In this document: one piece after another, positions 1 through 64,000 of the stretch | Numbering within the stretch: position 1 is the first letter of the stretch | How the letters are laid out: each line of letters opens with the position of its first letter | Assembly (NCBI GenBank): GCA_022818765.1 | Contig: CP063810.1 | Span: forward strand, 389,533-453,532 | Length of the DNA stretch: 64,000 nucleotides | Source: Bordetella sp. | GTDB taxonomy: Bacteria; Pseudomonadota; Gammaproteobacteria; Burkholderiales; Burkholderiaceae_B | Direction: 5' to 3' | Translations under genes and position numbers: made by a program | The notes under the pieces: generated by a model | The model's database searches: none | What the model saw: only the letters and a program-made list of their open reading frames with translations | What the model was told of the DNA's origin: nothing

Positions 1-311
1 TAGATATAGAGACAGCTAATAAAGCGCTTGCTATGTTAGAGGTTGATCCAAAAGGTTTAGATTTAATGGATCGAAAATTACTTAATGCTATTGTTCATAA
101 ATTTCATGGAGGTCCAGTGGGCATTGATAATCTAGCTGTTGCAATAGGTGAAGAACGCAATACAATAGAAGATATTATTGAACCTTATTTGATCCAAAAT
201 GGTTATTTGCAACGAACTTCAAGGGGTAGAATTGCAACATCAATGACCTTAAATCATTTAAAAACAGATAATTCTCAAAAAATAAATCAATCTGATGATC
301 TTTTTATTTGA
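1..311 (+). CDS. ruvB: Holliday junction helicase RuvB, 3' end only
   Basis: This is the C-terminal end of RuvB, the hexameric AAA+ motor that drives Holliday-junction branch migration with RuvA. The reading frame is open from base 3, so the gene begins outside the window. The visible ~102 residues form the C-terminal winged-helix DNA-binding domain. They include MDRKLL, the segment [13 protein letters not shown], the signature [17 protein letters not shown], and [11 protein letters not shown] near the end, all closely matching the family. The ATPase domain is not in the window. The first ATG at 33 is internal, not a start. The stop is normal and nothing suggests decay. Confidence 0.95.
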
Positions 312-399
312 ATTTTTAATTTCTTTAAAAAAGTTTTTTTTAAAAAAAAATTTCAAAGATTGAGTTTATTTCATTGCAAATATCATTTAATTTTCAAAA

Positions 400-2166
400 A
401 TGAATAGTAATTCTAAATTATCACATTCTTCCTCAAATTTTATTTGTAGAATAATCGAAGACGATATAAAATCAAAGCGTTTTGAAGGGAAACTTTGGGT
501 TGGAAAACCAGGACCATCTAGTATTCAAGCTTTTGGAAAACCAGACCAAGCTCAAATTAGAACTAGGTTTCCACCAGAACCAAATGGTTACCTTCATATA
601 GGTCATGTTAAAAGCATTTGTCTAAATTTTGGATTAGCAAAGAAATATGGAGGTATTTGTCACTTGCGATTTGATGATACAAATCCAAATACAGAAAAGA
701 AAAAATATGTTGATTCAATAATTGAAGCAATTCAGTGGCTTGGTTTTGATTGGCGCACTGAAGATGGACAAGAAAATCTATATTTTGCCAGTGATTATTT
801 TTGTTATATGTATGAGTTCGCTGAAGCTTTTATTGAGGCTGGATATGCTTATATTGATGAGCAAACTCCGCTAGAAATCCGAATGAATAGAGGATCCTTA
901 ACTGAACTTGGAATTAATTCTCCATGGAGAAATCGTCCCATAAGTGAATCACTATATTTATTTCGAGAAATGTATAAAGGTAAATATCCAGAAGAAAGTT
1001 TGGTATTAAGAGCTAAAGTTAATATGAAATCACCAAACATTAATCTTAGAGATCCTATAATATATAGGATTCGGAATGCTGAACACCATCGCATTGAAAA
1101 TCAAAAATGTTATATTTACCCAATGTACAGTTGGGCTCACCCAATTGAAGATGCTTTAGAAGGGATTACTCATAGTATTTGCACTCTTGAATTTCAAGAT
1201 CAACGTCCATTCTATAATTGGGTTTTAAATAAATTATCTGAATTAGGAAAAATTTCTCATCCTCTTCCTACTCAATATGAATTCTCTAGACTAAATATGA
1301 CTCATGTAGTTACTAGTAAAAGGAAATTATCTCGTCTTGTAAAACATGGTTATGTAGATGGTTGGGATGATCCCAGAATGCCAACTTTATTAGGTTTGCG
1401 TCGACGTGGTTATACAGCTTCCTCTTTAAGATTATTTTGTGAAAGTATTGGGATTTCTAAATCCGATACATATATAGATTTCAATTTATTAGAGCAATCT
1501 ATTCGAAACGATTTAGATCCTATCGTAAAACGTTCAGTTGCGATATTAAATCCACTAAAATTAATTATTACTAATTTTCCAAAAGACAGAATTGAATTGT
1601 GTACAGCTTTAAAAAATCCACATACTCAAGAATCTGGTAAACGGGAATTTCCATTTAGCCGAGAACTTTGGATTGAAAGAGATGATTTCCTTGAAGATCC
1701 TCCAAAAAATTATTTTCGTTTGTTTCCAGGAAATATAGTTCGTTTGAAATATAGTTATATCATTCGTTGTACAGGATTTCATAAAGATTCTAATGGAAGA
1801 ATTACAGAAGTCTATGCAGAATATTTGAAAAATACAAAAAGTGGTACATTGGGATCAAATAGTGTAAAAGTTAAGGGCAATATTACATGGGTTTCCTTAA
1901 ATCATGCTATCCCTGCATACATATGTTTATATGATCGTTTATTTTCTGATCCCTATCCTGATATAGGTGATAAAGATTTTATAAACTGCTTGAATCCGGA
2001 TTCTAAAAAGACCATTTCAGCATGGTTAGAACCTGGAACTTTTGATTCTTTTGATAAGACTTGGCAATTTGAAAGATTAGGTTATTTTGTGCTTGACAGC
2101 ATTGGTTCATATAAAAATCTCCCAATATTAAACCGTATTGTTTCTTTAAAAAATTCTTGGTCATAA
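400..2166 (+). CDS. glnS: Glutaminyl-tRNA synthetase
   Basis: Class I aminoacyl-tRNA synthetase that charges tRNA-Gln in the cytoplasm. The 588-residue frame is complete. It shows the HIGH-type motif in PPEPNGYLHIGHVKSICLNFG (about residues 62-82), the substrate segment RFDDTNP, and GWDDPRMPTLLGLRRRGY. The KMSKS-type loop reads VTSKRKL, with Thr where E. coli has Met. The C-terminal beta-barrel anticodon domain is present. Between SKRFEGKLW and QIRTRFPPEPNG there is a ~20-residue insertion relative to E. coli GlnRS, which I recall as usual for betaproteobacteria. No Shine-Dalgarno is obvious before the ATG. minC follows within about 10 bases, so the two are probably co-transcribed. Confidence 0.97.
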   Translation: MNSNSKLSHSSSNFICRIIEDDIKSKRFEGKLWVGKPGPSSIQAFGKPDQAQIRTRFPPEPNGYLHIGHVKSICLNFGLAKKYGGICHLRFDDTNPNTEKKKYVDSIIEAIQWLGFDWRTEDGQENLYFASDYFCYMYEFAEAFIEAGYAYIDEQTPLEIRMNRGSLTELGINSPWRNRPISESLYLFREMYKGKYPEESLVLRAKVNMKSPNINLRDPIIYRIRNAEHHRIENQKCYIYPMYSWAHPIEDALEGITHSICTLEFQDQRPFYNWVLNKLSELGKISHPLPTQYEFSRLNMTHVVTSKRKLSRLVKHGYVDGWDDPRMPTLLGLRRRGYTASSLRLFCESIGISKSDTYIDFNLLEQSIRNDLDPIVKRSVAILNPLKLIITNFPKDRIELCTALKNPHTQESGKREFPFSRELWIERDDFLEDPPKNYFRLFPGNIVRLKYSYIIRCTGFHKDSNGRITEVYAEYLKNTKSGTLGSNSVKVKGNITWVSLNHAIPAYICLYDRLFSDPYPDIGDKDFINCLNPDSKKTISAWLEPGTFDSFDKTWQFERLGYFVLDSIGSYKNLPILNRIVSLKNSWS

Positions 2167-2174
2167 TTAATGAA

Positions 2175-2867
2175 ATGATTAAAAATAGTCCTGCAATTTT
2201 AACCTTGAAAGGCTCCTCACTTTACGTTATATGCATTTTAATTTATACCTCGGATATTTTTCTTATAAAAAAATCATTAGAAGAACGCTTACATGATATT
2301 GAATTTTTTGGGAAACATGAAGCAATAGTGATCGATAGTAGCTATGTTAATAATCTAATTAATTGGCCTCTTTTAATAAAAATTTTAAAAAATTATAATT
2401 TACCTTTAGTTGGGGTTGTTGCTAAAGGAGAAAACCGAAAAGAAGCACGAAAAGCAGGCATTGAAATTGTTGAAGTTTCGACAAAATCAAAAAGAAAATT
2501 AAAAGTTGATCCAAAAAATCTTACCAGTACTTCTTCTCTCGTTATCTCAAAACCATTAAGATCAGGACAAAAAATATACGCTCATAATACTGATTTAATT
2601 GTGGTTGGAATGGTAAGTCAAGGAGCTGAAATTATTGCTGATGGAAATATTCATGTTTACGGTCCATTGCGTGGAAAAGCAATGGCTGGCGCAAGTGGAG
2701 ATACTTCCATGCGCATTTTTACAACTCAACTTAATGCAGAATTAATTGCAATTGCAGGTGTATATCAATTATTTGAAGATAAATGCAATGAAAAATTAGA
2801 TAATCAACCTGCTTTGATTGAATTAAGAAACGAAGTGTTGATTATCCAATCAATCGGATCTATATAA
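2175..2867 (+). CDS. minC: Septum site-determining protein MinC
   Basis: MinC inhibits FtsZ polymerisation away from mid-cell and is recruited to the membrane by MinD. I chose the ATG at 2175; a TTG at 2157 in the same frame would overlap glnS and adds nothing conserved. The N-terminal FtsZ-inhibiting domain is diverged. The C-terminal beta-helix domain is clear: LRSGQKIYAHNTDLIVVG, GAEIIADGNIHVYGPLRGKA and AGASGDTSMRIFTTQL carry the repeated glycine pattern used for dimerisation and MinD binding. It is the first gene of minCDE; a 141-base AT-rich gap separates it from minD. Confidence 0.93.
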   Translation: MIKNSPAILTLKGSSLYVICILIYTSDIFLIKKSLEERLHDIEFFGKHEAIVIDSSYVNNLINWPLLIKILKNYNLPLVGVVAKGENRKEARKAGIEIVEVSTKSKRKLKVDPKNLTSTSSLVISKPLRSGQKIYAHNTDLIVVGMVSQGAEIIADGNIHVYGPLRGKAMAGASGDTSMRIFTTQLNAELIAIAGVYQLFEDKCNEKLDNQPALIELRNEVLIIQSIGSI

Positions 2868-3008
2868 ATTAAATGACTAAATAATATAAATATGTTTTTT
2901 TAAATCTTTAAATCTAATAACATGAGATAGACTATTTTGTTTGGCTTTTTTATGTTTTTATTTTACGATAAGAGAATTGATTTTTTTATAAATAGGAATT
3001 TTATCTTT

Positions 3009-3827
3009 ATGACTCGTGTCATTGTAGTAACTTCAGGAAAAGGCGGAGTGGGAAAAACTACCAGTAGTGCAAGTTTCTCTGCAGGTTTAGCAATGCGAGG
3101 TTACAAAACTGCTGTTATTGATTTTGATGTTGGACTTCGAAATCTTGATCTTATCATGGGTTGTGAAAGACGTGTTGTATATGATTTTATAAATGTAGTT
3201 CAAGGAGAAGCAACTCTTAAGCAAGCTCTTATAAAAGATAAAACACTTGGTAGATTATCAATATTACCTGCATCTCAAACACGGGATAAAGAAGCTTTAA
3301 CTCAAGAAGGGGTTAGGAAAGTTATTGAAAATTTAAAAGATATGGGTTTTGAATATATTGTCTGTGATTCTCCTGCTGGAATAGAAACTGGAGCTCTTAT
3401 GGCTGCTTACTTTGCTGATGATGCTTTAATAGTAACTAACCCTGAAGTATCTTCAGTGCGAGATTCAGATCGAATTTTAGGGATTTTATCTGCAAAATCA
3501 CATCGAGCGATTATAGGAGATGAACCTATAAAAGAATTTTTGTTATTAAATCGATATAATCCAAAACGGGTTTTCAATGGAGAAATGTTATCAATTTCTG
3601 ATATTGAAGATATTTTAAGGATCCAATTAATTGGTGTTATACCAGAATCAGATTCCATATTGCATGCTTCGAATCAAGGATTGCCTATCATACATTACAC
3701 AGATAGTAAAGTTTCAATGGCTTATAAAGATGTAGTTGGACGTTATCTAAGTGAAAAAATACCAATGCGATTTATCAAATATGAAAAACCTAATCTATTA
3801 AAGCGTTTATTTAAGGTAGAAAATTAA
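3009..3827 (+). CDS. minD: Septum site-determining ATPase MinD
   Basis: ParA/MinD-family ATPase that binds membrane as an ATP dimer, recruits MinC and oscillates with MinE. The start at 3009 gives 272 residues beginning MTRVIVVTSGKGGVGKTTSS, with the deviant Walker A lysines at K11 and K16 as in E. coli; a TTG frame extending upstream to 2937 is not part of the protein. The switch segment IVCDSPAGIETGA is present. The C-terminus ends in LLKRLFKVEN, the amphipathic membrane-targeting helix. A weak AGGA lies about 12 bases before the ATG. The stop overlaps the minE start (TAATG), indicating translational coupling. Confidence 0.97.
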   Translation: MTRVIVVTSGKGGVGKTTSSASFSAGLAMRGYKTAVIDFDVGLRNLDLIMGCERRVVYDFINVVQGEATLKQALIKDKTLGRLSILPASQTRDKEALTQEGVRKVIENLKDMGFEYIVCDSPAGIETGALMAAYFADDALIVTNPEVSSVRDSDRILGILSAKSHRAIIGDEPIKEFLLLNRYNPKRVFNGEMLSISDIEDILRIQLIGVIPESDSILHASNQGLPIIHYTDSKVSMAYKDVVGRYLSEKIPMRFIKYEKPNLLKRLFKVEN

Positions 3828-4093
3828 TGCCCTTATTCTCGTTTTTATTTAGTGAAAAAAAGAATTCATCAGGTACTGCTAAAGGGCGACTTCAGCTAAT
3901 TTTAGCACATGATCGATCAGGAAAATTTTCCTCTGATTTTTTTCCTCAACTTCAGAATGAACTGATCTCTGTTATTATGAAATATATAGAAATAAAGCCA
4001 GATGATATTAAAATAAATTTAGAAAAACAAGATGCATTGGAATTTTTTGAAGTTAGGATTGAAATCCCTCAGTCTACTCAAACTTATAAATAA
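3827..4093 (+). CDS. minE: Cell division topological specificity factor MinE
   Basis: MinE stimulates MinD ATPase and drives pole-to-pole oscillation, confining MinCD inhibition to the poles. The 88-residue protein has the N-terminal membrane/MinD-binding region (MPLFSFLFSEKKNSSGTAKGRL), the QLILAHDRSG segment and a C-terminal topological-specificity domain with PDDIKINLEKQDALEFFEV. Length matches the family. Its ATG shares a base with the minD stop. Retention of the complete min set suggests a rod-like cell with normal FtsZ division, unlike the most reduced symbionts. Confidence 0.95.
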   Translation: MPLFSFLFSEKKNSSGTAKGRLQLILAHDRSGKFSSDFFPQLQNELISVIMKYIEIKPDDIKINLEKQDALEFFEVRIEIPQSTQTYK

Positions 4094-4182
4094 CTTAATC
4101 TTCAAAAATATTATTTAAAATAATCATCATTATTTATAAAAAAATTATAGAGAGAATCAATATGAAAAATGCTTAAACTGTT

Positions 4183-4314
4183 CTAAGAAGTACGTTTTAT
4201 TTTTTCTAACATTTTAAATATACCATTAGGTAATGCAATAAAAAGACGTTTTAGATATTTATCTAGACAGCGTCGTTCAAGTGCATTTCGTCTTATTCTT
4301 TTGCGTTCTGCCAT
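4183..4314 (-). CDS. Small, very basic 43-residue protein of unknown function
   Basis: An unrecognised short gene. The frame runs from ATG at 4314 to TAG at 4183-4185. The protein begins MAERKRIRRNALERRCLD and continues KYLKRLFIALPNGIF to end KIKRTS. About a third of its residues are Lys or Arg, with one Cys. A good Shine-Dalgarno (TTTGGAGATATTT) lies just upstream, which is rare among genes here and is the main reason to believe it is translated. It lies about 120 bases downstream of rluD on the same strand, where pgeF is found in many relatives, but it does not resemble PgeF. The basic composition would suit RNA or ribosome binding; that is inference only. Confidence 0.55.
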   Translation of the reverse strand: MAERKRIRRNALERRCLDKYLKRLFIALPNGIFKMLEKIKRTS

Positions 4315-4435
4315 TAAATATCTCCAAATGCTTTTATATGAATAATTAATTTTAACAAGTTTTAATTTTTTTTAGAAATTTGTATTTAATTTTGTTAACT
4401 GGCTTGAACATTATATATAAAAAACAAAAAATAAT

Positions 4436-5354
4436 CTAAATTTCCCAATAAATTTTCTCTTTAGTTTGTAACATATCATCTGGGAGTTTAGATGAGAAAG
4501 ATATTTGACCATTTCCCCTGGATCATTAAAGGATAGAGTTTGAGAATGCAACATCTGTCTGGTTGCATTTGCTAAAATTTTACCGCCATATAATAAATCA
4601 CCTAATAAGGAATGACCTATTCCTGACATATGTGCGCGTATTTGATGTGTTCGACCAGTCTTTAATTTACAAATTATCTCAGTAATCAAATTATAAGAAA
4701 AGTTCCTCTGTTCAAAGGTACATAATAAGTAATAGCTGATCTAGGACAATTAGGTTTCTTCATTGTCATTCTAACTCGGTTTTTTATATCTCGTCCGATA
4801 GGATTATCAACACATCCAGAGTTTTTTATATGACCATGCACAAAAGCTCGATATTCACGATACATAGTTCGAAGTTTTAATTGAGATATGAGATTAATCC
4901 TAGATTCATTATTTCGAGCGATTACCATTAAACCTGATGTATTTTTGTCAAGACGATGAACAATTCCAGCTCTATCTAATTTAGATAATTCAGGATAATA
5001 ATATAGAAGACCATGTAAAAGTGTGCCATTTACATTATTAATTCCTGGATGTGTTACTACACCAGAAGGTTTATTAATAATGATCCAATCTGGACTTTCA
5101 GCAATAGTGTTAAAATTAACAGGTGTAGGAATTAATGTATCTGATTTGTTTTCCTCAAAAAATGTAACAATATCAAAAGGATAAATTATTTTTTTATTTT
5201 TTGAAGGTTTACCATTTACATAAATTCGTCCTTCTTCAATCCAACGTTGCAAAAAGTTTCGTGAATATTTTGATAATAGAGAAGTTAGGATTTTATCCAA
5301 TCTACCAGGTTCTAGGTTAGCAGGAATTATTATTTCCTTAAAATTTTTAGACAA
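4436..5354 (-). pseudogene. rluD: 23S rRNA pseudouridine synthase RluD, two frameshifts
   Basis: RluD converts uridines of helix 69 in 23S rRNA to pseudouridine. The first 222 residues contain the S4-like domain (GRLDKILTSLL, FLQRWIEEGRIYVNGK) and the catalytic segment RAGIVHRLDKNTSGLMVIAR with its Asp. The frame breaks near 4686-4700 and resumes with ITEIICKLKTGRTHQIRAHM. It breaks again at the C4 run at 4515-4518 and resumes as GQISFSSKLPDDMLQTKEKI, ending at 4436. Each break is repaired by one inserted base, and the repaired protein is full length with all motifs. It is divergent from bamD, as in other betaproteobacteria. It is either a recent pseudogene or a sequence error. Confidence 0.88.
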
Positions 5355-5454
5355 TTTATTTAGAAATCTTGTTAATTAAGTAAAAATATCGAATTATACA
5401 AATTATAATTAATAATAGCATTATTAAACGATCCTAAGTAAGGAAGCAATTATT

Positions 5455-6231
5455 GTGAGTTATTTTTTCAATTCTATTTGCATAAATAAATTTATTCAGT
5501 ATTTTCAAATTTTTATGATTTTGTGCAGTTTAACTTTTTTTCTTTATGGTTGTGGAAATATTTTTTTAAAATTTGATGAATTCAATAATTTAAATTTGGA
5601 AGAACTTTATTCTAAAGCTAAAAAAGAAGTTCTATTAGGTCATTGGCAGAATGCGAAAAATTATTTTAATTTGATTGAGAATAATGAATCTTCTGGACCT
5701 TATACTGCTCAATTATTACTTGATTTAGCTTATGTAAATTGGAAAGATGGAGAAAAATACAAAGCTTTGTCAATTTTAGAACAATTTTTCAAATTTTATC
5801 CAAATCATAAGAAAACAGATTCAGCTTTATATATGCAAGGCTTATTAAATATAGATTCATCAAAAATTTTAGTAAATTTTTTAACAAAACAAGATCCTTC
5901 AGAACGTGATATTGAAAATTTACGTTTATCTTATTATTCATTTGTTGAACTAATTAACAAATTTCCACTAAGTAAATATTTATTTGATGCAAAAAATCAT
6001 TCTGTCTGGTTAGCAAATACTATTGCAAAACATGAAATGAATATTGCTGAGTATTATTATAATAAAGGGGCTTACTTAGCAGCTATTAATCGCGCTCAGA
6101 TAATTATTAAAAATTTCGGAGGACTCTGTGAAATAAAAGATGCTCTTTCTCTTTTAACCAAATCGTATAAAATTTTAGATTTATTTGAATTAGAAAACGA
6201 TTTTCAGTATCTATTTAAAAAGAAGTTTTAA
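5455..6231 (+). CDS. bamD: Outer-membrane assembly lipoprotein BamD (ComL)
   Basis: BamD is the essential lipoprotein of the BAM complex that inserts beta-barrel proteins into the outer membrane. The start is GTG at 5455 with an AAGGAAG Shine-Dalgarno upstream. The signal peptide is hydrophobic and ends in the lipobox L30-Y31-G32-C33 (FFLYGCG). The mature part is a TPR-like helical solenoid with LYSKAKKEVLLGHWQNAKNYFNLIE, a YALSILEQFFKFYPNH-type repeat, and ELINKFPLSKYLFDA. The length of 258 residues is normal. It is intact between two frameshifted neighbours and nearly abuts the convergent trpS. Confidence 0.93.
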   Translation: MSYFFNSICINKFIQYFQIFMILCSLTFFLYGCGNIFLKFDEFNNLNLEELYSKAKKEVLLGHWQNAKNYFNLIENNESSGPYTAQLLLDLAYVNWKDGEKYKALSILEQFFKFYPNHKKTDSALYMQGLLNIDSSKILVNFLTKQDPSERDIENLRLSYYSFVELINKFPLSKYLFDAKNHSVWLANTIAKHEMNIAEYYYNKGAYLAAINRAQIIIKNFGGLCEIKDALSLLTKSYKILDLFELENDFQYLFKKKF

Positions 6232-6232
6232 T

Positions 6233-7242
6233 TTAAAAAATTAATTTTTTAATTCCGATCACTTCACGAATATTTTTAAGAAAAGGAATAGTTGATTTTC
6301 TAGCTTTTTCTGCTCCTAATTGCAGTATATCTTCAATTAAATTAGGATTTGACTTTAATTCTATATATCTTTCACGCATAGGTTCTAACTCTTTTTGCAA
6401 AGATTCATATAAAATATTCTTTGCTTCACCCCAGCTCATTCCTGATTTTAATTGTTCACAAAATATATCTGCTTTTTCTTTTGAAAAAAAAGCACGATAG
6501 ATCATATACACATATGAATTTTCAGAATTTTTAGGTTCACCAGATTTTCGAGAATCAGTAACAATTCTCATTATAGAAGAATATAAAAGATCTGAACCCC
6601 TTTAAATAAGGGAATAATATTGTTATAACTTTTTGACATTTTTTACCATCTAAACCAGGTAAAGTTATAGTTTTATTCTTGGATAATATTTCAGGCATTA
6701 AAAAACAATTTTTTCTATAAACATGATTAAATTTTTTGGCTATATCTCTTGCCATTTCCAAATGTTGAACTTGATCTTGACCAACAGGTATTTTATTCGC
6801 TTCAAATGTTAAAATATCAGCTGCCATTAATATGGATAAGAAAATAAGCCCATTGTAATTCCATGGTCAGAATCATATCCATTGATTATATTTTGATCTA
6901 TAGCAGCTTTATAAGCATGAGCTCGATTGAGTAAACCTTTTGGTGTTATACAAGTTAATATCCAGCAAATTTCTAAAATTTCTGGAATATCAGATTGACG
7001 ATAAAATATTACCTGGTCAGGATTAAGTCCTGCAGCTAACCATGAAGCTGCAATTTCTAAACTTGATGCTGCAATTTTTTTGGGTCAGTGCATTTAATTA
7101 ATGCATGGTAATCAGCTAGAAAAAAAAAACTTTGAACACCAGCTTTTTTACTTTCTTGAATAGCAGGTCGGATAGCCCCTATATAATTACCTAAATGAGG
7201 AGTACCTGAAGCAGTGATTCCAGTTAATATTCGAATACCCAT
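6233..7242 (-). pseudogene. trpS: Tryptophanyl-tRNA synthetase TrpRS, four frameshifts
   Basis: Class I synthetase for tRNA-Trp. The start at 7242 gives MGIRILTGITASGTPHLGNY with the HIGH-type motif PHLGNY; a TTG at 7251 is less likely. The frame breaks at four places: the T7 run at 7075-7081, near 6831-6835, the T6 run at 6639-6644, and the C4 run at 6597-6600. One inserted base repairs each. The repaired protein reads ...[76 protein letters not shown], then [15 protein letters not shown]. The third break falls inside the KMSKS codons. The gene is normally essential. No second trpS is in the window. Confidence 0.88.
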
Positions 7243-7321
7243 AATTATCAAAGTTACCTGTAAAAAATTAAAGATTTTATTTCAACTTCAAATATTTTTT
7301 TATTTATTGAATATCAAAGCA

Positions 7322-8389
7322 TCATTTAGGATAATCAATAGTTTGCATTTCAATAATTCGAGAAACAGTTCGCTTAAATTCATTTGAAAAATATCCTTCA
7401 ATATACAATTGTTGAGGATCACATTCTGCAGACATGACCAATTTAATTTTTTTATCATAAAGAATATCAATTAACCAAGTAAACCGGCGAGCTTCAGATG
7501 CGTGAATTGATTTCATTTGAAATACATTTGATAAAATAAAGTATTCAAACATGTTAGCTAATTGTAAATAATCATTTTGTGAATAAGGTTTTCCGCATAG
7601 ATTTACAAAGTCAAACCAAACGACTTTATCAAATATAGCTTTAGCAAAAATTTTTCTACTTGGAGACAATTTAATAGAACTTGGCTCTATTTTTTTTAAA
7701 TTTGAAAATTTTATAAAAATTTCCATTAGAGATGTTGATGTTTTTTCATTTAAAGGGGTGTAATACACATTATCTAATTTTTTTTTTCAATTCGATAATC
7801 TTTATTTGTATTAATACTGACTACATCCATATGTTTCTGAATTAAATTTATAGTGGGTAAGAAACGATCCCGATTTAATCCATTTAGATAAAGATTTGAA
7901 GGTTCATAATTTGAAGTTATAACAAGTGATATTCCACACTTGAAAAGTTTTAATAATAATCTATATAAAATCATAGCATCAGCAATATCTGATACATGGA
8001 ATTCATCGAAACAAATTAGACGATATTCTTTAGATAATCTTCGAGCTACTTCATGAATTGAATCTTTTGCATTTTTAATTTTCCGAAGTTCACTATGAAT
8101 TTGCTGCATAAATTCATGAAAATGAAATCTGGCTTTATTATTAGATGGTAAGCAAGAATAAAACATATCCATTATCATGCTTTTCCACGACCGATTCCTC
8201 CCCATAAATAAACCCCCTTGGAATTTTTGGAGAATATAGAAAACGTTTTATTATATTTGATTGAAGTCTTTTAAATATTAGAAAATCATCATGATATTTT
8301 TGTAAACGATCAACGACTTTCTTTTGAGATGGATCTTCTTGATAGCCAAAAACAGATAGCAAATCTTTATAACTATTACAAATAATCAT
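7322..8389 (-). pseudogene. zapE: Cell division ATPase ZapE (AFG1-like), three frameshifts
   Basis: ZapE is an AFG1/LACE1-family ATPase that associates with the Z-ring. Three reading frames together give a full-length protein. Breaks are at C5/TT (8213-8219), at a T4 run (8181-8184), and at a T10 run (7778-7787). Inserting one base at each restores PKGVYLWGGIGRGKSMIMDMFYS, with the Walker A GGIGRGKS, then LICFDEFHVSDIADAM (Walker B), and finally DYRIEKKKLDNVYYTPLNE. The middle break interrupts the Walker A motif. The gene follows lpd by 3 bases, the usual odh-operon tail position in Bordetella-like genomes. A run of ten A on the coding strand is long enough for polymerase slippage. Confidence 0.87.
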
Positions 8390-8392
8390 TTT

Positions 8393-9826
8393 TTAGAAAT
8401 TTAAAGATCTTTTTTCAACTCCTAAAGCTGCTTCCTTCAAAACTTCAGATAGAGTTGGATGAGCATGACAAATTCGAGCAATATCCTCTGAAGCCCCTCG
8501 AAATTCCATAATAGCAACTGCTTCAGCAATTAATTCTGAAGCTAATGGGCCTATTATATGAACTCCTAAAATTTCATCTGTCTTGAAATCAGAAATTACT
8601 TTTGCAAATCCAGAAGTTTCATCTAATACACGAGCTCTCCCATTAGCTAGAAATGGAAATTTTCCAACTTTATATTTTCGACCTTCTTTATTCAATTGTT
8701 GTTCATTTTTTCCTACCCAAGCAATTTCAGGAGAAGTATAAATTACCCATGGGATTGTGGCAAAATTTACATGAGTATGTTGTCCAGCTATGCGTTCTGA
8801 AACAGCAATACCCTCCTCCTCCGACTTATGGGCTAACATAGGTCCTCGAACAACATCGCCAATAGCCCAGACATTTGATAAATTTGTTTTACAATTTTCA
8901 TCAACAATTATGAAATTATTTTCATCAATACTTAATCCAACAGTTTCATCATTTAAACCACCTATATTAGGAACTCGACCAATTGATACAATTACTTTAT
9001 CCACTGCAAGATTTTTAAGTTTATTTTGAGAATTAAAATAATTTATACTAACCGAATTTTGGTCAATTTTTGTATCCTCAATTTTTGCCTTCAGCTCTAT
9101 ATCTAAACCTTGTTTGCTAAAAATTTTAAAAGCTTCTTCAGCCACTTGTCTGTCAACACCAGGAAGAAATTCAGTCATTGATTCTAAAATTGTAACTTGA
9201 GAACCTAAACGACGCCAAACACTTCCCATCTCAAGACCTATAACCCCACCACCCACTATACATAATTTGCTTGGCACATTATTGAGTCTTAATGCACCGT
9301 CATTGGATAGTATTAATTTTTCATCAAATGGTAAACTAGGCAATTTTCGTGGCAATGATCCTGTTGCAATTATAATGTGTTTGGCAGAAACTGTTTTTTC
9401 AAGACCCGTTTTAACATTCTCTATTTTAATCGACCAATTTATAGATGTTTTACCTAAAAATGAAGCTTTTCCATGGAAAAAAGTCACTTTGTTTTTCTTC
9501 AACAAATGTAAAATCCCATCATTATTCTGTTTTATGATTGAATCTTTCCTACCAATCAATGTATCTATATTAAGTTTCAGATTATCTATTTCAATTCCAT
9601 GTTTAGAAAGATGTTTAATTTTTTCAAAATATTCAGAAGAATGCAGTAAAGCTTTTGAAGGAATACAACCAACATTAGTACAAGTTCCTCCAGGAGCAGC
9701 TCCTCCTTGAGAATTTTCCCAATTATCTACACAAGCAACAGACATGCCCAATTGAGCAGCACGGATTGCGGAAATATATCCTCCAGGTCCAGCTCCAATA
9801 ACAATAACATCAAACTTTATAGACAT
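8393..9826 (-). CDS. lpdA: Dihydrolipoamide dehydrogenase (E3)
   Basis: FAD enzyme that reoxidises the dihydrolipoyl group of 2-oxoglutarate dehydrogenase (and, if present, pyruvate dehydrogenase), reducing NAD. The 477-residue protein is complete. It has the FAD-binding GAGPGGY (residues 11-17), the redox-active pair C49/C54 in GGTCTNVGCIPSK, the NAD-binding GGGVIGLEMGSVWRRLG, AIGDVVRGPMLAHKSEEEG, and the C-terminal catalytic HAHPTLSE. It is the third gene of sucA-sucB-lpd-zapE on the minus strand, with about 100 bases to sucB. No break in its frame despite many A/T runs. Confidence 0.96.
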   Translation of the reverse strand: MSIKFDVIVIGAGPGGYISAIRAAQLGMSVACVDNWENSQGGAAPGGTCTNVGCIPSKALLHSSEYFEKIKHLSKHGIEIDNLKLNIDTLIGRKDSIIKQNNDGILHLLKKNKVTFFHGKASFLGKTSINWSIKIENVKTGLEKTVSAKHIIIATGSLPRKLPSLPFDEKLILSNDGALRLNNVPSKLCIVGGGVIGLEMGSVWRRLGSQVTILESMTEFLPGVDRQVAEEAFKIFSKQGLDIELKAKIEDTKIDQNSVSINYFNSQNKLKNLAVDKVIVSIGRVPNIGGLNDETVGLSIDENNFIIVDENCKTNLSNVWAIGDVVRGPMLAHKSEEEGIAVSERIAGQHTHVNFATIPWVIYTSPEIAWVGKNEQQLNKEGRKYKVGKFPFLANGRARVLDETSGFAKVISDFKTDEILGVHIIGPLASELIAEAVAIMEFRGASEDIARICHAHPTLSEVLKEAALGVEKRSLNF

Positions 9827-9925
9827 TTTTATCTACCCATTAATAAGAAACGTAGAGAATTGGAAAATTAAATTTTATAAAAATGATTTTCATAACTTTT
9901 TTCAAATTAATATAATTTTCAAAAA

Positions 9926-11062
9926 TTAAAGGTCTAATAGAAACCGTTGAGGATCTTCCAACATATCTTTAATAGTTACAAGACCAAGCACGGCTTCGCG
10001 ACCATCAATAATTCTATGATCATACGACAAAGCTAAATAAGTCATTGGACGAATAACAACACATCCATTTTCAACGACTGGCCTTTCTTTTGTTAAATGT
10101 ATTCCTAATATTGCTGATTGTGGAGGATTTATAATAGGGGTAGATAACATTGACCCAAAAACACCACCGTTAGAAATTGAAAAAGTTCCACCTAACATTT
10201 CATCAATATCCAACTTACCATCAGATGCACGTTGCCCAAAGTCGATAATAGAACGTTCAATGTTTGAAATAGATAATTTTTCAGCGTTACGCAAAATTGG
10301 AACAACTAGTCCTCTAGAACTGCTAACAGCAATTCCAATATCAAAATATCCATGATAAATAATATCTTTTCCATCAACAGATGCATTTAAAATAGGATAC
10401 TTTTTTAAAGCTGAAATCGCTGCTTTTACAAAAAAAGACATAAATCCTAGTTTTACATTATGTTCTTTTAAAAATCCTTCCTTATATTTATTACGTAAAT
10501 TTATTACTGCTTGCATATTAACTTCATTAAAAGTTGTAAGAATAGCATTCTCTTTTTGAGATTGTAATAAACGTTCTGAAATTTTTGACCTTAAACGGCT
10601 CATAGGTACTCGTTGATCTAAACGATCATGATTTTCAGTCATTACTGATGATGCATTTGAATTATTGGATTCAGAATTTTTTTCAATTGCATTGATCACA
10701 TCAGTTTTTGTAATCCGACCATCAGTACCAGATCCTGTAACAGAAGTTATATCTAGACCTTTTTCTGATAATATTTTAGAAGCAGAAGGAGAAGCTTTTA
10801 TTGTTTTATTGGAAATTTTAGTATTGGTATCAATTTGAGCTATCACTTCTTGAGAATTAACAATGCTGCCGTTGCTTTTTAAAATTTCAACAAGAATACC
10901 GGATACGGGAGAAGGGACCTCCAATACAATTTTATCTGTTTCAATTTCAATTAAAATTTCATCAATTTCAACATAAGAACCTACTTCTTTATTCCAAGTT
11001 AACATAGTTGCTTCAGCAACAGATTCGGAAAGTTGAGGTACTAAAACATTAATAATAGCCAT
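9926..11062 (-). CDS. sucB: 2-oxoglutarate dehydrogenase E2, dihydrolipoyl succinyltransferase
   Basis: E2 core of the 2-oxoglutarate dehydrogenase complex, transferring succinyl from lipoate to CoA. Domains in order: one N-terminal lipoyl domain with the lipoylated lysine K44 in [17 protein letters not shown]; a short linker; the E1/E3-binding domain ([18 protein letters not shown]...[11 protein letters not shown], about residues 88-125); and the catalytic acyltransferase domain, with H349 and D353 in [13 protein letters not shown]. At 378 residues it is a normal single-lipoyl SucB. The linkers are shortened and Ser/Asn-rich, as expected for an AT-rich genome. Frame intact. Confidence 0.96.
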
Positions 11063-11121
11063 GGCAGTAGAAATAATTTCCGTAATATTGATTAATAAGA
11101 ATGTAGCAATGTACTAGAAAT

Positions 11122-14017
11122 TCATTTTTTAAACAAAAAATTTATTTCCGAAGAAAATGCTTTTTCAATTAAAAATCTTTGTTGTTCTAAATGTTTTGAA
11201 AAATAACCAACAGCAGGTGATGCAGAAGATGGACGTCCTGCATATCCTAATTTTTGATTTTTGATCATATTTTCATATAAATTATGTTGCATAGAAGACC
11301 AAGCTCCTTGGTTTTGAGGTTCATCTTGTACCCAAACAATCTCTAATAAATTAGAATACTTAGAAAGTTCTTGTTGAAAAATTTTGTGATCAAAAGGATA
11401 AAGCTGCTCAATTCGAATAATTATTATATGATTTGCAGAATATTCTTTTCGAGCATTAACCAGATCATAATAAATTTTTCCTGAACAAATCAAAGCACGT
11501 TTTATAAACGTGCAATCACTTTTAGTGAAATCATTCGTCTCTCCAATAATAGAATGAAAATAACTATCTGATAAATCGGTTAAAAGAGAACTTGCTTTTT
11601 TATTTCGTAAAAGTGATTTAGGTGTAAAAATAATCAATGGTTTTCGAAAATGACGAATCATTTGGCGACGCAGAACATGGAATATCTGAGCAGCAGTAGT
11701 TGGTTGAACAACTTGCATATTATTATCAGCAGATAATTGTAAATAACGCTCTATTCGCCCTGATGAATGTTCCGGACCTTGACCCTCATATCCATGAGGC
11801 AACATCATAGTTAAACCTGATTGACGACCCCACTTAGCTTCTCCAGAGCTGACAAACTGATCAATAACAACTTGAGCCCCGTTAGCAAAGTCACCAAATT
11901 GTGCTTCCCATATAGTCAAAGTATTAGGTTCGGAACATGAATAACCATATTCAAAACCAAGTACAGCTTCTTCTGAAAGAACAGAATCTATCACATTAAA
12001 TGTAGCTTGTTTTTCAACAATATTTTTCAATGGCACATATGTTCCATCATTCCAACGCTCTCTATTTTGATCATGTAAAACTGCATGACGATGTGTAAAT
12101 GTGCCTCGCCCAGAATCCTGTCCTGTAATTCTAACTGCGTAACCAGAAACTAACAAAGTAGCAAAAGCTAAATGCTCTCCCATTCCCCAATCCAAGTTTA
12201 AATCACCATCAATCATCTTTTTTCGATCATTTACCAATTTTACTACTAAAGGATGAAGAGTAAAATTATCAGGAATACTCGAAATCCGATAACCGACACG
12301 TTTAAGCTCAGAAATAGGCACTGCTGTATCAACATGATCAGATAAATTTGCTGACCTAAGAAACGGAGCCCAATCAATAGCGTATTTACTTTTATAATCA
12401 GTTAACACTGGTTCAATAGTGCGTCGCCCATCTTCTAAAAATTGACGATAATCTTTAACCAATTTTTCTTCTTGAGATTTAGTTAAATAATTCTGAGCAA
12501 TTAATTTATCAGCATAGAGTTTTCTAACACCAGGATGTTGATTAATTCGTTTATACATTAATGGTTGAGTCAATAATGGCGTATCTTGTTCATTGTGACC
12601 TAACTTTCTGAAACAAACAATATCAATTACCACATCTCTGCCAAATTTCATTCGATAATCCAAACCTAACTGTGTAACAAAAACAACTGCCTCTGGATCA
12701 TCTCCATTGACATGAAATACTGGAGCTTCAATCATTTTTACTACATCAGTACAATATAAGGAGGATCTAGAATCTCTGGGATCAGAGGTTGTGAAACCAA
12801 TTTGGTTGTTAATTACAATATGTAATGTTCCACCAGTTCCATAACCACGTGTTTGAGCAAGATTAAGAGTTTCCATTACAACTCCTTGCCCTGCAAAAGC
12901 AGCATCCCCATGAACTAAAATAGGTAAAATTTGCTTACCTTCAAAATCATTTCGTCTTTCTTGTCTAGCACGAACACTGCCTTCTACAACAGAGTTAACA
13001 ATTTCCAAATGAGATGGATTAAATGCTAGAGATAAATGTACTGGCCCACCCCTTGTACAAAGGTCACTAGAAAACCCATTATGATATTTTACATCTCCAT
13101 CGGTTAAGTTTTCAGAATATTTACCTTCGAATTCTGCGAACAAATCAGCCGGCATTTTACCCATAATATTAACCAGCATATTTAATCGTCCACGATGAGC
13201 CATTCCAACTACTATTTCTTGGATGCCAGATTCTCCTGCATGATTGATCATTTCATTCATAGAAACTATGAAACTTTCACTTCCTTCTAACGAGAATCTC
13301 TTTTGTCCAACATACTTATTATGCAAAAACCTTTCTAAACCTTCAGCTTCTGTTAATATCTTTAAAATATCCAGTTTTTTTTCTGAATTTAATAAAGTTT
13401 TCCCGTGACTCGATTCCATTCGCTCTTGAATCCAACGTTTTGCAGAAGGATCCGAAATATACATAAATTCAGCTCCAATTGAATGACAGTATGTATCGTG
13501 TAATGATTTTAAGAATTGGCGCAGAATCATAATATTAATAATTTTAAAAAGTTATTAGTTAATAAGTATTTTTGATTGAATAATCCTGATCTAAATCAGA
13601 TTCGGTTAATCCATAAAAAGCAGGATCTAATTCTGGAATTTCTCGATGTTCTTGTCGTTCAAGAGGATCTAAATTTGCCCAAAATGTGCCAAGTGTGCGA
13701 TAAGCTGTAATTAAACGTTGTATACAATTCTGTTTGGAAGCAATCGAAGAATTCGATTCTATAGAAACAGATTTATTGAAAAATGCATTAGATCGTCCTC
13801 TTTCAACAAATGCTTTGATAATAGGACTATGAGATTGATCATAGGTGTATTCTTTTCCATCTGTTGCTGGAATATGTTGCAACTTATCGAAATACTTTCG
13901 CCAAGAATTAGAAACAGAGCTTGGATTTCCCAGATAGGATTCATAAAGCTCTTCTATATATGGTGCATTACTTCCATACAAATAAGATGTTGAGAGCGAT
14001 TCTTTATTTGATATCAT
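11122..14017 (-). pseudogene. sucA: 2-oxoglutarate dehydrogenase E1 (SucA), split by frame disruption
   Basis: Thiamine-diphosphate E1 component that decarboxylates 2-oxoglutarate. The N-terminal part starts best at 14017 (MISNKESLSTSYLYGSNAP), followed by APYIEELYESYLGNPSSVS and IPELDPAFYGLTESDLDQ, and stops at 13559. The remaining 802 residues run from ATG 13530 to 11122. They contain the catalytic core: GMAHRGRLNMLVN, HGDAAFAGQGVVMETLNL, FRKLGHNEQDTPLLTQP and MMLPHGYEGQGPEHSS. The junction at 13531-13565 has stops in each frame; two single-base insertions join the halves by my reading. The second ORF has its own ATG, so two polypeptides are also conceivable. It is the first gene of the odh operon. 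Confidence 0.85.
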
Positions 14018-14411
14018 AATAAAAAATTGTTTTTTAAAAACATCCCCCCAACTAGAAATTGAATTAAACAAGTGTTGCAATTATAACATTTTTCTAAATT
14101 TTGAATAAGAAATCAAAAACAATTATCATTTTTCAATGATTAGAGTGCTTAAATATCAAAATTTTGAATTTTTAATGTTTCACTCCTCAAAAATTGATGC
14201 TTTTTTGATTTTATAAACATAAAAACTTTAAATCAATTTAATTTGTCTAAAAAATATCTGCAAATTTTACAATAATTATATCCTTACTTTTGTAAAAGTA
14301 TGCACTATTATTTTGTAAATTTTTTCTAGATCTAATTTTTTATTTAATAAAAAACCAATTTTTAAATTAAATTAAAATCATATGAATTCATCTAAATATG
14401 AAGATATGAAT
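14018..14411. other. Intergenic region between coq7 and sucA, no gene seen
   Basis: This ~390-base gap upstream of sucA is extremely AT-rich, with runs of A and T in all frames. I see no ORF with a family match, no tRNA-like fold and no strong hairpin followed by a T-run. It must contain the promoter of the minus-strand odh operon and the end of coq7, but I cannot place a convincing -35/-10 pair. It may be an eroded gene, which the sequence no longer shows. Confidence 0.5.
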
Positions 14412-15080
14412 CTATATTTTATAACTGATATTAATCATAATTTTAGACATAAGAGACATAACAATACAAATTAGAAAATTCAGTTCAACCCCACCTGCAT
14501 TTTTAGCTTCATCTGCATGTTTTTTTTCATCTTCTTTCATTTTTTCTAGAATTTCTCTTGAACGTTGGTCATTTTTAGGTAGAATTAGCAAATGTTTTTC
14601 TAAATGAGATTCCACCTGTTTTTCAGTTTCGACAACAAAACCTAAGTTATAAGGTTCTCCAAAAACTCCAGCAATAACTCCTAAAAAAAATGAAGAGACA
14701 TACCATAATGGTTTTAAAATGCTTGAATTTCCACCTAATTCTTTGATACGGTGATGACACCAAATTAAATGATCTAATTCTTCATCTGCTGCCTTTCGAA
14801 GCAGTTCTTTAGCTTCTGATTCTTTACATATTAAAGATTGCCCTCTATAAAGAGCTTGTGCACAAATCTCTCCTATATGATTAATTCGCATAAGTCCACA
14901 TGAATGAACTTTATCTTCAAAAGATAAATTGTTATTAGATTCTTTTGTTTTAGCTGGATTAGGTTGATTAGATATAGGAGTTCCAAATAAAACATATAGA
15001 CTCCTTTCAAATTCAATTAATATTGAATCAAATAAATTAAAATTATTTGGAGAAATTTTTTCTCTTTGAAAAATAGGCAT
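14412..15080 (-). CDS. coq7: Demethoxyubiquinone hydroxylase Coq7
   Basis: Di-iron hydroxylase for the C6 hydroxylation in ubiquinone synthesis, a peripheral inner-membrane enzyme. The ferritin-like four-helix bundle carries its metal ligands in GLMRINHIGEICAQALYRGQ, AADEELDHLIWCHHR, GFVVETEKQVESHLEKHL and MKEDEKKHADEAKNAGG. The 222-residue length is usual for proteobacterial Coq7. The C-terminal SKIMINISYKI matches the typical SK.MT..Y+I ending. It stands alone on the minus strand, divergent from thyA. Its presence, with sucAB and lpd, implies an aerobic respiratory chain using ubiquinone. Confidence 0.93.
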   Translation of the reverse strand: MPIFQREKISPNNFNLFDSILIEFERSLYVLFGTPISNQPNPAKTKESNNNLSFEDKVHSCGLMRINHIGEICAQALYRGQSLICKESEAKELLRKAADEELDHLIWCHHRIKELGGNSSILKPLWYVSSFFLGVIAGVFGEPYNLGFVVETEKQVESHLEKHLLILPKNDQRSREILEKMKEDEKKHADEAKNAGGVELNFLICIVMSLMSKIMINISYKI

Positions 15081-15264
15081 TAGAAATCCAAATTAGTTAA
15101 ATTTTTTATAAAAAATTAAAAAAATATATGAATATTATGCCACAATTAAAGATGAACAAATTTCGTATTTTTAATTTATAAAAAATAAAATTTCAAACAA
15201 AATTTTTACAAGATAAATATCCAATCTCTGAATTTTCCAAATTTGATTCAATATAAAATGTGTT

Positions 15265-16059
15265 ATGCAACAATATGAAAATTTAATGCGTTATGTTTAC
15301 AAAAATGGCATTTTAAAAAAAGATAGGACAGGAATAAATACCTATTCCATATTTGGTTATCAAATGAGATTTGATTTATCAAAAGGATTTCCTTTAATAA
15401 CTACAAAAAGGTTACATATCAAGAGCATATTTATCGAGCTATTATGGTTTCTAAGAGGTGATTCAAATATAAATTGGCTTAAAGAGAACAATGTTCATAT
15501 TTGGGATGAATGGGCTGATTCTAGTGGAAATTTAGGTCCTATATACGGAAAACAATGGAGATCATGGCCCACTTCTAATAAAAACTATATTGATCAAATA
15601 TCGCAAGTATTAAATCAGATTCGTCAGGATCCTAATTCAAGACGTTTAATTGTATCTGCTTGGAATGTATCTGAGATAATTGATATGGCTATACCTCCTT
15701 GTCATGTACTATTTCAATTTTATGTAGAAAATGGGAAGTTATCTTGTCATCTTTATCAACGAAGTGCAGATATCTTTCTTGGATTACCTTTTAATATTGC
15801 AAGTTATTCTTTACTGACACATATAATGGCTCAACAATCTGATTTATTAATTGGTGATTTTATATGGTCTGGAGGTGACTGCCATATATATGCAAATCAT
15901 ATTCAACAGGTAGAATCACAGCTTTCTAGAGATCCTTATCCCTATCCATCATTATTTATTAAAAATAAACCCAAGTCTATTTTCGAATATAATTACAAAG
16001 ATTTTGAGATCCGTAACTATCAAAGTCATCCTCATATAAAAGGGCAAGTAGCTATCTAA
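15265..16059 (+). CDS. thyA: Thymidylate synthase
   Basis: Converts dUMP and methylene-tetrahydrofolate to dTMP and dihydrofolate. At 264 residues it has the same length as E. coli ThyA and aligns without gaps. The nucleophile is C146 in [12 protein letters not shown]. Other conserved segments are [62 protein letters not shown] and the C-terminal VAI. No clear Shine-Dalgarno precedes the ATG. folA follows 53 bases downstream on the same strand, so the enzyme that recycles its dihydrofolate product is probably co-expressed. Confidence 0.97.
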
Positions 16060-16112
16060 TTAACTATATAAAATTTTAAAAAATGAATTTATTCAAACCA
16101 TTTTTATAAATA

Positions 16113-16607
16113 ATGAAACTGGCAATTGTAGTTGCATATTCTAGTAATCGAACCATTGGTCTTAATGGGAGTTTACCTTGGAAATTATTGAATGATTTAA
16201 ATCATTTTAAAAAAATTACAATGGGTTTTCCCATAATTATGGGAAGAAATACATGGAACTCAATCAATCGACCTCTTTGTGGACGAATTAATATAGTTAT
16301 TAGCAGAAATAAAAATCATATTTTTGATAAAAATGTATTTTTTGTAAATTCTATTCAAGAAGCTATATCTATTTGCAATGATCAGTATGAATATGTATTC
16401 ATCATAGGAGGAGAAAAAATTTATCAACAAACTATTCATATGGTGCAAACCATTTTTGCGACTGAAATTCATGCTAATATTAAAGGAGATGTTTTTTTTC
16501 CAAAATTATCATCTTATGAATGGATAGAAACAAAACGTGAGTCTCAAAATAGAGAAAATGGTTACAATTATGATTTTGTTACCTATGTTAAAAACATATA
16601 CAGATGA
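16113..16607 (+). CDS. folA: Dihydrofolate reductase
   Basis: NADPH-dependent reduction of dihydrofolate to tetrahydrofolate. The 164-residue protein shows IVVAYSSNRTIGLNGSLPWKL with the active-site region LPWK, then HFKKITMGFPIIMGRNTWNSI, INIVISRN, and the NADPH-binding YVFIIGGEKIYQQ. It ends close to the convergent dcd gene; the 46-base gap has no obvious terminator hairpin. Frame complete and length normal. Confidence 0.95.
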   Translation: MKLAIVVAYSSNRTIGLNGSLPWKLLNDLNHFKKITMGFPIIMGRNTWNSINRPLCGRINIVISRNKNHIFDKNVFFVNSIQEAISICNDQYEYVFIIGGEKIYQQTIHMVQTIFATEIHANIKGDVFFPKLSSYEWIETKRESQNRENGYNYDFVTYVKNIYR

Positions 16608-16653
16608 AATATTTCCACTCATAGAATTAATAAGAAAGAAAGTTCCAATTGAA

Positions 16654-17217
16654 TCAAACATAAGGTAGTGTAACTCCTTTTTGTTGTTGATATTTTCCAT
16701 TTCGATCAGCATATGATATTTCGCAAATTTCATCACTTTCAAAAAACAACATTTGTGCACAACCTTCACCTGAATATATCTTGGCTGGTAATGGTGTTGT
16801 ATTAGAAAATTCTAAAGTAACGTAACCTGTCCATTCTGGTTCCAATGGAGTAACATTAACGATGATTCCACATCGAGCGTAAGTACTTTTGCCTAAGCAA
16901 ATGGTTAAAATGCTCCGAGGAATATTAAAATGTTCAACTGTTCTAGCCAAGACAAAAGAATTTGGTGGTATTATGCATACTTTCCCTTGAAAGTCTATAA
17001 AAGATTTCTCATCAAATGCTTTCGGATCAACTATTGTCGAATTAATATTAGTAAATATTTTAAATTCATTTGCACAACGAACATCATACCCGTAACTGCT
17101 AGTTCCATAACTGAGTATTTTGCTGTTATTAATGCTTCTAATTTGACTCGATTCAAATGGATTAATCATACCTTTAGAGGCTAATTGTCGAATCCAACGA
17201 TCATTTTTAATACTCAT
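16654..17217 (-). CDS. dcd: dCTP deaminase
   Basis: Deaminates dCTP to dUTP, the main source of dUMP for ThyA in proteobacteria. The 187-residue protein begins [18 protein letters not shown] and contains [35 protein letters not shown], the nucleotide-binding [21 protein letters not shown] with the catalytic Glu, [19 protein letters not shown], and the C-terminal [10 protein letters not shown]. All expected motifs are present. Together with thyA and folA just upstream it forms a complete route from dCTP to dTMP apart from dUTPase. Its neighbourhood with apbC and metG is typical of Burkholderiales, here with tamBA in between. Confidence 0.95.
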
Positions 17218-17252
17218 TAAGCATCCTTCCCTCTAAAAAATATTCAGTTTTA

Positions 17253-20200
17253 TCAATTCTCAAAAAAAGTTTGATATACCAATGCAACACCATTATGCGA
17301 CCCTCCTTTTATATCAAATGTCCAATCACGCGACAAACGATAACTAATTCGTCCTAATGTTTCACTGCTTGCAATGGCCTGTTCAATACTTAATGTAATA
17401 CCATTCGAAAAATCTTTTCTAGCAACTAAAAACTGTGTTTCTACATTATTAGGATTATTCTTGCTAAGAATGCTTGCTGCCGTTTTATCTGGTAATAACC
17501 CGACCAATTTCCACCAATATCACCTTTCCGAGCTCTAATATCACTTAATCCTAATTGTTTAAAAAGTTGTAGTTTTCCATTTAATAGAGCATTTCCGATA
17601 GAAATTAAGAGTGCTTTATCAGCTATATCATCAGATTCACGTCCAAGAATTAACCATGATAATTTTTCTAGATCATTTACATTTGGATATGATATCAAAC
17701 TAATTTTTGGTCTTTGGGCTGTTTTTTGAATATGAATTCCAGCTTCAATTTGTTCACCTACACGCAAAGCTTCTATATCTAAATGTGGATTATTTAAACT
17801 TCCTTGAAAAAATAGTTGTCCATGACGTAGTTTTAAACGTTGACCATAAGCTTCAATTGTACCATCTGATGTAGTATGCAATACTCCTGAACTTATAAGT
17901 GCTTTATTTTCTTCTTTAAGGTTAAAAGTTATTGATCCTATCAAACCAGTATCTAAGCCTAGACCCGTCAACCGAAAATAATAACCTGTATCAAATTTTA
18001 GTTTTATTTTTTTTAATGCAGAAATTGATGTTTTCTTTATTGCAATACTATTTCCTGTCTGAATAACATCATCATCTAAAATTTGCGGTACATATTCTAT
18101 ATTTACCAATCCTGTATTCGCTATTAACTGACCGTCAATTTTGATATCTGTTAAATTAGATAATGAAGTAATTATTTTACCAGATGATATTATATAACGA
18201 TCAGGTCTTTGAATAATTGGAAATTGATTCATAAAGATTTTAAATTCACCCTTACCTGTATTGAGATAAAAGCTGCCAGCAATTTTTGCATATCCATTTT
18301 GGATGTCTAATTTTTTGTCTACCCATTCTCGAACTTTGGAATTCGATGGAATAAATTTTAAAACTGTAGGAAAATGAAATGATTCTATTGTAAGTTTTTC
18401 ATTATTAATATTTGCTAATAAATTACCATTAATTAATCGAATTCCTTCTTCGATTTGAATAATAGAAATTTGCTTACCTTCAATGATACCTTGAGTATTC
18501 CAATAATTATTTTTAAATTTTTGAGATCTTATATGTATTTTAAATATTCCATTAAATTTTAAATCTGTTTCAAAAAGAGAATTTAACCAATCTAAATCAT
18601 GAATTTCAGCATCTGTTTGGATAAATATAGGGTAATTTTTATCTAATTTAAATAATTTTTGATCATTAAAAAAAATAGCAAATGAAATCTTGTTTGTAAT
18701 CAAAGAATTAGGAAATACAGGTATATTAAAATATACTTTAACCTCGCTTTTTATATCATTTATAGGTGTTAAAATAACATCAGCAGAAATAATGTTTGAT
18801 TCCATGCTTTTTTTGTGTATATCATTAGAAAAAATGTGAATTTCACCTGAAATGATTTTGCAAAATTTTAAATCCCAAGTCCCATCGAAGATTCCTAAAT
18901 GTTCTTTTTTAAAAATTAATGGTAAAGTTAAGTTTTTTTTAAAAAAGAAATTTTTTCTTCAAAAATATTTACTATTTTATAGATATCTTTAGTATTTATA
19001 CTCAGATTCTTAAAGAATCCTTTTGTTGTCCATTGTGTAAAATTTCCGCAAGATTCTAAATGTTGAAAGATTAAATCAGGAAGATTTATATGATGAAACA
19101 TCATTTCAAATGGTTCTAATTTCCATAGAATTTTTTTTGGAAGTTTTTTAAAAAAGCTAATATTAGCAGAAATAACATCATTATTTTTTATTAAAAAATC
19201 ATCTGTTGTAACTTCTATATTTAAAAGATTTATAATCCAATCTGAACTATCAATGAATTTTTTTATTGTTGAGTTAGATAAATTTTTTGAAAATTCCAAT
19301 GATGCTTTCATATGAATATCAGAAATCATATTGCTAAAAAATAAAGAAAGATTCTGATTGGATTCTAAAGGAGTAAACGATGAATTAAAAAATACATCAT
19401 ATTTTCCGGATTTTCCCGCAAAATTTACTTGTATTTTGGTTTTACCAAAAAGCATAGGAGAAAGTTCAGACAAATTATTTGCGGATATATCAAATAAAAC
19501 ATGATGATTAGATTTTGAACAATATTTGCCTTCTGAAAAAAAATTATTACAGCCCAGATTTATATTCATATTGAAATCAATATTTTGCAAATATGTCTCT
19601 TTTAATTCTACTAAATTAGAACTGAATTTATTTTGAATATCTTTATTTTTAAAACAAATTCTTGATTGAAATATGCCATTTATATTTTGGCTATTCCATT
19701 TACTCTCAGTATCTATTTTTAAATCAATATTGATTTTTCAAGATTTTTTTTATCATAAAATAAAAAATTGAATATAATTTCAGTGGTTAAAGAAGTAGTT
19801 GGAAATTTATTATGTATAAGATTTTCTAAATTTATGTTATTTGTTAAAACTTTAATTTCCAAATAATTATATAGATTGATTTTTTCATCAGATTGCTGCA
19901 AATTTAGAGAGGCAGATATAAAGCAATCAAGTTGACCTAAGTATATATCTAAGTTTGCAAAATTAATTGATGTTCTTTTTGTTTGAAAAATTTTTATTTC
20001 TTGATCAGAAAAAATTTGATTTTGTAAGCTTAAATTATTATCACTTAATTTTTCTATAGTTCCATTAAATTTAATTTTACAATTGGATAATAAATTATCT
20101 GTTTTAGAAAATTCGATATTCTCAATAATGTTTCTTTTTTTATTAAAACAATCTTCCTTGATAGATCGGTTCGTGATATCCATTTCTACAAAAAATGGCC

Positions 20201-20783
20201 ATGAATTCATTTTTTTACATTCAATAAATGCTTGACCTTTCAAATTTAATCCAGAAATTTTTTTTAAAACAATATTATCTTCAAAATAATTTATATTTAC
20301 TTCTCGCAAATATTCTAAAAATTTATATTTTTCTTGAAAAGAACAAATAATATCTTTGATATCTAATTCATCTAGCCTAATATTAATAGGTAATCTTAAA
20401 CATTTAATATTTTTCTCTTTTTGCGTAGAAAAATCTTGGAACCCTTTTATTTTTTCAATCACTAATGAATTTGCTGATATTTTTTTTATGTGCAACAATC
20501 CTCGAATTATATCTGACAAAACTATATCTATATGTAATTCTGAAATGTCAATTTCTATATCAGATGATCTAAGAGTTAATTGATTTATTTTTATTCCATT
20601 TAATATAGTTCCTTGAATATCACCAACTATCCCATCTGAGGTTTCAACAATCTTTTCTATTAAAAAACGGGAACCTTGTTTAGAAGAACTTATCCAGAGT
20701 AAAAAAATAATTAATGCAATAAAAATTACAGTAATTAATAATCTAAAAGATATGCGATAAGGAAATTTTTTACATTGATTCAA
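17253..20783 (-). pseudogene. tamB: Translocation/assembly module protein TamB, three frameshifts
   Basis: TamB is a very long inner-membrane-anchored beta-helical protein that bridges the periplasm to TamA. The N-terminus has one membrane anchor (FRLLITVIFIALIIFLLW, about residues 13-30). The C-terminal DUF490 domain has KGDIGGN, LSWLILGRESDD, IEQAIASSETLGRISYRLS and GVALVYQTFFEN. Breaks occur at T5 (19734-19738), T8 (18933-18940) and near 17506; one inserted base repairs each, giving about 1175 residues. The repaired joins read LEKINIDLKIDTESKWN, SFLKKNLTLPLIFKKEH and GGNLVGLLPDKTAAS. Its start overlaps the tamA stop by 4 bases. Confidence 0.85.
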
Positions 20784-22620
20784 AATACAATTCCTAAAGA
20801 AAAATGTAATCGAATCTTTTTTTCGAGTTGATTATAAATTAAATCTAGAGATAAAGGACTTGCCAAAGTTCGTGCGCGGATTCCTATACCATAATCCATA
20901 TTTACGCCAATACTTCTGAATGAATTTTCACTATTCCAAGTTTCAATAAATAAGCCCAATCCCCATTTATCAGTAAAATCATGTTCGTATTCCAAGCTAA
21001 CTAATGCTAATGCTGAATCAGCAATTTCGCTTTTTTTTCGGCGCACTATATTTGATCGAAAACCAAAATCATATGGAAATTGGCTGTTTTTTGTATAAAC
21101 TTTACCGATTTCCAAATGAGAACTAATAACATTTGACCTTCCTATAGATTTCCATTCTTGCAGTCGCAATTTAACTCTGGCATATGGATTAACTTCATTA
21201 ATAGTTGATCCTAATCCAAAACCAAATGTAATCAAATCGCCATTTCGGGGATTATACTTATTATCTATATTTCGTTTAGTCCAATCAAAAGTTGCTGTAA
21301 TTGAAGATAATTGAAAGCTAGCATTATCTTTAATTCTTGTTTGATAGTCATATGCTAATAAAGAACCTAAGCGTTTTTCATATTCAATAGATTTTCCATT
21401 ATTTTTGATACATATTTGCCTAATATTTGTTGCTCCGAGTGCTAATCGAATTATTTTCATATCTTGAATATTAGAATGATCTGCTAGCAAACCAATAGCA
21501 TCTTTATTTTCATTTGAATTAGAAGGAAAATTAATATCAATAAAAGCCCGCTGTCTTAAACGATCTATCGCCAATCCAGTAGATAGAATTAATGGAAAAT
21601 CATGATAACGAAATATATTTTTTCGATAGAGACTTTCTAATTGCACACCTGTTCCATCATCTATACCAAATGATAAAGCTATTTGTTTTGCTGGAGCTTC
21701 TATAACCATAATTTGAACAGGAAGAATTAATTCAGAATTAAATTAAAATCATCTTTTGAAAAAGATTCTCCATTTTCTTTATATAAATCATTTTCCAAAA
21801 GAAATTTATTATTTTCATAATATGGCAGGAAAGATATTTCTGTAATTGGATTAACTAAAGAAATAAAGACACCTCGGAATAATCCAGTAGCTTGAAGATT
21901 CTTCTGCCATGTGTTAATGCGTTTTTGATTGAAAGGTTCTCCCTTTTTATAATCAATATATTGATTTATTATGTTTTCAGGTATTCGCTTAAAACCATAA
22001 GTATACAGAGGGCCCATTAATATTCGTGGACCACTATCAATATGAACCGACAAATTAACTTCATTTTTCTCCAGATTAACTGTTGCACTAGAATGAATGA
22101 TATGTGCAAGCATGAAGCTCTGCGAGGAAATTTCATCTAACAAAGAAAATTTTATTTTGTTCCAAGATTTATTGCTAAAAGGTTGTCCTATTTGTGAATC
22201 CCATGCTTCGCGTAATTGATCTATTTTTTTGAAATCTATATCTGAATTTGAAGGATCTACTCTATAGGAAATTTTAAGATCCACACTTGATATTATAGTT
22301 CTTTCTCCTAAAGATATTCTAATACAATATAAATTTAAATATTTATTATTAATAGCAAAAGTGACTGTAGAAGAGAAATACCCTTCAGCAGCTAACGCTG
22401 CTCGAATTTCATCATGCATTACCTTGTGCAAATGCTCTACTCCTCCTGCACTATCATCTTGATTAGACGATAGTGCAGAAACCATACTAATAGTATTTTT
22501 TACTACTATTAAAATATTTGAAGTTTCGTGATTTGATTCAATAATTATCTCAGGGTAAGGAGCTCCCCTAATGATACTGCTATATGCGACAGCAAAAAAA
22601 ATTGCCAGAATTCGGCTCAT
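20780..22620 (-). pseudogene. tamA: Outer-membrane Omp85 protein TamA, one frameshift
   Basis: TamA is an Omp85-family barrel with three POTRA domains, acting with TamB in outer-membrane protein and lipid traffic. A signal peptide (MSRILAIFFAVAYSSIIRGA) is followed by POTRA modules, such as IRAALAAEGYFSSTVTFAI and NLQATGLFRGVFI. The barrel part begins QIMVIEAPAKQIALSFGIDDGTGVQLE and ends in the aromatic HFSLGIVF. A single -1 break near 21724-21735 (stop at 21727) separates the halves; one extra T restores LNLILPVQIMVIEAP. The barrel loop that normally holds the conserved (V/L)RGY motif is shortened to SNIVRRKKSEIADSA, so the hallmark L6 motif is not recognisable. Confidence 0.82.
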
Positions 22621-22634
22621 TGCTAAAAATAATA

Positions 22635-23722
22635 TTAAATAACACTCTTTACAACAATTGGTGGAATCTTAGCAGTCATATCATGTGGTAAAACAGATAT
22701 GTTGATTGCTAGCCTACGAGCAATTTCTAAAAAATAGCTTGCATCTATACTTTCTATGTTTGATTCTACAATAGGAATTCCTATATCAGATTGTTCACGT
22801 ATTGTTTTTGTTAAAGGCAAGCTTCCAAGCCATGGCACATTATATTGATTTGCTAAATTTTGACCACCCTTTTCTCCAAATATATGCTCAATTCTATTAC
22901 ATTGAGTACATATATACATTGCCATATTTTCAATAATCCCTAAAATTGGTATTTTGATTTTCTGAAACATTCTTAAACAACGTCTAGCATCTATTAGAGA
23001 AATATCCTGCGGTGTTGTGACAATAACAGCTCCTACTACTGGTACCTTTTGAGCTAAAGTTAAAGCAATATCACCAGTTCCAGGAGGCATATCTATAATT
23101 AAGTAGTCTAATCCAAACCAATTTGTTTGATACAATAATTGTTCTAAAGCTTTGGCAACCATTGGTCCACGCCAAATTGCTGGTGAATCAGGATTTATTA
23201 AAAATCCAATGGAATTAGTTTGCAATCCATAACCAATTAACGGTTCCATATTTTTCTGGTCTAAGGATTTTGGTCGATCTGATATCCCTAACATAGTTGG
23301 AATACTAGGTCCATAAATATCTCCATCAAGAATTCCAACTTGAGCTCCCTGCTTTGCTAAAGCTAATGATAAATTAACAGAAATAGTACTTTTTCCAACA
23401 CCTCCCTTTCCGGATCCAACTAGTATAATATTTTTAACGTGACTTAATATTTTTAATCCAAATTGGACTTTATGAGGAATTATTTTCCAAGAAATTTCGA
23501 GATTTGAAATTTTTATTTCGTATTTTTCCAAAGCGTTGTTAATTAATAAACGAGCTTTATCTAACATATCATTAGCAGGAAAATCTAATTCAAATTTTAA
23601 TTTGATTGGCGAGTTTTCAGGAGGGTTGATAGAATTTTTTAAAAAATGTGATAAATCCAAATCAATGTTTGGATATTTGATAGTTTTATTGCAGTGCGAA
23701 TTTGATCTATTGTCACAACCAT
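22635..23722 (-). CDS. apbC: Iron-sulfur cluster carrier ATPase ApbC/Mrp, N-terminal frameshift
   Basis: P-loop NTPase that carries and transfers Fe-S clusters. The catalytic part is intact: VGSGKGGVGKSTISVNLSLALA, GILDGDIYGPSIPTMLG, LDYLIIDMPPGTGDIALTL, and the cluster-binding CTQC pair at YICTQCNRIEHIFG. The frame of the ATPase is open only from a TTG at 23660. An ATG at 23722 in another frame gives MVVTIDQIRTAIKLSNIQTL, the expected start of the N-terminal DUF59 domain. One base inserted at AAA (23659-23661) joins them as TLILDLSHFLKN. The gene is therefore full length with one -1 shift near residue 20. Divergent from metG. Confidence 0.88.
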
Positions 23723-23782
23723 GTCATCATTACATTTTATGTATGTTATTTTTAAATTAAAAAAACAAAAATTATATAAGTA

Positions 23783-23904
23783 TATCGATACTTTATTCTA
23801 AATAAAAAATTATTTTTGTATTTTATTTAAGTCAAGGCAAGTTAATAATAAAATATATCGATATGAAATAATCAATTCTGTAACTTTTCTTAATCATATC
23901 GATA
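23783..23904. repeat. Three TATCGATA palindromes in the apbC/metG divergent promoter region
   Basis: The palindromic octamer TATCGATA occurs at 23783-23790, 23856-23863 and 23897-23904, each with further flanking symmetry or AT. The spacings are 73 and 41 bases. The 237-base region lies between the divergent starts of apbC and metG, where promoters for both must sit. With C and G each near 10-15% in intergenic DNA, three copies in about 120 bases are far above chance. Candidate operator or nucleoid-protein sites; no regulator is identified. Confidence 0.5.
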
Positions 23905-23959
23905 AGAATTAGTCAAAAAATATTATTTAGTCTGTCTTTCGTTGTATAAAAAGATAATT

Positions 23960-25647
23960 ATGTCTAGAACTTTATTTGTTACAACAGCTTTACCTTATGC
24001 TAATGGATCTTTTCATATTGGTCATATTATGGAATATATTCAAGCCGATATTTGGGTACGATCAATGAGAATGTCTGGTCATACAGTCTATTTTATATGC
24101 GCAGACGATGCCCATGGTGCTCCAATCATGCTAAAAGCTGAGAAAGAAGGGCTATCTCCAGATAAATTAGTCAAACTCTATACAAGAGAACGAAAAAAAT
24201 ATCTGAATGGTTTTCAAATAGAATTTGATCATTGGCATTCAACTAATTCAGCAGAAAATAGGCAATTATGTTGTGATACCTATTATCTTTTAAAGAAAAA
24301 TGGTTTTATTGAAACACGAAGTATTGAACAATTTTATGATCCAATTAATGGAATGTTTTTAGCAGATCGTTACATTAAAGGGGAATGTCCAAAATGTCAT
24401 GGAAAGGACCAATTTGGTGATTCTTGCGAATTGTGTGGTGCTATTTATTCACCTGATGAATTAATTCAACCTTATTCAGATTTAAGTGGAACTAAACCTA
24501 TTAAAAGATTCTCTGAACATGTTTTTTTTAAATTATCAGATCCAAATTGTATAAAATTTTTAAAAAATTGGGTTGCTGGAAAAAATTCATCTGGCAATTT
24601 TCATTTACAAACTGAAGTACAAGCTAAAACATATGAATGGTTAGGTATAGGAAAAAATAAATCTTCCTTAAAAGATTGGGATATTTCTCGAGATTATCCT
24701 TATTATGGAATTGAAATTCCTGATCAGCCTGGCAAATACTTTTATGTTTGGTTAGACGCAACAATTGGATATTTATCATCGTTAAAAGCTTATTGTACTT
24801 TGAAAAAAATTGATTTTGAATCTTTGATAGCTCCAAACAGTAATACTGAACAAATACATTTTATTGGAAAAGATATTATTTATTTTCATACATTATTTTT
24901 ACCTGCAATATTGAAATTTTCAGGCAGAAAAACTCCAGATACATTAAATGTGCATGGTTTTATTACTATAAATGGAGAAAAAATGTCAAAAAGTCGAGGA
25001 ATTGGTATTTGTCCTATGCAGTATTTAAAAATAGGTATGAATCCAGATTGGATACGTTATTATTTTGCATCAAAACTTAATCATAGAATTGAAGATATTG
25101 ATTTTAATTTTCAAGAATTTACAAGCCGAGTTAACGGAGATTTAATTGGAAAATATATTAATATTGCTAGTCGAACATCTAATTTTATTACAAAATGCTT
25201 CAATGGAGTTTTAGATTATGAAGAGGAAACTCAAAAAATATTATTGGATGATATAAAACATAGAACTAATTCTGTCCGATTGCTTATTGAAAATAGAAAT
25301 TACCGTTATGCAGTACGTGAAATTATGAATTATGCTGATCATATTAATCAGAATATAGATACCGCAAAACCATGGGTGTTAAATAAAGCAACAGAAAATC
25401 TGAAAAATGAGCGCAATCAATTGCAACACGCATGTTCGAATGCTTTAGCTGGTTTCAAAGCATTAACTGTAATGCTTTGCCCTATTCTTCCAAAGCTTAC
25501 GACATGTATTGCCAAAAATTTTTTAAAATTGATACTGATTTTAAATGGCAAGATGCAAGTATCTTGCCTAAAAATATATTGCCATTCAAGCATTTTGTGG
25601 AACGAATTGATCCAAAAATGATAGAAAAATTGTCCTCAAGATTGTAA
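23960..25647 (+). CDS. metG: Methionyl-tRNA synthetase, C-terminal frameshift
   Basis: Charges initiator and elongator tRNA-Met. The ATG at 23960 gives MSRTLFVTTALPYANGSFHIGH with the HIGH motif. A zinc knuckle follows (ECPKCHGKDQFGDSCELCG, four Cys), then FYVWLDATIGYLSS and the KMSKS motif in INGEKMSKSRGIG. The original frame ends at 25621 with an unrelated tail. One base inserted in the A5T6 run at 25514-25524 restores the family ending KFFKIDTDFKWQDASILPKNI...FVERIDPKMIEKLSSRL, stopping at 25647. About 45 residues are affected. At ~560 residues it lacks the C-terminal tRNA-binding/dimerisation domain of E. coli MetG. Confidence 0.92.
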
Positions 25648-25650
25648 AAA

Positions 25651-26718
25651 TTATATAAAATTAAGATTTTTATTTTGTCGAACTTGCCATTCTGCATGTA
25701 TCAGAGAATTATATACTAAATCATCTAGGCCCATTAGTATTACAAATATAGCCATTCTAATAGAAATGCCATTATCGGTCTGACGAAATATTGCTAATCT
25801 GGGATCATTATCTAAATCTGTACTTAAATCATTAGCTCCATGCCTGCTATCACGAGGTAATGGATGCATGATAACAACATCATTTTTACAATAAAGATTA
25901 ATAATTTCTTTATTAATCCTAAAATCAGAAGTATATCCTTTACAATTTTCTAATGCATCATCTCGTTCTCTTTGAACACGAGTTGCATACACAATATCTG
26001 CATTAACTAAACCTTCAGATAAATTTTTCTTAAACTCAAAAATATTATTATTTCGATATGAAGAATCCTCAAGTACAGAATTTGGAATTTCCATTCCAAC
26101 AGGTGAAATTAATGAAATTTTTAAACCTTTATAAAAAGATAAAAGTTTAACAAGTGAATGCACAGTTCGTCCATTTTTTAGATCTCCAACAATAGCTATA
26201 TGAGCTCCATCTAATTTTTTTCCCAGATTGGAAAATTCAGTTTTAATTGTATATAAATCAAGTAAAGCTTGACTTGGATGTTCTCCTGAACCATCTCCGC
26301 CATTTATAATTGGAATATCAGTTACTCGAGAAAATTCCTTTACTGATCCTTTTTCAGGATGTCTAATCACCATAATGTCGACATATCCACTCATTACTCT
26401 GCTAGTATCATAGATTGATTCTCCCTTTGCCATTGATGAGAAAGTAAATCCTGTTGTATCACATACGGATCCACCTAATCTGCAAAAAGCTGATCCGAAG
26501 CTAACTCTTGTACGAGTGCTAGCTTCAAAAAATAGGTTTCCTAATACAGCACCATCTAATATTTTAGATATTTTTTTTCTTTGTGCAACAGGCTGTAATA
26601 TGTCAGCTATTTTAAATAGCTGCTCGACCGAATCACGTGTAAATTGATCAATAGATAACAATTGATATTTACCGTTAAAAGAAATTTGGTCACGCAATAA
26701 GATTTTAGAAATTGACAT
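25651..26718 (-). CDS. pyrB: Aspartate carbamoyltransferase catalytic subunit
   Basis: Condenses carbamoyl phosphate with aspartate, the first committed step of pyrimidine synthesis. The ATG at 26718 (MSISKILLRDQISFNGKY) is preferred to one at 26742. The carbamoyl-phosphate site FFEASTRTRVSFGSA, the segment GDGSGEHPSQALLDLYTI, VGDLKNGRTVHSLVKLL and the aspartate-domain MHPLPRDSRHGANDLS are all present. A ~10-residue insertion follows HPLPR relative to E. coli PyrB. No pyrI is adjacent. Its end lies only 3 bases from the repaired metG stop, so the two convergent genes are packed tightly. Confidence 0.95.
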   Translation of the reverse strand: MSISKILLRDQISFNGKYQLLSIDQFTRDSVEQLFKIADILQPVAQRKKISKILDGAVLGNLFFEASTRTRVSFGSAFCRLGGSVCDTTGFTFSSMAKGESIYDTSRVMSGYVDIMVIRHPEKGSVKEFSRVTDIPIINGGDGSGEHPSQALLDLYTIKTEFSNLGKKLDGAHIAIVGDLKNGRTVHSLVKLLSFYKGLKISLISPVGMEIPNSVLEDSSYRNNNIFEFKKNLSEGLVNADIVYATRVQRERDDALENCKGYTSDFRINKEIINLYCKNDVVIMHPLPRDSRHGANDLSTDLDNDPRLAIFRQTDNGISIRMAIFVILMGLDDLVYNSLIHAEWQVRQNKNLNFI

Positions 26719-26935
26719 AAAATTAATAAAAAATAAAAACAAAATTTAGAACTTTATACCAAAAAAATTTACTTATTAAAATTTAGCCTTTTTGTAAATT
26801 TTAAATTAAAAATTAGTAAGGAATAAAAAATTATGTTCAATTGTTTGGAAAATTAGCTTTTTATTTTTGATTAATTTTAATAAATCATAATTTATGCATT
26901 CAATAGAATTAATTGAATCAAGAATTATTTTTGGG

Positions 26936-27009
26936 TTGCGGGGATAGGATTTGAACCTATGACCTTCGGGTTATGAGCCCGACGAGCTGCCAAACTGCTC
27001 CACCCCGCG
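26936..27009 (-). tRNA. Initiator tRNA-fMet (CAU)
   Basis: The minus strand folds as a complete 74-base tRNA. The acceptor begins CGCGGGG and ends CCCCGC-A, giving the C1-A72 mismatch diagnostic of initiator tRNA. The anticodon arm is TCGGG-CTCATAA-CCCGA, with anticodon CAU and the three G-C pairs required by the initiation machinery. The T arm is ATAGG-TTCAAAT-CCTAT. The discriminator is A73, followed by CCC rather than CCA, so CCA is not encoded and must be added by nucleotidyltransferase. It stands alone, upstream of pyrB on the same strand. Confidence 0.97.
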
Positions 27010-27505
27010 ATATACTCTCATTATACACAAATTATCAAAATTAACAAATTTTCACAAAAATGTGATTATTTTAGTAATGACTTTTTATGCAGTATATTTC
27101 ATTTAATAATTTATTAATAAATTATTTGATAATTTTTTAATAAATTTTTTATTTAAGAAGTCATTTAATCTTTAATAAAAAAATTTACTACTTAATATAT
27201 TTGCTCAACCTATCATATATTAAAATTAAATAATCAATTTGTTAATGAAAATTTAATAGAAAACAATGTAATATTATAAAATATAAAGTTATTAAAAAAC
27301 CACTATAAAAGCAATATTTATCATCTATATGATCTATAAATTTATTTATTTTAAATGAAAATGAAAATTAATTTTTAATTTAATCAATTTATATTTATTA
27401 TTTTTAATATATTAGAAAATGAAATGATAAAATTAATATTTGAAAATCAGAATAAAATTTAATTTTTCTTAAAAAAATTTTGATTGATGATTTTTTAGGA
27501 ATTAT
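27010..27505. other. AT-only intergenic region before yebC, nothing recognised
   Basis: Nearly 500 bases with very low GC separate the initiator tRNA from yebC. All six frames are short and unlike any family I recognise. Runs of A, T and TTAATAAATT-like words make many weak self-complementary pairings but no GC-containing hairpin. It should carry promoters for the tRNA (minus strand) and yebC (plus strand). It may be the remnant of one or two deleted genes. Confidence 0.5.
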
Positions 27506-28233
27506 ATGGCTGGACACAGTAAGTGGGCAAATATTCAACATCGGAAGACGCGACAAGATATTAAACGTTCTAAATTATGGACTAAAGTAATTCGTGAAAT
27601 AACTGTGGCTGCACATATTGGAAATTCTTGTTCTGATAATCCTAGGCTACGAATAGCTTTGGATAAAGCAGCAAATTTTAATATACCCAAAGATAATATT
27701 CAAAAAGCAATCAATCGTGGTCTTGGAAAAAAAATTCTTCCGATTATGAAGAGATACAATATGAAGGATATACATCTGGTGGAGCCGCTGTTATTGTTAA
27801 TTCAATAACAGATAATCGTTCTCGTACAACGTCTAATATCCGCCATATTTTTAAAAAATATGGCGGCAATCTAGGCCAAAATGGCTCTGTATTATTTTTA
27901 TTTAAAAAATATGTTCAATTTATATTTTTTCCTCACACATTGGAATCTGATTTGATGGAGATTGCTATAAATTCAAAATCTGATGATATGTATATGAATC
28001 AAGAAAATCTTTTAGAAATCACTTCTTTACCAGAAAATTATGAAAATGTTCTTAATGCAATTAATCTTGCAAAAATAAAAATTAAAGAACATCAGTTAAT
28101 TTTAAAACCAATAAGCACAATAAATTTAAACGAAGAAAATATGTTAAAAACACGAAATTTAATTAATGCCTTGAATCTTTTAGATGAAGTACAAGAAATT
28201 TATACGAACTGTATTTTTAGCAAAAAATTTTAA
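27506..28233 (+). pseudogene. yebC: YebC/PmpR family protein, one frameshift
   Basis: YebC-family proteins bind DNA or act on ribosomes at proline stretches; the exact role varies by organism. The N-terminus is typical: [18 protein letters not shown], then [27 protein letters not shown]. The frame breaks at an A8 run at 27727-27734. One added A restores [35 protein letters not shown] and continues through GGNLGQNGSVLFLFKK to the stop at 28233, giving about 242 residues, normal length. An AGGAAT Shine-Dalgarno lies 6 bases before the ATG. It heads a plus-strand run with hemF and nadD. Confidence 0.88.
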
Positions 28234-28235
28234 AA

Positions 28236-29163
28236 ATGGATAATATTTTGTACCACCTGTTCGAAATTATTTATTAACTCTACAAAGAAAAATCGTTAAG
28301 GAATGTGAGAAATTTGAAAATTCTTCATTTATACAAGATCGTTGGATTTTTAAAGAAAAGGATAGTGAAGGCATATCTTGTTTAATTGAAAATGGAAAAA
28401 CATTCGAAAGAGCAGGAATTTTATTTAGTCATGTAAAAGGAAAAAAATTGCCAAGGTCGGCTAATGTAATTTCAGAATTAGAAATTAGTCAAACTGAAAA
28501 TTCATTTTGGCAAGCTATGGGGCTTTCTATTATATTTCATCCACGTAATCCTTACGTACCAATTATACATATGAATGTTCGCATGTTTATAATAAATAAA
28601 GATAATAGTCAAAATAATATAGTATTTTGGTTTGGTGGCGGAATAGATTTAACGCCTTGTTATGTATATGAAGAAGATATTATTCATTTCCATAAAACTT
28701 GTTATAAAGCGCTTTCCCCATATGGACATGATTATTACCCAAAATATAAAAAATGGTGCGATAATTATTTTTTTTAAAACACAGAAATGAAATGCGTGGA
28801 GTTGGTGGAATATTTTTTGATAATCTCAATGAGCTTGGTTTTGATAAATCATTTTCTTTAACTCGATCAGTAGGTAATGCATTTGTAGAAAGTTACTTCC
28901 CAATTTTAATAAAGAGATATATGACTCCCTATGGAGAAAAAGAACGTTTTTTCCAAACTTATCGACGTGGTCGCTATGTTGAATTCAATTTAATTTTAGA
29001 TAGAGGCACTATATTTGGCTTACAATCAGGAGGTCGTACAGAATCAATTCTTTTATCCATGCCACCACTTGCCAGATGGTCTTATAACTGGAAGCCTAAA
29101 AATAATAGTCCCGAATCAAATCTTACTAAATATTTAAAACCTCGTAATTGGTTATTTTTATGA
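28236..29163 (+). pseudogene. hemF: Oxygen-dependent coproporphyrinogen III oxidase HemF, two frameshifts
   Basis: Decarboxylates coproporphyrinogen III to protoporphyrinogen IX in aerobic heme synthesis. The likely ATG is at 28236, two bases after the yebC stop. One missing base near 28245-28253 puts the rest (PPVRNYLLTLQRKIVKE...FIQDRWIFKEKD, GKTFERAGILFSHVKG) in a different frame. A T8 run at 28768-28775 breaks it again; with nine T the protein reads [23 protein letters not shown]. Conserved blocks include [48 protein letters not shown] and [17 protein letters not shown]. The repaired protein is about 309 residues, full length. Its stop overlaps the nadD start. Confidence 0.87.
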
Positions 29164-29765
29164 AGCGAATAGGTATTCTAGGTGGTAGCTTTGATCCTGT
29201 TCATATTGCACATATAGATTTAGCAAAATCTGCAAAACAAGTATTAAGTTTAGATGAAGTTCAATTAATGCCTATTTTCAATTCTGTCGAAAAGAAATTA
29301 CAAGCTCTGCCTCATCAAAGAGTAGAAATGTTAAGATTAGCGATTTCTAAAGCAGAAATAGAAGGACTTACCTTGAATCTTACAGAAATCGAAAGAGGTG
29401 GTCTTACAAATACTATAGATACAGTGAAGTCTTTTTCTAAATCCAACAAATATATTTGGTTGTTAGGAACAGATCAGTTAGCTAATTTTTGTTTCTGGAA
29501 AAGTTGGTCAGAGATTTTGAATTATGTAAGTTTAGCTGCAATATACAGACCTGGTTTTTTCTTTAAAATTCCTGATAAATTGAATAACATTCTTTTTATA
29601 AAAGGATTAAACATCGAGTATTTATATGTTCCTTCTATTTCGTCAAATATTTCATCAACTGAGATCCGGTTGCGTCTTGCTTTAAAACAAAATACTCAAG
29701 AGTATCTTTGTAAATCGGTAAGAGAATATATATTAATTAATCATTTATATATTTCACAAAAATAA
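29160..29765 (+). CDS. nadD: Nicotinate-nucleotide adenylyltransferase
   Basis: Adenylates nicotinate mononucleotide to deamido-NAD in NAD synthesis. The ATG at 29160 overlaps the hemF stop (ATGA), giving [22 protein letters not shown], the nucleotidyltransferase motif with the (H/T)xGH-like PVHIAH. The second motif [14 protein letters not shown] carries the ISSTxIR signature. An in-frame TTG at 29148 is not needed. Length of 201 residues is usual. The coupling with hemF and yebC suggests one plus-strand transcript. rsfS, which often follows nadD, is absent here. Confidence 0.94.
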
Positions 29766-29822
29766 TATCATGATCACATAATTAAGCAGAAACATGAGAT
29801 TGATAAACATCATTATTGTTTG

Positions 29823-30719
29823 CTAAATGTTTTTTCTCCGATCAGAATAAATGTTAAATGCAAGTCCAGATAATACTAATATTACTGATACAATTTTCCA
29901 TCTTGGTAAAGATTCATTCAATAACCAGGTTGAAGATATAATTCCAAACATAGGAACAAGCAGAGCTGTTGGAGCTACAACCATAATAGAATGACGAATC
30001 AATAACCAATTCCATACTCCAAATCCAAATAAAGTATTAGCTAATGCTTGCCAAATCACAGCTAACCATCCAGACCAACTTGCTTGGTCTAATGATATCA
30101 ATATAGTATCGATACCTTCTATCGTAACAGTGAGAATCAATAAAATAGGAACAGAATAAGCACTGCTCCACACCATAAATCCTAACATATTCACACGACC
30201 TACAGATCTAATTAATAAATTGACACAAGACCAAGAAAAAGCAGCTAACAACACTGTAAATAATCCCAGTAATGTTGTTGTAGCTGATCCTTGAGAATTT
30301 TCCGCGCTATGCCAACCAACTATAATATAACCTATAGTTGCTATTGATAATGCTATTAACTGTGTAATTTTTGGGCGTTCACAATAAATAAACATAGACA
30401 TAATAATTGTAAAAAATACTTGAGCTTGAACAACTAAAGAGGCCATACCTGCAGAAATATTTTTTTGCATTGCCCAAAACAATAAACCAAACTGTCCTAC
30501 TCCCATCAAAATTCCTACTCCAGCAATTGCATACCAATTCACAATTGGTTTTTTAACAAAAAATAACCATGGTAAAAAAGAAAAAATAAAGCGCAGTGTA
30601 GCAAATAAGAAAGGAGGAAAATTTTCCAAACCTAATTTGATAATTACAAAATTAGTACCCCAAATAAATACTACAAGCAAAGCTAATAATAAATGAGTAA
30701 AAGGCATAAAATTTTTCAC
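29823..30719 (-). CDS. EamA/DMT-family small-molecule exporter
   Basis: An integral inner-membrane protein of 298 residues with about ten hydrophobic segments in two repeated EamA halves. The first half starts LLLALLVVFIWGTNFVIIKLGL and contains the family-typical PPFLFATLRFIFSFLPWLFF. The second half has TTLLGLFTVLLAAFSWSCVNLLIRS and ends after LVPMFGIISSTWLLNESLPRWK, a strong EamA signature. These carriers often export amino acids or metabolites; substrate cannot be read from sequence. It is intact although several larger genes here are broken. It is convergent with nadD and has a long AT-rich upstream region. Confidence 0.9.
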   Translation of the reverse strand: MKNFMPFTHLLLALLVVFIWGTNFVIIKLGLENFPPFLFATLRFIFSFLPWLFFVKKPIVNWYAIAGVGILMGVGQFGLLFWAMQKNISAGMASLVVQAQVFFTIIMSMFIYCERPKITQLIALSIATIGYIIVGWHSAENSQGSATTTLLGLFTVLLAAFSWSCVNLLIRSVGRVNMLGFMVWSSAYSVPILLILTVTIEGIDTILISLDQASWSGWLAVIWQALANTLFGFGVWNWLLIRHSIMVVAPTALLVPMFGIISSTWLLNESLPRWKIVSVILVLSGLAFNIYSDRRKNI

Positions 30720-31267
30720 TTTATTAAAAATAAAAATGCTCTTGATATGAAAAATAATGAATTATATTTTTATACATAATATTGAGAATAGTAATATAGC
30801 TATTCTTTTTAAGATGAATTTTGAATTGATTTATGTATTCTAAAAAATTAAGTTTTATTTATAATCTCCCAAAATTTTTTAATCAGAATTAATAATAAAT
30901 AAAGTTTTTCATAAAAATGAGTTAATCAAATGAAAAATATAAATTTGGAACGATAATCTAAAATTACTAAACACTAACGATAATGATTATGCCTTAATAT
31001 AAAAAAACAAAAATGAATAATTCATATGAGTAAATTTGCATTTACATACAACATATACTATTTGTGAGGATTTTCTCTTAAAATTAAACAAATTATTCAT
31101 TTTTGTTTACAAGATTTATTTAAAATAAAAAAGTTCTTAGCTGGTTACTTATACTAATTTCGAATTCTTGTTAGAAAATTAAAATACATCATCTCACTTT
31201 TAACAAATTTAATTATAATTAAAAAGTAATTTTTAGAAATTATACATGTTAATTTTTTTAATAAAAA
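30720..31267. other. Divergent intergenic region between the EamA gene and earP
   Basis: About 550 bases between two divergent genes. It must contain promoters for both. I see no coding frame with a recognisable product. It contains a perfect 18-base inverted repeat (listed separately) enclosing a smaller hairpin. The rest is A/T runs. Two stretches of AATAAT- or TTTTTAA-type words could be -10 elements, but no matching -35 is convincing. Confidence 0.5.
31005..31108. repeat. Perfect 18-base inverted repeat with an inner hairpin
   Basis: The arm AAACAAAAATGAATAATT at 31005-31022 is repeated exactly as its reverse complement at 31091-31108. The 68 bases between include GTAAATTTGCATTTAC, a perfect 6-base stem with a 4-base loop. 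Each long arm contains only two G/C bases, so the stem is weak. It could be a structured RNA leader, a cruciform, or inverted copies left by a lost insertion. No transposase or target duplication is seen. Confidence 0.6.
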
Positions 31268-32404
31268 ATGTTAGTCGATATTTTTTGCCGAGTATTAAAT
31301 AATTATGGAGATATTGGATTTTGTTGGCGATTATCTCAACAACTTCTTTTAAATAATCAGATATGGAAAATCAGAATCTGGGTTGATAATTTGGTTAGTT
31401 TTTCAAAGATTCAACCAGAAGTAAATATTAAAAAATATTATCAAACAGCAATGGATATTGAAATTATATGGTGGAACAAAAACAATCCATATATAAAAAA
31501 TATTCTTCCTGGAGATATTATAATTGAAACCTTTCAATGCAATCCTCCAAAATCTTTTATCGAAGCTATGCGTAATAAAAGATTAATTTGGATTCATATT
31601 GAATATCTAACAGCTGAACCCTGGATTGATAAGTACCACGGATTAACATCTTTAAATTCTTATGGGTTTAAGAAAATTTTTTTCTTTCCTGGATTTTCAA
31701 AATCAAGTGGTGGTTTAATAAGAGAAGATTTCTTATCTCAAAGAAGAGATGAGTTACAAAATTCTTGGCCAATGCAGGAAGAATTTTTAAAAAATCTAGG
31801 AATACGGAATTCTATAATTGAGAATAGACGTTCTGGAACATTTCTTTGTACTTTATTTTGTTATCCTAAAGCTCCTGTAAATGAATTAATTAATATATTA
31901 GAAAAAAAACAAACCCCTACAATTCTTTTAATTCCAAAAGGAGTAGTTCCTAATATTGAAAATAAATGCTTACCATCTAACAAAGTCAAGATTATTAGAA
32001 TTCCTTTTGTTTCACAATCTGATTTTGATCGTGTTTTATGGTGTTCAGATCTTAATTTTGTTCGAGGAGAAGATTCTTTAATACGTGCTATATGGGCAGC
32101 AAGACCTTTGGTATGGAATATTTATGAACAAAAAGAAAAAATTCATTTTAAAAAATTAGATGCTTGGTTAAATAAGTATCCTGTTCCTTTATCTGTTAAA
32201 AAATTTATTAGAGCTTGGAATAAAAGAGAAATCAAAATTATGCATGATAGTTTGAAAGAATCTCTCTTAATTAATTGGAAAAGATGGTTGAAATCATCAA
32301 AAGATTGGGATAAAAAACTAGCTTCTCAAACTGAGTTATCTCGCAATTTAGAACAATTTTTCTTTAAAAATAAGAATCCTGATAATTTTAATAAATATAA
32401 TTAG
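31268..32404 (+). CDS. earP: EF-P arginine rhamnosyltransferase EarP
   Basis: EarP transfers rhamnose from dTDP-rhamnose to Arg32 of EF-P, activating it for polyproline translation. The 378-residue GT-B protein starts MLVDIFCRVLNNYGDIGFCWRL and ends in the usual linker before efp. The nucleotide-sugar region has LNFVRGEDSLIRAIWAARPLVWNIY, with the conserved RGEDS. In known EarP the N-terminal motif reads (V/I)DN(F/Y)GD; here it is L-N-N-Y-G-D, so the first Asp, thought catalytic, is Asn (residue 11), while Asp15 and the Glu in RGED remain. It lies 40 bases upstream of efp, its substrate gene. Confidence 0.93.
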   Translation: MLVDIFCRVLNNYGDIGFCWRLSQQLLLNNQIWKIRIWVDNLVSFSKIQPEVNIKKYYQTAMDIEIIWWNKNNPYIKNILPGDIIIETFQCNPPKSFIEAMRNKRLIWIHIEYLTAEPWIDKYHGLTSLNSYGFKKIFFFPGFSKSSGGLIREDFLSQRRDELQNSWPMQEEFLKNLGIRNSIIENRRSGTFLCTLFCYPKAPVNELINILEKKQTPTILLIPKGVVPNIENKCLPSNKVKIIRIPFVSQSDFDRVLWCSDLNFVRGEDSLIRAIWAARPLVWNIYEQKEKIHFKKLDAWLNKYPVPLSVKKFIRAWNKREIKIMHDSLKESLLINWKRWLKSSKDWDKKLASQTELSRNLEQFFFKNKNPDNFNKYN

Positions 32405-32444
32405 AAGATCATTTAAATAATTGAAGATTTATGGAATCATTTTC

Positions 32445-33008
32445 ATGAAAACAGCTCAAGAATTGCGTTTTGGAAATATAATATTAATTAATAAAGAACC
32501 TTTGGTTGTGCAACGTACTGAGTATAATAAATCTGGTCGAAATTCAGCTGTTGTTAAATTAAAATTTAAAAATTTATTTACAAATTCTGCCAGTGAGTTT
32601 GTATTTAAAGCAGATGAAAAATTTGAGGTAATTAATCTAGAATATAAAAAATGCATTTATTCTTATTTATCTGGATCTATATATGTCTTTATGGATGAAG
32701 AATATAATCAACATGAAATTCTATCAAATAATATTGATTCTAATACTCTGAATTATTTGCAGGAAGGTATGCATGTTGATCTGGTTTTATACAACGAATT
32801 CCCAATTTCCATTCAATTACCAAACACTGTTATTCGAGAGATCATTTATACTGAACCTGCTATTCGGGGAGATACTTCGAACAAAGTTTTAAAATCAGCA
32901 AAAATTAGCGAAAATTTAGAAATTAATGTTCCATTATTTTGTGAGATTGGTGATAAAATTGAAGTAGATACACGAACAAATGAATACAAAAATCGTATAT
33001 CTGATTAA
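32445..33008 (+). CDS. efp: Translation elongation factor P
   Basis: EF-P enters the ribosomal E site and rescues polyproline stalls. The start at 32445 ([19 protein letters not shown]) is preferred to the upstream ATG at 32421 because it places the modification loop correctly: R32 in [13 protein letters not shown] is the arginine rhamnosylated by EarP. Three beta-barrel domains are present. The middle part shows [19 protein letters not shown], and the C-terminal domain has [24 protein letters not shown]. The length of 187 residues is normal. The gene is co-oriented with earP, 40 bases downstream. Confidence 0.96.
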
Positions 33009-33080
33009 AATTTTTAAAATAAATTTATAGTAGAGCTCTATTATCTAATAATTTTGTAAATTTGCTTTTTTCTATTATAT

Positions 33081-33101
33081 AACATACTGTGCTAGTATGT
33101 T
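33081..33101 (+). terminator. Small hairpin between efp and the DUF1178 gene
   Basis: AACATACT (33081-33088) and AGTATGTT (33094-33101) form a perfect 8-base stem with a 5-base loop, followed only by TTA. It sits in the 124-base gap after efp. It could be a weak terminator for earP-efp or part of the promoter of the next gene. The T-tail is poor, so the call is tentative. Confidence 0.35.
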
Positions 33102-33132
33102 TACTTTCACTTACAAGATTCTTTTATTCCTT

Positions 33133-33609
33133 ATGTCAATTAAAGTTTTTAACCTTCAATGTGAAAACGGTCATATATTTGAAGGATGGTTTGGTTCTCA
33201 TGAAGATTATGAGCATCAACGTACAGATGGGCTTTTGAGCTGTCCAATTTGTGAGTCAATCATCATTAGTAAAATTTTATCTGCACCTTATTTAAAGGTA
33301 ACAAATCATAGTAAGGATCCTAAAAAGATCAATGATTCTAATTCAGAAAAAAATCCTGCAGTTGAATCCTCAGAAAATAAGCTTGTAAATCTACAAGCAG
33401 CTATGTTACGACATATGCGTGAATTTATAAAAAAAACAGAAAATGTTGGACTACGTTTTGCAGAAGAAGCAAGACTCATACATCAAGGCGAATCACCTGA
33501 ACGTCCTATTAGAGGTTCTATTACATCAGAAGAAAGAAAATCTTTAAGTGAAGATGGCATAGAGGTCTTGATAATTCCAAATTTTTTAGATGATAAATCA
33601 ATTCATTAA
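33133..33609 (+). CDS. DUF1178 family protein
   Basis: A small protein of unknown function found widely in proteobacteria. The ATG at 33133 gives 158 residues beginning MSIKVFNLQCENGHIFEGWFGS; the upstream in-frame ATG at 33097 adds a segment not usual for the family. A zinc-ribbon-like pair is visible: C-x3-H in LQCENGH and C-x2-C in LLSCPICES. The middle is a polar linker, and the C-terminal region has the family block VGLRFAEEARLIHQGESPERPIRG and TSEERKSLSEDGIEVLIIP. It converges with thrC 27 bases away. Confidence 0.88.
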   Translation: MSIKVFNLQCENGHIFEGWFGSHEDYEHQRTDGLLSCPICESIIISKILSAPYLKVTNHSKDPKKINDSNSEKNPAVESSENKLVNLQAAMLRHMREFIKKTENVGLRFAEEARLIHQGESPERPIRGSITSEERKSLSEDGIEVLIIPNFLDDKSIH

Positions 33610-33635
33610 ATAGATTCTGAACTAGCTATTGAAAT

Positions 33636-35054
33636 TCATGTAATAGCATGTACTTCAAAGTATTCTCTTATTTCTTTTGCATTACAATTCATTATTGTAA
33701 ACTTTTGAGGTAATTGTTCTATATTCTTTAAATAAGAAGGGATAGGTGGCGTTTTGCCTAACGCTTCTTTAACAGTTTCAGAAAATTTAACAGGTGAAGC
33801 TGTTTCTAGCACTAACATTGGAATTCCAGGTTCTGAAAATTTTGTCGCAACTTTAACTCCATCAGCAGTATGAGGATCGATAAAAATTTCCAAAGTTTTA
33901 TAAATCCATTTAATGGTTTCAATTCGGTCTTGATGTGTACTACTTCCAGAAACAAATCCGTATTCTTTTTCAAATAAAGGTTGAAAATGAGATAAATCAA
34001 AAAATCCATTCTCTGCTAAATCTAACCATAACTTTTTTACTTGTTCAGGATCTTGTTCTACCAACTGAAAGATAAAACGTTCTAAATTGGAAGCATGTGA
34101 AATATCCATAGATGGACTTGATGTTATATAAGTCAATGCAGGTTTTCTAGGTCGATAAATACCTGTTTTAAAAAATTCTTCTAAAACATTATTTTCATTT
34201 GTAGCTAAAACGAGTCTATGAATCGGTAATCCCATACAGCGTGCTATATGACCAGCAAGAATATTTCCAAAATTTCCAGATGGAACGGTAAATGATACTT
34301 TTTTGTTTGTATCATTTGAATTAGTAGCCCTTAGCCATCCGTAAAAGTAATAAACTATTTGAGCAGCTATGCGAATCCAATTTATTGAATTTATTAAACC
34401 TAAACGATATGTTTGTTTAAATTTTAAATTAGATGATAAGAATTTAACAATATCCTGCAATTCGTCAAAATTTCCATATACAGCAATATTATGAATATTT
34501 TGGTCTTTTAACGAATACATTTGTGATCGTTGAAATAAACTCATTCGACCATATGGGGATAACATGAAAACAGAAATATTTTTTTTATTTCTTAATGCAT
34601 ATTCAGCAGCAGATCCAGTATCTCCAGATGTAGCACCAATAATATTTAATTTTAAATTCTTATTTATTAAAACATATTCAAATGCATTTCCAAGAAACTG
34701 CATAGCTATATCTTTAAAAGCGAGAGTTGGTCCTTGTGATAAACCTAACAATGATAGATTATTAAATAACGGCTTCAGAGTTACTATTTCTTTTCCAAAA
34801 TTAAATGCTTCTGAATGATAAGTCTTTGTTATTAAAGATCTAAGATCATTAGAAGAAATTTCATTTGAAAAAATCGATAATATTTCAAACGCTAAATCTT
34901 CATAAGAAAGCTCTCTCCATTCTTCCAATTTTTGGATACCAATTTTTGGTAATGATTCTGGAATAATTAATCCACCATCAGCAACTAAACCTTCGAGCAA
35001 AATATCTGAAAAACCTTGGCACACCTCTTTTCCACGAGTAGAAATATACTTCAT
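33636..35054 (-). CDS. thrC: Threonine synthase
   Basis: PLP enzyme converting O-phosphohomoserine to threonine. The 472-residue protein has the N-terminal YISTRGKEVCQGFSDILLEG, the PLP-lysine segment GPTLAFKDIAMQFLG, the phosphate-binding IIGATSGDTGSAAEYA, and VPSGNFGNILAGHIA. The start codon overlaps the hom stop by 4 bases, which implies translational coupling in alaC-hom-thrC. homoserine kinase, which makes its substrate, is not in the window. Frame and length are normal. Confidence 0.96.
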   Translation of the reverse strand: MKYISTRGKEVCQGFSDILLEGLVADGGLIIPESLPKIGIQKLEEWRELSYEDLAFEILSIFSNEISSNDLRSLITKTYHSEAFNFGKEIVTLKPLFNNLSLLGLSQGPTLAFKDIAMQFLGNAFEYVLINKNLKLNIIGATSGDTGSAAEYALRNKKNISVFMLSPYGRMSLFQRSQMYSLKDQNIHNIAVYGNFDELQDIVKFLSSNLKFKQTYRLGLINSINWIRIAAQIVYYFYGWLRATNSNDTNKKVSFTVPSGNFGNILAGHIARCMGLPIHRLVLATNENNVLEEFFKTGIYRPRKPALTYITSSPSMDISHASNLERFIFQLVEQDPEQVKKLWLDLAENGFFDLSHFQPLFEKEYGFVSGSSTHQDRIETIKWIYKTLEIFIDPHTADGVKVATKFSEPGIPMLVLETASPVKFSETVKEALGKTPPIPSYLKNIEQLPQKFTIMNCNAKEIREYFEVHAIT

Positions 35055-36349
35055 ACTAAATTCTCCATACGCAAACGTGTTACTTTGGAACGGACGAACC
35101 TCAAAGATTCAATATTTTTGATGGCTAAATTAATATTCTCTTCAATGCTCTTATGGGTTAAGAAAATAATATCTGAACATTTATTAATAGATGGTTCTTG
35201 AAACATTGAATTAATTGAAATTGAACTTGATGCTAAAACAAGAGCTACATCAGCAAGAACACCAGGTAAATCCTCAACACTTAGTCGTAAATAATAAGAA
35301 GTAGAGATTTTTTCAATAGGCAAAATTTTTAAATCAGATAAAGAATTAGATTGAAAACCTAAGTGTGGAATACAATGCAAAGGATTAGCAGAATATAATC
35401 GTACAATATCTACTAAATCAGCAACAACTGATGAAGCTGTAGGTTGTGCACCTGCTCCCTGACCATAATATATGGTAGATCCTACAATATCACCATGAAC
35501 AATTACAGCATTCATAGCTCCTTCCACATTGGATAATAAATGATTAATTGGAATCAAAGCTGGATGAACACGAATTTCAATTCCATTATAAACTCGTTTT
35601 GTAATTGCTAGAAGTTTGATACGATAACCTAATTTTTCTGCGTACAAAATATCTTCTTGAGCTAGATTTGAAATTCCTTCTATATGAACTTTTTCAAATT
35701 GAAGGGGTATTCCAAAAGCTAATGCAGAAAGTAATGTTGCTTTATTAGCAGAGTCAATACCTTCAATATCAAACGTTGGATCCGATTCTGCATAGCCTAA
35801 TCTTTGAGCTTCACATAATACTTCTAAAAAAGGCAAAGTTCGTGAACGCATTTCAGAAAGAATAAAATTAGTAGTACCATTAACAATTCCAGCAAGCCAT
35901 TGAATACGGTTTGCTGTTAAACTTTCTCGCATGGCTTTAATGATAGGAACGCCTCCACATACCGCTGCTTCAAATCCAACGATAACACCGTGTTTAGAAG
36001 CAGCTAAAAATATTTCATTCCCATGTTTAGCAAGCAAATCTTTGTTAGCAGTGACAATATGTTTTCCGTTAGAAATAGCTGCTAACGTTAAATCGAGGGT
36101 ATTCCCTCCTATTAGTTCAACTATAATATCTATTTTTGGATCATTAACTAGCTTGTATGCATCATTTGATATTGGAATTTTATTTCCTATTCGAGAATAT
36201 GCTTTATCAACATTCCTTACTGCAATGTCTGTTATTTCAATATATCGGTTAGTTCTACGATATATCTCATCTATATTTCTTGATAAAACTCTCCATGTTC
36301 CTGTACCTACTACTCCCAAACCAAGGAGACCTACCTTTATTGATTTCAT
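35051..36349 (-). CDS. hom: Homoserine dehydrogenase
   Basis: NAD(P)H-dependent reduction of aspartate semialdehyde to homoserine. The 432-residue protein begins with the Rossmann motif VGLLGLGVVGTGTWRVL. It has TANKDLLAKHG, the substrate site VCGGVPIIKAMRESL, NGTTNFILSEM and the catalytic block GYAESDPTFDIEGIDSANK. GQGAGAQPTASSVVADLV is the cofactor segment. A C-terminal ACT domain (YYLRLSVEDLPGVLADVALVL) suggests feedback control by threonine. It overlaps both alaC and thrC by four bases. It is the standard monofunctional beta-proteobacterial form. Confidence 0.96.
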   Translation of the reverse strand: MKSIKVGLLGLGVVGTGTWRVLSRNIDEIYRRTNRYIEITDIAVRNVDKAYSRIGNKIPISNDAYKLVNDPKIDIIVELIGGNTLDLTLAAISNGKHIVTANKDLLAKHGNEIFLAASKHGVIVGFEAAVCGGVPIIKAMRESLTANRIQWLAGIVNGTTNFILSEMRSRTLPFLEVLCEAQRLGYAESDPTFDIEGIDSANKATLLSALAFGIPLQFEKVHIEGISNLAQEDILYAEKLGYRIKLLAITKRVYNGIEIRVHPALIPINHLLSNVEGAMNAVIVHGDIVGSTIYYGQGAGAQPTASSVVADLVDIVRLYSANPLHCIPHLGFQSNSLSDLKILPIEKISTSYYLRLSVEDLPGVLADVALVLASSSISINSMFQEPSINKCSDIIFLTHKSIEENINLAIKNIESLRFVRSKVTRLRMENLV

Positions 36350-37533
36350 TTAAACCATCCATCCTTGCGAAACATATTTCTAATACCATGTATCGCCTGA
36401 AGAATTCGTTCCTGATTCTCTATAAGAGCAAAGCGAACATAGCTATCACCACATTCTCCAAAACCGATTCCCGGAGATATAGCAACTTTTGCACCAGTTA
36501 AAACATGATTTGAGAATTTTAGGGAACCCATCATCCTATATGGCTCTGGGATTTTTGCCCAGATATACATAGATGCTTTAGGAATATCTACATTCCAACC
36601 AATTTCATTTAAACCTTTTACTAAAACATTTCGTCTAATTTGATATTGTTCAACAATTTCAGACACATAATCTTGAGGTCCTTCTAAGGCTGTAACTGCT
36701 GCCATCTGAATTGGTGTAAACGCACCATAATCATGATAACTCTTAATTTGGGCTAAAGCGCTAACTAGTTCATGATTACCTACCATATACCCAATTCTCC
36801 ATCCGGCCATACTATAACTTTTACTCATCGAAAAGAATTCAACAGCAACATCTTTTGCATTCGGAACTTGCATGATTGATGGAGCTTTATAGCCATCAAA
36901 AGTAATATCAGCATAAGCCAAGTCATGAACCAATAGAATATTATATGTTTTTGCTAAATTTACAATCCGTTCAAAAAATGTCAGATCTACACATTGTGCA
37001 GTTGGGTTACTAGGAAATCCAAGAATGATCATCTTTGGCGGAATAGATAAACTCATAACATTTTTTTTTAATTCATCAAAAAAATCAATTCCAGAACCCA
37101 TAGGAAATGATTTGATATTTGCACCAGCAATTACAGCGCCATAGATATGAATTGGATAACTTGGATTGGGTACTAAAACAGTATCTTCAGGATTCAATGT
37201 AGCTTGCATTAAATGGGCTAAACCTTCTTTAGACCCAATTGTAACAATTGCTTCTGAATTTGGATTTAATTCCACTGAATAACGTCTTTTATACCAATTA
37301 CAAATTGCTTGACGAAGTATTGGAATACCTCTAGTTAATGAATAGCCATGATTTTCAGGTCGAATGGAAGCTTCTATTAACTTGTTAATTATATGTTTAG
37401 GGGGTGATTTATCTGGGTTACCCATAGACATATCTATAATATCTTCACCACGTTGCTGTGCAGCTATTTTTAGTTCTCTAGTTATACTAAACACATAAGG
37501 AGGTAGTTGTTCAATCCGAGAAAATTTTCTCAT
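36346..37533 (-). CDS. alaC: Alanine-forming class I aminotransferase (AlaC-like)
   Basis: PLP-dependent aminotransferase, 395 residues, close to glutamate-pyruvate aminotransferase AlaC. It starts MRKFSRIEQLPPYVFSIT, then DIIDMSMGNPDKSPP, NHGYSLTRGIPILRQAI, and VLVPNPSYPIHIYG. The PLP lysine is in FSMSKSYSMAGWRIGYMVG, and the substrate-carboxylate Arg in GDSYVRFALIEN. It is the promoter-proximal gene of alaC-hom-thrC, an arrangement common in Burkholderiales. Other substrates in the same fold class are possible. The 550 bases upstream hold its promoter but no gene. Confidence 0.88.
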   Translation of the reverse strand: MRKFSRIEQLPPYVFSITRELKIAAQQRGEDIIDMSMGNPDKSPPKHIINKLIEASIRPENHGYSLTRGIPILRQAICNWYKRRYSVELNPNSEAIVTIGSKEGLAHLMQATLNPEDTVLVPNPSYPIHIYGAVIAGANIKSFPMGSGIDFFDELKKNVMSLSIPPKMIILGFPSNPTAQCVDLTFFERIVNLAKTYNILLVHDLAYADITFDGYKAPSIMQVPNAKDVAVEFFSMSKSYSMAGWRIGYMVGNHELVSALAQIKSYHDYGAFTPIQMAAVTALEGPQDYVSEIVEQYQIRRNVLVKGLNEIGWNVDIPKASMYIWAKIPEPYRMMGSLKFSNHVLTGAKVAISPGIGFGECGDSYVRFALIENQERILQAIHGIRNMFRKDGWFK

Positions 37534-38081
37534 AAGGAAGATCCTTAAAAGACCTAATAAAAAAGAATGAAAACTAAATTTTTACCTATTTCATTCCTCA
37601 AATAGCTCTAATTAAATACTAGTTAAAATTCAACATAATTTATGATTAATACCAAAATATAACTTTTCCAATTTTGTATTTCAAATAAGCGGTAAATATT
37701 TGAAATTATATATTGATTTGAAAATGAATAGTCTATGGTAAGAAATAGTTCGCAGTGAAAAAATTCTAAGATTTTCAAAAATCTATGTAATATACTAATA
37801 TCTTATCTATTTTTTAGTGCTAGACTTGGGATTTTCAAAGGATACAGGAACTATGTATAAAATATGAAATTTTATACTAAATTTAACAAAACTTTTTTAG
37901 TTTTTAAAAAAATTCCATATCAACACATATAAATAATACATTACCTACAAAATTTTACTTATAGCAAATAATTTTTCTAAAAATTAATATATCAATGAAT
38001 TTTAACACTGTATATGCAAAATACTAAGAATAGAACCATGATGATTTGGTTTGTATTTAAAAAAATTTTTACAATACAAAA
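37534..38081. other. Divergent intergenic region between alaC and pdxA
   Basis: About 550 bases between divergent genes. No frame resembles a known protein and no tRNA or long hairpin is seen. In related genomes pdxA is part of surA-pdxA-rsmA (ksgA), and neither neighbour is here, so the gap may be where genes were lost. Promoters for both flanking genes should be inside, but I cannot place them with confidence. Confidence 0.5.
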
Positions 38082-39080
38082 ATGCTGAAAAAAAATCTTC
38101 CAATTGGAATTACTATGGGTGATGCAGCTGGTATCGGACCAGAAATTTTAATTCAAACCTACACTCAAGGGTTAATAAATAAATATTCGGTAGTTTATGG
38201 AAATGTTGAAATACTTAGATATGCTGCTAATTTATTAAAATCTAAAATTAGAATTGTATCATTCAATAATATTGATGAGGTCGAATTTCAAGAAGACACA
38301 ATAGGAGTGATAGAATGTGAATCTGTAATGCCTAAGAAATTTTTACCTGGAAAGGTAAATCCATTAATTGGAAAAGCTTCTTTTAATTATGTTAAAGAAG
38401 CTATTATGGATGCATTAAAATGCAGAATTAGAGCTATTGTGACAGCTCCTTTAAATAAGGAATCTATGCATAAAGCTGGAGTTCAATACCCGGGCCATAC
38501 TGAAATATTTGCTAAATATACTAATACAAAAAAATATGCAATGCTTCTATCTAATCGGATGATCCGAGTACTTCTGGTAACTATTCATATTCCATTATCT
38601 AAAGTTGCTGAAACAATAACATTAAATAAAGAATTATCTGCTATAGAAATGGCAAATAATGCCTGTATTCAGCTTGGTATAAAACATCCAAAAGTCGCCA
38701 TAGCAGCATTAAACCCTCATGCAAGTGAAGGAGGTAAGTTTGGTATTGAAGAATCAAAATTCATTTTACCAGCAATTAGGCTTGCTCAAAAAAAAGGAAT
38801 AAATGCAACAGGACCATGGCCATCAGATACAGTTTTCATGAAAGCACATCAAGGTGATTTTGATATTGTTGTTGCTCAATATCACGATCAAGGGTTAATT
38901 CCAATAAAATATCTAGGTTTAAATCATGGGGTAAATATTACTATTGGATTACCTTTTGTTAGAACTAGCGTGGATCACGGTACTGCATTTGATATTGCTT
39001 GGCAGGGAAAAGCTAATCCGGAATCTTTTATTGAAGCTTACAATTTAGCATTATTAATGACTTCAAAAGATTCTTATTGA
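38082..39080 (+). CDS. pdxA: 4-hydroxythreonine-4-phosphate dehydrogenase
   Basis: Oxidises 4-phosphohydroxy-threonine in pyridoxal-phosphate synthesis. The 332-residue protein starts MLKKNLPIGITMGDAAGIGPEI. The metal and substrate sites lie in IVTAPLNKESMHKAGVQYPGHTEIFA, in IAALNPHASEGGKFGIEE, and in VVAQYHDQGLIPIKYLG. It ends in the family-typical VRTSVDHGTAFDIAWQGKANPES. Several PLP enzymes in this window (ThrC, AlaC) would use the product. It has no Shine-Dalgarno that I can see and stands alone on the plus strand, convergent with dnaB. Confidence 0.95.
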   Translation: MLKKNLPIGITMGDAAGIGPEILIQTYTQGLINKYSVVYGNVEILRYAANLLKSKIRIVSFNNIDEVEFQEDTIGVIECESVMPKKFLPGKVNPLIGKASFNYVKEAIMDALKCRIRAIVTAPLNKESMHKAGVQYPGHTEIFAKYTNTKKYAMLLSNRMIRVLLVTIHIPLSKVAETITLNKELSAIEMANNACIQLGIKHPKVAIAALNPHASEGGKFGIEESKFILPAIRLAQKKGINATGPWPSDTVFMKAHQGDFDIVVAQYHDQGLIPIKYLGLNHGVNITIGLPFVRTSVDHGTAFDIAWQGKANPESFIEAYNLALLMTSKDSY

Positions 39081-39096
39081 TTCTAAAGAATTAAAT

Positions 39097-40473
39097 TTAG
39101 TAAGATTCTTTTTCAGCGTAATTTCTAAAGCGTGTAATGAAATCTTGGAATGTCAATCTTATGGTACCTATTGGACCATTTCTTTGTTTTCCAATAATAA
39201 TTTCCGCTGTTCCTTTTACTAAGGAATCTGAATTATATACTTCATCCCGATAAATAAATAAAATCAAATCAGCATCCTGCTCTATAGCACCAGATTCCCT
39301 TAAATCACTCATCACAGGACGTTTATTAACTCTCTGTTCTAAGCTTCTATTTAATTGAGATAGAGCAATTAAAGGACAATTTAACTCTTTAGATAATCCT
39401 TTCAAAGATCTACTAATTTCGGAAATTTCAGTTACTCTGTTTTTTTGATTTCCAGTACCTGACATAAGTTGCATATAATCAACAATAATTAATCCAAGCT
39501 GTCCACACTGCCTGGCTAACCGCCTAGACCTTGCTCTAACTTCAGTTGCATTTAAAGCAGGAGTTTCATCAATATAAATTTGAGCATCTTGCATTAATTG
39601 CACAGCATTAGTAACTTTTGGCCATTCTTCATCAAGTAATTTTCCCGTTCGCATTCGATGTTGATCCAATCCACCAATCGAACCTAACATTCGCATAGCT
39701 AACTGTATAGCTCCCATTTCCATAGAAAAAACAGCTACAGGCAATCCCTGGTTAATTGCTACATATTCTCCAATATTCATAGCGAAAGAAGTTTTTCCCA
39801 TAGATGGACGACCTGCTACAATAACCAAATCTCCAGGTTGTAAACCTGATGTCATTTTATCTAGATCAACAAAACCAGTAGGTACGCCTGTAACATCTGA
39901 ACCACCATCACGATGATATAATTCATCGATACGTTCCACTACTTCTTTTAAGAGTGGACAGATTTCTCTAAATCCTGATGCATTTCGAATCCCCTCCTGA
40001 GCAATTTTAAAAACTTTAGATTCTGCTTCATCAATTATTTGTCTAGCTTCTCTACCTTCGGTATTTAAAGCAGATGCCGATATCTCATCAGAAACACTAA
40101 TAAGTTTGCGCAGCATAGCACATTCACGTACTATTTCCCCATATCTTCTAATATTTGATGCAGATGGAGTATTATGAGCTAAGGAATTTAAATATAACAA
40201 TCCACCAGTTTCATCAGATTTTCCTGATCTAACTAATGATTCATTAACTGTAATTACATCAGCAGGTTGATTTCTCTCAATCAATCTGACAATATGATTC
40301 CAAATTAATCGATGATCATGTCGATAGAAATTTTCCTCAACTAGTATATCTACTATACGATCCCAAGAATTATTATCTAATAATAATCCTCCTAAAACCG
40401 ATTGTTCAGCCTCGATGGAATGAGGAGGAACTCGCAAATATTCAATCGAGGTAGCATTATTATTAAAAGTCAT
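39097..40473 (-). CDS. dnaB: Replicative DNA helicase DnaB
   Basis: Hexameric helicase that unwinds DNA at the replication fork and recruits primase. At 458 residues it has the N-terminal primase-binding domain (VPPHSIEAEQSVLGGLLLDNNSWD), a linker, and a RecA-like motor. That motor carries Walker A GRPSMGKTSFAMNIG, the H1a segment VFSMEMGAIQLAMRML, Walker B LIIVDYMQLM and the arginine-rich SDLRESGAIEQDADLILFIYRDEVY. It follows the rplI operon in the same direction, as in other betaproteobacteria, but a terminator-like hairpin lies between them. Frame intact. Confidence 0.97.
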   Translation of the reverse strand: MTFNNNATSIEYLRVPPHSIEAEQSVLGGLLLDNNSWDRIVDILVEENFYRHDHRLIWNHIVRLIERNQPADVITVNESLVRSGKSDETGGLLYLNSLAHNTPSASNIRRYGEIVRECAMLRKLISVSDEISASALNTEGREARQIIDEAESKVFKIAQEGIRNASGFREICPLLKEVVERIDELYHRDGGSDVTGVPTGFVDLDKMTSGLQPGDLVIVAGRPSMGKTSFAMNIGEYVAINQGLPVAVFSMEMGAIQLAMRMLGSIGGLDQHRMRTGKLLDEEWPKVTNAVQLMQDAQIYIDETPALNATEVRARSRRLARQCGQLGLIIVDYMQLMSGTGNQKNRVTEISEISRSLKGLSKELNCPLIALSQLNRSLEQRVNKRPVMSDLRESGAIEQDADLILFIYRDEVYNSDSLVKGTAEIIIGKQRNGPIGTIRLTFQDFITRFRNYAEKESY

Positions 40474-40640
40474 TAATAACTCTATAAAAATCTACACGTT
40501 ATTATGTTAAATACAGAAAATTTTTAGAATGAAAATATATCAATTACAAACTTCATCAAGTAATGAATTAGCAAAGAGGTAATATTACCTTATCCTAATT
40601 TGTTCAAAATCCAGGTAAAAAATAGGAGGTATTCTGTCTA

Positions 40641-40679
40641 AAAATGGATCACTTAATCTTTTTTTGATATTAAGTGATC
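40641..40679 (-). terminator. Intrinsic terminator downstream of rplI
   Basis: GATCACTTAAT (40647-40657) and ATTAAGTGATC (40669-40679) are perfect 11-base inverted repeats with an 11-base loop. On the minus strand the stem is followed by CATTTTTAG, a T-run. It lies about 45 bases after the rplI stop and before dnaB, so it would end the rpsF-priB-rpsR-rplI transcript and leave dnaB with its own promoter. Confidence 0.65.
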
Positions 40680-40724
40680 TTAAAAAATCGTGATGTATAT
40701 AAAATAATAATGAAAAATCAATGA

Positions 40725-41180
40725 TTAAGACTCTTCAGATTTTACATAAACAGTTATATTTTGAGAAATACCTGAACCTAGAAAGATTTTTACTGAGTAT
40801 TCACCTAATTTTTTTATATGACCATCAGACAAACATATTTGAGATTTCTCAAGATTTTTAATTCCTTCTTTTTTGAGAGATTCTGCAATGTCTCTATTAG
40901 TAACAGAACCATATAAATTACCACCAACCCTTGATTTTCGAATAATTGTAATTTTAAATTCTGATAAATTTTTAGCCATTAATTTTGCTAAAACTAATTT
41001 TTTTTCTTGATCCTCTTTTAAGTCTAATCTACGAATCTCAAATTCACGAATAGATGATTCAGTTGCACGTTTCGCTATTTTTTTTGGAATTAGAAAATTT
41101 CTAGCATAACCATTTCGAACTCGCACAATTTCACCAAAATTACCTAAATTAAAAACTTTTTCAAGTAAAATAATTTTCAT
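40725..41180 (-). CDS. rplI: 50S ribosomal protein L9
   Basis: Ribosomal protein L9, which binds 23S rRNA domain V and reduces frameshifting. The ATG at 41180 gives the family start MKIILLEKVFNLGNFGEIVRV; an upstream in-frame ATG at 41201 is less likely. Conserved N-terminal domain segments VRNGYARNFLIPKKIAKRAT precede the long helix and the C-terminal domain with VTNRDIAESLKKEGI. The length of 151 residues is normal. It is the last gene of rpsF-priB-rpsR-rplI and lies 17 bases after rpsR. Confidence 0.95.
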   Translation of the reverse strand: MKIILLEKVFNLGNFGEIVRVRNGYARNFLIPKKIAKRATESSIREFEIRRLDLKEDQEKKLVLAKLMAKNLSEFKITIIRKSRVGGNLYGSVTNRDIAESLKKEGIKNLEKSQICLSDGHIKKLGEYSVKIFLGSGISQNITVYVKSEES

Positions 41181-41197
41181 ATAAACGCCTAGATAAA

Positions 41198-41470
41198 TCA
41201 ATGATGGTTATCGGTATATGGCAGCAAAGCTAAAAATCTAGCACGCTTTATAGCACAATCTAGTTGTCTTTGATAAACAGCTTTTGTCCCTGTTAAACGA
41301 GCTGGTGTTATTTTTCCATTTTCTTGAATGAATTCTCGCAAAGTCTCAAGATCTTTGTAATCAATTTCGTCAACTTTAGCTGCAGTAAAACGACAAAATT
41401 TTCGTCTTTTAAATAAAGGATTTTGTTGAATGAGTTTTCGTTTTTCTTTTCTTTTTCCAGAAAAAATCAT
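41198..41470 (-). CDS. rpsR: 30S ribosomal protein S18
   Basis: Small-subunit platform protein that pairs with S6. The 90-residue protein has the expected [53 protein letters not shown]. It lies between priB and rplI. Its partner S6 is encoded by the frameshifted rpsF upstream. Frame intact and complete. Confidence 0.96.
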
Positions 41471-41499
41471 ATTTTTACCCTTAAATTTTTTTAATTAAT

Positions 41500-41808
41500 T
41501 TACTTATTTTGATTTTTATTTTCATATGCTTGTTGCAAATGAAGCCTTAATTCACTTGAATTACTGCTAATTGGAGCAATAAAACCGCAAACTTGAAAAA
41601 TTTTTCCTACTTTTAAAAGTGTTGATAAACTTGTAGCAATATCTCCTATTGCTACAGCTAAAATTTTTAATTTAATGTAACGAAACTCACCAGCTTCTAA
41701 AACCTCAGATTTATGAGATAAAACAACTTCCAGAACTGGCAATCCAGAAGGAGTATATCGAAGACAGCTTTCGCTTAAAACTTGAGCTGTAAGCTCTAAT
41801 TTATTCAT
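41500..41808 (-). CDS. priB: Primosomal replication protein N (PriB)
   Basis: Single-stranded-DNA-binding OB-fold protein of the replication restart primosome. The 102-residue protein begins MNKLELTAQVLSESCLRYTPSGLPVLEVVLSH and continues with LKILAVAIGDIATSLSTLLKVGKIFQVCGFIAPIS, giving the family's OB-fold pattern. It sits in its standard place between rpsF and rpsR. Sequence identity across the family is low, so position and pattern support the call together. Confidence 0.92.
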   Translation of the reverse strand: MNKLELTAQVLSESCLRYTPSGLPVLEVVLSHKSEVLEAGEFRYIKLKILAVAIGDIATSLSTLLKVGKIFQVCGFIAPISSNSSELRLHLQQAYENKNQNK

Positions 41809-41852
41809 TTCTTCTTTCTGGTAATGTGAAGATTTTTCTTCAAATACTTAAT

Positions 41853-42211
41853 TTACGAGACATGTTGAGAAGTTTTTTCAATAGTATCACTTTCAGCTAC
41901 AGCCACCATACTGGATGGTAATGTTCTTGCTTTTTTTGTCTTGATCAGTAAATAGCGAAGAATTGAATCATTATAGCGAAAAGAATACTGAAGCTCGTCA
42001 ATAGTAGCATGGCTGCATTGGATATTCATACAAATATAATGGGCTTTGATTAACTTTTGTATTGGATAAACCAATTGTCTGCGGCCCCAATCTTCTATAT
42101 TGTGAATAACACCCCCTGAGCTACAATCAAGGAGCGATAACGCTCTGTCATTGATGAAATTTGTTCACTTTGATCAGGGTGAACAATGAACACCACTTCG
42201 TAGTGACGCAT
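41853..42211 (-). pseudogene. rpsF: 30S ribosomal protein S6, one frameshift
   Basis: S6 binds 16S rRNA with S18. The ATG at 42211 follows a strong Shine-Dalgarno (TGAGGAAATCTACTA). The first part reads [21 protein letters not shown] and [11 protein letters not shown]. It then runs into a C5/G5 homopolymer at 42112-42116, where the frame shifts and a stop soon follows. One added base restores [27 protein letters not shown] and then [21 protein letters not shown] to the stop at 41853, giving about 119 residues. The intact tail begins at an ATG-less frame, so there is no natural restart. A ribosomal gene with a strong RBS and perfect flanks argues for sequence error or recoding over decay. Confidence 0.9.
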
Positions 42212-42433
42212 TAGTAGATTTCCTCAGATGTTATTTTTTATAAATTGTATCTCGGATTTTTCTTCTTTTTGAAGATTTAATCCTTTAAAACTACATAAAA
42301 ATTCATGCAATTTTTACAAACTAAAATATTAATTTTTAATTATCTCAAATTAAAACTTTTTAAGCAAGTTAAGCTATTTTTTAAAAATTAATTTCAATCT
42401 ATAAAATTTAAAAAAACTAAATAAATTTTTAAT

Positions 42434-43216
42434 TTAACTTTCTATAACAGCGTAAGCAGAATGATTATGAATAGATTCGAAATTTTCTGCTTCGATTCGG
42501 TACCAAGTTATATCATTTTGTTCATTCAAACGAATAGCTATATCACGAACCAAATCTTCAACAAATTTTGGGTTGTTATAAGCATACTCAGTTACATAAC
42601 GTTCATCTGGACGTTTAAGCAGACTCCATAATTCACAAGATGCCTCATTTTCTACTAAACGTATAATTTGTTCCATCTTTATTTCCTTGCTTGAAATAAG
42701 AGATATAGTAATATTTGAACGCTGATTATGTGCTCCATATTTTGAAATAGCTTTTGAACAGGGACATAAACTGGTAACAGGTATTTGAATAACTACTTCA
42801 AATTCTATTTCTTTATTTGTAGCTCTTGCTATCCATTTAACTTCATAATCTAATAAACTCTTAACTTTAGAAACAGGAGCAGATTTATTTATAAAATACG
42901 GAAAGATGGCATTAATATCTCCACAATCTGCTGAGAGCATTTCTAACATATTTTTTGACATCTCGCAAAACATAAAAGGCGTCATAACTTTCTTTCGATA
43001 TAATTCAAGTAAAGTCATAAATCTAGACATATGAGTACCTTTTTCTTTAGCAGATAAAGATACTGTTAAAGTCCAGTAGGCAATAGTTGATTGTTCTAAC
43101 CCTTCAGAATTAGAAATTATTATGGGATGACGAATATTTCGAATGCCTACACGACGAATTGGAATATGTCTTGCATCTGTCAAACTTTGAATATCAGGCA
43201 AAATTAATTTCGACAT
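42434..43216 (-). CDS. folE2: GTP cyclohydrolase FolE2 (type IB)
   Basis: Metal-dependent GTP cyclohydrolase that makes dihydroneopterin triphosphate for folate, replacing zinc-dependent FolE. The 260-residue protein has the T-fold block LSAKEKGTHMSRFMTLLE, the conserved Cys-rich PVTSLCPCSKAISKYGAHNQRSNI, and the C-terminal RPDERYVTEYAYNNPKFVEDLVRDIA. It pairs with thyA and folA elsewhere in the window in one-carbon metabolism. It follows dxs on the same strand with a 54-base gap, as in Alcaligenaceae-like gene orders. Confidence 0.95.
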   Translation of the reverse strand: MSKLILPDIQSLTDARHIPIRRVGIRNIRHPIIISNSEGLEQSTIAYWTLTVSLSAKEKGTHMSRFMTLLELYRKKVMTPFMFCEMSKNMLEMLSADCGDINAIFPYFINKSAPVSKVKSLLDYEVKWIARATNKEIEFEVVIQIPVTSLCPCSKAISKYGAHNQRSNITISLISSKEIKMEQIIRLVENEASCELWSLLKRPDERYVTEYAYNNPKFVEDLVRDIAIRLNEQNDITWYRIEAENFESIHNHSAYAVIES

Positions 43217-43270
43217 ATTAGATATTATTTTTTATTTCTATAAATTGAGTAATAAAGAGATACTATTATA

Positions 43271-45130
43271 TTAGATTAATAAATCAGGAAATCTATTTTT
43301 TATAGATAATTCAATTCCTTCTTGATCTAAACCGATATTTTTCATTAATTCTTGTCGATCACCATGCTCAATAAATTTATCTGGAATTCCAAGTTGTAAA
43401 ATAGGAATATTTATATTTTCTTGATTTAATACTTCAGTAACTGCTGTACCTGCTCCTCCCATTATTGCAGAATCTTCTAATGTAACTATTGCTTTATGAT
43501 TTTTAGCTAATTTTAGTATAAGTTTTTTATCTATAGGTTTAACAAACCGCATGTTCGCAACAGTTAAATCAAAAGAATCTGCAACCATAATAGCTGTTTT
43601 TACCAGAGTACCAAAACCAACAATAGCTATCTTTTTACCCTCTCTAATTATAGAACCTTTTCCAAGTTCTAGTACATTCAATTCACAAAACACAGAATCT
43701 CCATTGCCTGTTCCACGCGGATAGCGAACAGCAGCTGGACCTTGATAGTTGAAACACGTAGAAAGTAATAACCTGGTTTCATTTTCGCAAGATGGAGTTG
43801 CAATAACCATATTTGGAATGCAGCGTAAAAAAGCTATATCATAATTTCCTGCATGTGTTGGACCATCAGCACCCACTAAACCAGCTCGATCCAAAGCAAA
43901 TGTAACATCCAGATTTTGCAAAGCAACATCATGAATAACCTGATCATAACCTCGTTGTAAAAATGTAGAATAAATCGCTACAATTGGTTTTAAACCTTCA
44001 CAAGCCATTCCTGCAGCAAAAGTCACAGCATGTTGTTCTGCAATACCTACATCAAAATAACGATCAGGAAAATTTTGTTGAAATTCTACCAAACCACTAC
44101 CTTCTCTCATCGCTGGTGTAATAGCTATTAACCTTTCATCCTGATTAGCCATATCACAAATCCAACAACTAAAAACATCTGTAAATGTTTGCTTTGAATT
44201 AAGTGTTTTCTTTTCTATTCCAATTTTCAAATCAAATTTTCCAGGACCATGATATAAAATAGGATCTGCTTCAGCGAGTTTATAACCTTGTCCTTTTTTA
44301 GTTACAATATGTAAAAATTGAACACCTGATAAATTTTTTATATTTTTTAACGTAGGTAATAATGCATTAAAATCATGACCACAAATAGGTCCTATATAAT
44401 TAAATCCTAATTCTTCAAATAATGTAGCAGGTGTAAACATTCCTTTTGCATGTTCTTTAAAACGCTTAGTGAATTCAAGAATTGGTGTATTTTTAAAAAT
44501 GTTATTGCTAAAGATTTTTGCTTTGGCATAAAATTTGCCTGACATTAATTTTGCTAAATAACGATTTAAAGCTCCTACTGCTGGAGAAATGGACATATCA
44601 TTATCATTTAATATAACTAATAAATTAATATTTGATAAAATACTTGAATTATTCATAGCTTCGAATGCCATTCCTGCTGACATAGCTCCATCTCCTATCA
44701 CAGCAATATGCCATCGGTTAATATTTTTATTACGTGAGGCAACAGCCATACCAAGGGCAGCAGAAATTGAAGTAGATGAATGTGCTGTACCAAAAGAATC
44801 ATACTCAGATTCACTTCTTCTAGGAAAACCAGATATACCGCCAAATTGGCGTAAATTTTTCATGAATTCTCTTCGGCCAGTCAAGATTTTATGAGGGTAA
44901 GATTGATGACCGACATCCCAAACTATTCGATCATGAGGTGTATTGAATACATAATGTAAGGCTAAAGTTAATTCAATTGTTCCTAAATTGGATGAAAGAT
45001 GTCCTCCAGTTTTTGATACTATTTCAAGGATTTCACATCGTAATTCTTTAGCTAATTCTTCCAATTTCTTTTGGTTTAAAGGTTTTAAATCAATAGGAGT
45101 TTTAATTTCATCTAACAAATTCGTTTTCAT
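43271..45130 (-). CDS. dxs: 1-deoxy-D-xylulose-5-phosphate synthase
   Basis: Thiamine-diphosphate enzyme that starts the MEP isoprenoid pathway. I chose the ATG at 45130 ([16 protein letters not shown]), preceded by GGA, instead of 45160. It has [38 protein letters not shown], the ThDP motif [17 protein letters not shown]...NDNDMSIS, and the transketolase-like pyrimidine domain with [15 protein letters not shown] and [15 protein letters not shown]. At about 619 residues it is complete. With ispG and ispA also in the window, the organism makes its own isoprenoids, needed for ubiquinone and murein. Confidence 0.96.
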
Positions 45131-45194
45131 TTTTTTCCAATAGAAACTTTTCATATTCATTATTGAAATAGTTGATAAATTCTAAGAATTGTTT

Positions 45195-46112
45195 CTAATA
45201 TTTTCGAAAAACAATAAAGTCAGCTATTTCTGCTAACCGAAAACCTGATTTTCCAAAAGGAATAAGAGCTTCATGAGCTTCTTCTCTTAATTTTTGAACC
45301 ATACATTTAGCTTGTTTAATTCCTAATAAAGAAACATAAGTAGGTTTATTTTTTAATGCATCTTTACCAGATGTTTTTCCAAGGGTGCTTTCATTGGTTG
45401 TAGTATCCAAAATATCATCAACAATTTGAAAAGCTAAACCTATTGATTTTGTATAATTATCCAAAGAAGATTGCATAGTTTTATTTATATCTAAAATTAA
45501 GCTACTTAAAGTGATACAACAAGAAAAAACAGCCCCTGTTTTTAATGAATACATTCTTTTTAATTCTTCCATCGATAATTCCTGATTTACACTCTGTAAA
45601 TCAATTGCTTGACCTCCAACCATTCCAACACTACCTATTGAAGAAGCTAAGATCTTTAAAGCTTTTACTGTTAAATCAGGCTTTATAGAAATTTTTGCAA
45701 GAATTTCGAAAGCTAAAGCTTGCAATGCATCACCTGTAAGTAAGGCAATAGCTTCTCCAAATTTTATATGCAAAGCAGGATTTCCTCGTCGTAATATAGC
45801 ATTATCCATACAGGGCAAATCATCGTGAACTAATGAATAAGCATGAATTAATTCAATTGCAGCTGCTGCATGATCTAAAGAATTTTTTATGCCTAAAATA
45901 TAATTAGGATTAGAAGAGTTACAAATAAGACCTGTGGCATAAATTAATGCTGCTCTAATACGTTTACCTCCACCTAGAACTGCATATCGCATAGCTTGAT
46001 GTAAATATTCTGGAGTTACTTTAGAATCTTGTAAAAATTTTCCAAGAACAGTTTCTATATGCTGGTTCTGTAACTTCATCCAATCAGAAAATTTTGTATG
46101 ATGTGAGTCCAT
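45195..46112 (-). CDS. ispA: Farnesyl diphosphate synthase
   Basis: Trans-prenyl transferase making farnesyl diphosphate from IPP and DMAPP. The first Asp-rich motif is DDLPCMD in YSLVHDDLPCMDN, and the second is DDILD in GLAFQIVDDILDTT. GGKRIRAALIYA and KTGAVFSCCITL are also diagnostic. The C-terminal FRLAEIADFIVFRKY matches the IspA family. xseB, often upstream in relatives, is not visible in the gap behind it. The gene starts a minus-strand ispA-dxs-folE2 unit. Confidence 0.94.
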   Translation of the reverse strand: MDSHHTKFSDWMKLQNQHIETVLGKFLQDSKVTPEYLHQAMRYAVLGGGKRIRAALIYATGLICNSSNPNYILGIKNSLDHAAAAIELIHAYSLVHDDLPCMDNAILRRGNPALHIKFGEAIALLTGDALQALAFEILAKISIKPDLTVKALKILASSIGSVGMVGGQAIDLQSVNQELSMEELKRMYSLKTGAVFSCCITLSSLILDINKTMQSSLDNYTKSIGLAFQIVDDILDTTTNESTLGKTSGKDALKNKPTYVSLLGIKQAKCMVQKLREEAHEALIPFGKSGFRLAEIADFIVFRKY

Positions 46113-46792
46113 TTATCTTTTCTTTATATTTATATTATTTAAATGAATTCGGTCTCAAAGATTTTTAATCTCTAGAAATCCAAAATGGATTATTCGCATT
46201 TTATTAAGTAATTTACTTAAAAAGTCTATGAATATAATATAAAATTTCTATCACTCTAATTTTTCATTTTACCAAATTAATTAGCATTAATAATATTGGA
46301 TTCATTTTTAATAAAGAATTCATAAACTAAATATTTTTCTATTTTTCTTTTTTAAGGAAATTGTTTCTTAAAAAAGAAATTATATATCCTAAATAATGAT
46401 TTTATAACTTTTTAATCATTAAGATATAAATTTCTTAAATTAAGTTTTTTGATTATAGAATTAGAATAAATTATTATTTATATGAACATTCTCAAAGTTA
46501 ATAAATTTTTTGATAATCAAAATATCAATTATTTGAAAAATTTTTCATAAAATTTAAATCATTAAATTTATATATATATCTATTTTTTCAATAGACCTAT
46601 TTGCATGGGAAATAGGATTTTTCGAACCTTATAAACTGTACCCCATTCAAAATGGTAATAAAGAGTAAATACTAGAATTTATCAAATTCTAACCTGTCAT
46701 TTCATTTAATTATTGTTTATTTTTCAAAATTTTATAAACATTAAAAATTTGACCTAGTAGATTACCGATAAAAATATTCCAACAAATAAGTG
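46113..46792. other. Intergenic region upstream of ispA, one hairpin, no gene
   Basis: About 680 bases of AT-rich DNA between ispA and the CAU tRNA. No ORF resembles a protein. At 46596-46622 CCTATTT and AAATAGG form a 7-base stem with a GCATGGG loop followed by ATTTTT; it looks like a plus-strand terminator although no plus-strand gene lies before it. The stretch 46590-46690 is less AT-rich than its surroundings and may be a gene remnant. A short (TA)n stretch lies near 46568. Confidence 0.45.
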
Positions 46793-46863
<71 letters not shown>

Positions 46864-46933
46864 TTTTAAAAAGTTAATTAATAAGAATTGGCATTATATT
46901 CCATATAATCTAAAATTTTCAATTTATTATATT

Positions 46934-49161
46934 TTATTTTAACCCTTCTAAGAAGCTTTTAAGCTTCTCAACTCTACTTGGATGACGCAATTTTCTCAAA
47001 GCTTTAGCTTCAATTTGTCGAATTCTTTCTCGAGTTACATCAAATTGTCTACCAACCTCTTCAAGAGTTTGATCCGTATTCATTTCTATTCCAAAACGCA
47101 TGCGCAAGACTTTTGCTTCACGAGGAGTTAAAGAGTCTAAAACCTCTTTCACAACATCACGCATGGAACCATGTAAAGCAGCATCAGATGGAGCAAGTGT
47201 CGAAGAATCTTCAATAAAATCGCCTAAATGAGAATCATCATCATCTCCAATAGGAGTCTCCATTGAAATTGGCTCTTTAGCAATTTTTAATATTTTTCTT
47301 ATTTTTTCCTCAGACATATCCATTTTTTGAGCAAAAGTAGCCGGGTCAGGTTCTGTGCCTGTCTCTTGCAAAATTTGTCGACTAATTCGATTCATTTTAT
47401 TAATTGTTTCTATCATGTGAACAGGAATACGAATAGTTCGTGCTTGATCTGCAATAGAACGAGTAATAGCTTGCCGAATCCACCATGTTGCGTATGTTGA
47501 AAATTTATATCCTCGTCGATATTCAAATTTATCAACAGCTTTCATCAGTCCTATATTTCCTTCTTGAATCAAATCAAGGAACTGTAATCCACGATTTGTA
47601 TATTTTTTAGCTATAGAAATAACTAAACGTAAATTTGCTTCTGTCATTTCTCTTTTAGCCTTCCTAGCTCTTGCTTCACCAGTTGCCATTCTTTTATTAA
47701 TATCTTTTAAATCCTTTAATGGAAACATAATTTTATTTTGAAAATGAATTAATTTTTTTTGCAATTCTTGAATAGGAGGAATTTGACGTTTAAGAGATTC
47801 AGAAAAACTATTCTCATTAGATGTTTCGTTTAATATCCAGTTAATATTAGTCTCGTTTCCAGGAAATATTTTAACAAAACGAGATCGAGACATTCCTCCA
47901 CGATTCACACAATTATATAAAATTTCTCGTTCAATTTTACGTATTTCATCAACCTTTATACGAAGTGTATCTGCTAGTTTCTCAACCATTTTTGCTGTAA
48001 AACGTATTCCAATCAATTCGTTCTGAACAGATTTTTGAGCAGTTTCATATTGTTCTGATTTATAGCCATAAATTCTACAAAAATCTTGCATCTCTTTAAA
48101 TTGAAAAGCGACTTTTTCAAATTTTGATAAACTTTTTATGTGAAGGTCTTCTAATTGTTTACTTGACATTCCTCCTGCTAATCCATCTTCTATCTCATTT
48201 TCCTCAAAAATCGATCCCGAACCAGCATACTCTTCCCCGTCTTCTGGATCTATAAGTCCATCAACAATTTCATCAATTTGTAACTTTCCTTCATGAAGAC
48301 GAGATACATGTACTAAAATTTCCTGAATTGTTATAGGGCATGCTGAAATAGCTATTATCATATGTTTTAAGCCATCTTCAATCCGTTTAGCTATTTCAAT
48401 CTCACCTTCACGAGTTAAAAGATCTACAATTCCCATTTCTCGCATATACATTCTTACTGGATCTGTAGTACGACCAAAATCTGAATCAACTGTTGTTAGA
48501 GCTACTTCTGTTTCATCTTCTACATCATCATCATTTGTATCCACAGGAGTATTTTCACTCATAAGAAGCATTTCGGCATCAGGAGCTTGATCATAAACAG
48601 AGATACCCATATCGCTAAATGTGCTAATAATTCCATCAATCGCTTCCGCATCTACTAAATCATCAGGCAAATGATCGTTTATTTCTCCATATGTAAGATA
48701 TCCACGATCTTTTCCTAATTTAATTAGTTGTTTTAGTCGATTTCTTCTTGCTTCATATTCTTCCTGAGATACAGGTCCACGAACTATTAATTCTTTAGAA
48801 TCGTTCTTTAATCGTTTACCGACACGTTTGATAATTTTTAGTTCTGCCGAATTATGCTCATTATTATCTGAATCATTTTTTGAATCATGATTGATATTTT
48901 TTTTATTAAAATTTACAATATTTTCGTTATTTTTTTTGTTTAATGGTGGTCGACCAGGTCGGCGAGAAATCACTCCTGAATTTTTTTTATTTCCTTTTTT
49001 CCAGTTCCAAGTTTATTAATTATTTCTGTTTGTTTTTCTTTACTAGTTTTTTCTGAAGAATTTTTATTTAGAAGTAAATTTCTACCATTCTTAATTTTTT
49101 TTGCCTTTTTAGGTTTTTTTAAAATATCAACAAGAGTGTTTTTTCCGGTAAATTTGGTCAT
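46934..49161 (-). CDS. rpoD: RNA polymerase sigma factor RpoD (sigma-70), N-terminal frameshift
   Basis: Primary sigma factor. The main 679-residue frame runs from a GTG at 48973 and contains region 1.1 ([20 protein letters not shown]), 1.2 ([11 protein letters not shown]), region 2 ([46 protein letters not shown]), region 3, and region 4 ([39 protein letters not shown]). Upstream, ATG 49161 opens [20 protein letters not shown], the Lys-rich start expected in beta-proteobacterial RpoD. A T8 run at 48981-48988 separates them; one more A on the coding strand gives [16 protein letters not shown]. Translation from GTG alone would still give all functional regions. Confidence 0.93.
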
Positions 49162-49249
49162 ATTGCTTCCATAATCTATAATTTTCAAAACCTATAAGAA
49201 TTTATGAATTCTAATTTATTTTTTTAATATTTCTGAAAATTATCGCAAA

Positions 49250-49287
49250 GTTAAAAACGAATCATCTATCTTAACAAGATAGATGAT
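49250..49287 (-). terminator. Perfect hairpin with T-run between dnaG and rpoD
   Basis: ATCATCTATCTT (49261-49272) and AAGATAGATGAT (49276-49287) form a perfect 12-base stem with loop AAC, extendable by one A-T pair. On the minus strand it is followed by TCGTTTTTAAC. It lies about 90 bases after the dnaG stop and before rpoD, so it would reduce or stop read-through from rpsU-dnaG into rpoD. Its symmetry means it could also act on the other strand (TTTT follows). Confidence 0.65.
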
Positions 49288-49379
49288 TTTAGCAGCCAAT
49301 TAGATCCATTTTTTATTATATCGTATATAGCATTTTTACTAAATTTAGTATCCTATTTTGTAAATAATTTTTATTTAGA

Positions 49380-51146
49380 CTAAAACTTACCTGTTTTTCT
49401 TATAAATTTTGCTTTTTGAGAAAGATATTGATAACGTTGACGTTCTTCATAAGAAGATAAGCCAGATTTCGCTAATTTAGTCATATCTTTATAAATTCTT
49501 TCAAACTCAATTTGGCAAAGAGCATCATCCCATTCTTTTTGCGGACAGGGTAATTTTTCTTCTCGATTAATGCTGGTTTCTAAATCTTTTAGAAAGGTTT
49601 GTAACTTTGAATGTTTGTGAGCTATTTTCGATATAGCTTCAATGCTAAACGAATTTGTTTTTTTTAATAATATAATTAAATCTTTTACTACTTCGAATGA
49701 TTCGTCGTAACTTAATGTTTCAATTTGTTCATTGTTGATAGATTTAAGCAAATCTGGATATAACAGTAATAAACTTACTAATCTTTTTGCTAAAGAAGGA
49801 ATAATGTCTAATTTCTTAATTTGTCTCTCTTGTTTTTGAGCATATTCAAGATTTCTGTCCTTTCTTAAAAAGGATTTTAATTCTGTGATATCTAATCTAA
49901 CCAGTTTTGCAAGTTCATATTCAATTTGAAATCGTAACATACATTCAGGAATTGAATTTAATAAAGATTTAGCTTCAAGTAAACAATTAGCTCTACCTTC
50001 AGCTTCATGAATTGTATTACGTAATGATAATTCATTCAGAAAAAATTTTGATAAAGGGATAGCATTATTAATAATTTCTTGAAACATACTTACACCCATT
50101 TTACGAATGTAAGAATCTGGATCTTGTTTATCAGGAAGAAATATAAATCTTATTACAATATGATCTTTCAAAATTGGCAGACAAGTTAACAAAGCACGCC
50201 AAGCGGCTTTCTTACCAGGAACATCTCCATCGAAACAAAAGATTAAATTCTTATTAAGAAGTAATAATTTATTAATATGATTAATAGTAATAGAGGTTCC
50301 TAAAGAAGCAACAACATTATTAATACCTCGTTGTGCTAATCCAATAACATCCATATATCCCTCAACAATAAGTATAAAGTTTTTTTTTCTAATTTCATGG
50401 CGAGCTTCCCATAAACCATATAATTCATTCCCTTTAAGAAACAATAAAGTTTCAGATGAATTGATATACTTAGGCTCATTTTTACCAATAGTCCGGCCTC
50501 CGAAAGCAATTACATTTCCATTTTCCATACTTCTAATAGGAAACATAATTCTTCCCCGAAAACGATCGTAACGATTTCCTGAATCAGTTTCAACTACTAA
50601 TCCAGATTCAATAAGAATTGAATCTGTATAATAATTTTTGAATATTTTTCTTAATCCATAATAATCGTTATTTGCCCATCCTAAACCAAAATATTTTGCT
50701 ATATTACCGGTAATACCTCGAAGTTTAAGATATTCAATAGCTAAAGAAGAAGTTCGAAGTTCATTAATATAATGGGATAAGGCAATATCAAGTATTTTAT
50801 AGTAAATTTTGTCTATTTTTCTTGCATTTTGTATTTGATTATTATTTTTAATTTCATTATCTTCAGGCAAATAATTAGCATTATTAGCTAATTCCCGTAA
50901 TGATTCTTGAAAGGAAACACCAGAATATTTCATTAAAAATGAAATTGCATTTCCATGTTCACCACAGCCAAAACAATGGTAGATTTGTTTTGAAGGACTA
51001 ACTACAAATGAAGGAGTGTTTTCATTATGAAAAGGACATATTCCAACTAAATTAATTCCTTTTTTCCGCAAAAGAATGTAACGTCCAATTATATCTACTA
51101 AATTGGTGCGATATAATACGTTTTGAATAAAATATTCAGGTATCAA
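49380..51146 (-). CDS. dnaG: DNA primase
   Basis: Makes RNA primers at the fork and binds DnaB. The 588-residue protein has the N-terminal zinc-binding domain (CPFHNENTPSFVVSPSKQIYHCFGCGEHGNA), the core GLGWANNDYYGLRKIF, FRGRIMFPIRSMENGNVIAFGGRTIG, and the TOPRIM motif FILIVEGYMDVIGLAQRGI with the acidic FCFDGDVPGKKAAWRAL. The C-terminal helicase-binding domain is diverged, as usual. It sits between rpsU and rpoD in the macromolecular-synthesis operon. gatB/yqeY-type genes sometimes present between rpsU and dnaG are absent. Confidence 0.96.
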   Translation of the reverse strand: MIPEYFIQNVLYRTNLVDIIGRYILLRKKGINLVGICPFHNENTPSFVVSPSKQIYHCFGCGEHGNAISFLMKYSGVSFQESLRELANNANYLPEDNEIKNNNQIQNARKIDKIYYKILDIALSHYINELRTSSLAIEYLKLRGITGNIAKYFGLGWANNDYYGLRKIFKNYYTDSILIESGLVVETDSGNRYDRFRGRIMFPIRSMENGNVIAFGGRTIGKNEPKYINSSETLLFLKGNELYGLWEARHEIRKKNFILIVEGYMDVIGLAQRGINNVVASLGTSITINHINKLLLLNKNLIFCFDGDVPGKKAAWRALLTCLPILKDHIVIRFIFLPDKQDPDSYIRKMGVSMFQEIINNAIPLSKFFLNELSLRNTIHEAEGRANCLLEAKSLLNSIPECMLRFQIEYELAKLVRLDITELKSFLRKDRNLEYAQKQERQIKKLDIIPSLAKRLVSLLLLYPDLLKSINNEQIETLSYDESFEVVKDLIILLKKTNSFSIEAISKIAHKHSKLQTFLKDLETSINREEKLPCPQKEWDDALCQIEFERIYKDMTKLAKSGLSSYEERQRYQYLSQKAKFIRKTGKF

Positions 51147-51181
51147 TAAATCTAACGACCTAAATTTGCAATATAAGAATA

Positions 51182-51394
51182 TTAATACATGCGTTGAGGA
51201 AGTTTCTGAGTCCTAACCCGTTTGTATTGCCTTTTGACAGCAGCAGCTAATTTACGCTTCCTTTCTGCGGTCGGTTTTTCATAAAACTCACGCGAACGCA
51301 ATTCAGTAAGCAACCCGGTTTTTTCAATTGTTCGTTTGAATCTTCGCAAAGCACTTTCAAACGGTTCATTCTCTTTTAATCGAACAGTAGGCAT
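51182..51394 (-). CDS. rpsU: 30S ribosomal protein S21
   Basis: Small-subunit protein needed for initiation on many mRNAs. The 70-residue protein has [41 protein letters not shown] and the basic tail [21 protein letters not shown]. It is the first gene of rpsU-dnaG-rpoD. The region upstream includes an 11-base direct repeat. Complete and normal. Confidence 0.97.
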
Positions 51395-51455
51395 AAAATG
51401 TATAGTCTATTTGTAAAATAAATATTTATAAAATTAAAAATTGTTAGAGTATCTG

Positions 51456-51477
51456 ATATGAGAATAATATGAGAATA
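51456..51477. repeat. Two tandem copies of ATATGAGAATA upstream of rpsU
   Basis: The 11-base unit ATATGAGAATA occurs at 51456-51466 and again immediately at 51467-51477. It lies about 60 bases upstream of the rpsU start on the other strand. Two copies only; could be a regulatory site or a chance slippage duplication. Confidence 0.45.
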
Positions 51478-51568
51478 AATAAATTCGGAGATTTTAAATA
51501 TACTCTAGTATTATCAATAAGATTCATCATTCTAACATGTGAGTATTATCTTATCTACCAAAGAAATA

Positions 51569-52113
51569 TTAGGATTTTAATCCTCTCCTCCTAACCCATG
51601 CTTCTAATTGATGTGGTTGTAAACTATCATAATCCTCAAATGGTTGATGAATCCAAGGGTTTTTATGTAAATTACAAACATGATAATCAGGGATTATTTT
51701 AGAATGTCCCTTACACCATAATACCGCTCCTCTTAATTCTGTAATGTCTGAAAATTCCTTTCTTAAATGATTATAAACATTTTTAAAAGTTAACCCTGTA
51801 TCAACCATATCATCTACTAATAATACTCGACCTGATAATGTATCTCTTGTGATAGTAATAAATTTTGCAATATCTAAAATTCCTTGCTTTGTTCCTGAAG
51901 CCTCACGATAACTGCTAGTAGCTAAAATTCCTAAAGGAACATTAAAAATCCGAGACATAACATCGCCAACCCTCATCCCACCTCGAGCTAAACATAGAAT
52001 TTGATCAAATTTCCAATTTGAACAATGCACCTTAAAGCTAAACATTCAATCAAATAATGATATTCATCCCAACTAACCCATTGATGGCTATCATCATTGG
52101 ATGAGATACTCAT
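51569..52113 (-). pseudogene. Purine-type phosphoribosyltransferase, one frameshift
   Basis: PRPP-dependent transferase of the Hpt/Gpt group, probably salvaging hypoxanthine, guanine or xanthine. The ATG at 52113 opens MSISSNDDSHQWVSWDEYHYLIECLAL, the family start. One base is missing at TT (52032-52033), after which the frame reads KVHCSNWKFDQILCLARGGMRVGDV, then the PRPP motif RVLLVDDMVDTGLTF and the end NPWIHQPFEDYDSLQPHQL. One added base joins LALKVHCSNWKF. An internal ATG at 52045 in the second frame gives a 158-residue product lacking the first ~25 residues. It follows purA on the same strand, as in Burkholderiales. Confidence 0.86.
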
Positions 52114-52180
52114 GAATAAAAAATCCCCCATTAGAATTAAAACACTTTATAGCATTAAATTTTAATTCAAATTTATAGAA

Positions 52181-54714
<2,534 letters not shown>

Positions 54715-54792
54715 TTTATGAAATGACTTTAAAAAATATGCAAAATATCAATATATTTAATAGAATTTAATAATTTTTTATTTACTGAATAG

Positions 54793-55662
54793 TTATTTAT
54801 TAGGTCCTTTTATAAATTGAAAAAACTCTGAATTCGAATCAATAATGAAAGTATCTTTTTGATCAGAGAATAAAGATTTATAGGATTCTAAACTTTTATA
54901 AAATTTATAAAAATCAGAATTTTTTCCAAAAGCTTTAGAATAAATAGAACTAGCTTCAGCTTCACCTTCCCCAATAATTGATTGGGCTTTAGCATGTGCT
55001 TTTGCGACAATCTCCTCACGTAAACGATCAGCTTCGGCTCGGATTTTTTCACTTTCTGCTGCTCCAATAGAACGCAACTCATTAGCTACTCTAGTTCTTT
55101 CAGCTTCCATTCTTCGATACACTGATTCAGAAATCTCTGGAGCTAATTCAATTCGACGCAAACGTACATCGACAACTTCTATGCCTAGAGGTTCTGCACG
55201 TTTTTCTACATTGTTTAATATTTCTGTCATAACAGTCCCACGTGCTGTAGAGACAACATCTTTAACAGTTCTTACATTAACAGAAGCATTTAAAGCGTCT
55301 CGAATTTGAGCTTGCAAACGTTCTTGAGCAGCGCGTTCATTACCTCCAAATGTAACATAAAACAAACGTGGATTAGATATTTTCCATTTCACATACGAAT
55401 CTATTAGCAAATTTTTCTTTTCTGAAGTTTGAATGCGTTCTGCATCTTTCGATTCAATAGTAAGAATTCGTTTATCGATCGAAACAACATTTTGAAATGG
55501 CTGCGGCAATTTAAAATAAAGACCAGGTTCGTTAATAACTTTTTTAACTTCCCCTAATGTAAATACAAGTGCATATTCACACTCATGAACTATAAACATA
55601 GTGGAAATTATCAGAACAATTGCAACAGGTAGAGCAACTAAAAATGGGAAAAGTCGTTGCAT
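54793..55662 (-). CDS. hflC: HflC, FtsH-modulating membrane protein
   Basis: Inner-membrane SPFH (prohibitin) protein that with HflK forms a large complex around the FtsH protease. The 289-residue protein has an N-terminal signal anchor (FLVALPVAIVLIISTMFIV) and the SPFH domain beginning HECEYALVFTLGEVKKVINEPGLYFKLPQPFQ. The tail contains RIELAPEISESVYRRMEAERTRVANELRSIGAAE and then the alanine/glutamate-rich coiled-coil KAHAKAQSIIGEGEAEASSIY. Complete. Its start lies 25 bases after the repaired hflK stop, on the same strand. Confidence 0.94.
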   Translation of the reverse strand: MQRLFPFLVALPVAIVLIISTMFIVHECEYALVFTLGEVKKVINEPGLYFKLPQPFQNVVSIDKRILTIESKDAERIQTSEKKNLLIDSYVKWKISNPRLFYVTFGGNERAAQERLQAQIRDALNASVNVRTVKDVVSTARGTVMTEILNNVEKRAEPLGIEVVDVRLRRIELAPEISESVYRRMEAERTRVANELRSIGAAESEKIRAEADRLREEIVAKAHAKAQSIIGEGEAEASSIYSKAFGKNSDFYKFYKSLESYKSLFSDQKDTFIIDSNSEFFQFIKGPNK

Positions 55663-55687
55663 AGATTAACATGATCTCCGAATAAAA

Positions 55688-57011
55688 TTATCGAGATGAA
55701 GATCGATTGCGTAGTAACCGATCTCGACTATCAGAATTATTATTAAGATTTTCTGGATTTGAGGATTGAACAGTATTTGGTGATTGATTTGTTAAAGAAT
55801 TCCCAATAGAGTTAATATTTGAATTATCTAGCTGGGAATAATCAGATTTAACTGATTCTTGGAATCGAACATTTTTATCAAAAATAGGAAATACATCATA
55901 TTGTTTCGATTATTGCTATCAATTAAAACTTTATTAACATTTGAAAACATTTGATGCATACTTTCCAAATACATTCTATCTTGAGTAATTTTTGGTGATT
56001 GTTCATATTCGACTAAAATACTAGTAAAACGCGATGCACTACCTGTTGCATCTCCAATTAACTTAGCTTTATAACCCTCCGCTTGTTCTATCATGCGTGA
56101 AGCCTGCCCACTTGCCCAAGGAACAACTTGGTTTGCATATGCTTGTCCTTCATTAATTTGGCGTTCTCGATCTTGCCCTGCTTTTACTGCATCATCAAAA
56201 GCTGATTGTACCTGCTCGGGGGTTGAACATTTTGTATAGCAACAGTATTTACTAGAATCCCTGCTTCATAATAATTTAAAATTTGCTGCATTAAACTCTG
56301 TACCTCAGCTGTTACCTCTGTACGACCTTCATACAGAATAAAATCCATTGGTTTTTTTCCAACAATTTCACGCATAGCTGTTTCAGCAGCTTGTCGAACT
56401 GAATCATCAGGACTCCGCATTTTGAAAATATAATCCGGTGCACCATCTATTCGAAGCCGGTACTGCACTACAAATTGCATATCAACAATATTTTCATCAT
56501 TTGTTAGCATTAAAGCTTCAGATAACATTTTATTGCGCGAACTTCCTCTAAAACCAATTTCAAATGTGCGTAATTGTTCAGTATTTACAACTATATGTTT
56601 TTCAATCGGAAATGGTAATCTCCATTGAAATCCAGATTGGACTGTACGATTATATTGACCAAATTTTGTAATAACAGCTACTTGCCCTTCTTGAACAATA
56701 AAACATCCACTAAACAACCAAAAAGCAGAAATTATAGCAATCACTAGACCTAAGATAAAAACAGTTTTTCCAGAATTCGGAGATTTCGATTGTTTCACAG
56801 AATTATTCATTCCATTTTCTTTATGCTTTGTATTGCTAAAAAAGTTTCCAATTCTATCATTAAAATCTTTCCAAACTTCGTCAAGATCAGGCGGATTATC
56901 CTTATAAATTCGTTCATTATTTTTAGAATCAGATTCTTTTGATTCATTACTATTTGAAAAACGTCCCCAACTAGGATCGTTCAGATTAAATATATTATAT
57001 ATTCGAGGCAT
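55688..57011 (-). pseudogene. hflK: HflK, FtsH-modulating membrane protein, two frameshifts
   Basis: HflC partner. The first frame begins MPRIYNIFNLNDPSWGRFS, then a polar cytoplasmic segment, a TM helix (TVFILGLVIAIISAFWLFS), and the SPFH domain with GCFIVQEGQVAVITKFG. It breaks at a G5 run at 56218-56222; one more base restores QNVQPPEQVQSAFDDAVKAGQ and leads through QASRMIEQAEGYKAKLIGDATG. A second break at AAA (55889-55891) removes the true C-terminus. With one more base it reads MYFPIFDKNVRFQESVKSDY and ends SRDRLLRNRSSSR at 55688. The repaired length is about 442 residues. hflX, usual between hfq and hflK, is missing. Confidence 0.86.
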
Positions 57012-57120
57012 TATTTTTCTACTGCTAACTAGTTATTTACATTTGACAAAATTATAAAAAAAACCAAATTCAGAAAATAATCTTATAATCCTTTGATCGT
57101 ATCATATACATATCTTAAAA

Positions 57121-57357
57121 TCACTCGGAAGTAATATCAGAATTCAAATTAATTTCTCTAGCTGGCACGACTGTAGAAATAGCATGCTTATAAACCATCT
57201 GAGTTACAGTATTGCGCAATAGAACAACATATTGATCAAATGATTCAATCTGCCCTTGCAATTTAATACCATTGACCAAGTAAATTGATACTGGAATATG
57301 ATCTTTATGCAAAGCAGTTAAAAACGGATTTTGAAGAGTTTGTCCCTTTGTGCTCAT
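57121..57357 (-). CDS. hfq: RNA chaperone Hfq
   Basis: Sm-like hexamer that pairs small RNAs with mRNAs. The 78-residue protein has Sm1 ([41 protein letters not shown]) and Sm2 with the KH motif ([13 protein letters not shown]). The C-terminal tail is very short and ends in an acidic [10 protein letters not shown], comparable to other beta-proteobacterial Hfq. It lies between der and hflK. Retention of Hfq suggests post-transcriptional regulation survives despite genome reduction. Confidence 0.97.
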
Positions 57358-57503
57358 TAGTCAGGATCCCATATATTTATTTTATTAAAGTATTGTTGTA
57401 ATTTCCGATGCACCCGAGACTGTACAGTGTTTTTAACAAATAGGCTATAAAATTACTCACCAATACCCAATCGAATGACATGAGAGATCTTGAATATTTG
57501 ATT

Positions 57504-58841
57504 TCAAACATAAGGATTATATGTAGATCTAAATTCTACTCGTAGTGGAGTACCTTCCAATCTAAACGACATTTGAAAACTTTTTTCTAAATAACGACGA
57601 TAAGAATTTGAAATATTATCCAAACCAGTCCCATGAACAATGACAAGAGGAGGATTTTTTCCACCTTGATGAGCATATCGCATTTTACAACGAAAAATAC
57701 CTTTTCTTGGTGCGTGTTGCTCAATTGCTAATTTCAAACTTTTATTTACCTTAGGTGTTGATAGTTTGATAAATGCTGATTTATACGCATTTTCAATAGA
57801 AACAAATAAAGATTTAATTCCATAATTCTTTAATGCAGAGATTCTATGTAATTTTGCAAAAGATAAGAAATTCAATTTTCTTCTAAATTCATGTTCTATT
57901 GAATTATATTGCTCATTATTCAAATTTTCACATTTATTAATTGCAATTACAACAGATCGACCAGTTTCAAGAATAAATCCTGCAATATGAGCATCTTGTT
58001 CAGAAATGGAATCCTTTCCATCTAAAATTAATAAGACAACATTACTTTCTTTAATTGCTTGTAGCGTTTTGACAACTGAATATTTTTCCACTGGTTCAAA
58101 AATTTGTCCACGCTTGCGCAACCCAGCAGTATCGAAAAGTATATAATTTTTTTCATCAAAATTATATTTTACTTGAATAGTATCACGAGTTGTTCCTGGT
58201 TTATGAAACGAAATAACTCGATTTTCTTGTAAAATCGAGTTAATTAAAGTTGATTTTCCAACATTAGGACGACCAACAATAGCTAATTTAATTTCACTAT
58301 TAGATTCTTTTTTGGAATCTAATTCCTTATCAGATATTTTATAAAAACTCTCCAAAGAATTATTAATTAGATTATTTATTCCTTCTCCATGTTCAGAAGA
58401 TATTGGATAAGAATGTATAAAACCAAGTTCATAAAACTGTATTTTTACGTCGTCTTGATTCATCCCTTCTGATTTATTTATAGCAACTGATATATTTTTT
58501 TGTCCTGATTTTCGCAATAATCTTGCAATATTATAATCTTGCAAAGTGAGACCGCTTCGAGCATCCACAAGAAATATAATAGCATTGGCTTCTTTAATTG
58601 CTTGTAAAGTTTGTTTTGTTGTTTCAGATAAAATTCCATCTTTGACTTCTAAATTTAATCCCCCTGTATCAATTAAGATGAAAGATCTTCCGCTCATTTT
58701 CACTTCACCGTAGTGTCGGTCACGAGTAAGATTGGGGTAATTTGCTACTAAAGCTGATCTTGATCTTGTTAAATAATTAAACAAAGTTGATTTTCCAACA
58801 TTTGTTTTTCCTACAAGAGCTATAATTGGTTTATTAAACAA
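57504..58841 (-). CDS. der: Ribosome-assembly GTPase Der (EngA)
   Basis: Tandem-GTPase needed for 50S maturation. The 445-residue protein has the first G domain (G1 at residues 11-18 in VGKTNVGKSTLFNYL, DTGGLNLEVKDG, then INKSEG) and the second (G1 in GRPNVGKSTLINSIL, about residue 190, DTAGLRKRG, AINKCENL). A C-terminal KH-like domain contains RYAHQGGKNPPLVIVHGTGLDNISNSYRRYLEKSF. All key motifs are present. Order bamB-der-hfq is the usual beta-proteobacterial arrangement. Confidence 0.96.
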   Translation of the reverse strand: MFNKPIIALVGKTNVGKSTLFNYLTRSRSALVANYPNLTRDRHYGEVKMSGRSFILIDTGGLNLEVKDGILSETTKQTLQAIKEANAIIFLVDARSGLTLQDYNIARLLRKSGQKNISVAINKSEGMNQDDVKIQFYELGFIHSYPISSEHGEGINNLINNSLESFYKISDKELDSKKESNSEIKLAIVGRPNVGKSTLINSILQENRVISFHKPGTTRDTIQVKYNFDEKNYILFDTAGLRKRGQIFEPVEKYSVVKTLQAIKESNVVLLILDGKDSISEQDAHIAGFILETGRSVVIAINKCENLNNEQYNSIEHEFRRKLNFLSFAKLHRISALKNYGIKSLFVSIENAYKSAFIKLSTPKVNKSLKLAIEQHAPRKGIFRCKMRYAHQGGKNPPLVIVHGTGLDNISNSYRRYLEKSFQMSFRLEGTPLRVEFRSTYNPYV

Positions 58842-58874
58842 TTCAAAACCTTGTTTTATTTATAAATTGAAATA

Positions 58875-60047
58875 CTAGGGATAATTAATCAACATTAAAT
58901 TTCCATCATTTGATTGAATAAGAAAACCCTGTTGTGTAGATACAATTGAAGATATTACAGATCTTTTACCTAGAAAAAAACTATCAATAAGAAATCCATT
59001 GTTTTTCGAAATACAATATAAATATCCTTCTGAATCACTTATAGCCATAATATCTCCAATTATAACAGGAGCAGCTGTAAGCTGACAATTTTTTAATATT
59101 GTCTGATTCCATATAAATTCTCCATTGTGTAAGCTCAAGCTACTAATAAGATTGTCATCTGAAATTGAATAAATAAAATCTTTATCAGAAGTTATTCCTT
59201 TGATTTTATTTAAATAATTATTCCATATAATTCGACCTTCATTTAAAGTATCAAAGCAACTGATACACCCTTTGTAAGCAGCTGCACAAATAATATTATC
59301 TATAATTAAAGGCGAACCTATGATATTAATTAAATGATCTTGATAATCAATATTATGAGAATTCATAATTGAACAATTCCATTGAATAACCCCTGTTCTT
59401 ATATCAACTGCTAATAGTTTTCCATTCTCAGTTCCTGTAATAAGCAAGTTATCTATCACGATCATTTTAGATGCAATATTCAATCTATTTGACACTGAAC
59501 TTTTCTCTGGAATAATCCATAAATTTTCTCCATTATCAACATCAAAAGCTTGCAAAGCGTCATTGCCACTTTGGACAATTACAATACCATTATTAATGAT
59601 AGGAGTTATATTTGTCGTTCCTTTGGATTTTTTTGACCATTTTAATAAACCTTTATCATTAAAAGCAAAAATTTCACCTTCTTCAGAAATTACGACAATA
59701 GTTGACCCATCTGTAGCTGGTCCAGTAGTTAATCTCATAGGTACAGATATTTTCCAGATTATATTCCCATTTAATAAATCAAATTTTCCAATAAAACCAT
59801 CTGGAGTTGTAGCGTAAATTTCATTATTTAATACAACAGGATAAAAATTAGAATTTGATTCAGTTCCAATTGACGAAACCCACTTTAAATTTTTTGATAA
59901 ATTAATTAAATCTTTTGAAAAATTTATTCGTTTATTGATATAAGATGTATCAAATGAACTTGAACAAGAAGATAATATGAAAATTCCTATCCACAGATAG
60001 TTAATCCTAAATAGTAAATGAGAAAAAAAATAATAAATATTATGCAT
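58875..60047 (-). CDS. bamB: Outer-membrane assembly lipoprotein BamB
   Basis: Lipoprotein of the BAM complex that helps hand substrates to BamA. The N-terminal segment (LLFRINYLWIGIFILSSC) is a signal peptide ending in the lipobox L25-S26-S27-C28. The rest is a PQQ-like eight-bladed beta-propeller with repeated blades such as YATTPDGFIGKFDLLNGNIIWKI, LQAFDVDNGENLWI, LAVDIRTGVIQW and SSLSLHNGEFIWN. The 390-residue length is normal. Together with BamD earlier in the window it indicates a functional BAM machine. It lies 15 bases after yfgM. Confidence 0.93.
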   Translation of the reverse strand: MHNIYYFFSHLLFRINYLWIGIFILSSCSSSFDTSYINKRINFSKDLINLSKNLKWVSSIGTESNSNFYPVVLNNEIYATTPDGFIGKFDLLNGNIIWKISVPMRLTTGPATDGSTIVVISEEGEIFAFNDKGLLKWSKKSKGTTNITPIINNGIVIVQSGNDALQAFDVDNGENLWIIPEKSSVSNRLNIASKMIVIDNLLITGTENGKLLAVDIRTGVIQWNCSIMNSHNIDYQDHLINIIGSPLIIDNIICAAAYKGCISCFDTLNEGRIIWNNYLNKIKGITSDKDFIYSISDDNLISSLSLHNGEFIWNQTILKNCQLTAAPVIIGDIMAISDSEGYLYCISKNNGFLIDSFFLGKRSVISSIVSTQQGFLIQSNDGNLMLINYP

Positions 60048-60062
60048 TTTATAATTCTCTTT

Positions 60063-60695
60063 TTATAAAGAATGTATTTTTAATTTTATGACTGAATATA
60101 ATTCATCTTTCTCGTTGAGTTTGCTCAGTGCATTATTCCAGGAATTTCTAGCATCTTCTTTATTACCTTGGGCTATGAAAATATCTCCTGCTCGATCAAA
60201 AAATATACTGGAAAATTCAATTGGAGGGTTTTCTAATTGACATAAAGCATCATTCCATCTTTTTTCATCTAATAGTAAATTTGCTAATCGAAGACGCGCT
60301 ATGTATTGAAAAACACCATGCCTTTCCTGTTTTGAAAGCCAAACCAGTTCTTCGTAAGCATTATCAAAATTTTTTGAAATATGAAAAGCTTGAGCAGAAA
60401 TTAATACACCAATAGCAGAGTAAATTGTATCACCATAATTATCACGCAAAAATTCTATTGCTGTTTTTATTCGAAAATTCTTTTCGTCATTTGAAGATAT
60501 TATCTCCTGTTCTAAAGCTTCGAAACATCTCATAGCATCATTCAAATGACAAATTTGGTGATTCTTTAAATATATCCAAATTCCTGAGCTAATTGATATA
60601 AAAAAAAATATTAAACAAGCTATCACAGGAATAGATTTTAAAAACCATGTTTTAAAAGAAAAAAACTCACTCTCCATTTTGGAAGAAAATATCAT
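60063..60695 (-). CDS. yfgM: YfgM-family periplasmic TPR membrane protein
   Basis: Ancillary chaperone that binds the Sec translocon (YfgM/PpiD) in E. coli. The 210-residue protein has a single TM helix (IPVIACLIFFFISISSGIWIY, about residues 20-40) and a TPR-like periplasmic part: AQAFHISKNFDNAYEELVWLSK, ARLRLANLLLDEKRWNDALCQLE and FFDRAGDIFIAQGNKEDARNSW. The ATG at 60695 has an AAGG upstream; 60677 (MESEFFSFKTW) also fits the family. The start overlaps hisS by about 29 or 11 bases. Sequence identity with E. coli YfgM is low, so position strengthens the call. Confidence 0.85.
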   Translation of the reverse strand: MIFSSKMESEFFSFKTWFLKSIPVIACLIFFFISISSGIWIYLKNHQICHLNDAMRCFEALEQEIISSNDEKNFRIKTAIEFLRDNYGDTIYSAIGVLISAQAFHISKNFDNAYEELVWLSKQERHGVFQYIARLRLANLLLDEKRWNDALCQLENPPIEFSSIFFDRAGDIFIAQGNKEDARNSWNNALSKLNEKDELYSVIKLKIHSL

Positions 60696-61977
60696 TTCTT
60701 TTAGACCTTAAAAAATCAGCAAGATTATTTAATAAAACTTTTTGCTGTGGAAGATTTTTTTTCAAATACTTTATAAGCACTATTTTTTCTGCAATTTCAT
60801 TTGGTCCAATCAAAATAGCAATTTCTGCTCCACTACTATCTGCCATTCTAAATTGTTTTGTAAATTCACATGATCCAGCGTGCACAATAACTGAGAACTC
60901 TGCATTACGCAATTCTTCACCTATGCGCAAAGCTAAACGTTTCGATTCGAAATCTTTATATCTAACAATATAAATATCACATTCTTTATCTTTTTGATTT
61001 AGAAAAAATTTCTTTTTTAACCACAGATCTAAAAGACGTTCAATTCCAATTGCAAAACCAACTGCAGGTGTAGACTTACCACCTAATAATTCTGTAAGTC
61101 CATTATAACGGCCACCACCACATATAGTAATACTATTACCTGAACATTCCTTAATCCATTCAAATACAGTTAAATTGTAATAATCAAGTCCACGAACTAA
61201 TCTAGTGTTTATTTTAAAATTAACACTAGAATCTTCTAAATATTTACATAAATTATCAAAATAAGAACATGATTCTTTTCCAAAAAAATCAAATAGAGAA
61301 GGTGCATTTTTAACTAAATCTTGCATTTCTAGATTTTTTGTATCTAATATCCTTAAAGGATTTGAATGTAATCTTCGCTTACTATCTTCATCTAATAAAT
61401 TTAAATTTTTTTTCAAATAATCAATTAAAGAATCTCTATAAGCAATTCGTTCATTTAATTCTCCTAAAGAATTTAATTCCAATCGCAGATAGTCATTTAT
61501 TCCTAATTTTTTCCAAAGACGTGATAGCATGATAATTAGTTCTGCATCAATATCTGGACCTACAAAACCTAACGCTTCTACATTTGCTTGATGAAATTGA
61601 CGATAACGGCCTGATTGAGGCCGTTCATGACGAAATACTGGTCCTATCGAATAAATTCTACGTGGTTTTTTATAAAGAAAATTATGCTCAATAGAAGCTC
61701 TAATAAGTCCAGCAGTAATTTCCGGTCGGATTGTTAATTGATCACCACTTAAAAAATCAGTAAAAGAATACATTTCTTTTTGAACAATATCTGTAATATT
61801 ACCAATACCCCGGCAAAAAAGTTGTGTCCGCTCTAAAATAGGAACTCGAAAATTACAATATCCATAACTATGAAGCCAATCTTGGATAATATCCTCAAGT
61901 TCTTGCCAATGTGTAGCCTGCTCCGGCAATATATCTCGCATTCCTCGAACTGAAAAAATTTTAGAAGGCCGATCCAT
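60667..61977 (-). CDS. hisS: Histidyl-tRNA synthetase
   Basis: Class II enzyme for tRNA-His. The 436-residue protein has SVRGMRDILPEQATHWQ, motif 2 LTIRPEITAGLIRASIEHN and YSIGPVFRHERPQSGRYRQFHQANVEALG, the HisA loops LVRGLDYYNLTVFEWI, and GRYNGLTELLGGKSTPAVGFAIGIERL (motif 3). The C-terminal anticodon domain has YIVRYKDFESKRLALRIGEELRNAEF. It is complete and lies in the standard ispG-hisS-yfgM order. The HisZ paralog is 7 kb away. Confidence 0.97.
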   Translation of the reverse strand: MDRPSKIFSVRGMRDILPEQATHWQELEDIIQDWLHSYGYCNFRVPILERTQLFCRGIGNITDIVQKEMYSFTDFLSGDQLTIRPEITAGLIRASIEHNFLYKKPRRIYSIGPVFRHERPQSGRYRQFHQANVEALGFVGPDIDAELIIMLSRLWKKLGINDYLRLELNSLGELNERIAYRDSLIDYLKKNLNLLDEDSKRRLHSNPLRILDTKNLEMQDLVKNAPSLFDFFGKESCSYFDNLCKYLEDSSVNFKINTRLVRGLDYYNLTVFEWIKECSGNSITICGGGRYNGLTELLGGKSTPAVGFAIGIERLLDLWLKKKFFLNQKDKECDIYIVRYKDFESKRLALRIGEELRNAEFSVIVHAGSCEFTKQFRMADSSGAEIAILIGPNEIAEKIVLIKYLKKNLPQQKVLLNNLADFLRSKRNDIFFQNGE

Positions 61978-62093
61978 ATATTTCTACTTAACTAGTTGAT
62001 AATATTATTTTCAATAAAATATATTACTTACATCAATCTAACTTCTCTTAAAAGAGAAAAAAGAAAAATTTATAAAACAAAAATAAACTTTAA

Positions 62094-63320
62094 TTAATTT
62101 TTAATTGATCCATAACGTGTTTTTACATATCGCTCAATTATTAATTGAAATTCCTGAGAAATGGATTCTCCTTTCAAAGTAATTTCATGTTTGCCATCTA
62201 TAAAGACAGGAGCGGAAAGAGCTTCTCCTATACCTGGCAAACTAATTCCAATATCTGCATTTTGACTTTCACCGGGACCATTAACCACACATCCCATTAC
62301 CGCAATATTCATATTTTCCACACCTGGATAATTAAATTTCCAAGAAGATATTTTTTCGTCTAAATAATTTTGAATACTATAAGCAAGTTCTTGAAAAAAA
62401 CTGCTATTTGTTCTTCCACAACCTGGACAGGAAATTACCATGGGTTTAAAACTACGAATACCCATAGCTTGTAAAATTTCAATAGCTATCTTAACTTCAT
62501 TACTGCGATTTCCATTTGGTTCCGGCGTTAATGATAGACGGATCGTATCACCTATTCCTTCTTGCATAAGTATAGATAGTGCTGCTGTAGAAGCTACAAT
62601 ACCTTTAGTTCCTAACCCTGCTTCAGTTAAGCCTAAGTGCAAAGGATAAGAACTTTTCAATGATAAATTCTTATAAACTTTAATTAAATCTTGTACTTGA
62701 CTTACCTTACAAGACAAAATTATAGAATTTTTTGGAAGTCCTATTTCTTCGGCACGCTTCGCACTATTAATCGCTGAAGTCACCAGCGTGTCTTGAATTA
62801 CAGACCTTTTATCTAATGGATAAGATTTTTTGCTATTCTCAAGCATTTTTTGAGATAAAAGATCATTATCTAAACTTCCCCAATTAACTCCAATTCGAAC
62901 AGGTTTTTCATAAAGACAAGCTAATTCTATCATTTTCGCAAAATTATCTTGTCGTCTTTTTCCTATACCAACATTCCCAGGATTTATTCTATACTTTGAC
63001 AAAGCCATTGCACAATCAGGGAAATCAGCTAATAATTTATGACCATTGTAATGAAAATCACCTACTATCGGAGTATTTATTTTCATTTTGTCAAGATGAT
63101 CTCTAATAGCTGGAACACTGTTTGCAGCACTTACATTATTAACTGGAATACGAACCAAATCTGACCCGGCTAAAGTTAATTCTTTTATTTGAATAGCTGT
63201 TTCATATATATCTGCAGTATTTGTATTGGTCATTGATTGTACAATAATAGGAGATTTTCCTCCTATTGTGACGATATTATCATTCCAAGCAACATCAACA
63301 GAATATGTAAATTTTCTCAA
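62094..63320 (-). CDS. ispG: 4-hydroxy-3-methylbut-2-enyl diphosphate synthase IspG (GcpE)
   Basis: [4Fe-4S] enzyme converting MEcPP to HMBPP in the MEP isoprenoid pathway. The 408-residue protein starts [33 protein letters not shown] and has the TIM-barrel part ([31 protein letters not shown]). The cluster ligands are in [17 protein letters not shown] and [21 protein letters not shown]. It follows rlmN on the same strand by 40 bases; rodZ, usually between them in relatives, is absent. Confidence 0.96.
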
Positions 63321-63360
63321 AATATTTCCAATTGATTATATTAATAATGAAATAATTTAT

Positions 63361-64000
63361 TTAATTAATGTAAGTCTCTTGTTTTCGGATTGTTATCCGA
63401 TTAAACACTTTTCCAACCAATTGACCACATGCAGCATCAATATCAATACCTCGTGTTTTTCTAACCGTTGTGACTATTCCAGCATCGTTAAGTTTTTGCA
63501 CAAAATTATAAATTTTAGATAAAGAAGAGCATTTAAATCCTGAATTTTGAAAAGAATTGAAAGGAATCAAGTTTATTTTGCAACTTATTTGACGAGCTAA
63601 ATTAATAAGTTCTTTCACATGTTTTTCAGTGTCGTTTACAGAATCTATCATACAATATTCAAATGTGAGAAACTTTCTAGGAGCATAAACTAAATAACGT
63701 TCACAGGCTTCTAAAAGACATTTTAAAGGATATTTTTTATTAATAGGTACTAACTCATCACGCAAAGAATCATTTGCGGCGTGCAATGAAACAGCTAAAG
63801 CTACAGGACAATCTTTAGATAATCGATCCATTATAGGAACTATACCAGAAGTGGAAATAGTTACTCGGCGACGTGATAATGCATAAGCATTATCATCAAC
63901 TAGTAACCGAAGGGCTGGTAATACTTCCTTATAATTTAGTAAAGGTTCTCCCATTCCCATGAAAACAACATTAGTTATTTTTTGAAAATTGTTATGAGAA
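63361..64000 (-). CDS. rlmN: Dual-specificity rRNA/tRNA methyltransferase RlmN, 5' end outside window
   Basis: Radical-SAM methylase that makes m2A2503 in 23S rRNA and m2A37 in some tRNAs. The frame is open to the window edge (about 213 residues). It contains [65 protein letters not shown], and the C-terminal catalytic Cys in [15 protein letters not shown]. The CxxxCxxC cluster motif lies upstream of the visible part. The ATG at 63960 is internal. The 3' end precedes ispG. Confidence 0.94.

Follow-up and report, generated by a model that had tools for sequence, protein, structure and literature searches.

The window analysed here, a stretch of 64,000 nucleotides (bases 389,533-453,532), lies on the single contig of 866,396 bp that makes up an AT-rich, reduced genome of ~30% GC. 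The nearest genomes place it in the Burkholderiales, in a genus without a second member among the genomes listed. Among reduced genomes, the nearest relative that the search gave was one of 820,037 bp from another genus of the same family (G007), which may resemble Candidatus Kinetoplastibacterium. Open reading frames of G007 and of several free-living members of this family were used as references for a purpose-written, frameshift-aware local protein-to-DNA aligner, in which missing and extra bases are allowed. The pass of this aligner over the window returned 20 one-base losses: one each in rluD, tamA, apbC, metG, yebC, hemF, rpsF and rpoD, two in hflK, three each in zapE and tamB, and four in trpS. 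Closer alignment added a second rluD site (near 4520) and a site at 52032 in a phosphoribosyltransferase gene, giving 22 losses in 13 conserved genes. Together with a junction in sucA, the sites are as follows, in coordinates of the window.

4510-4530, minus strand: rluD, second loss, near the C-terminus; alignment with a frameshift restores the family C-terminus (a G4 tract according to the earlier note)
4695-4712, minus strand: rluD, first loss, in a T4 run; 3/3 references
6590-7090, minus strand: trpS, four losses, near 7080 (A7), 6832 (short tract), 6644 (A6) and 6600 (G4); 3/3 references at every site
7755-8220, minus strand: zapE, three losses, near 8212 (G5), 8177 (A4) and 7782 (A10 tract within the plausible interval); 3/3 references
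13530-13562, minus strand: sucA linker, net gain of one base, with a stop-free frame only if two bases are missing; 4/4 of the listed references, from the alignment and the DNA
17495-19745, minus strand: tamB, three losses, near 19733, 18945 (A8) and 17503 (G3); 3/3 references
21700-21745, minus strand: tamA, one loss, placement uncertain over ~42 nt; 3/3 references
23675-23695, minus strand: apbC (Mrp), one loss (A4) within the N-terminal region, less secure; 1/3 references extends there
25495-25530, plus strand: metG, one loss, placement uncertain, with A5/T6 within the interval; 3/3 references
27720-27735, plus strand: yebC, one loss, A8; 3/3 references
28765-28782, plus strand: hemF, one loss, T8; 3/3 references
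42112-42128, minus strand: rpsF, one loss, with a G5 tract within the interval; G007 reference
48940-48985, minus strand: rpoD, one loss in the N-terminal region, less secure; 1/3 references at the standard penalty, a second at low penalty
52020-52040, minus strand: phosphoribosyltransferase gene beside purA, one loss; 4/4 references
55885-56220, minus strand: hflK, two losses, near 56216 (C5) and 55893; G007 reference

The apbC and rpoD sites are less secure because the N-terminal parts of these proteins are weakly conserved. At the sucA junction, removal of one base at 13549 left in-frame stops, whereas addition of two bases opened the frame. Two missing bases are therefore the better reading of this junction than a net +1 gain, as the earlier note had supposed. 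The same note had counted about 25 shifts in 14 genes. The 14 genes were recovered, and the count came to ~24 (22 losses plus the two in sucA); a second shift proposed for hemF was not confirmed by alignment to relatives, leaving one loss in that gene.

The affected genes are housekeeping genes, and trpS, metG, rpoD and rpsF among them are essential. Mean identity to the references was 0.60 for shifted and 0.57 for intact genes (p = 0.31), indicating that the two groups are equally conserved. The tryptophanyl-tRNA synthetase (TrpRS) gene, which carries four losses and lies in three pieces, was located only in the window; a search of the genome for a second or intact TrpRS copy found none. Its Pfam family has one further member in this genome, encoded by an intact gene at another locus and presumed to be TyrRS.

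The same alignment was conducted on ten other 20-kb stretches of the 866-kb chromosome, four of which flank the window, mostly with one reference per site. These stretches yielded 20 further losses and at most two gains, both insecure: one (in stretch L108) fell in a match of 38% identity and the other (in L109) near a C-terminus. The latter gain, at L109:18614, lies in a run of T close to the C-terminal end of a 384-aa protein and may be an ordinary C-terminal difference. Window and sample combined gave 40 pipeline-called losses (20 and 20) over 158.5 kb of coding sequence covered by the alignments, a rate of 0.25 per kb, with 28 of 162 genes affected. Against these 40 losses stood at most three gains, sucA being counted among them. 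No internal nonsense codon was found in the same 158.5 kb, which bears out what had been noted for the window; three of the four stops flagged were at alignment ends, and the fourth fell in a brief alignment antisense to a conserved gene. The effect had been described as a property of positions 4436-57011, but the density of losses was similar elsewhere, indicating that it is genome-wide instead. The rate was roughly even along the genome, with mild clustering of the shifts (dispersion 1.34, p = 0.02) that ranged from seven in trpS-zapE to zero in 16.6 kb of stretch L107. We infer uneven read depth or coverage as the simplest reason for this clustering; a few truly decaying genes could also produce it.

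The losses depended strongly on base runs. Runs of at least four bases were touched by 35 of the 40 sites, compared to 14.4 expected and a maximum of 26 in 1000 random draws of coding positions. G/C runs of at least four (tracts of 4-6) were touched by 11 of the 40 sites, compared to 0.5 expected. Among the 31 tightly placed sites, the coding tracts affected were 6 of 21 for G5/C5, 3 of 132 for G4/C4 and 2 of 63 for A8/T8; the per-tract risk thus increased with length and was highest for G/C, with G5/C5 exceeding A8/T8 by a factor of ~10. For ~5 of the 40 sites, the plausible interval contained an A/T tract of eight or more bases (zapE 7782, tamB 18945, yebC 27728, hemF 28775 and perhaps rpoD). 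Most of the sites were in short or G/C tracts, consistent with the earlier remark that most are too short for slippage. A search for a slippery motif common to the loss sites found none beyond runs of any base. Systematic undercalling was considered as well, as it would leave a truncated homopolymer spectrum; the spectrum was not cut relative to that of G007, indicating that any undercalling is sporadic.

The two rRNA operons of the genome were then compared. Over 5,574 aligned bp they showed zero substitutions, one N and four single-base length differences (TT/T, G6/G5, A4/A3 and G3/G2), all in single-base runs. Three of the four were inside the 23S gene, where bases were lost at columns invariant in 6/6 relatives, one base in copy 1 and two bases in copy 2. 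The resulting density, four events per 11.1 kb or 0.36 per kb, agrees with that of coding DNA, given the wide uncertainty that attaches to a count of four. True mutations of this type in 23S rRNA are expected to harm ribosomes. Moreover, four indels would not be expected to have arisen between operon copies so similar that not one substitution sets them apart. As rRNA is untranslated, losses there separate the possible explanations: they are predicted by consensus error but by neither gene decay nor slippage rescue. In one variable helix, both 23S copies (L169 and L170) also carry a short insertion, six bases or longer, which is absent in six relatives. An oddity of tRNA-Cys, with the anticodon at position 33, was considered as a further RNA lesion and set aside, as the same form occurs in G007.

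Taken together, the frameshifts of the window are very probably residual consensus errors of the assembly, and the genes would be intact in the organism. The missing single bases would fall mostly in homopolymers, and the visible events would amount to ~0.25 per kb in coding DNA, over the whole 866-kb chromosome. We infer read and consensus error as the cause from the losses and their bias, their dependence on tracts, their genome-wide spread, and the losses of the same type between rRNA operons at invariant positions. Homopolymer undercalling in the assembly was also the reading preferred at the outset, and it gains from the 23S losses, the genome-wide density and the excess in G/C tracts. 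It has been reported that errors of long-read assemblies are mostly false deletions in homopolymers of 2-8 bases, with a peak at 4-5 (PMC12007338). The losses described here resemble the Kastor-corrected indels of that study, namely, false single-base deletions in homopolymers of 2-8 that split conserved genes, the likeness being one of profile. However, A/T errors were more numerous there, whereas G/C tracts were affected more per tract here.

Alternatively, real -1 deletions in A/T homopolymers may be compensated by RNA polymerase slippage, which restores the frame in part of the transcripts. In Buchnera and Blochmannia, slippage-rescued indels are located in long poly(A) or poly(T) runs, one example being 11 bases long, and Blochmannia carries 4-8 such genes per genome (PMC5009743, PMC3017870). 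The present genome is similarly AT-rich and reduced (30% GC, 866 kb), with genes otherwise intact but for a missing base, and the few sites where the plausible interval includes A8-A10 or T8 would fit this published precedent. Nevertheless, such frameshifts characteristically occupy A/T tracts of about 9 bases or longer, which is not the pattern here; most sites are in runs of 2-7, many of them G/C, with up to four in one gene, and the per-tract risk is lower at A8/T8 than at G5/C5. Four shifts in one gene would also compound the loss of full-length product, and slippage gives no account of losses at invariant 23S positions. We consider this mechanism very unlikely as the general explanation. 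The earlier note had offered it for the A8-A10 tracts; it is needed at no site, while the ~5 A8-A10/T8 sites are individually possible. It is improbable, though less so than rescue throughout, that a minority at these tracts (in zapE, tamB, yebC and hemF) are real deletions, kept in the population via frame restoration by transcriptional slippage and hidden among sequencing errors.

That the genes are true pseudogenes of an endosymbiont whose genome is eroding seems still less probable. Homopolymer indels do cost reduced genomes genes, and the shifts are mildly clustered by gene, as decay might leave them. However, a decaying genome would show nonsense codons, insertions beside deletions and relaxed conservation; instead, the 40 losses came without an internal nonsense codon and with almost no gains, conservation was undiminished, essential genes were among those affected, and the same lesion was present in rRNA. 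Least credible of all is genome-wide translational frameshifting, by which ribosomes would tolerate or correct -1 deletions. It would suit the single direction of the losses, but the sites share only runs of any base, and the rRNA losses are outside the reach of translation. Consensus error fits each of these observations: deletions dominate at homopolymers, untranslated invariant sequence is affected as well, and the rate is roughly even genome-wide.

As biology, the frameshifts would have no significance, since almost certainly none of the genes is truly broken; as a matter of data quality, they are of consequence. About one conserved gene in six was split in the sampled stretches, and any tally of pseudogenes, of lost pathways or of apparently absent essential genes (e.g., trpS) that was based on this assembly would therefore be in error. 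Comparison of rRNA operon copies within an assembly provides a simple, read-free test that separates such error from endosymbiont gene decay.

As a control, 196 kb of G007 were analysed by the same method, and only one gene looked truly multi-shifted, with three losses, which favors consensus error in the studied genome. The other apparent G007 shifts were rejected, being mostly mirror images of truncated open reading frames of the studied genome that had served as references. The multi-shifted gene (L119:5726-7021) showed three -1 shifts relative to an intact 448-aa homologue of the studied genome (L102:12595-13941), and it is either a pseudogene or an error in the G007 assembly. In the studied genome, a run of ~1 kb of N with scattered single Ns around it (L171, G000:C1:551794-553066) adjoins one rRNA operon; these Ns look like a draft consensus that was left unfinished, although the data provider may instead have masked the bases.
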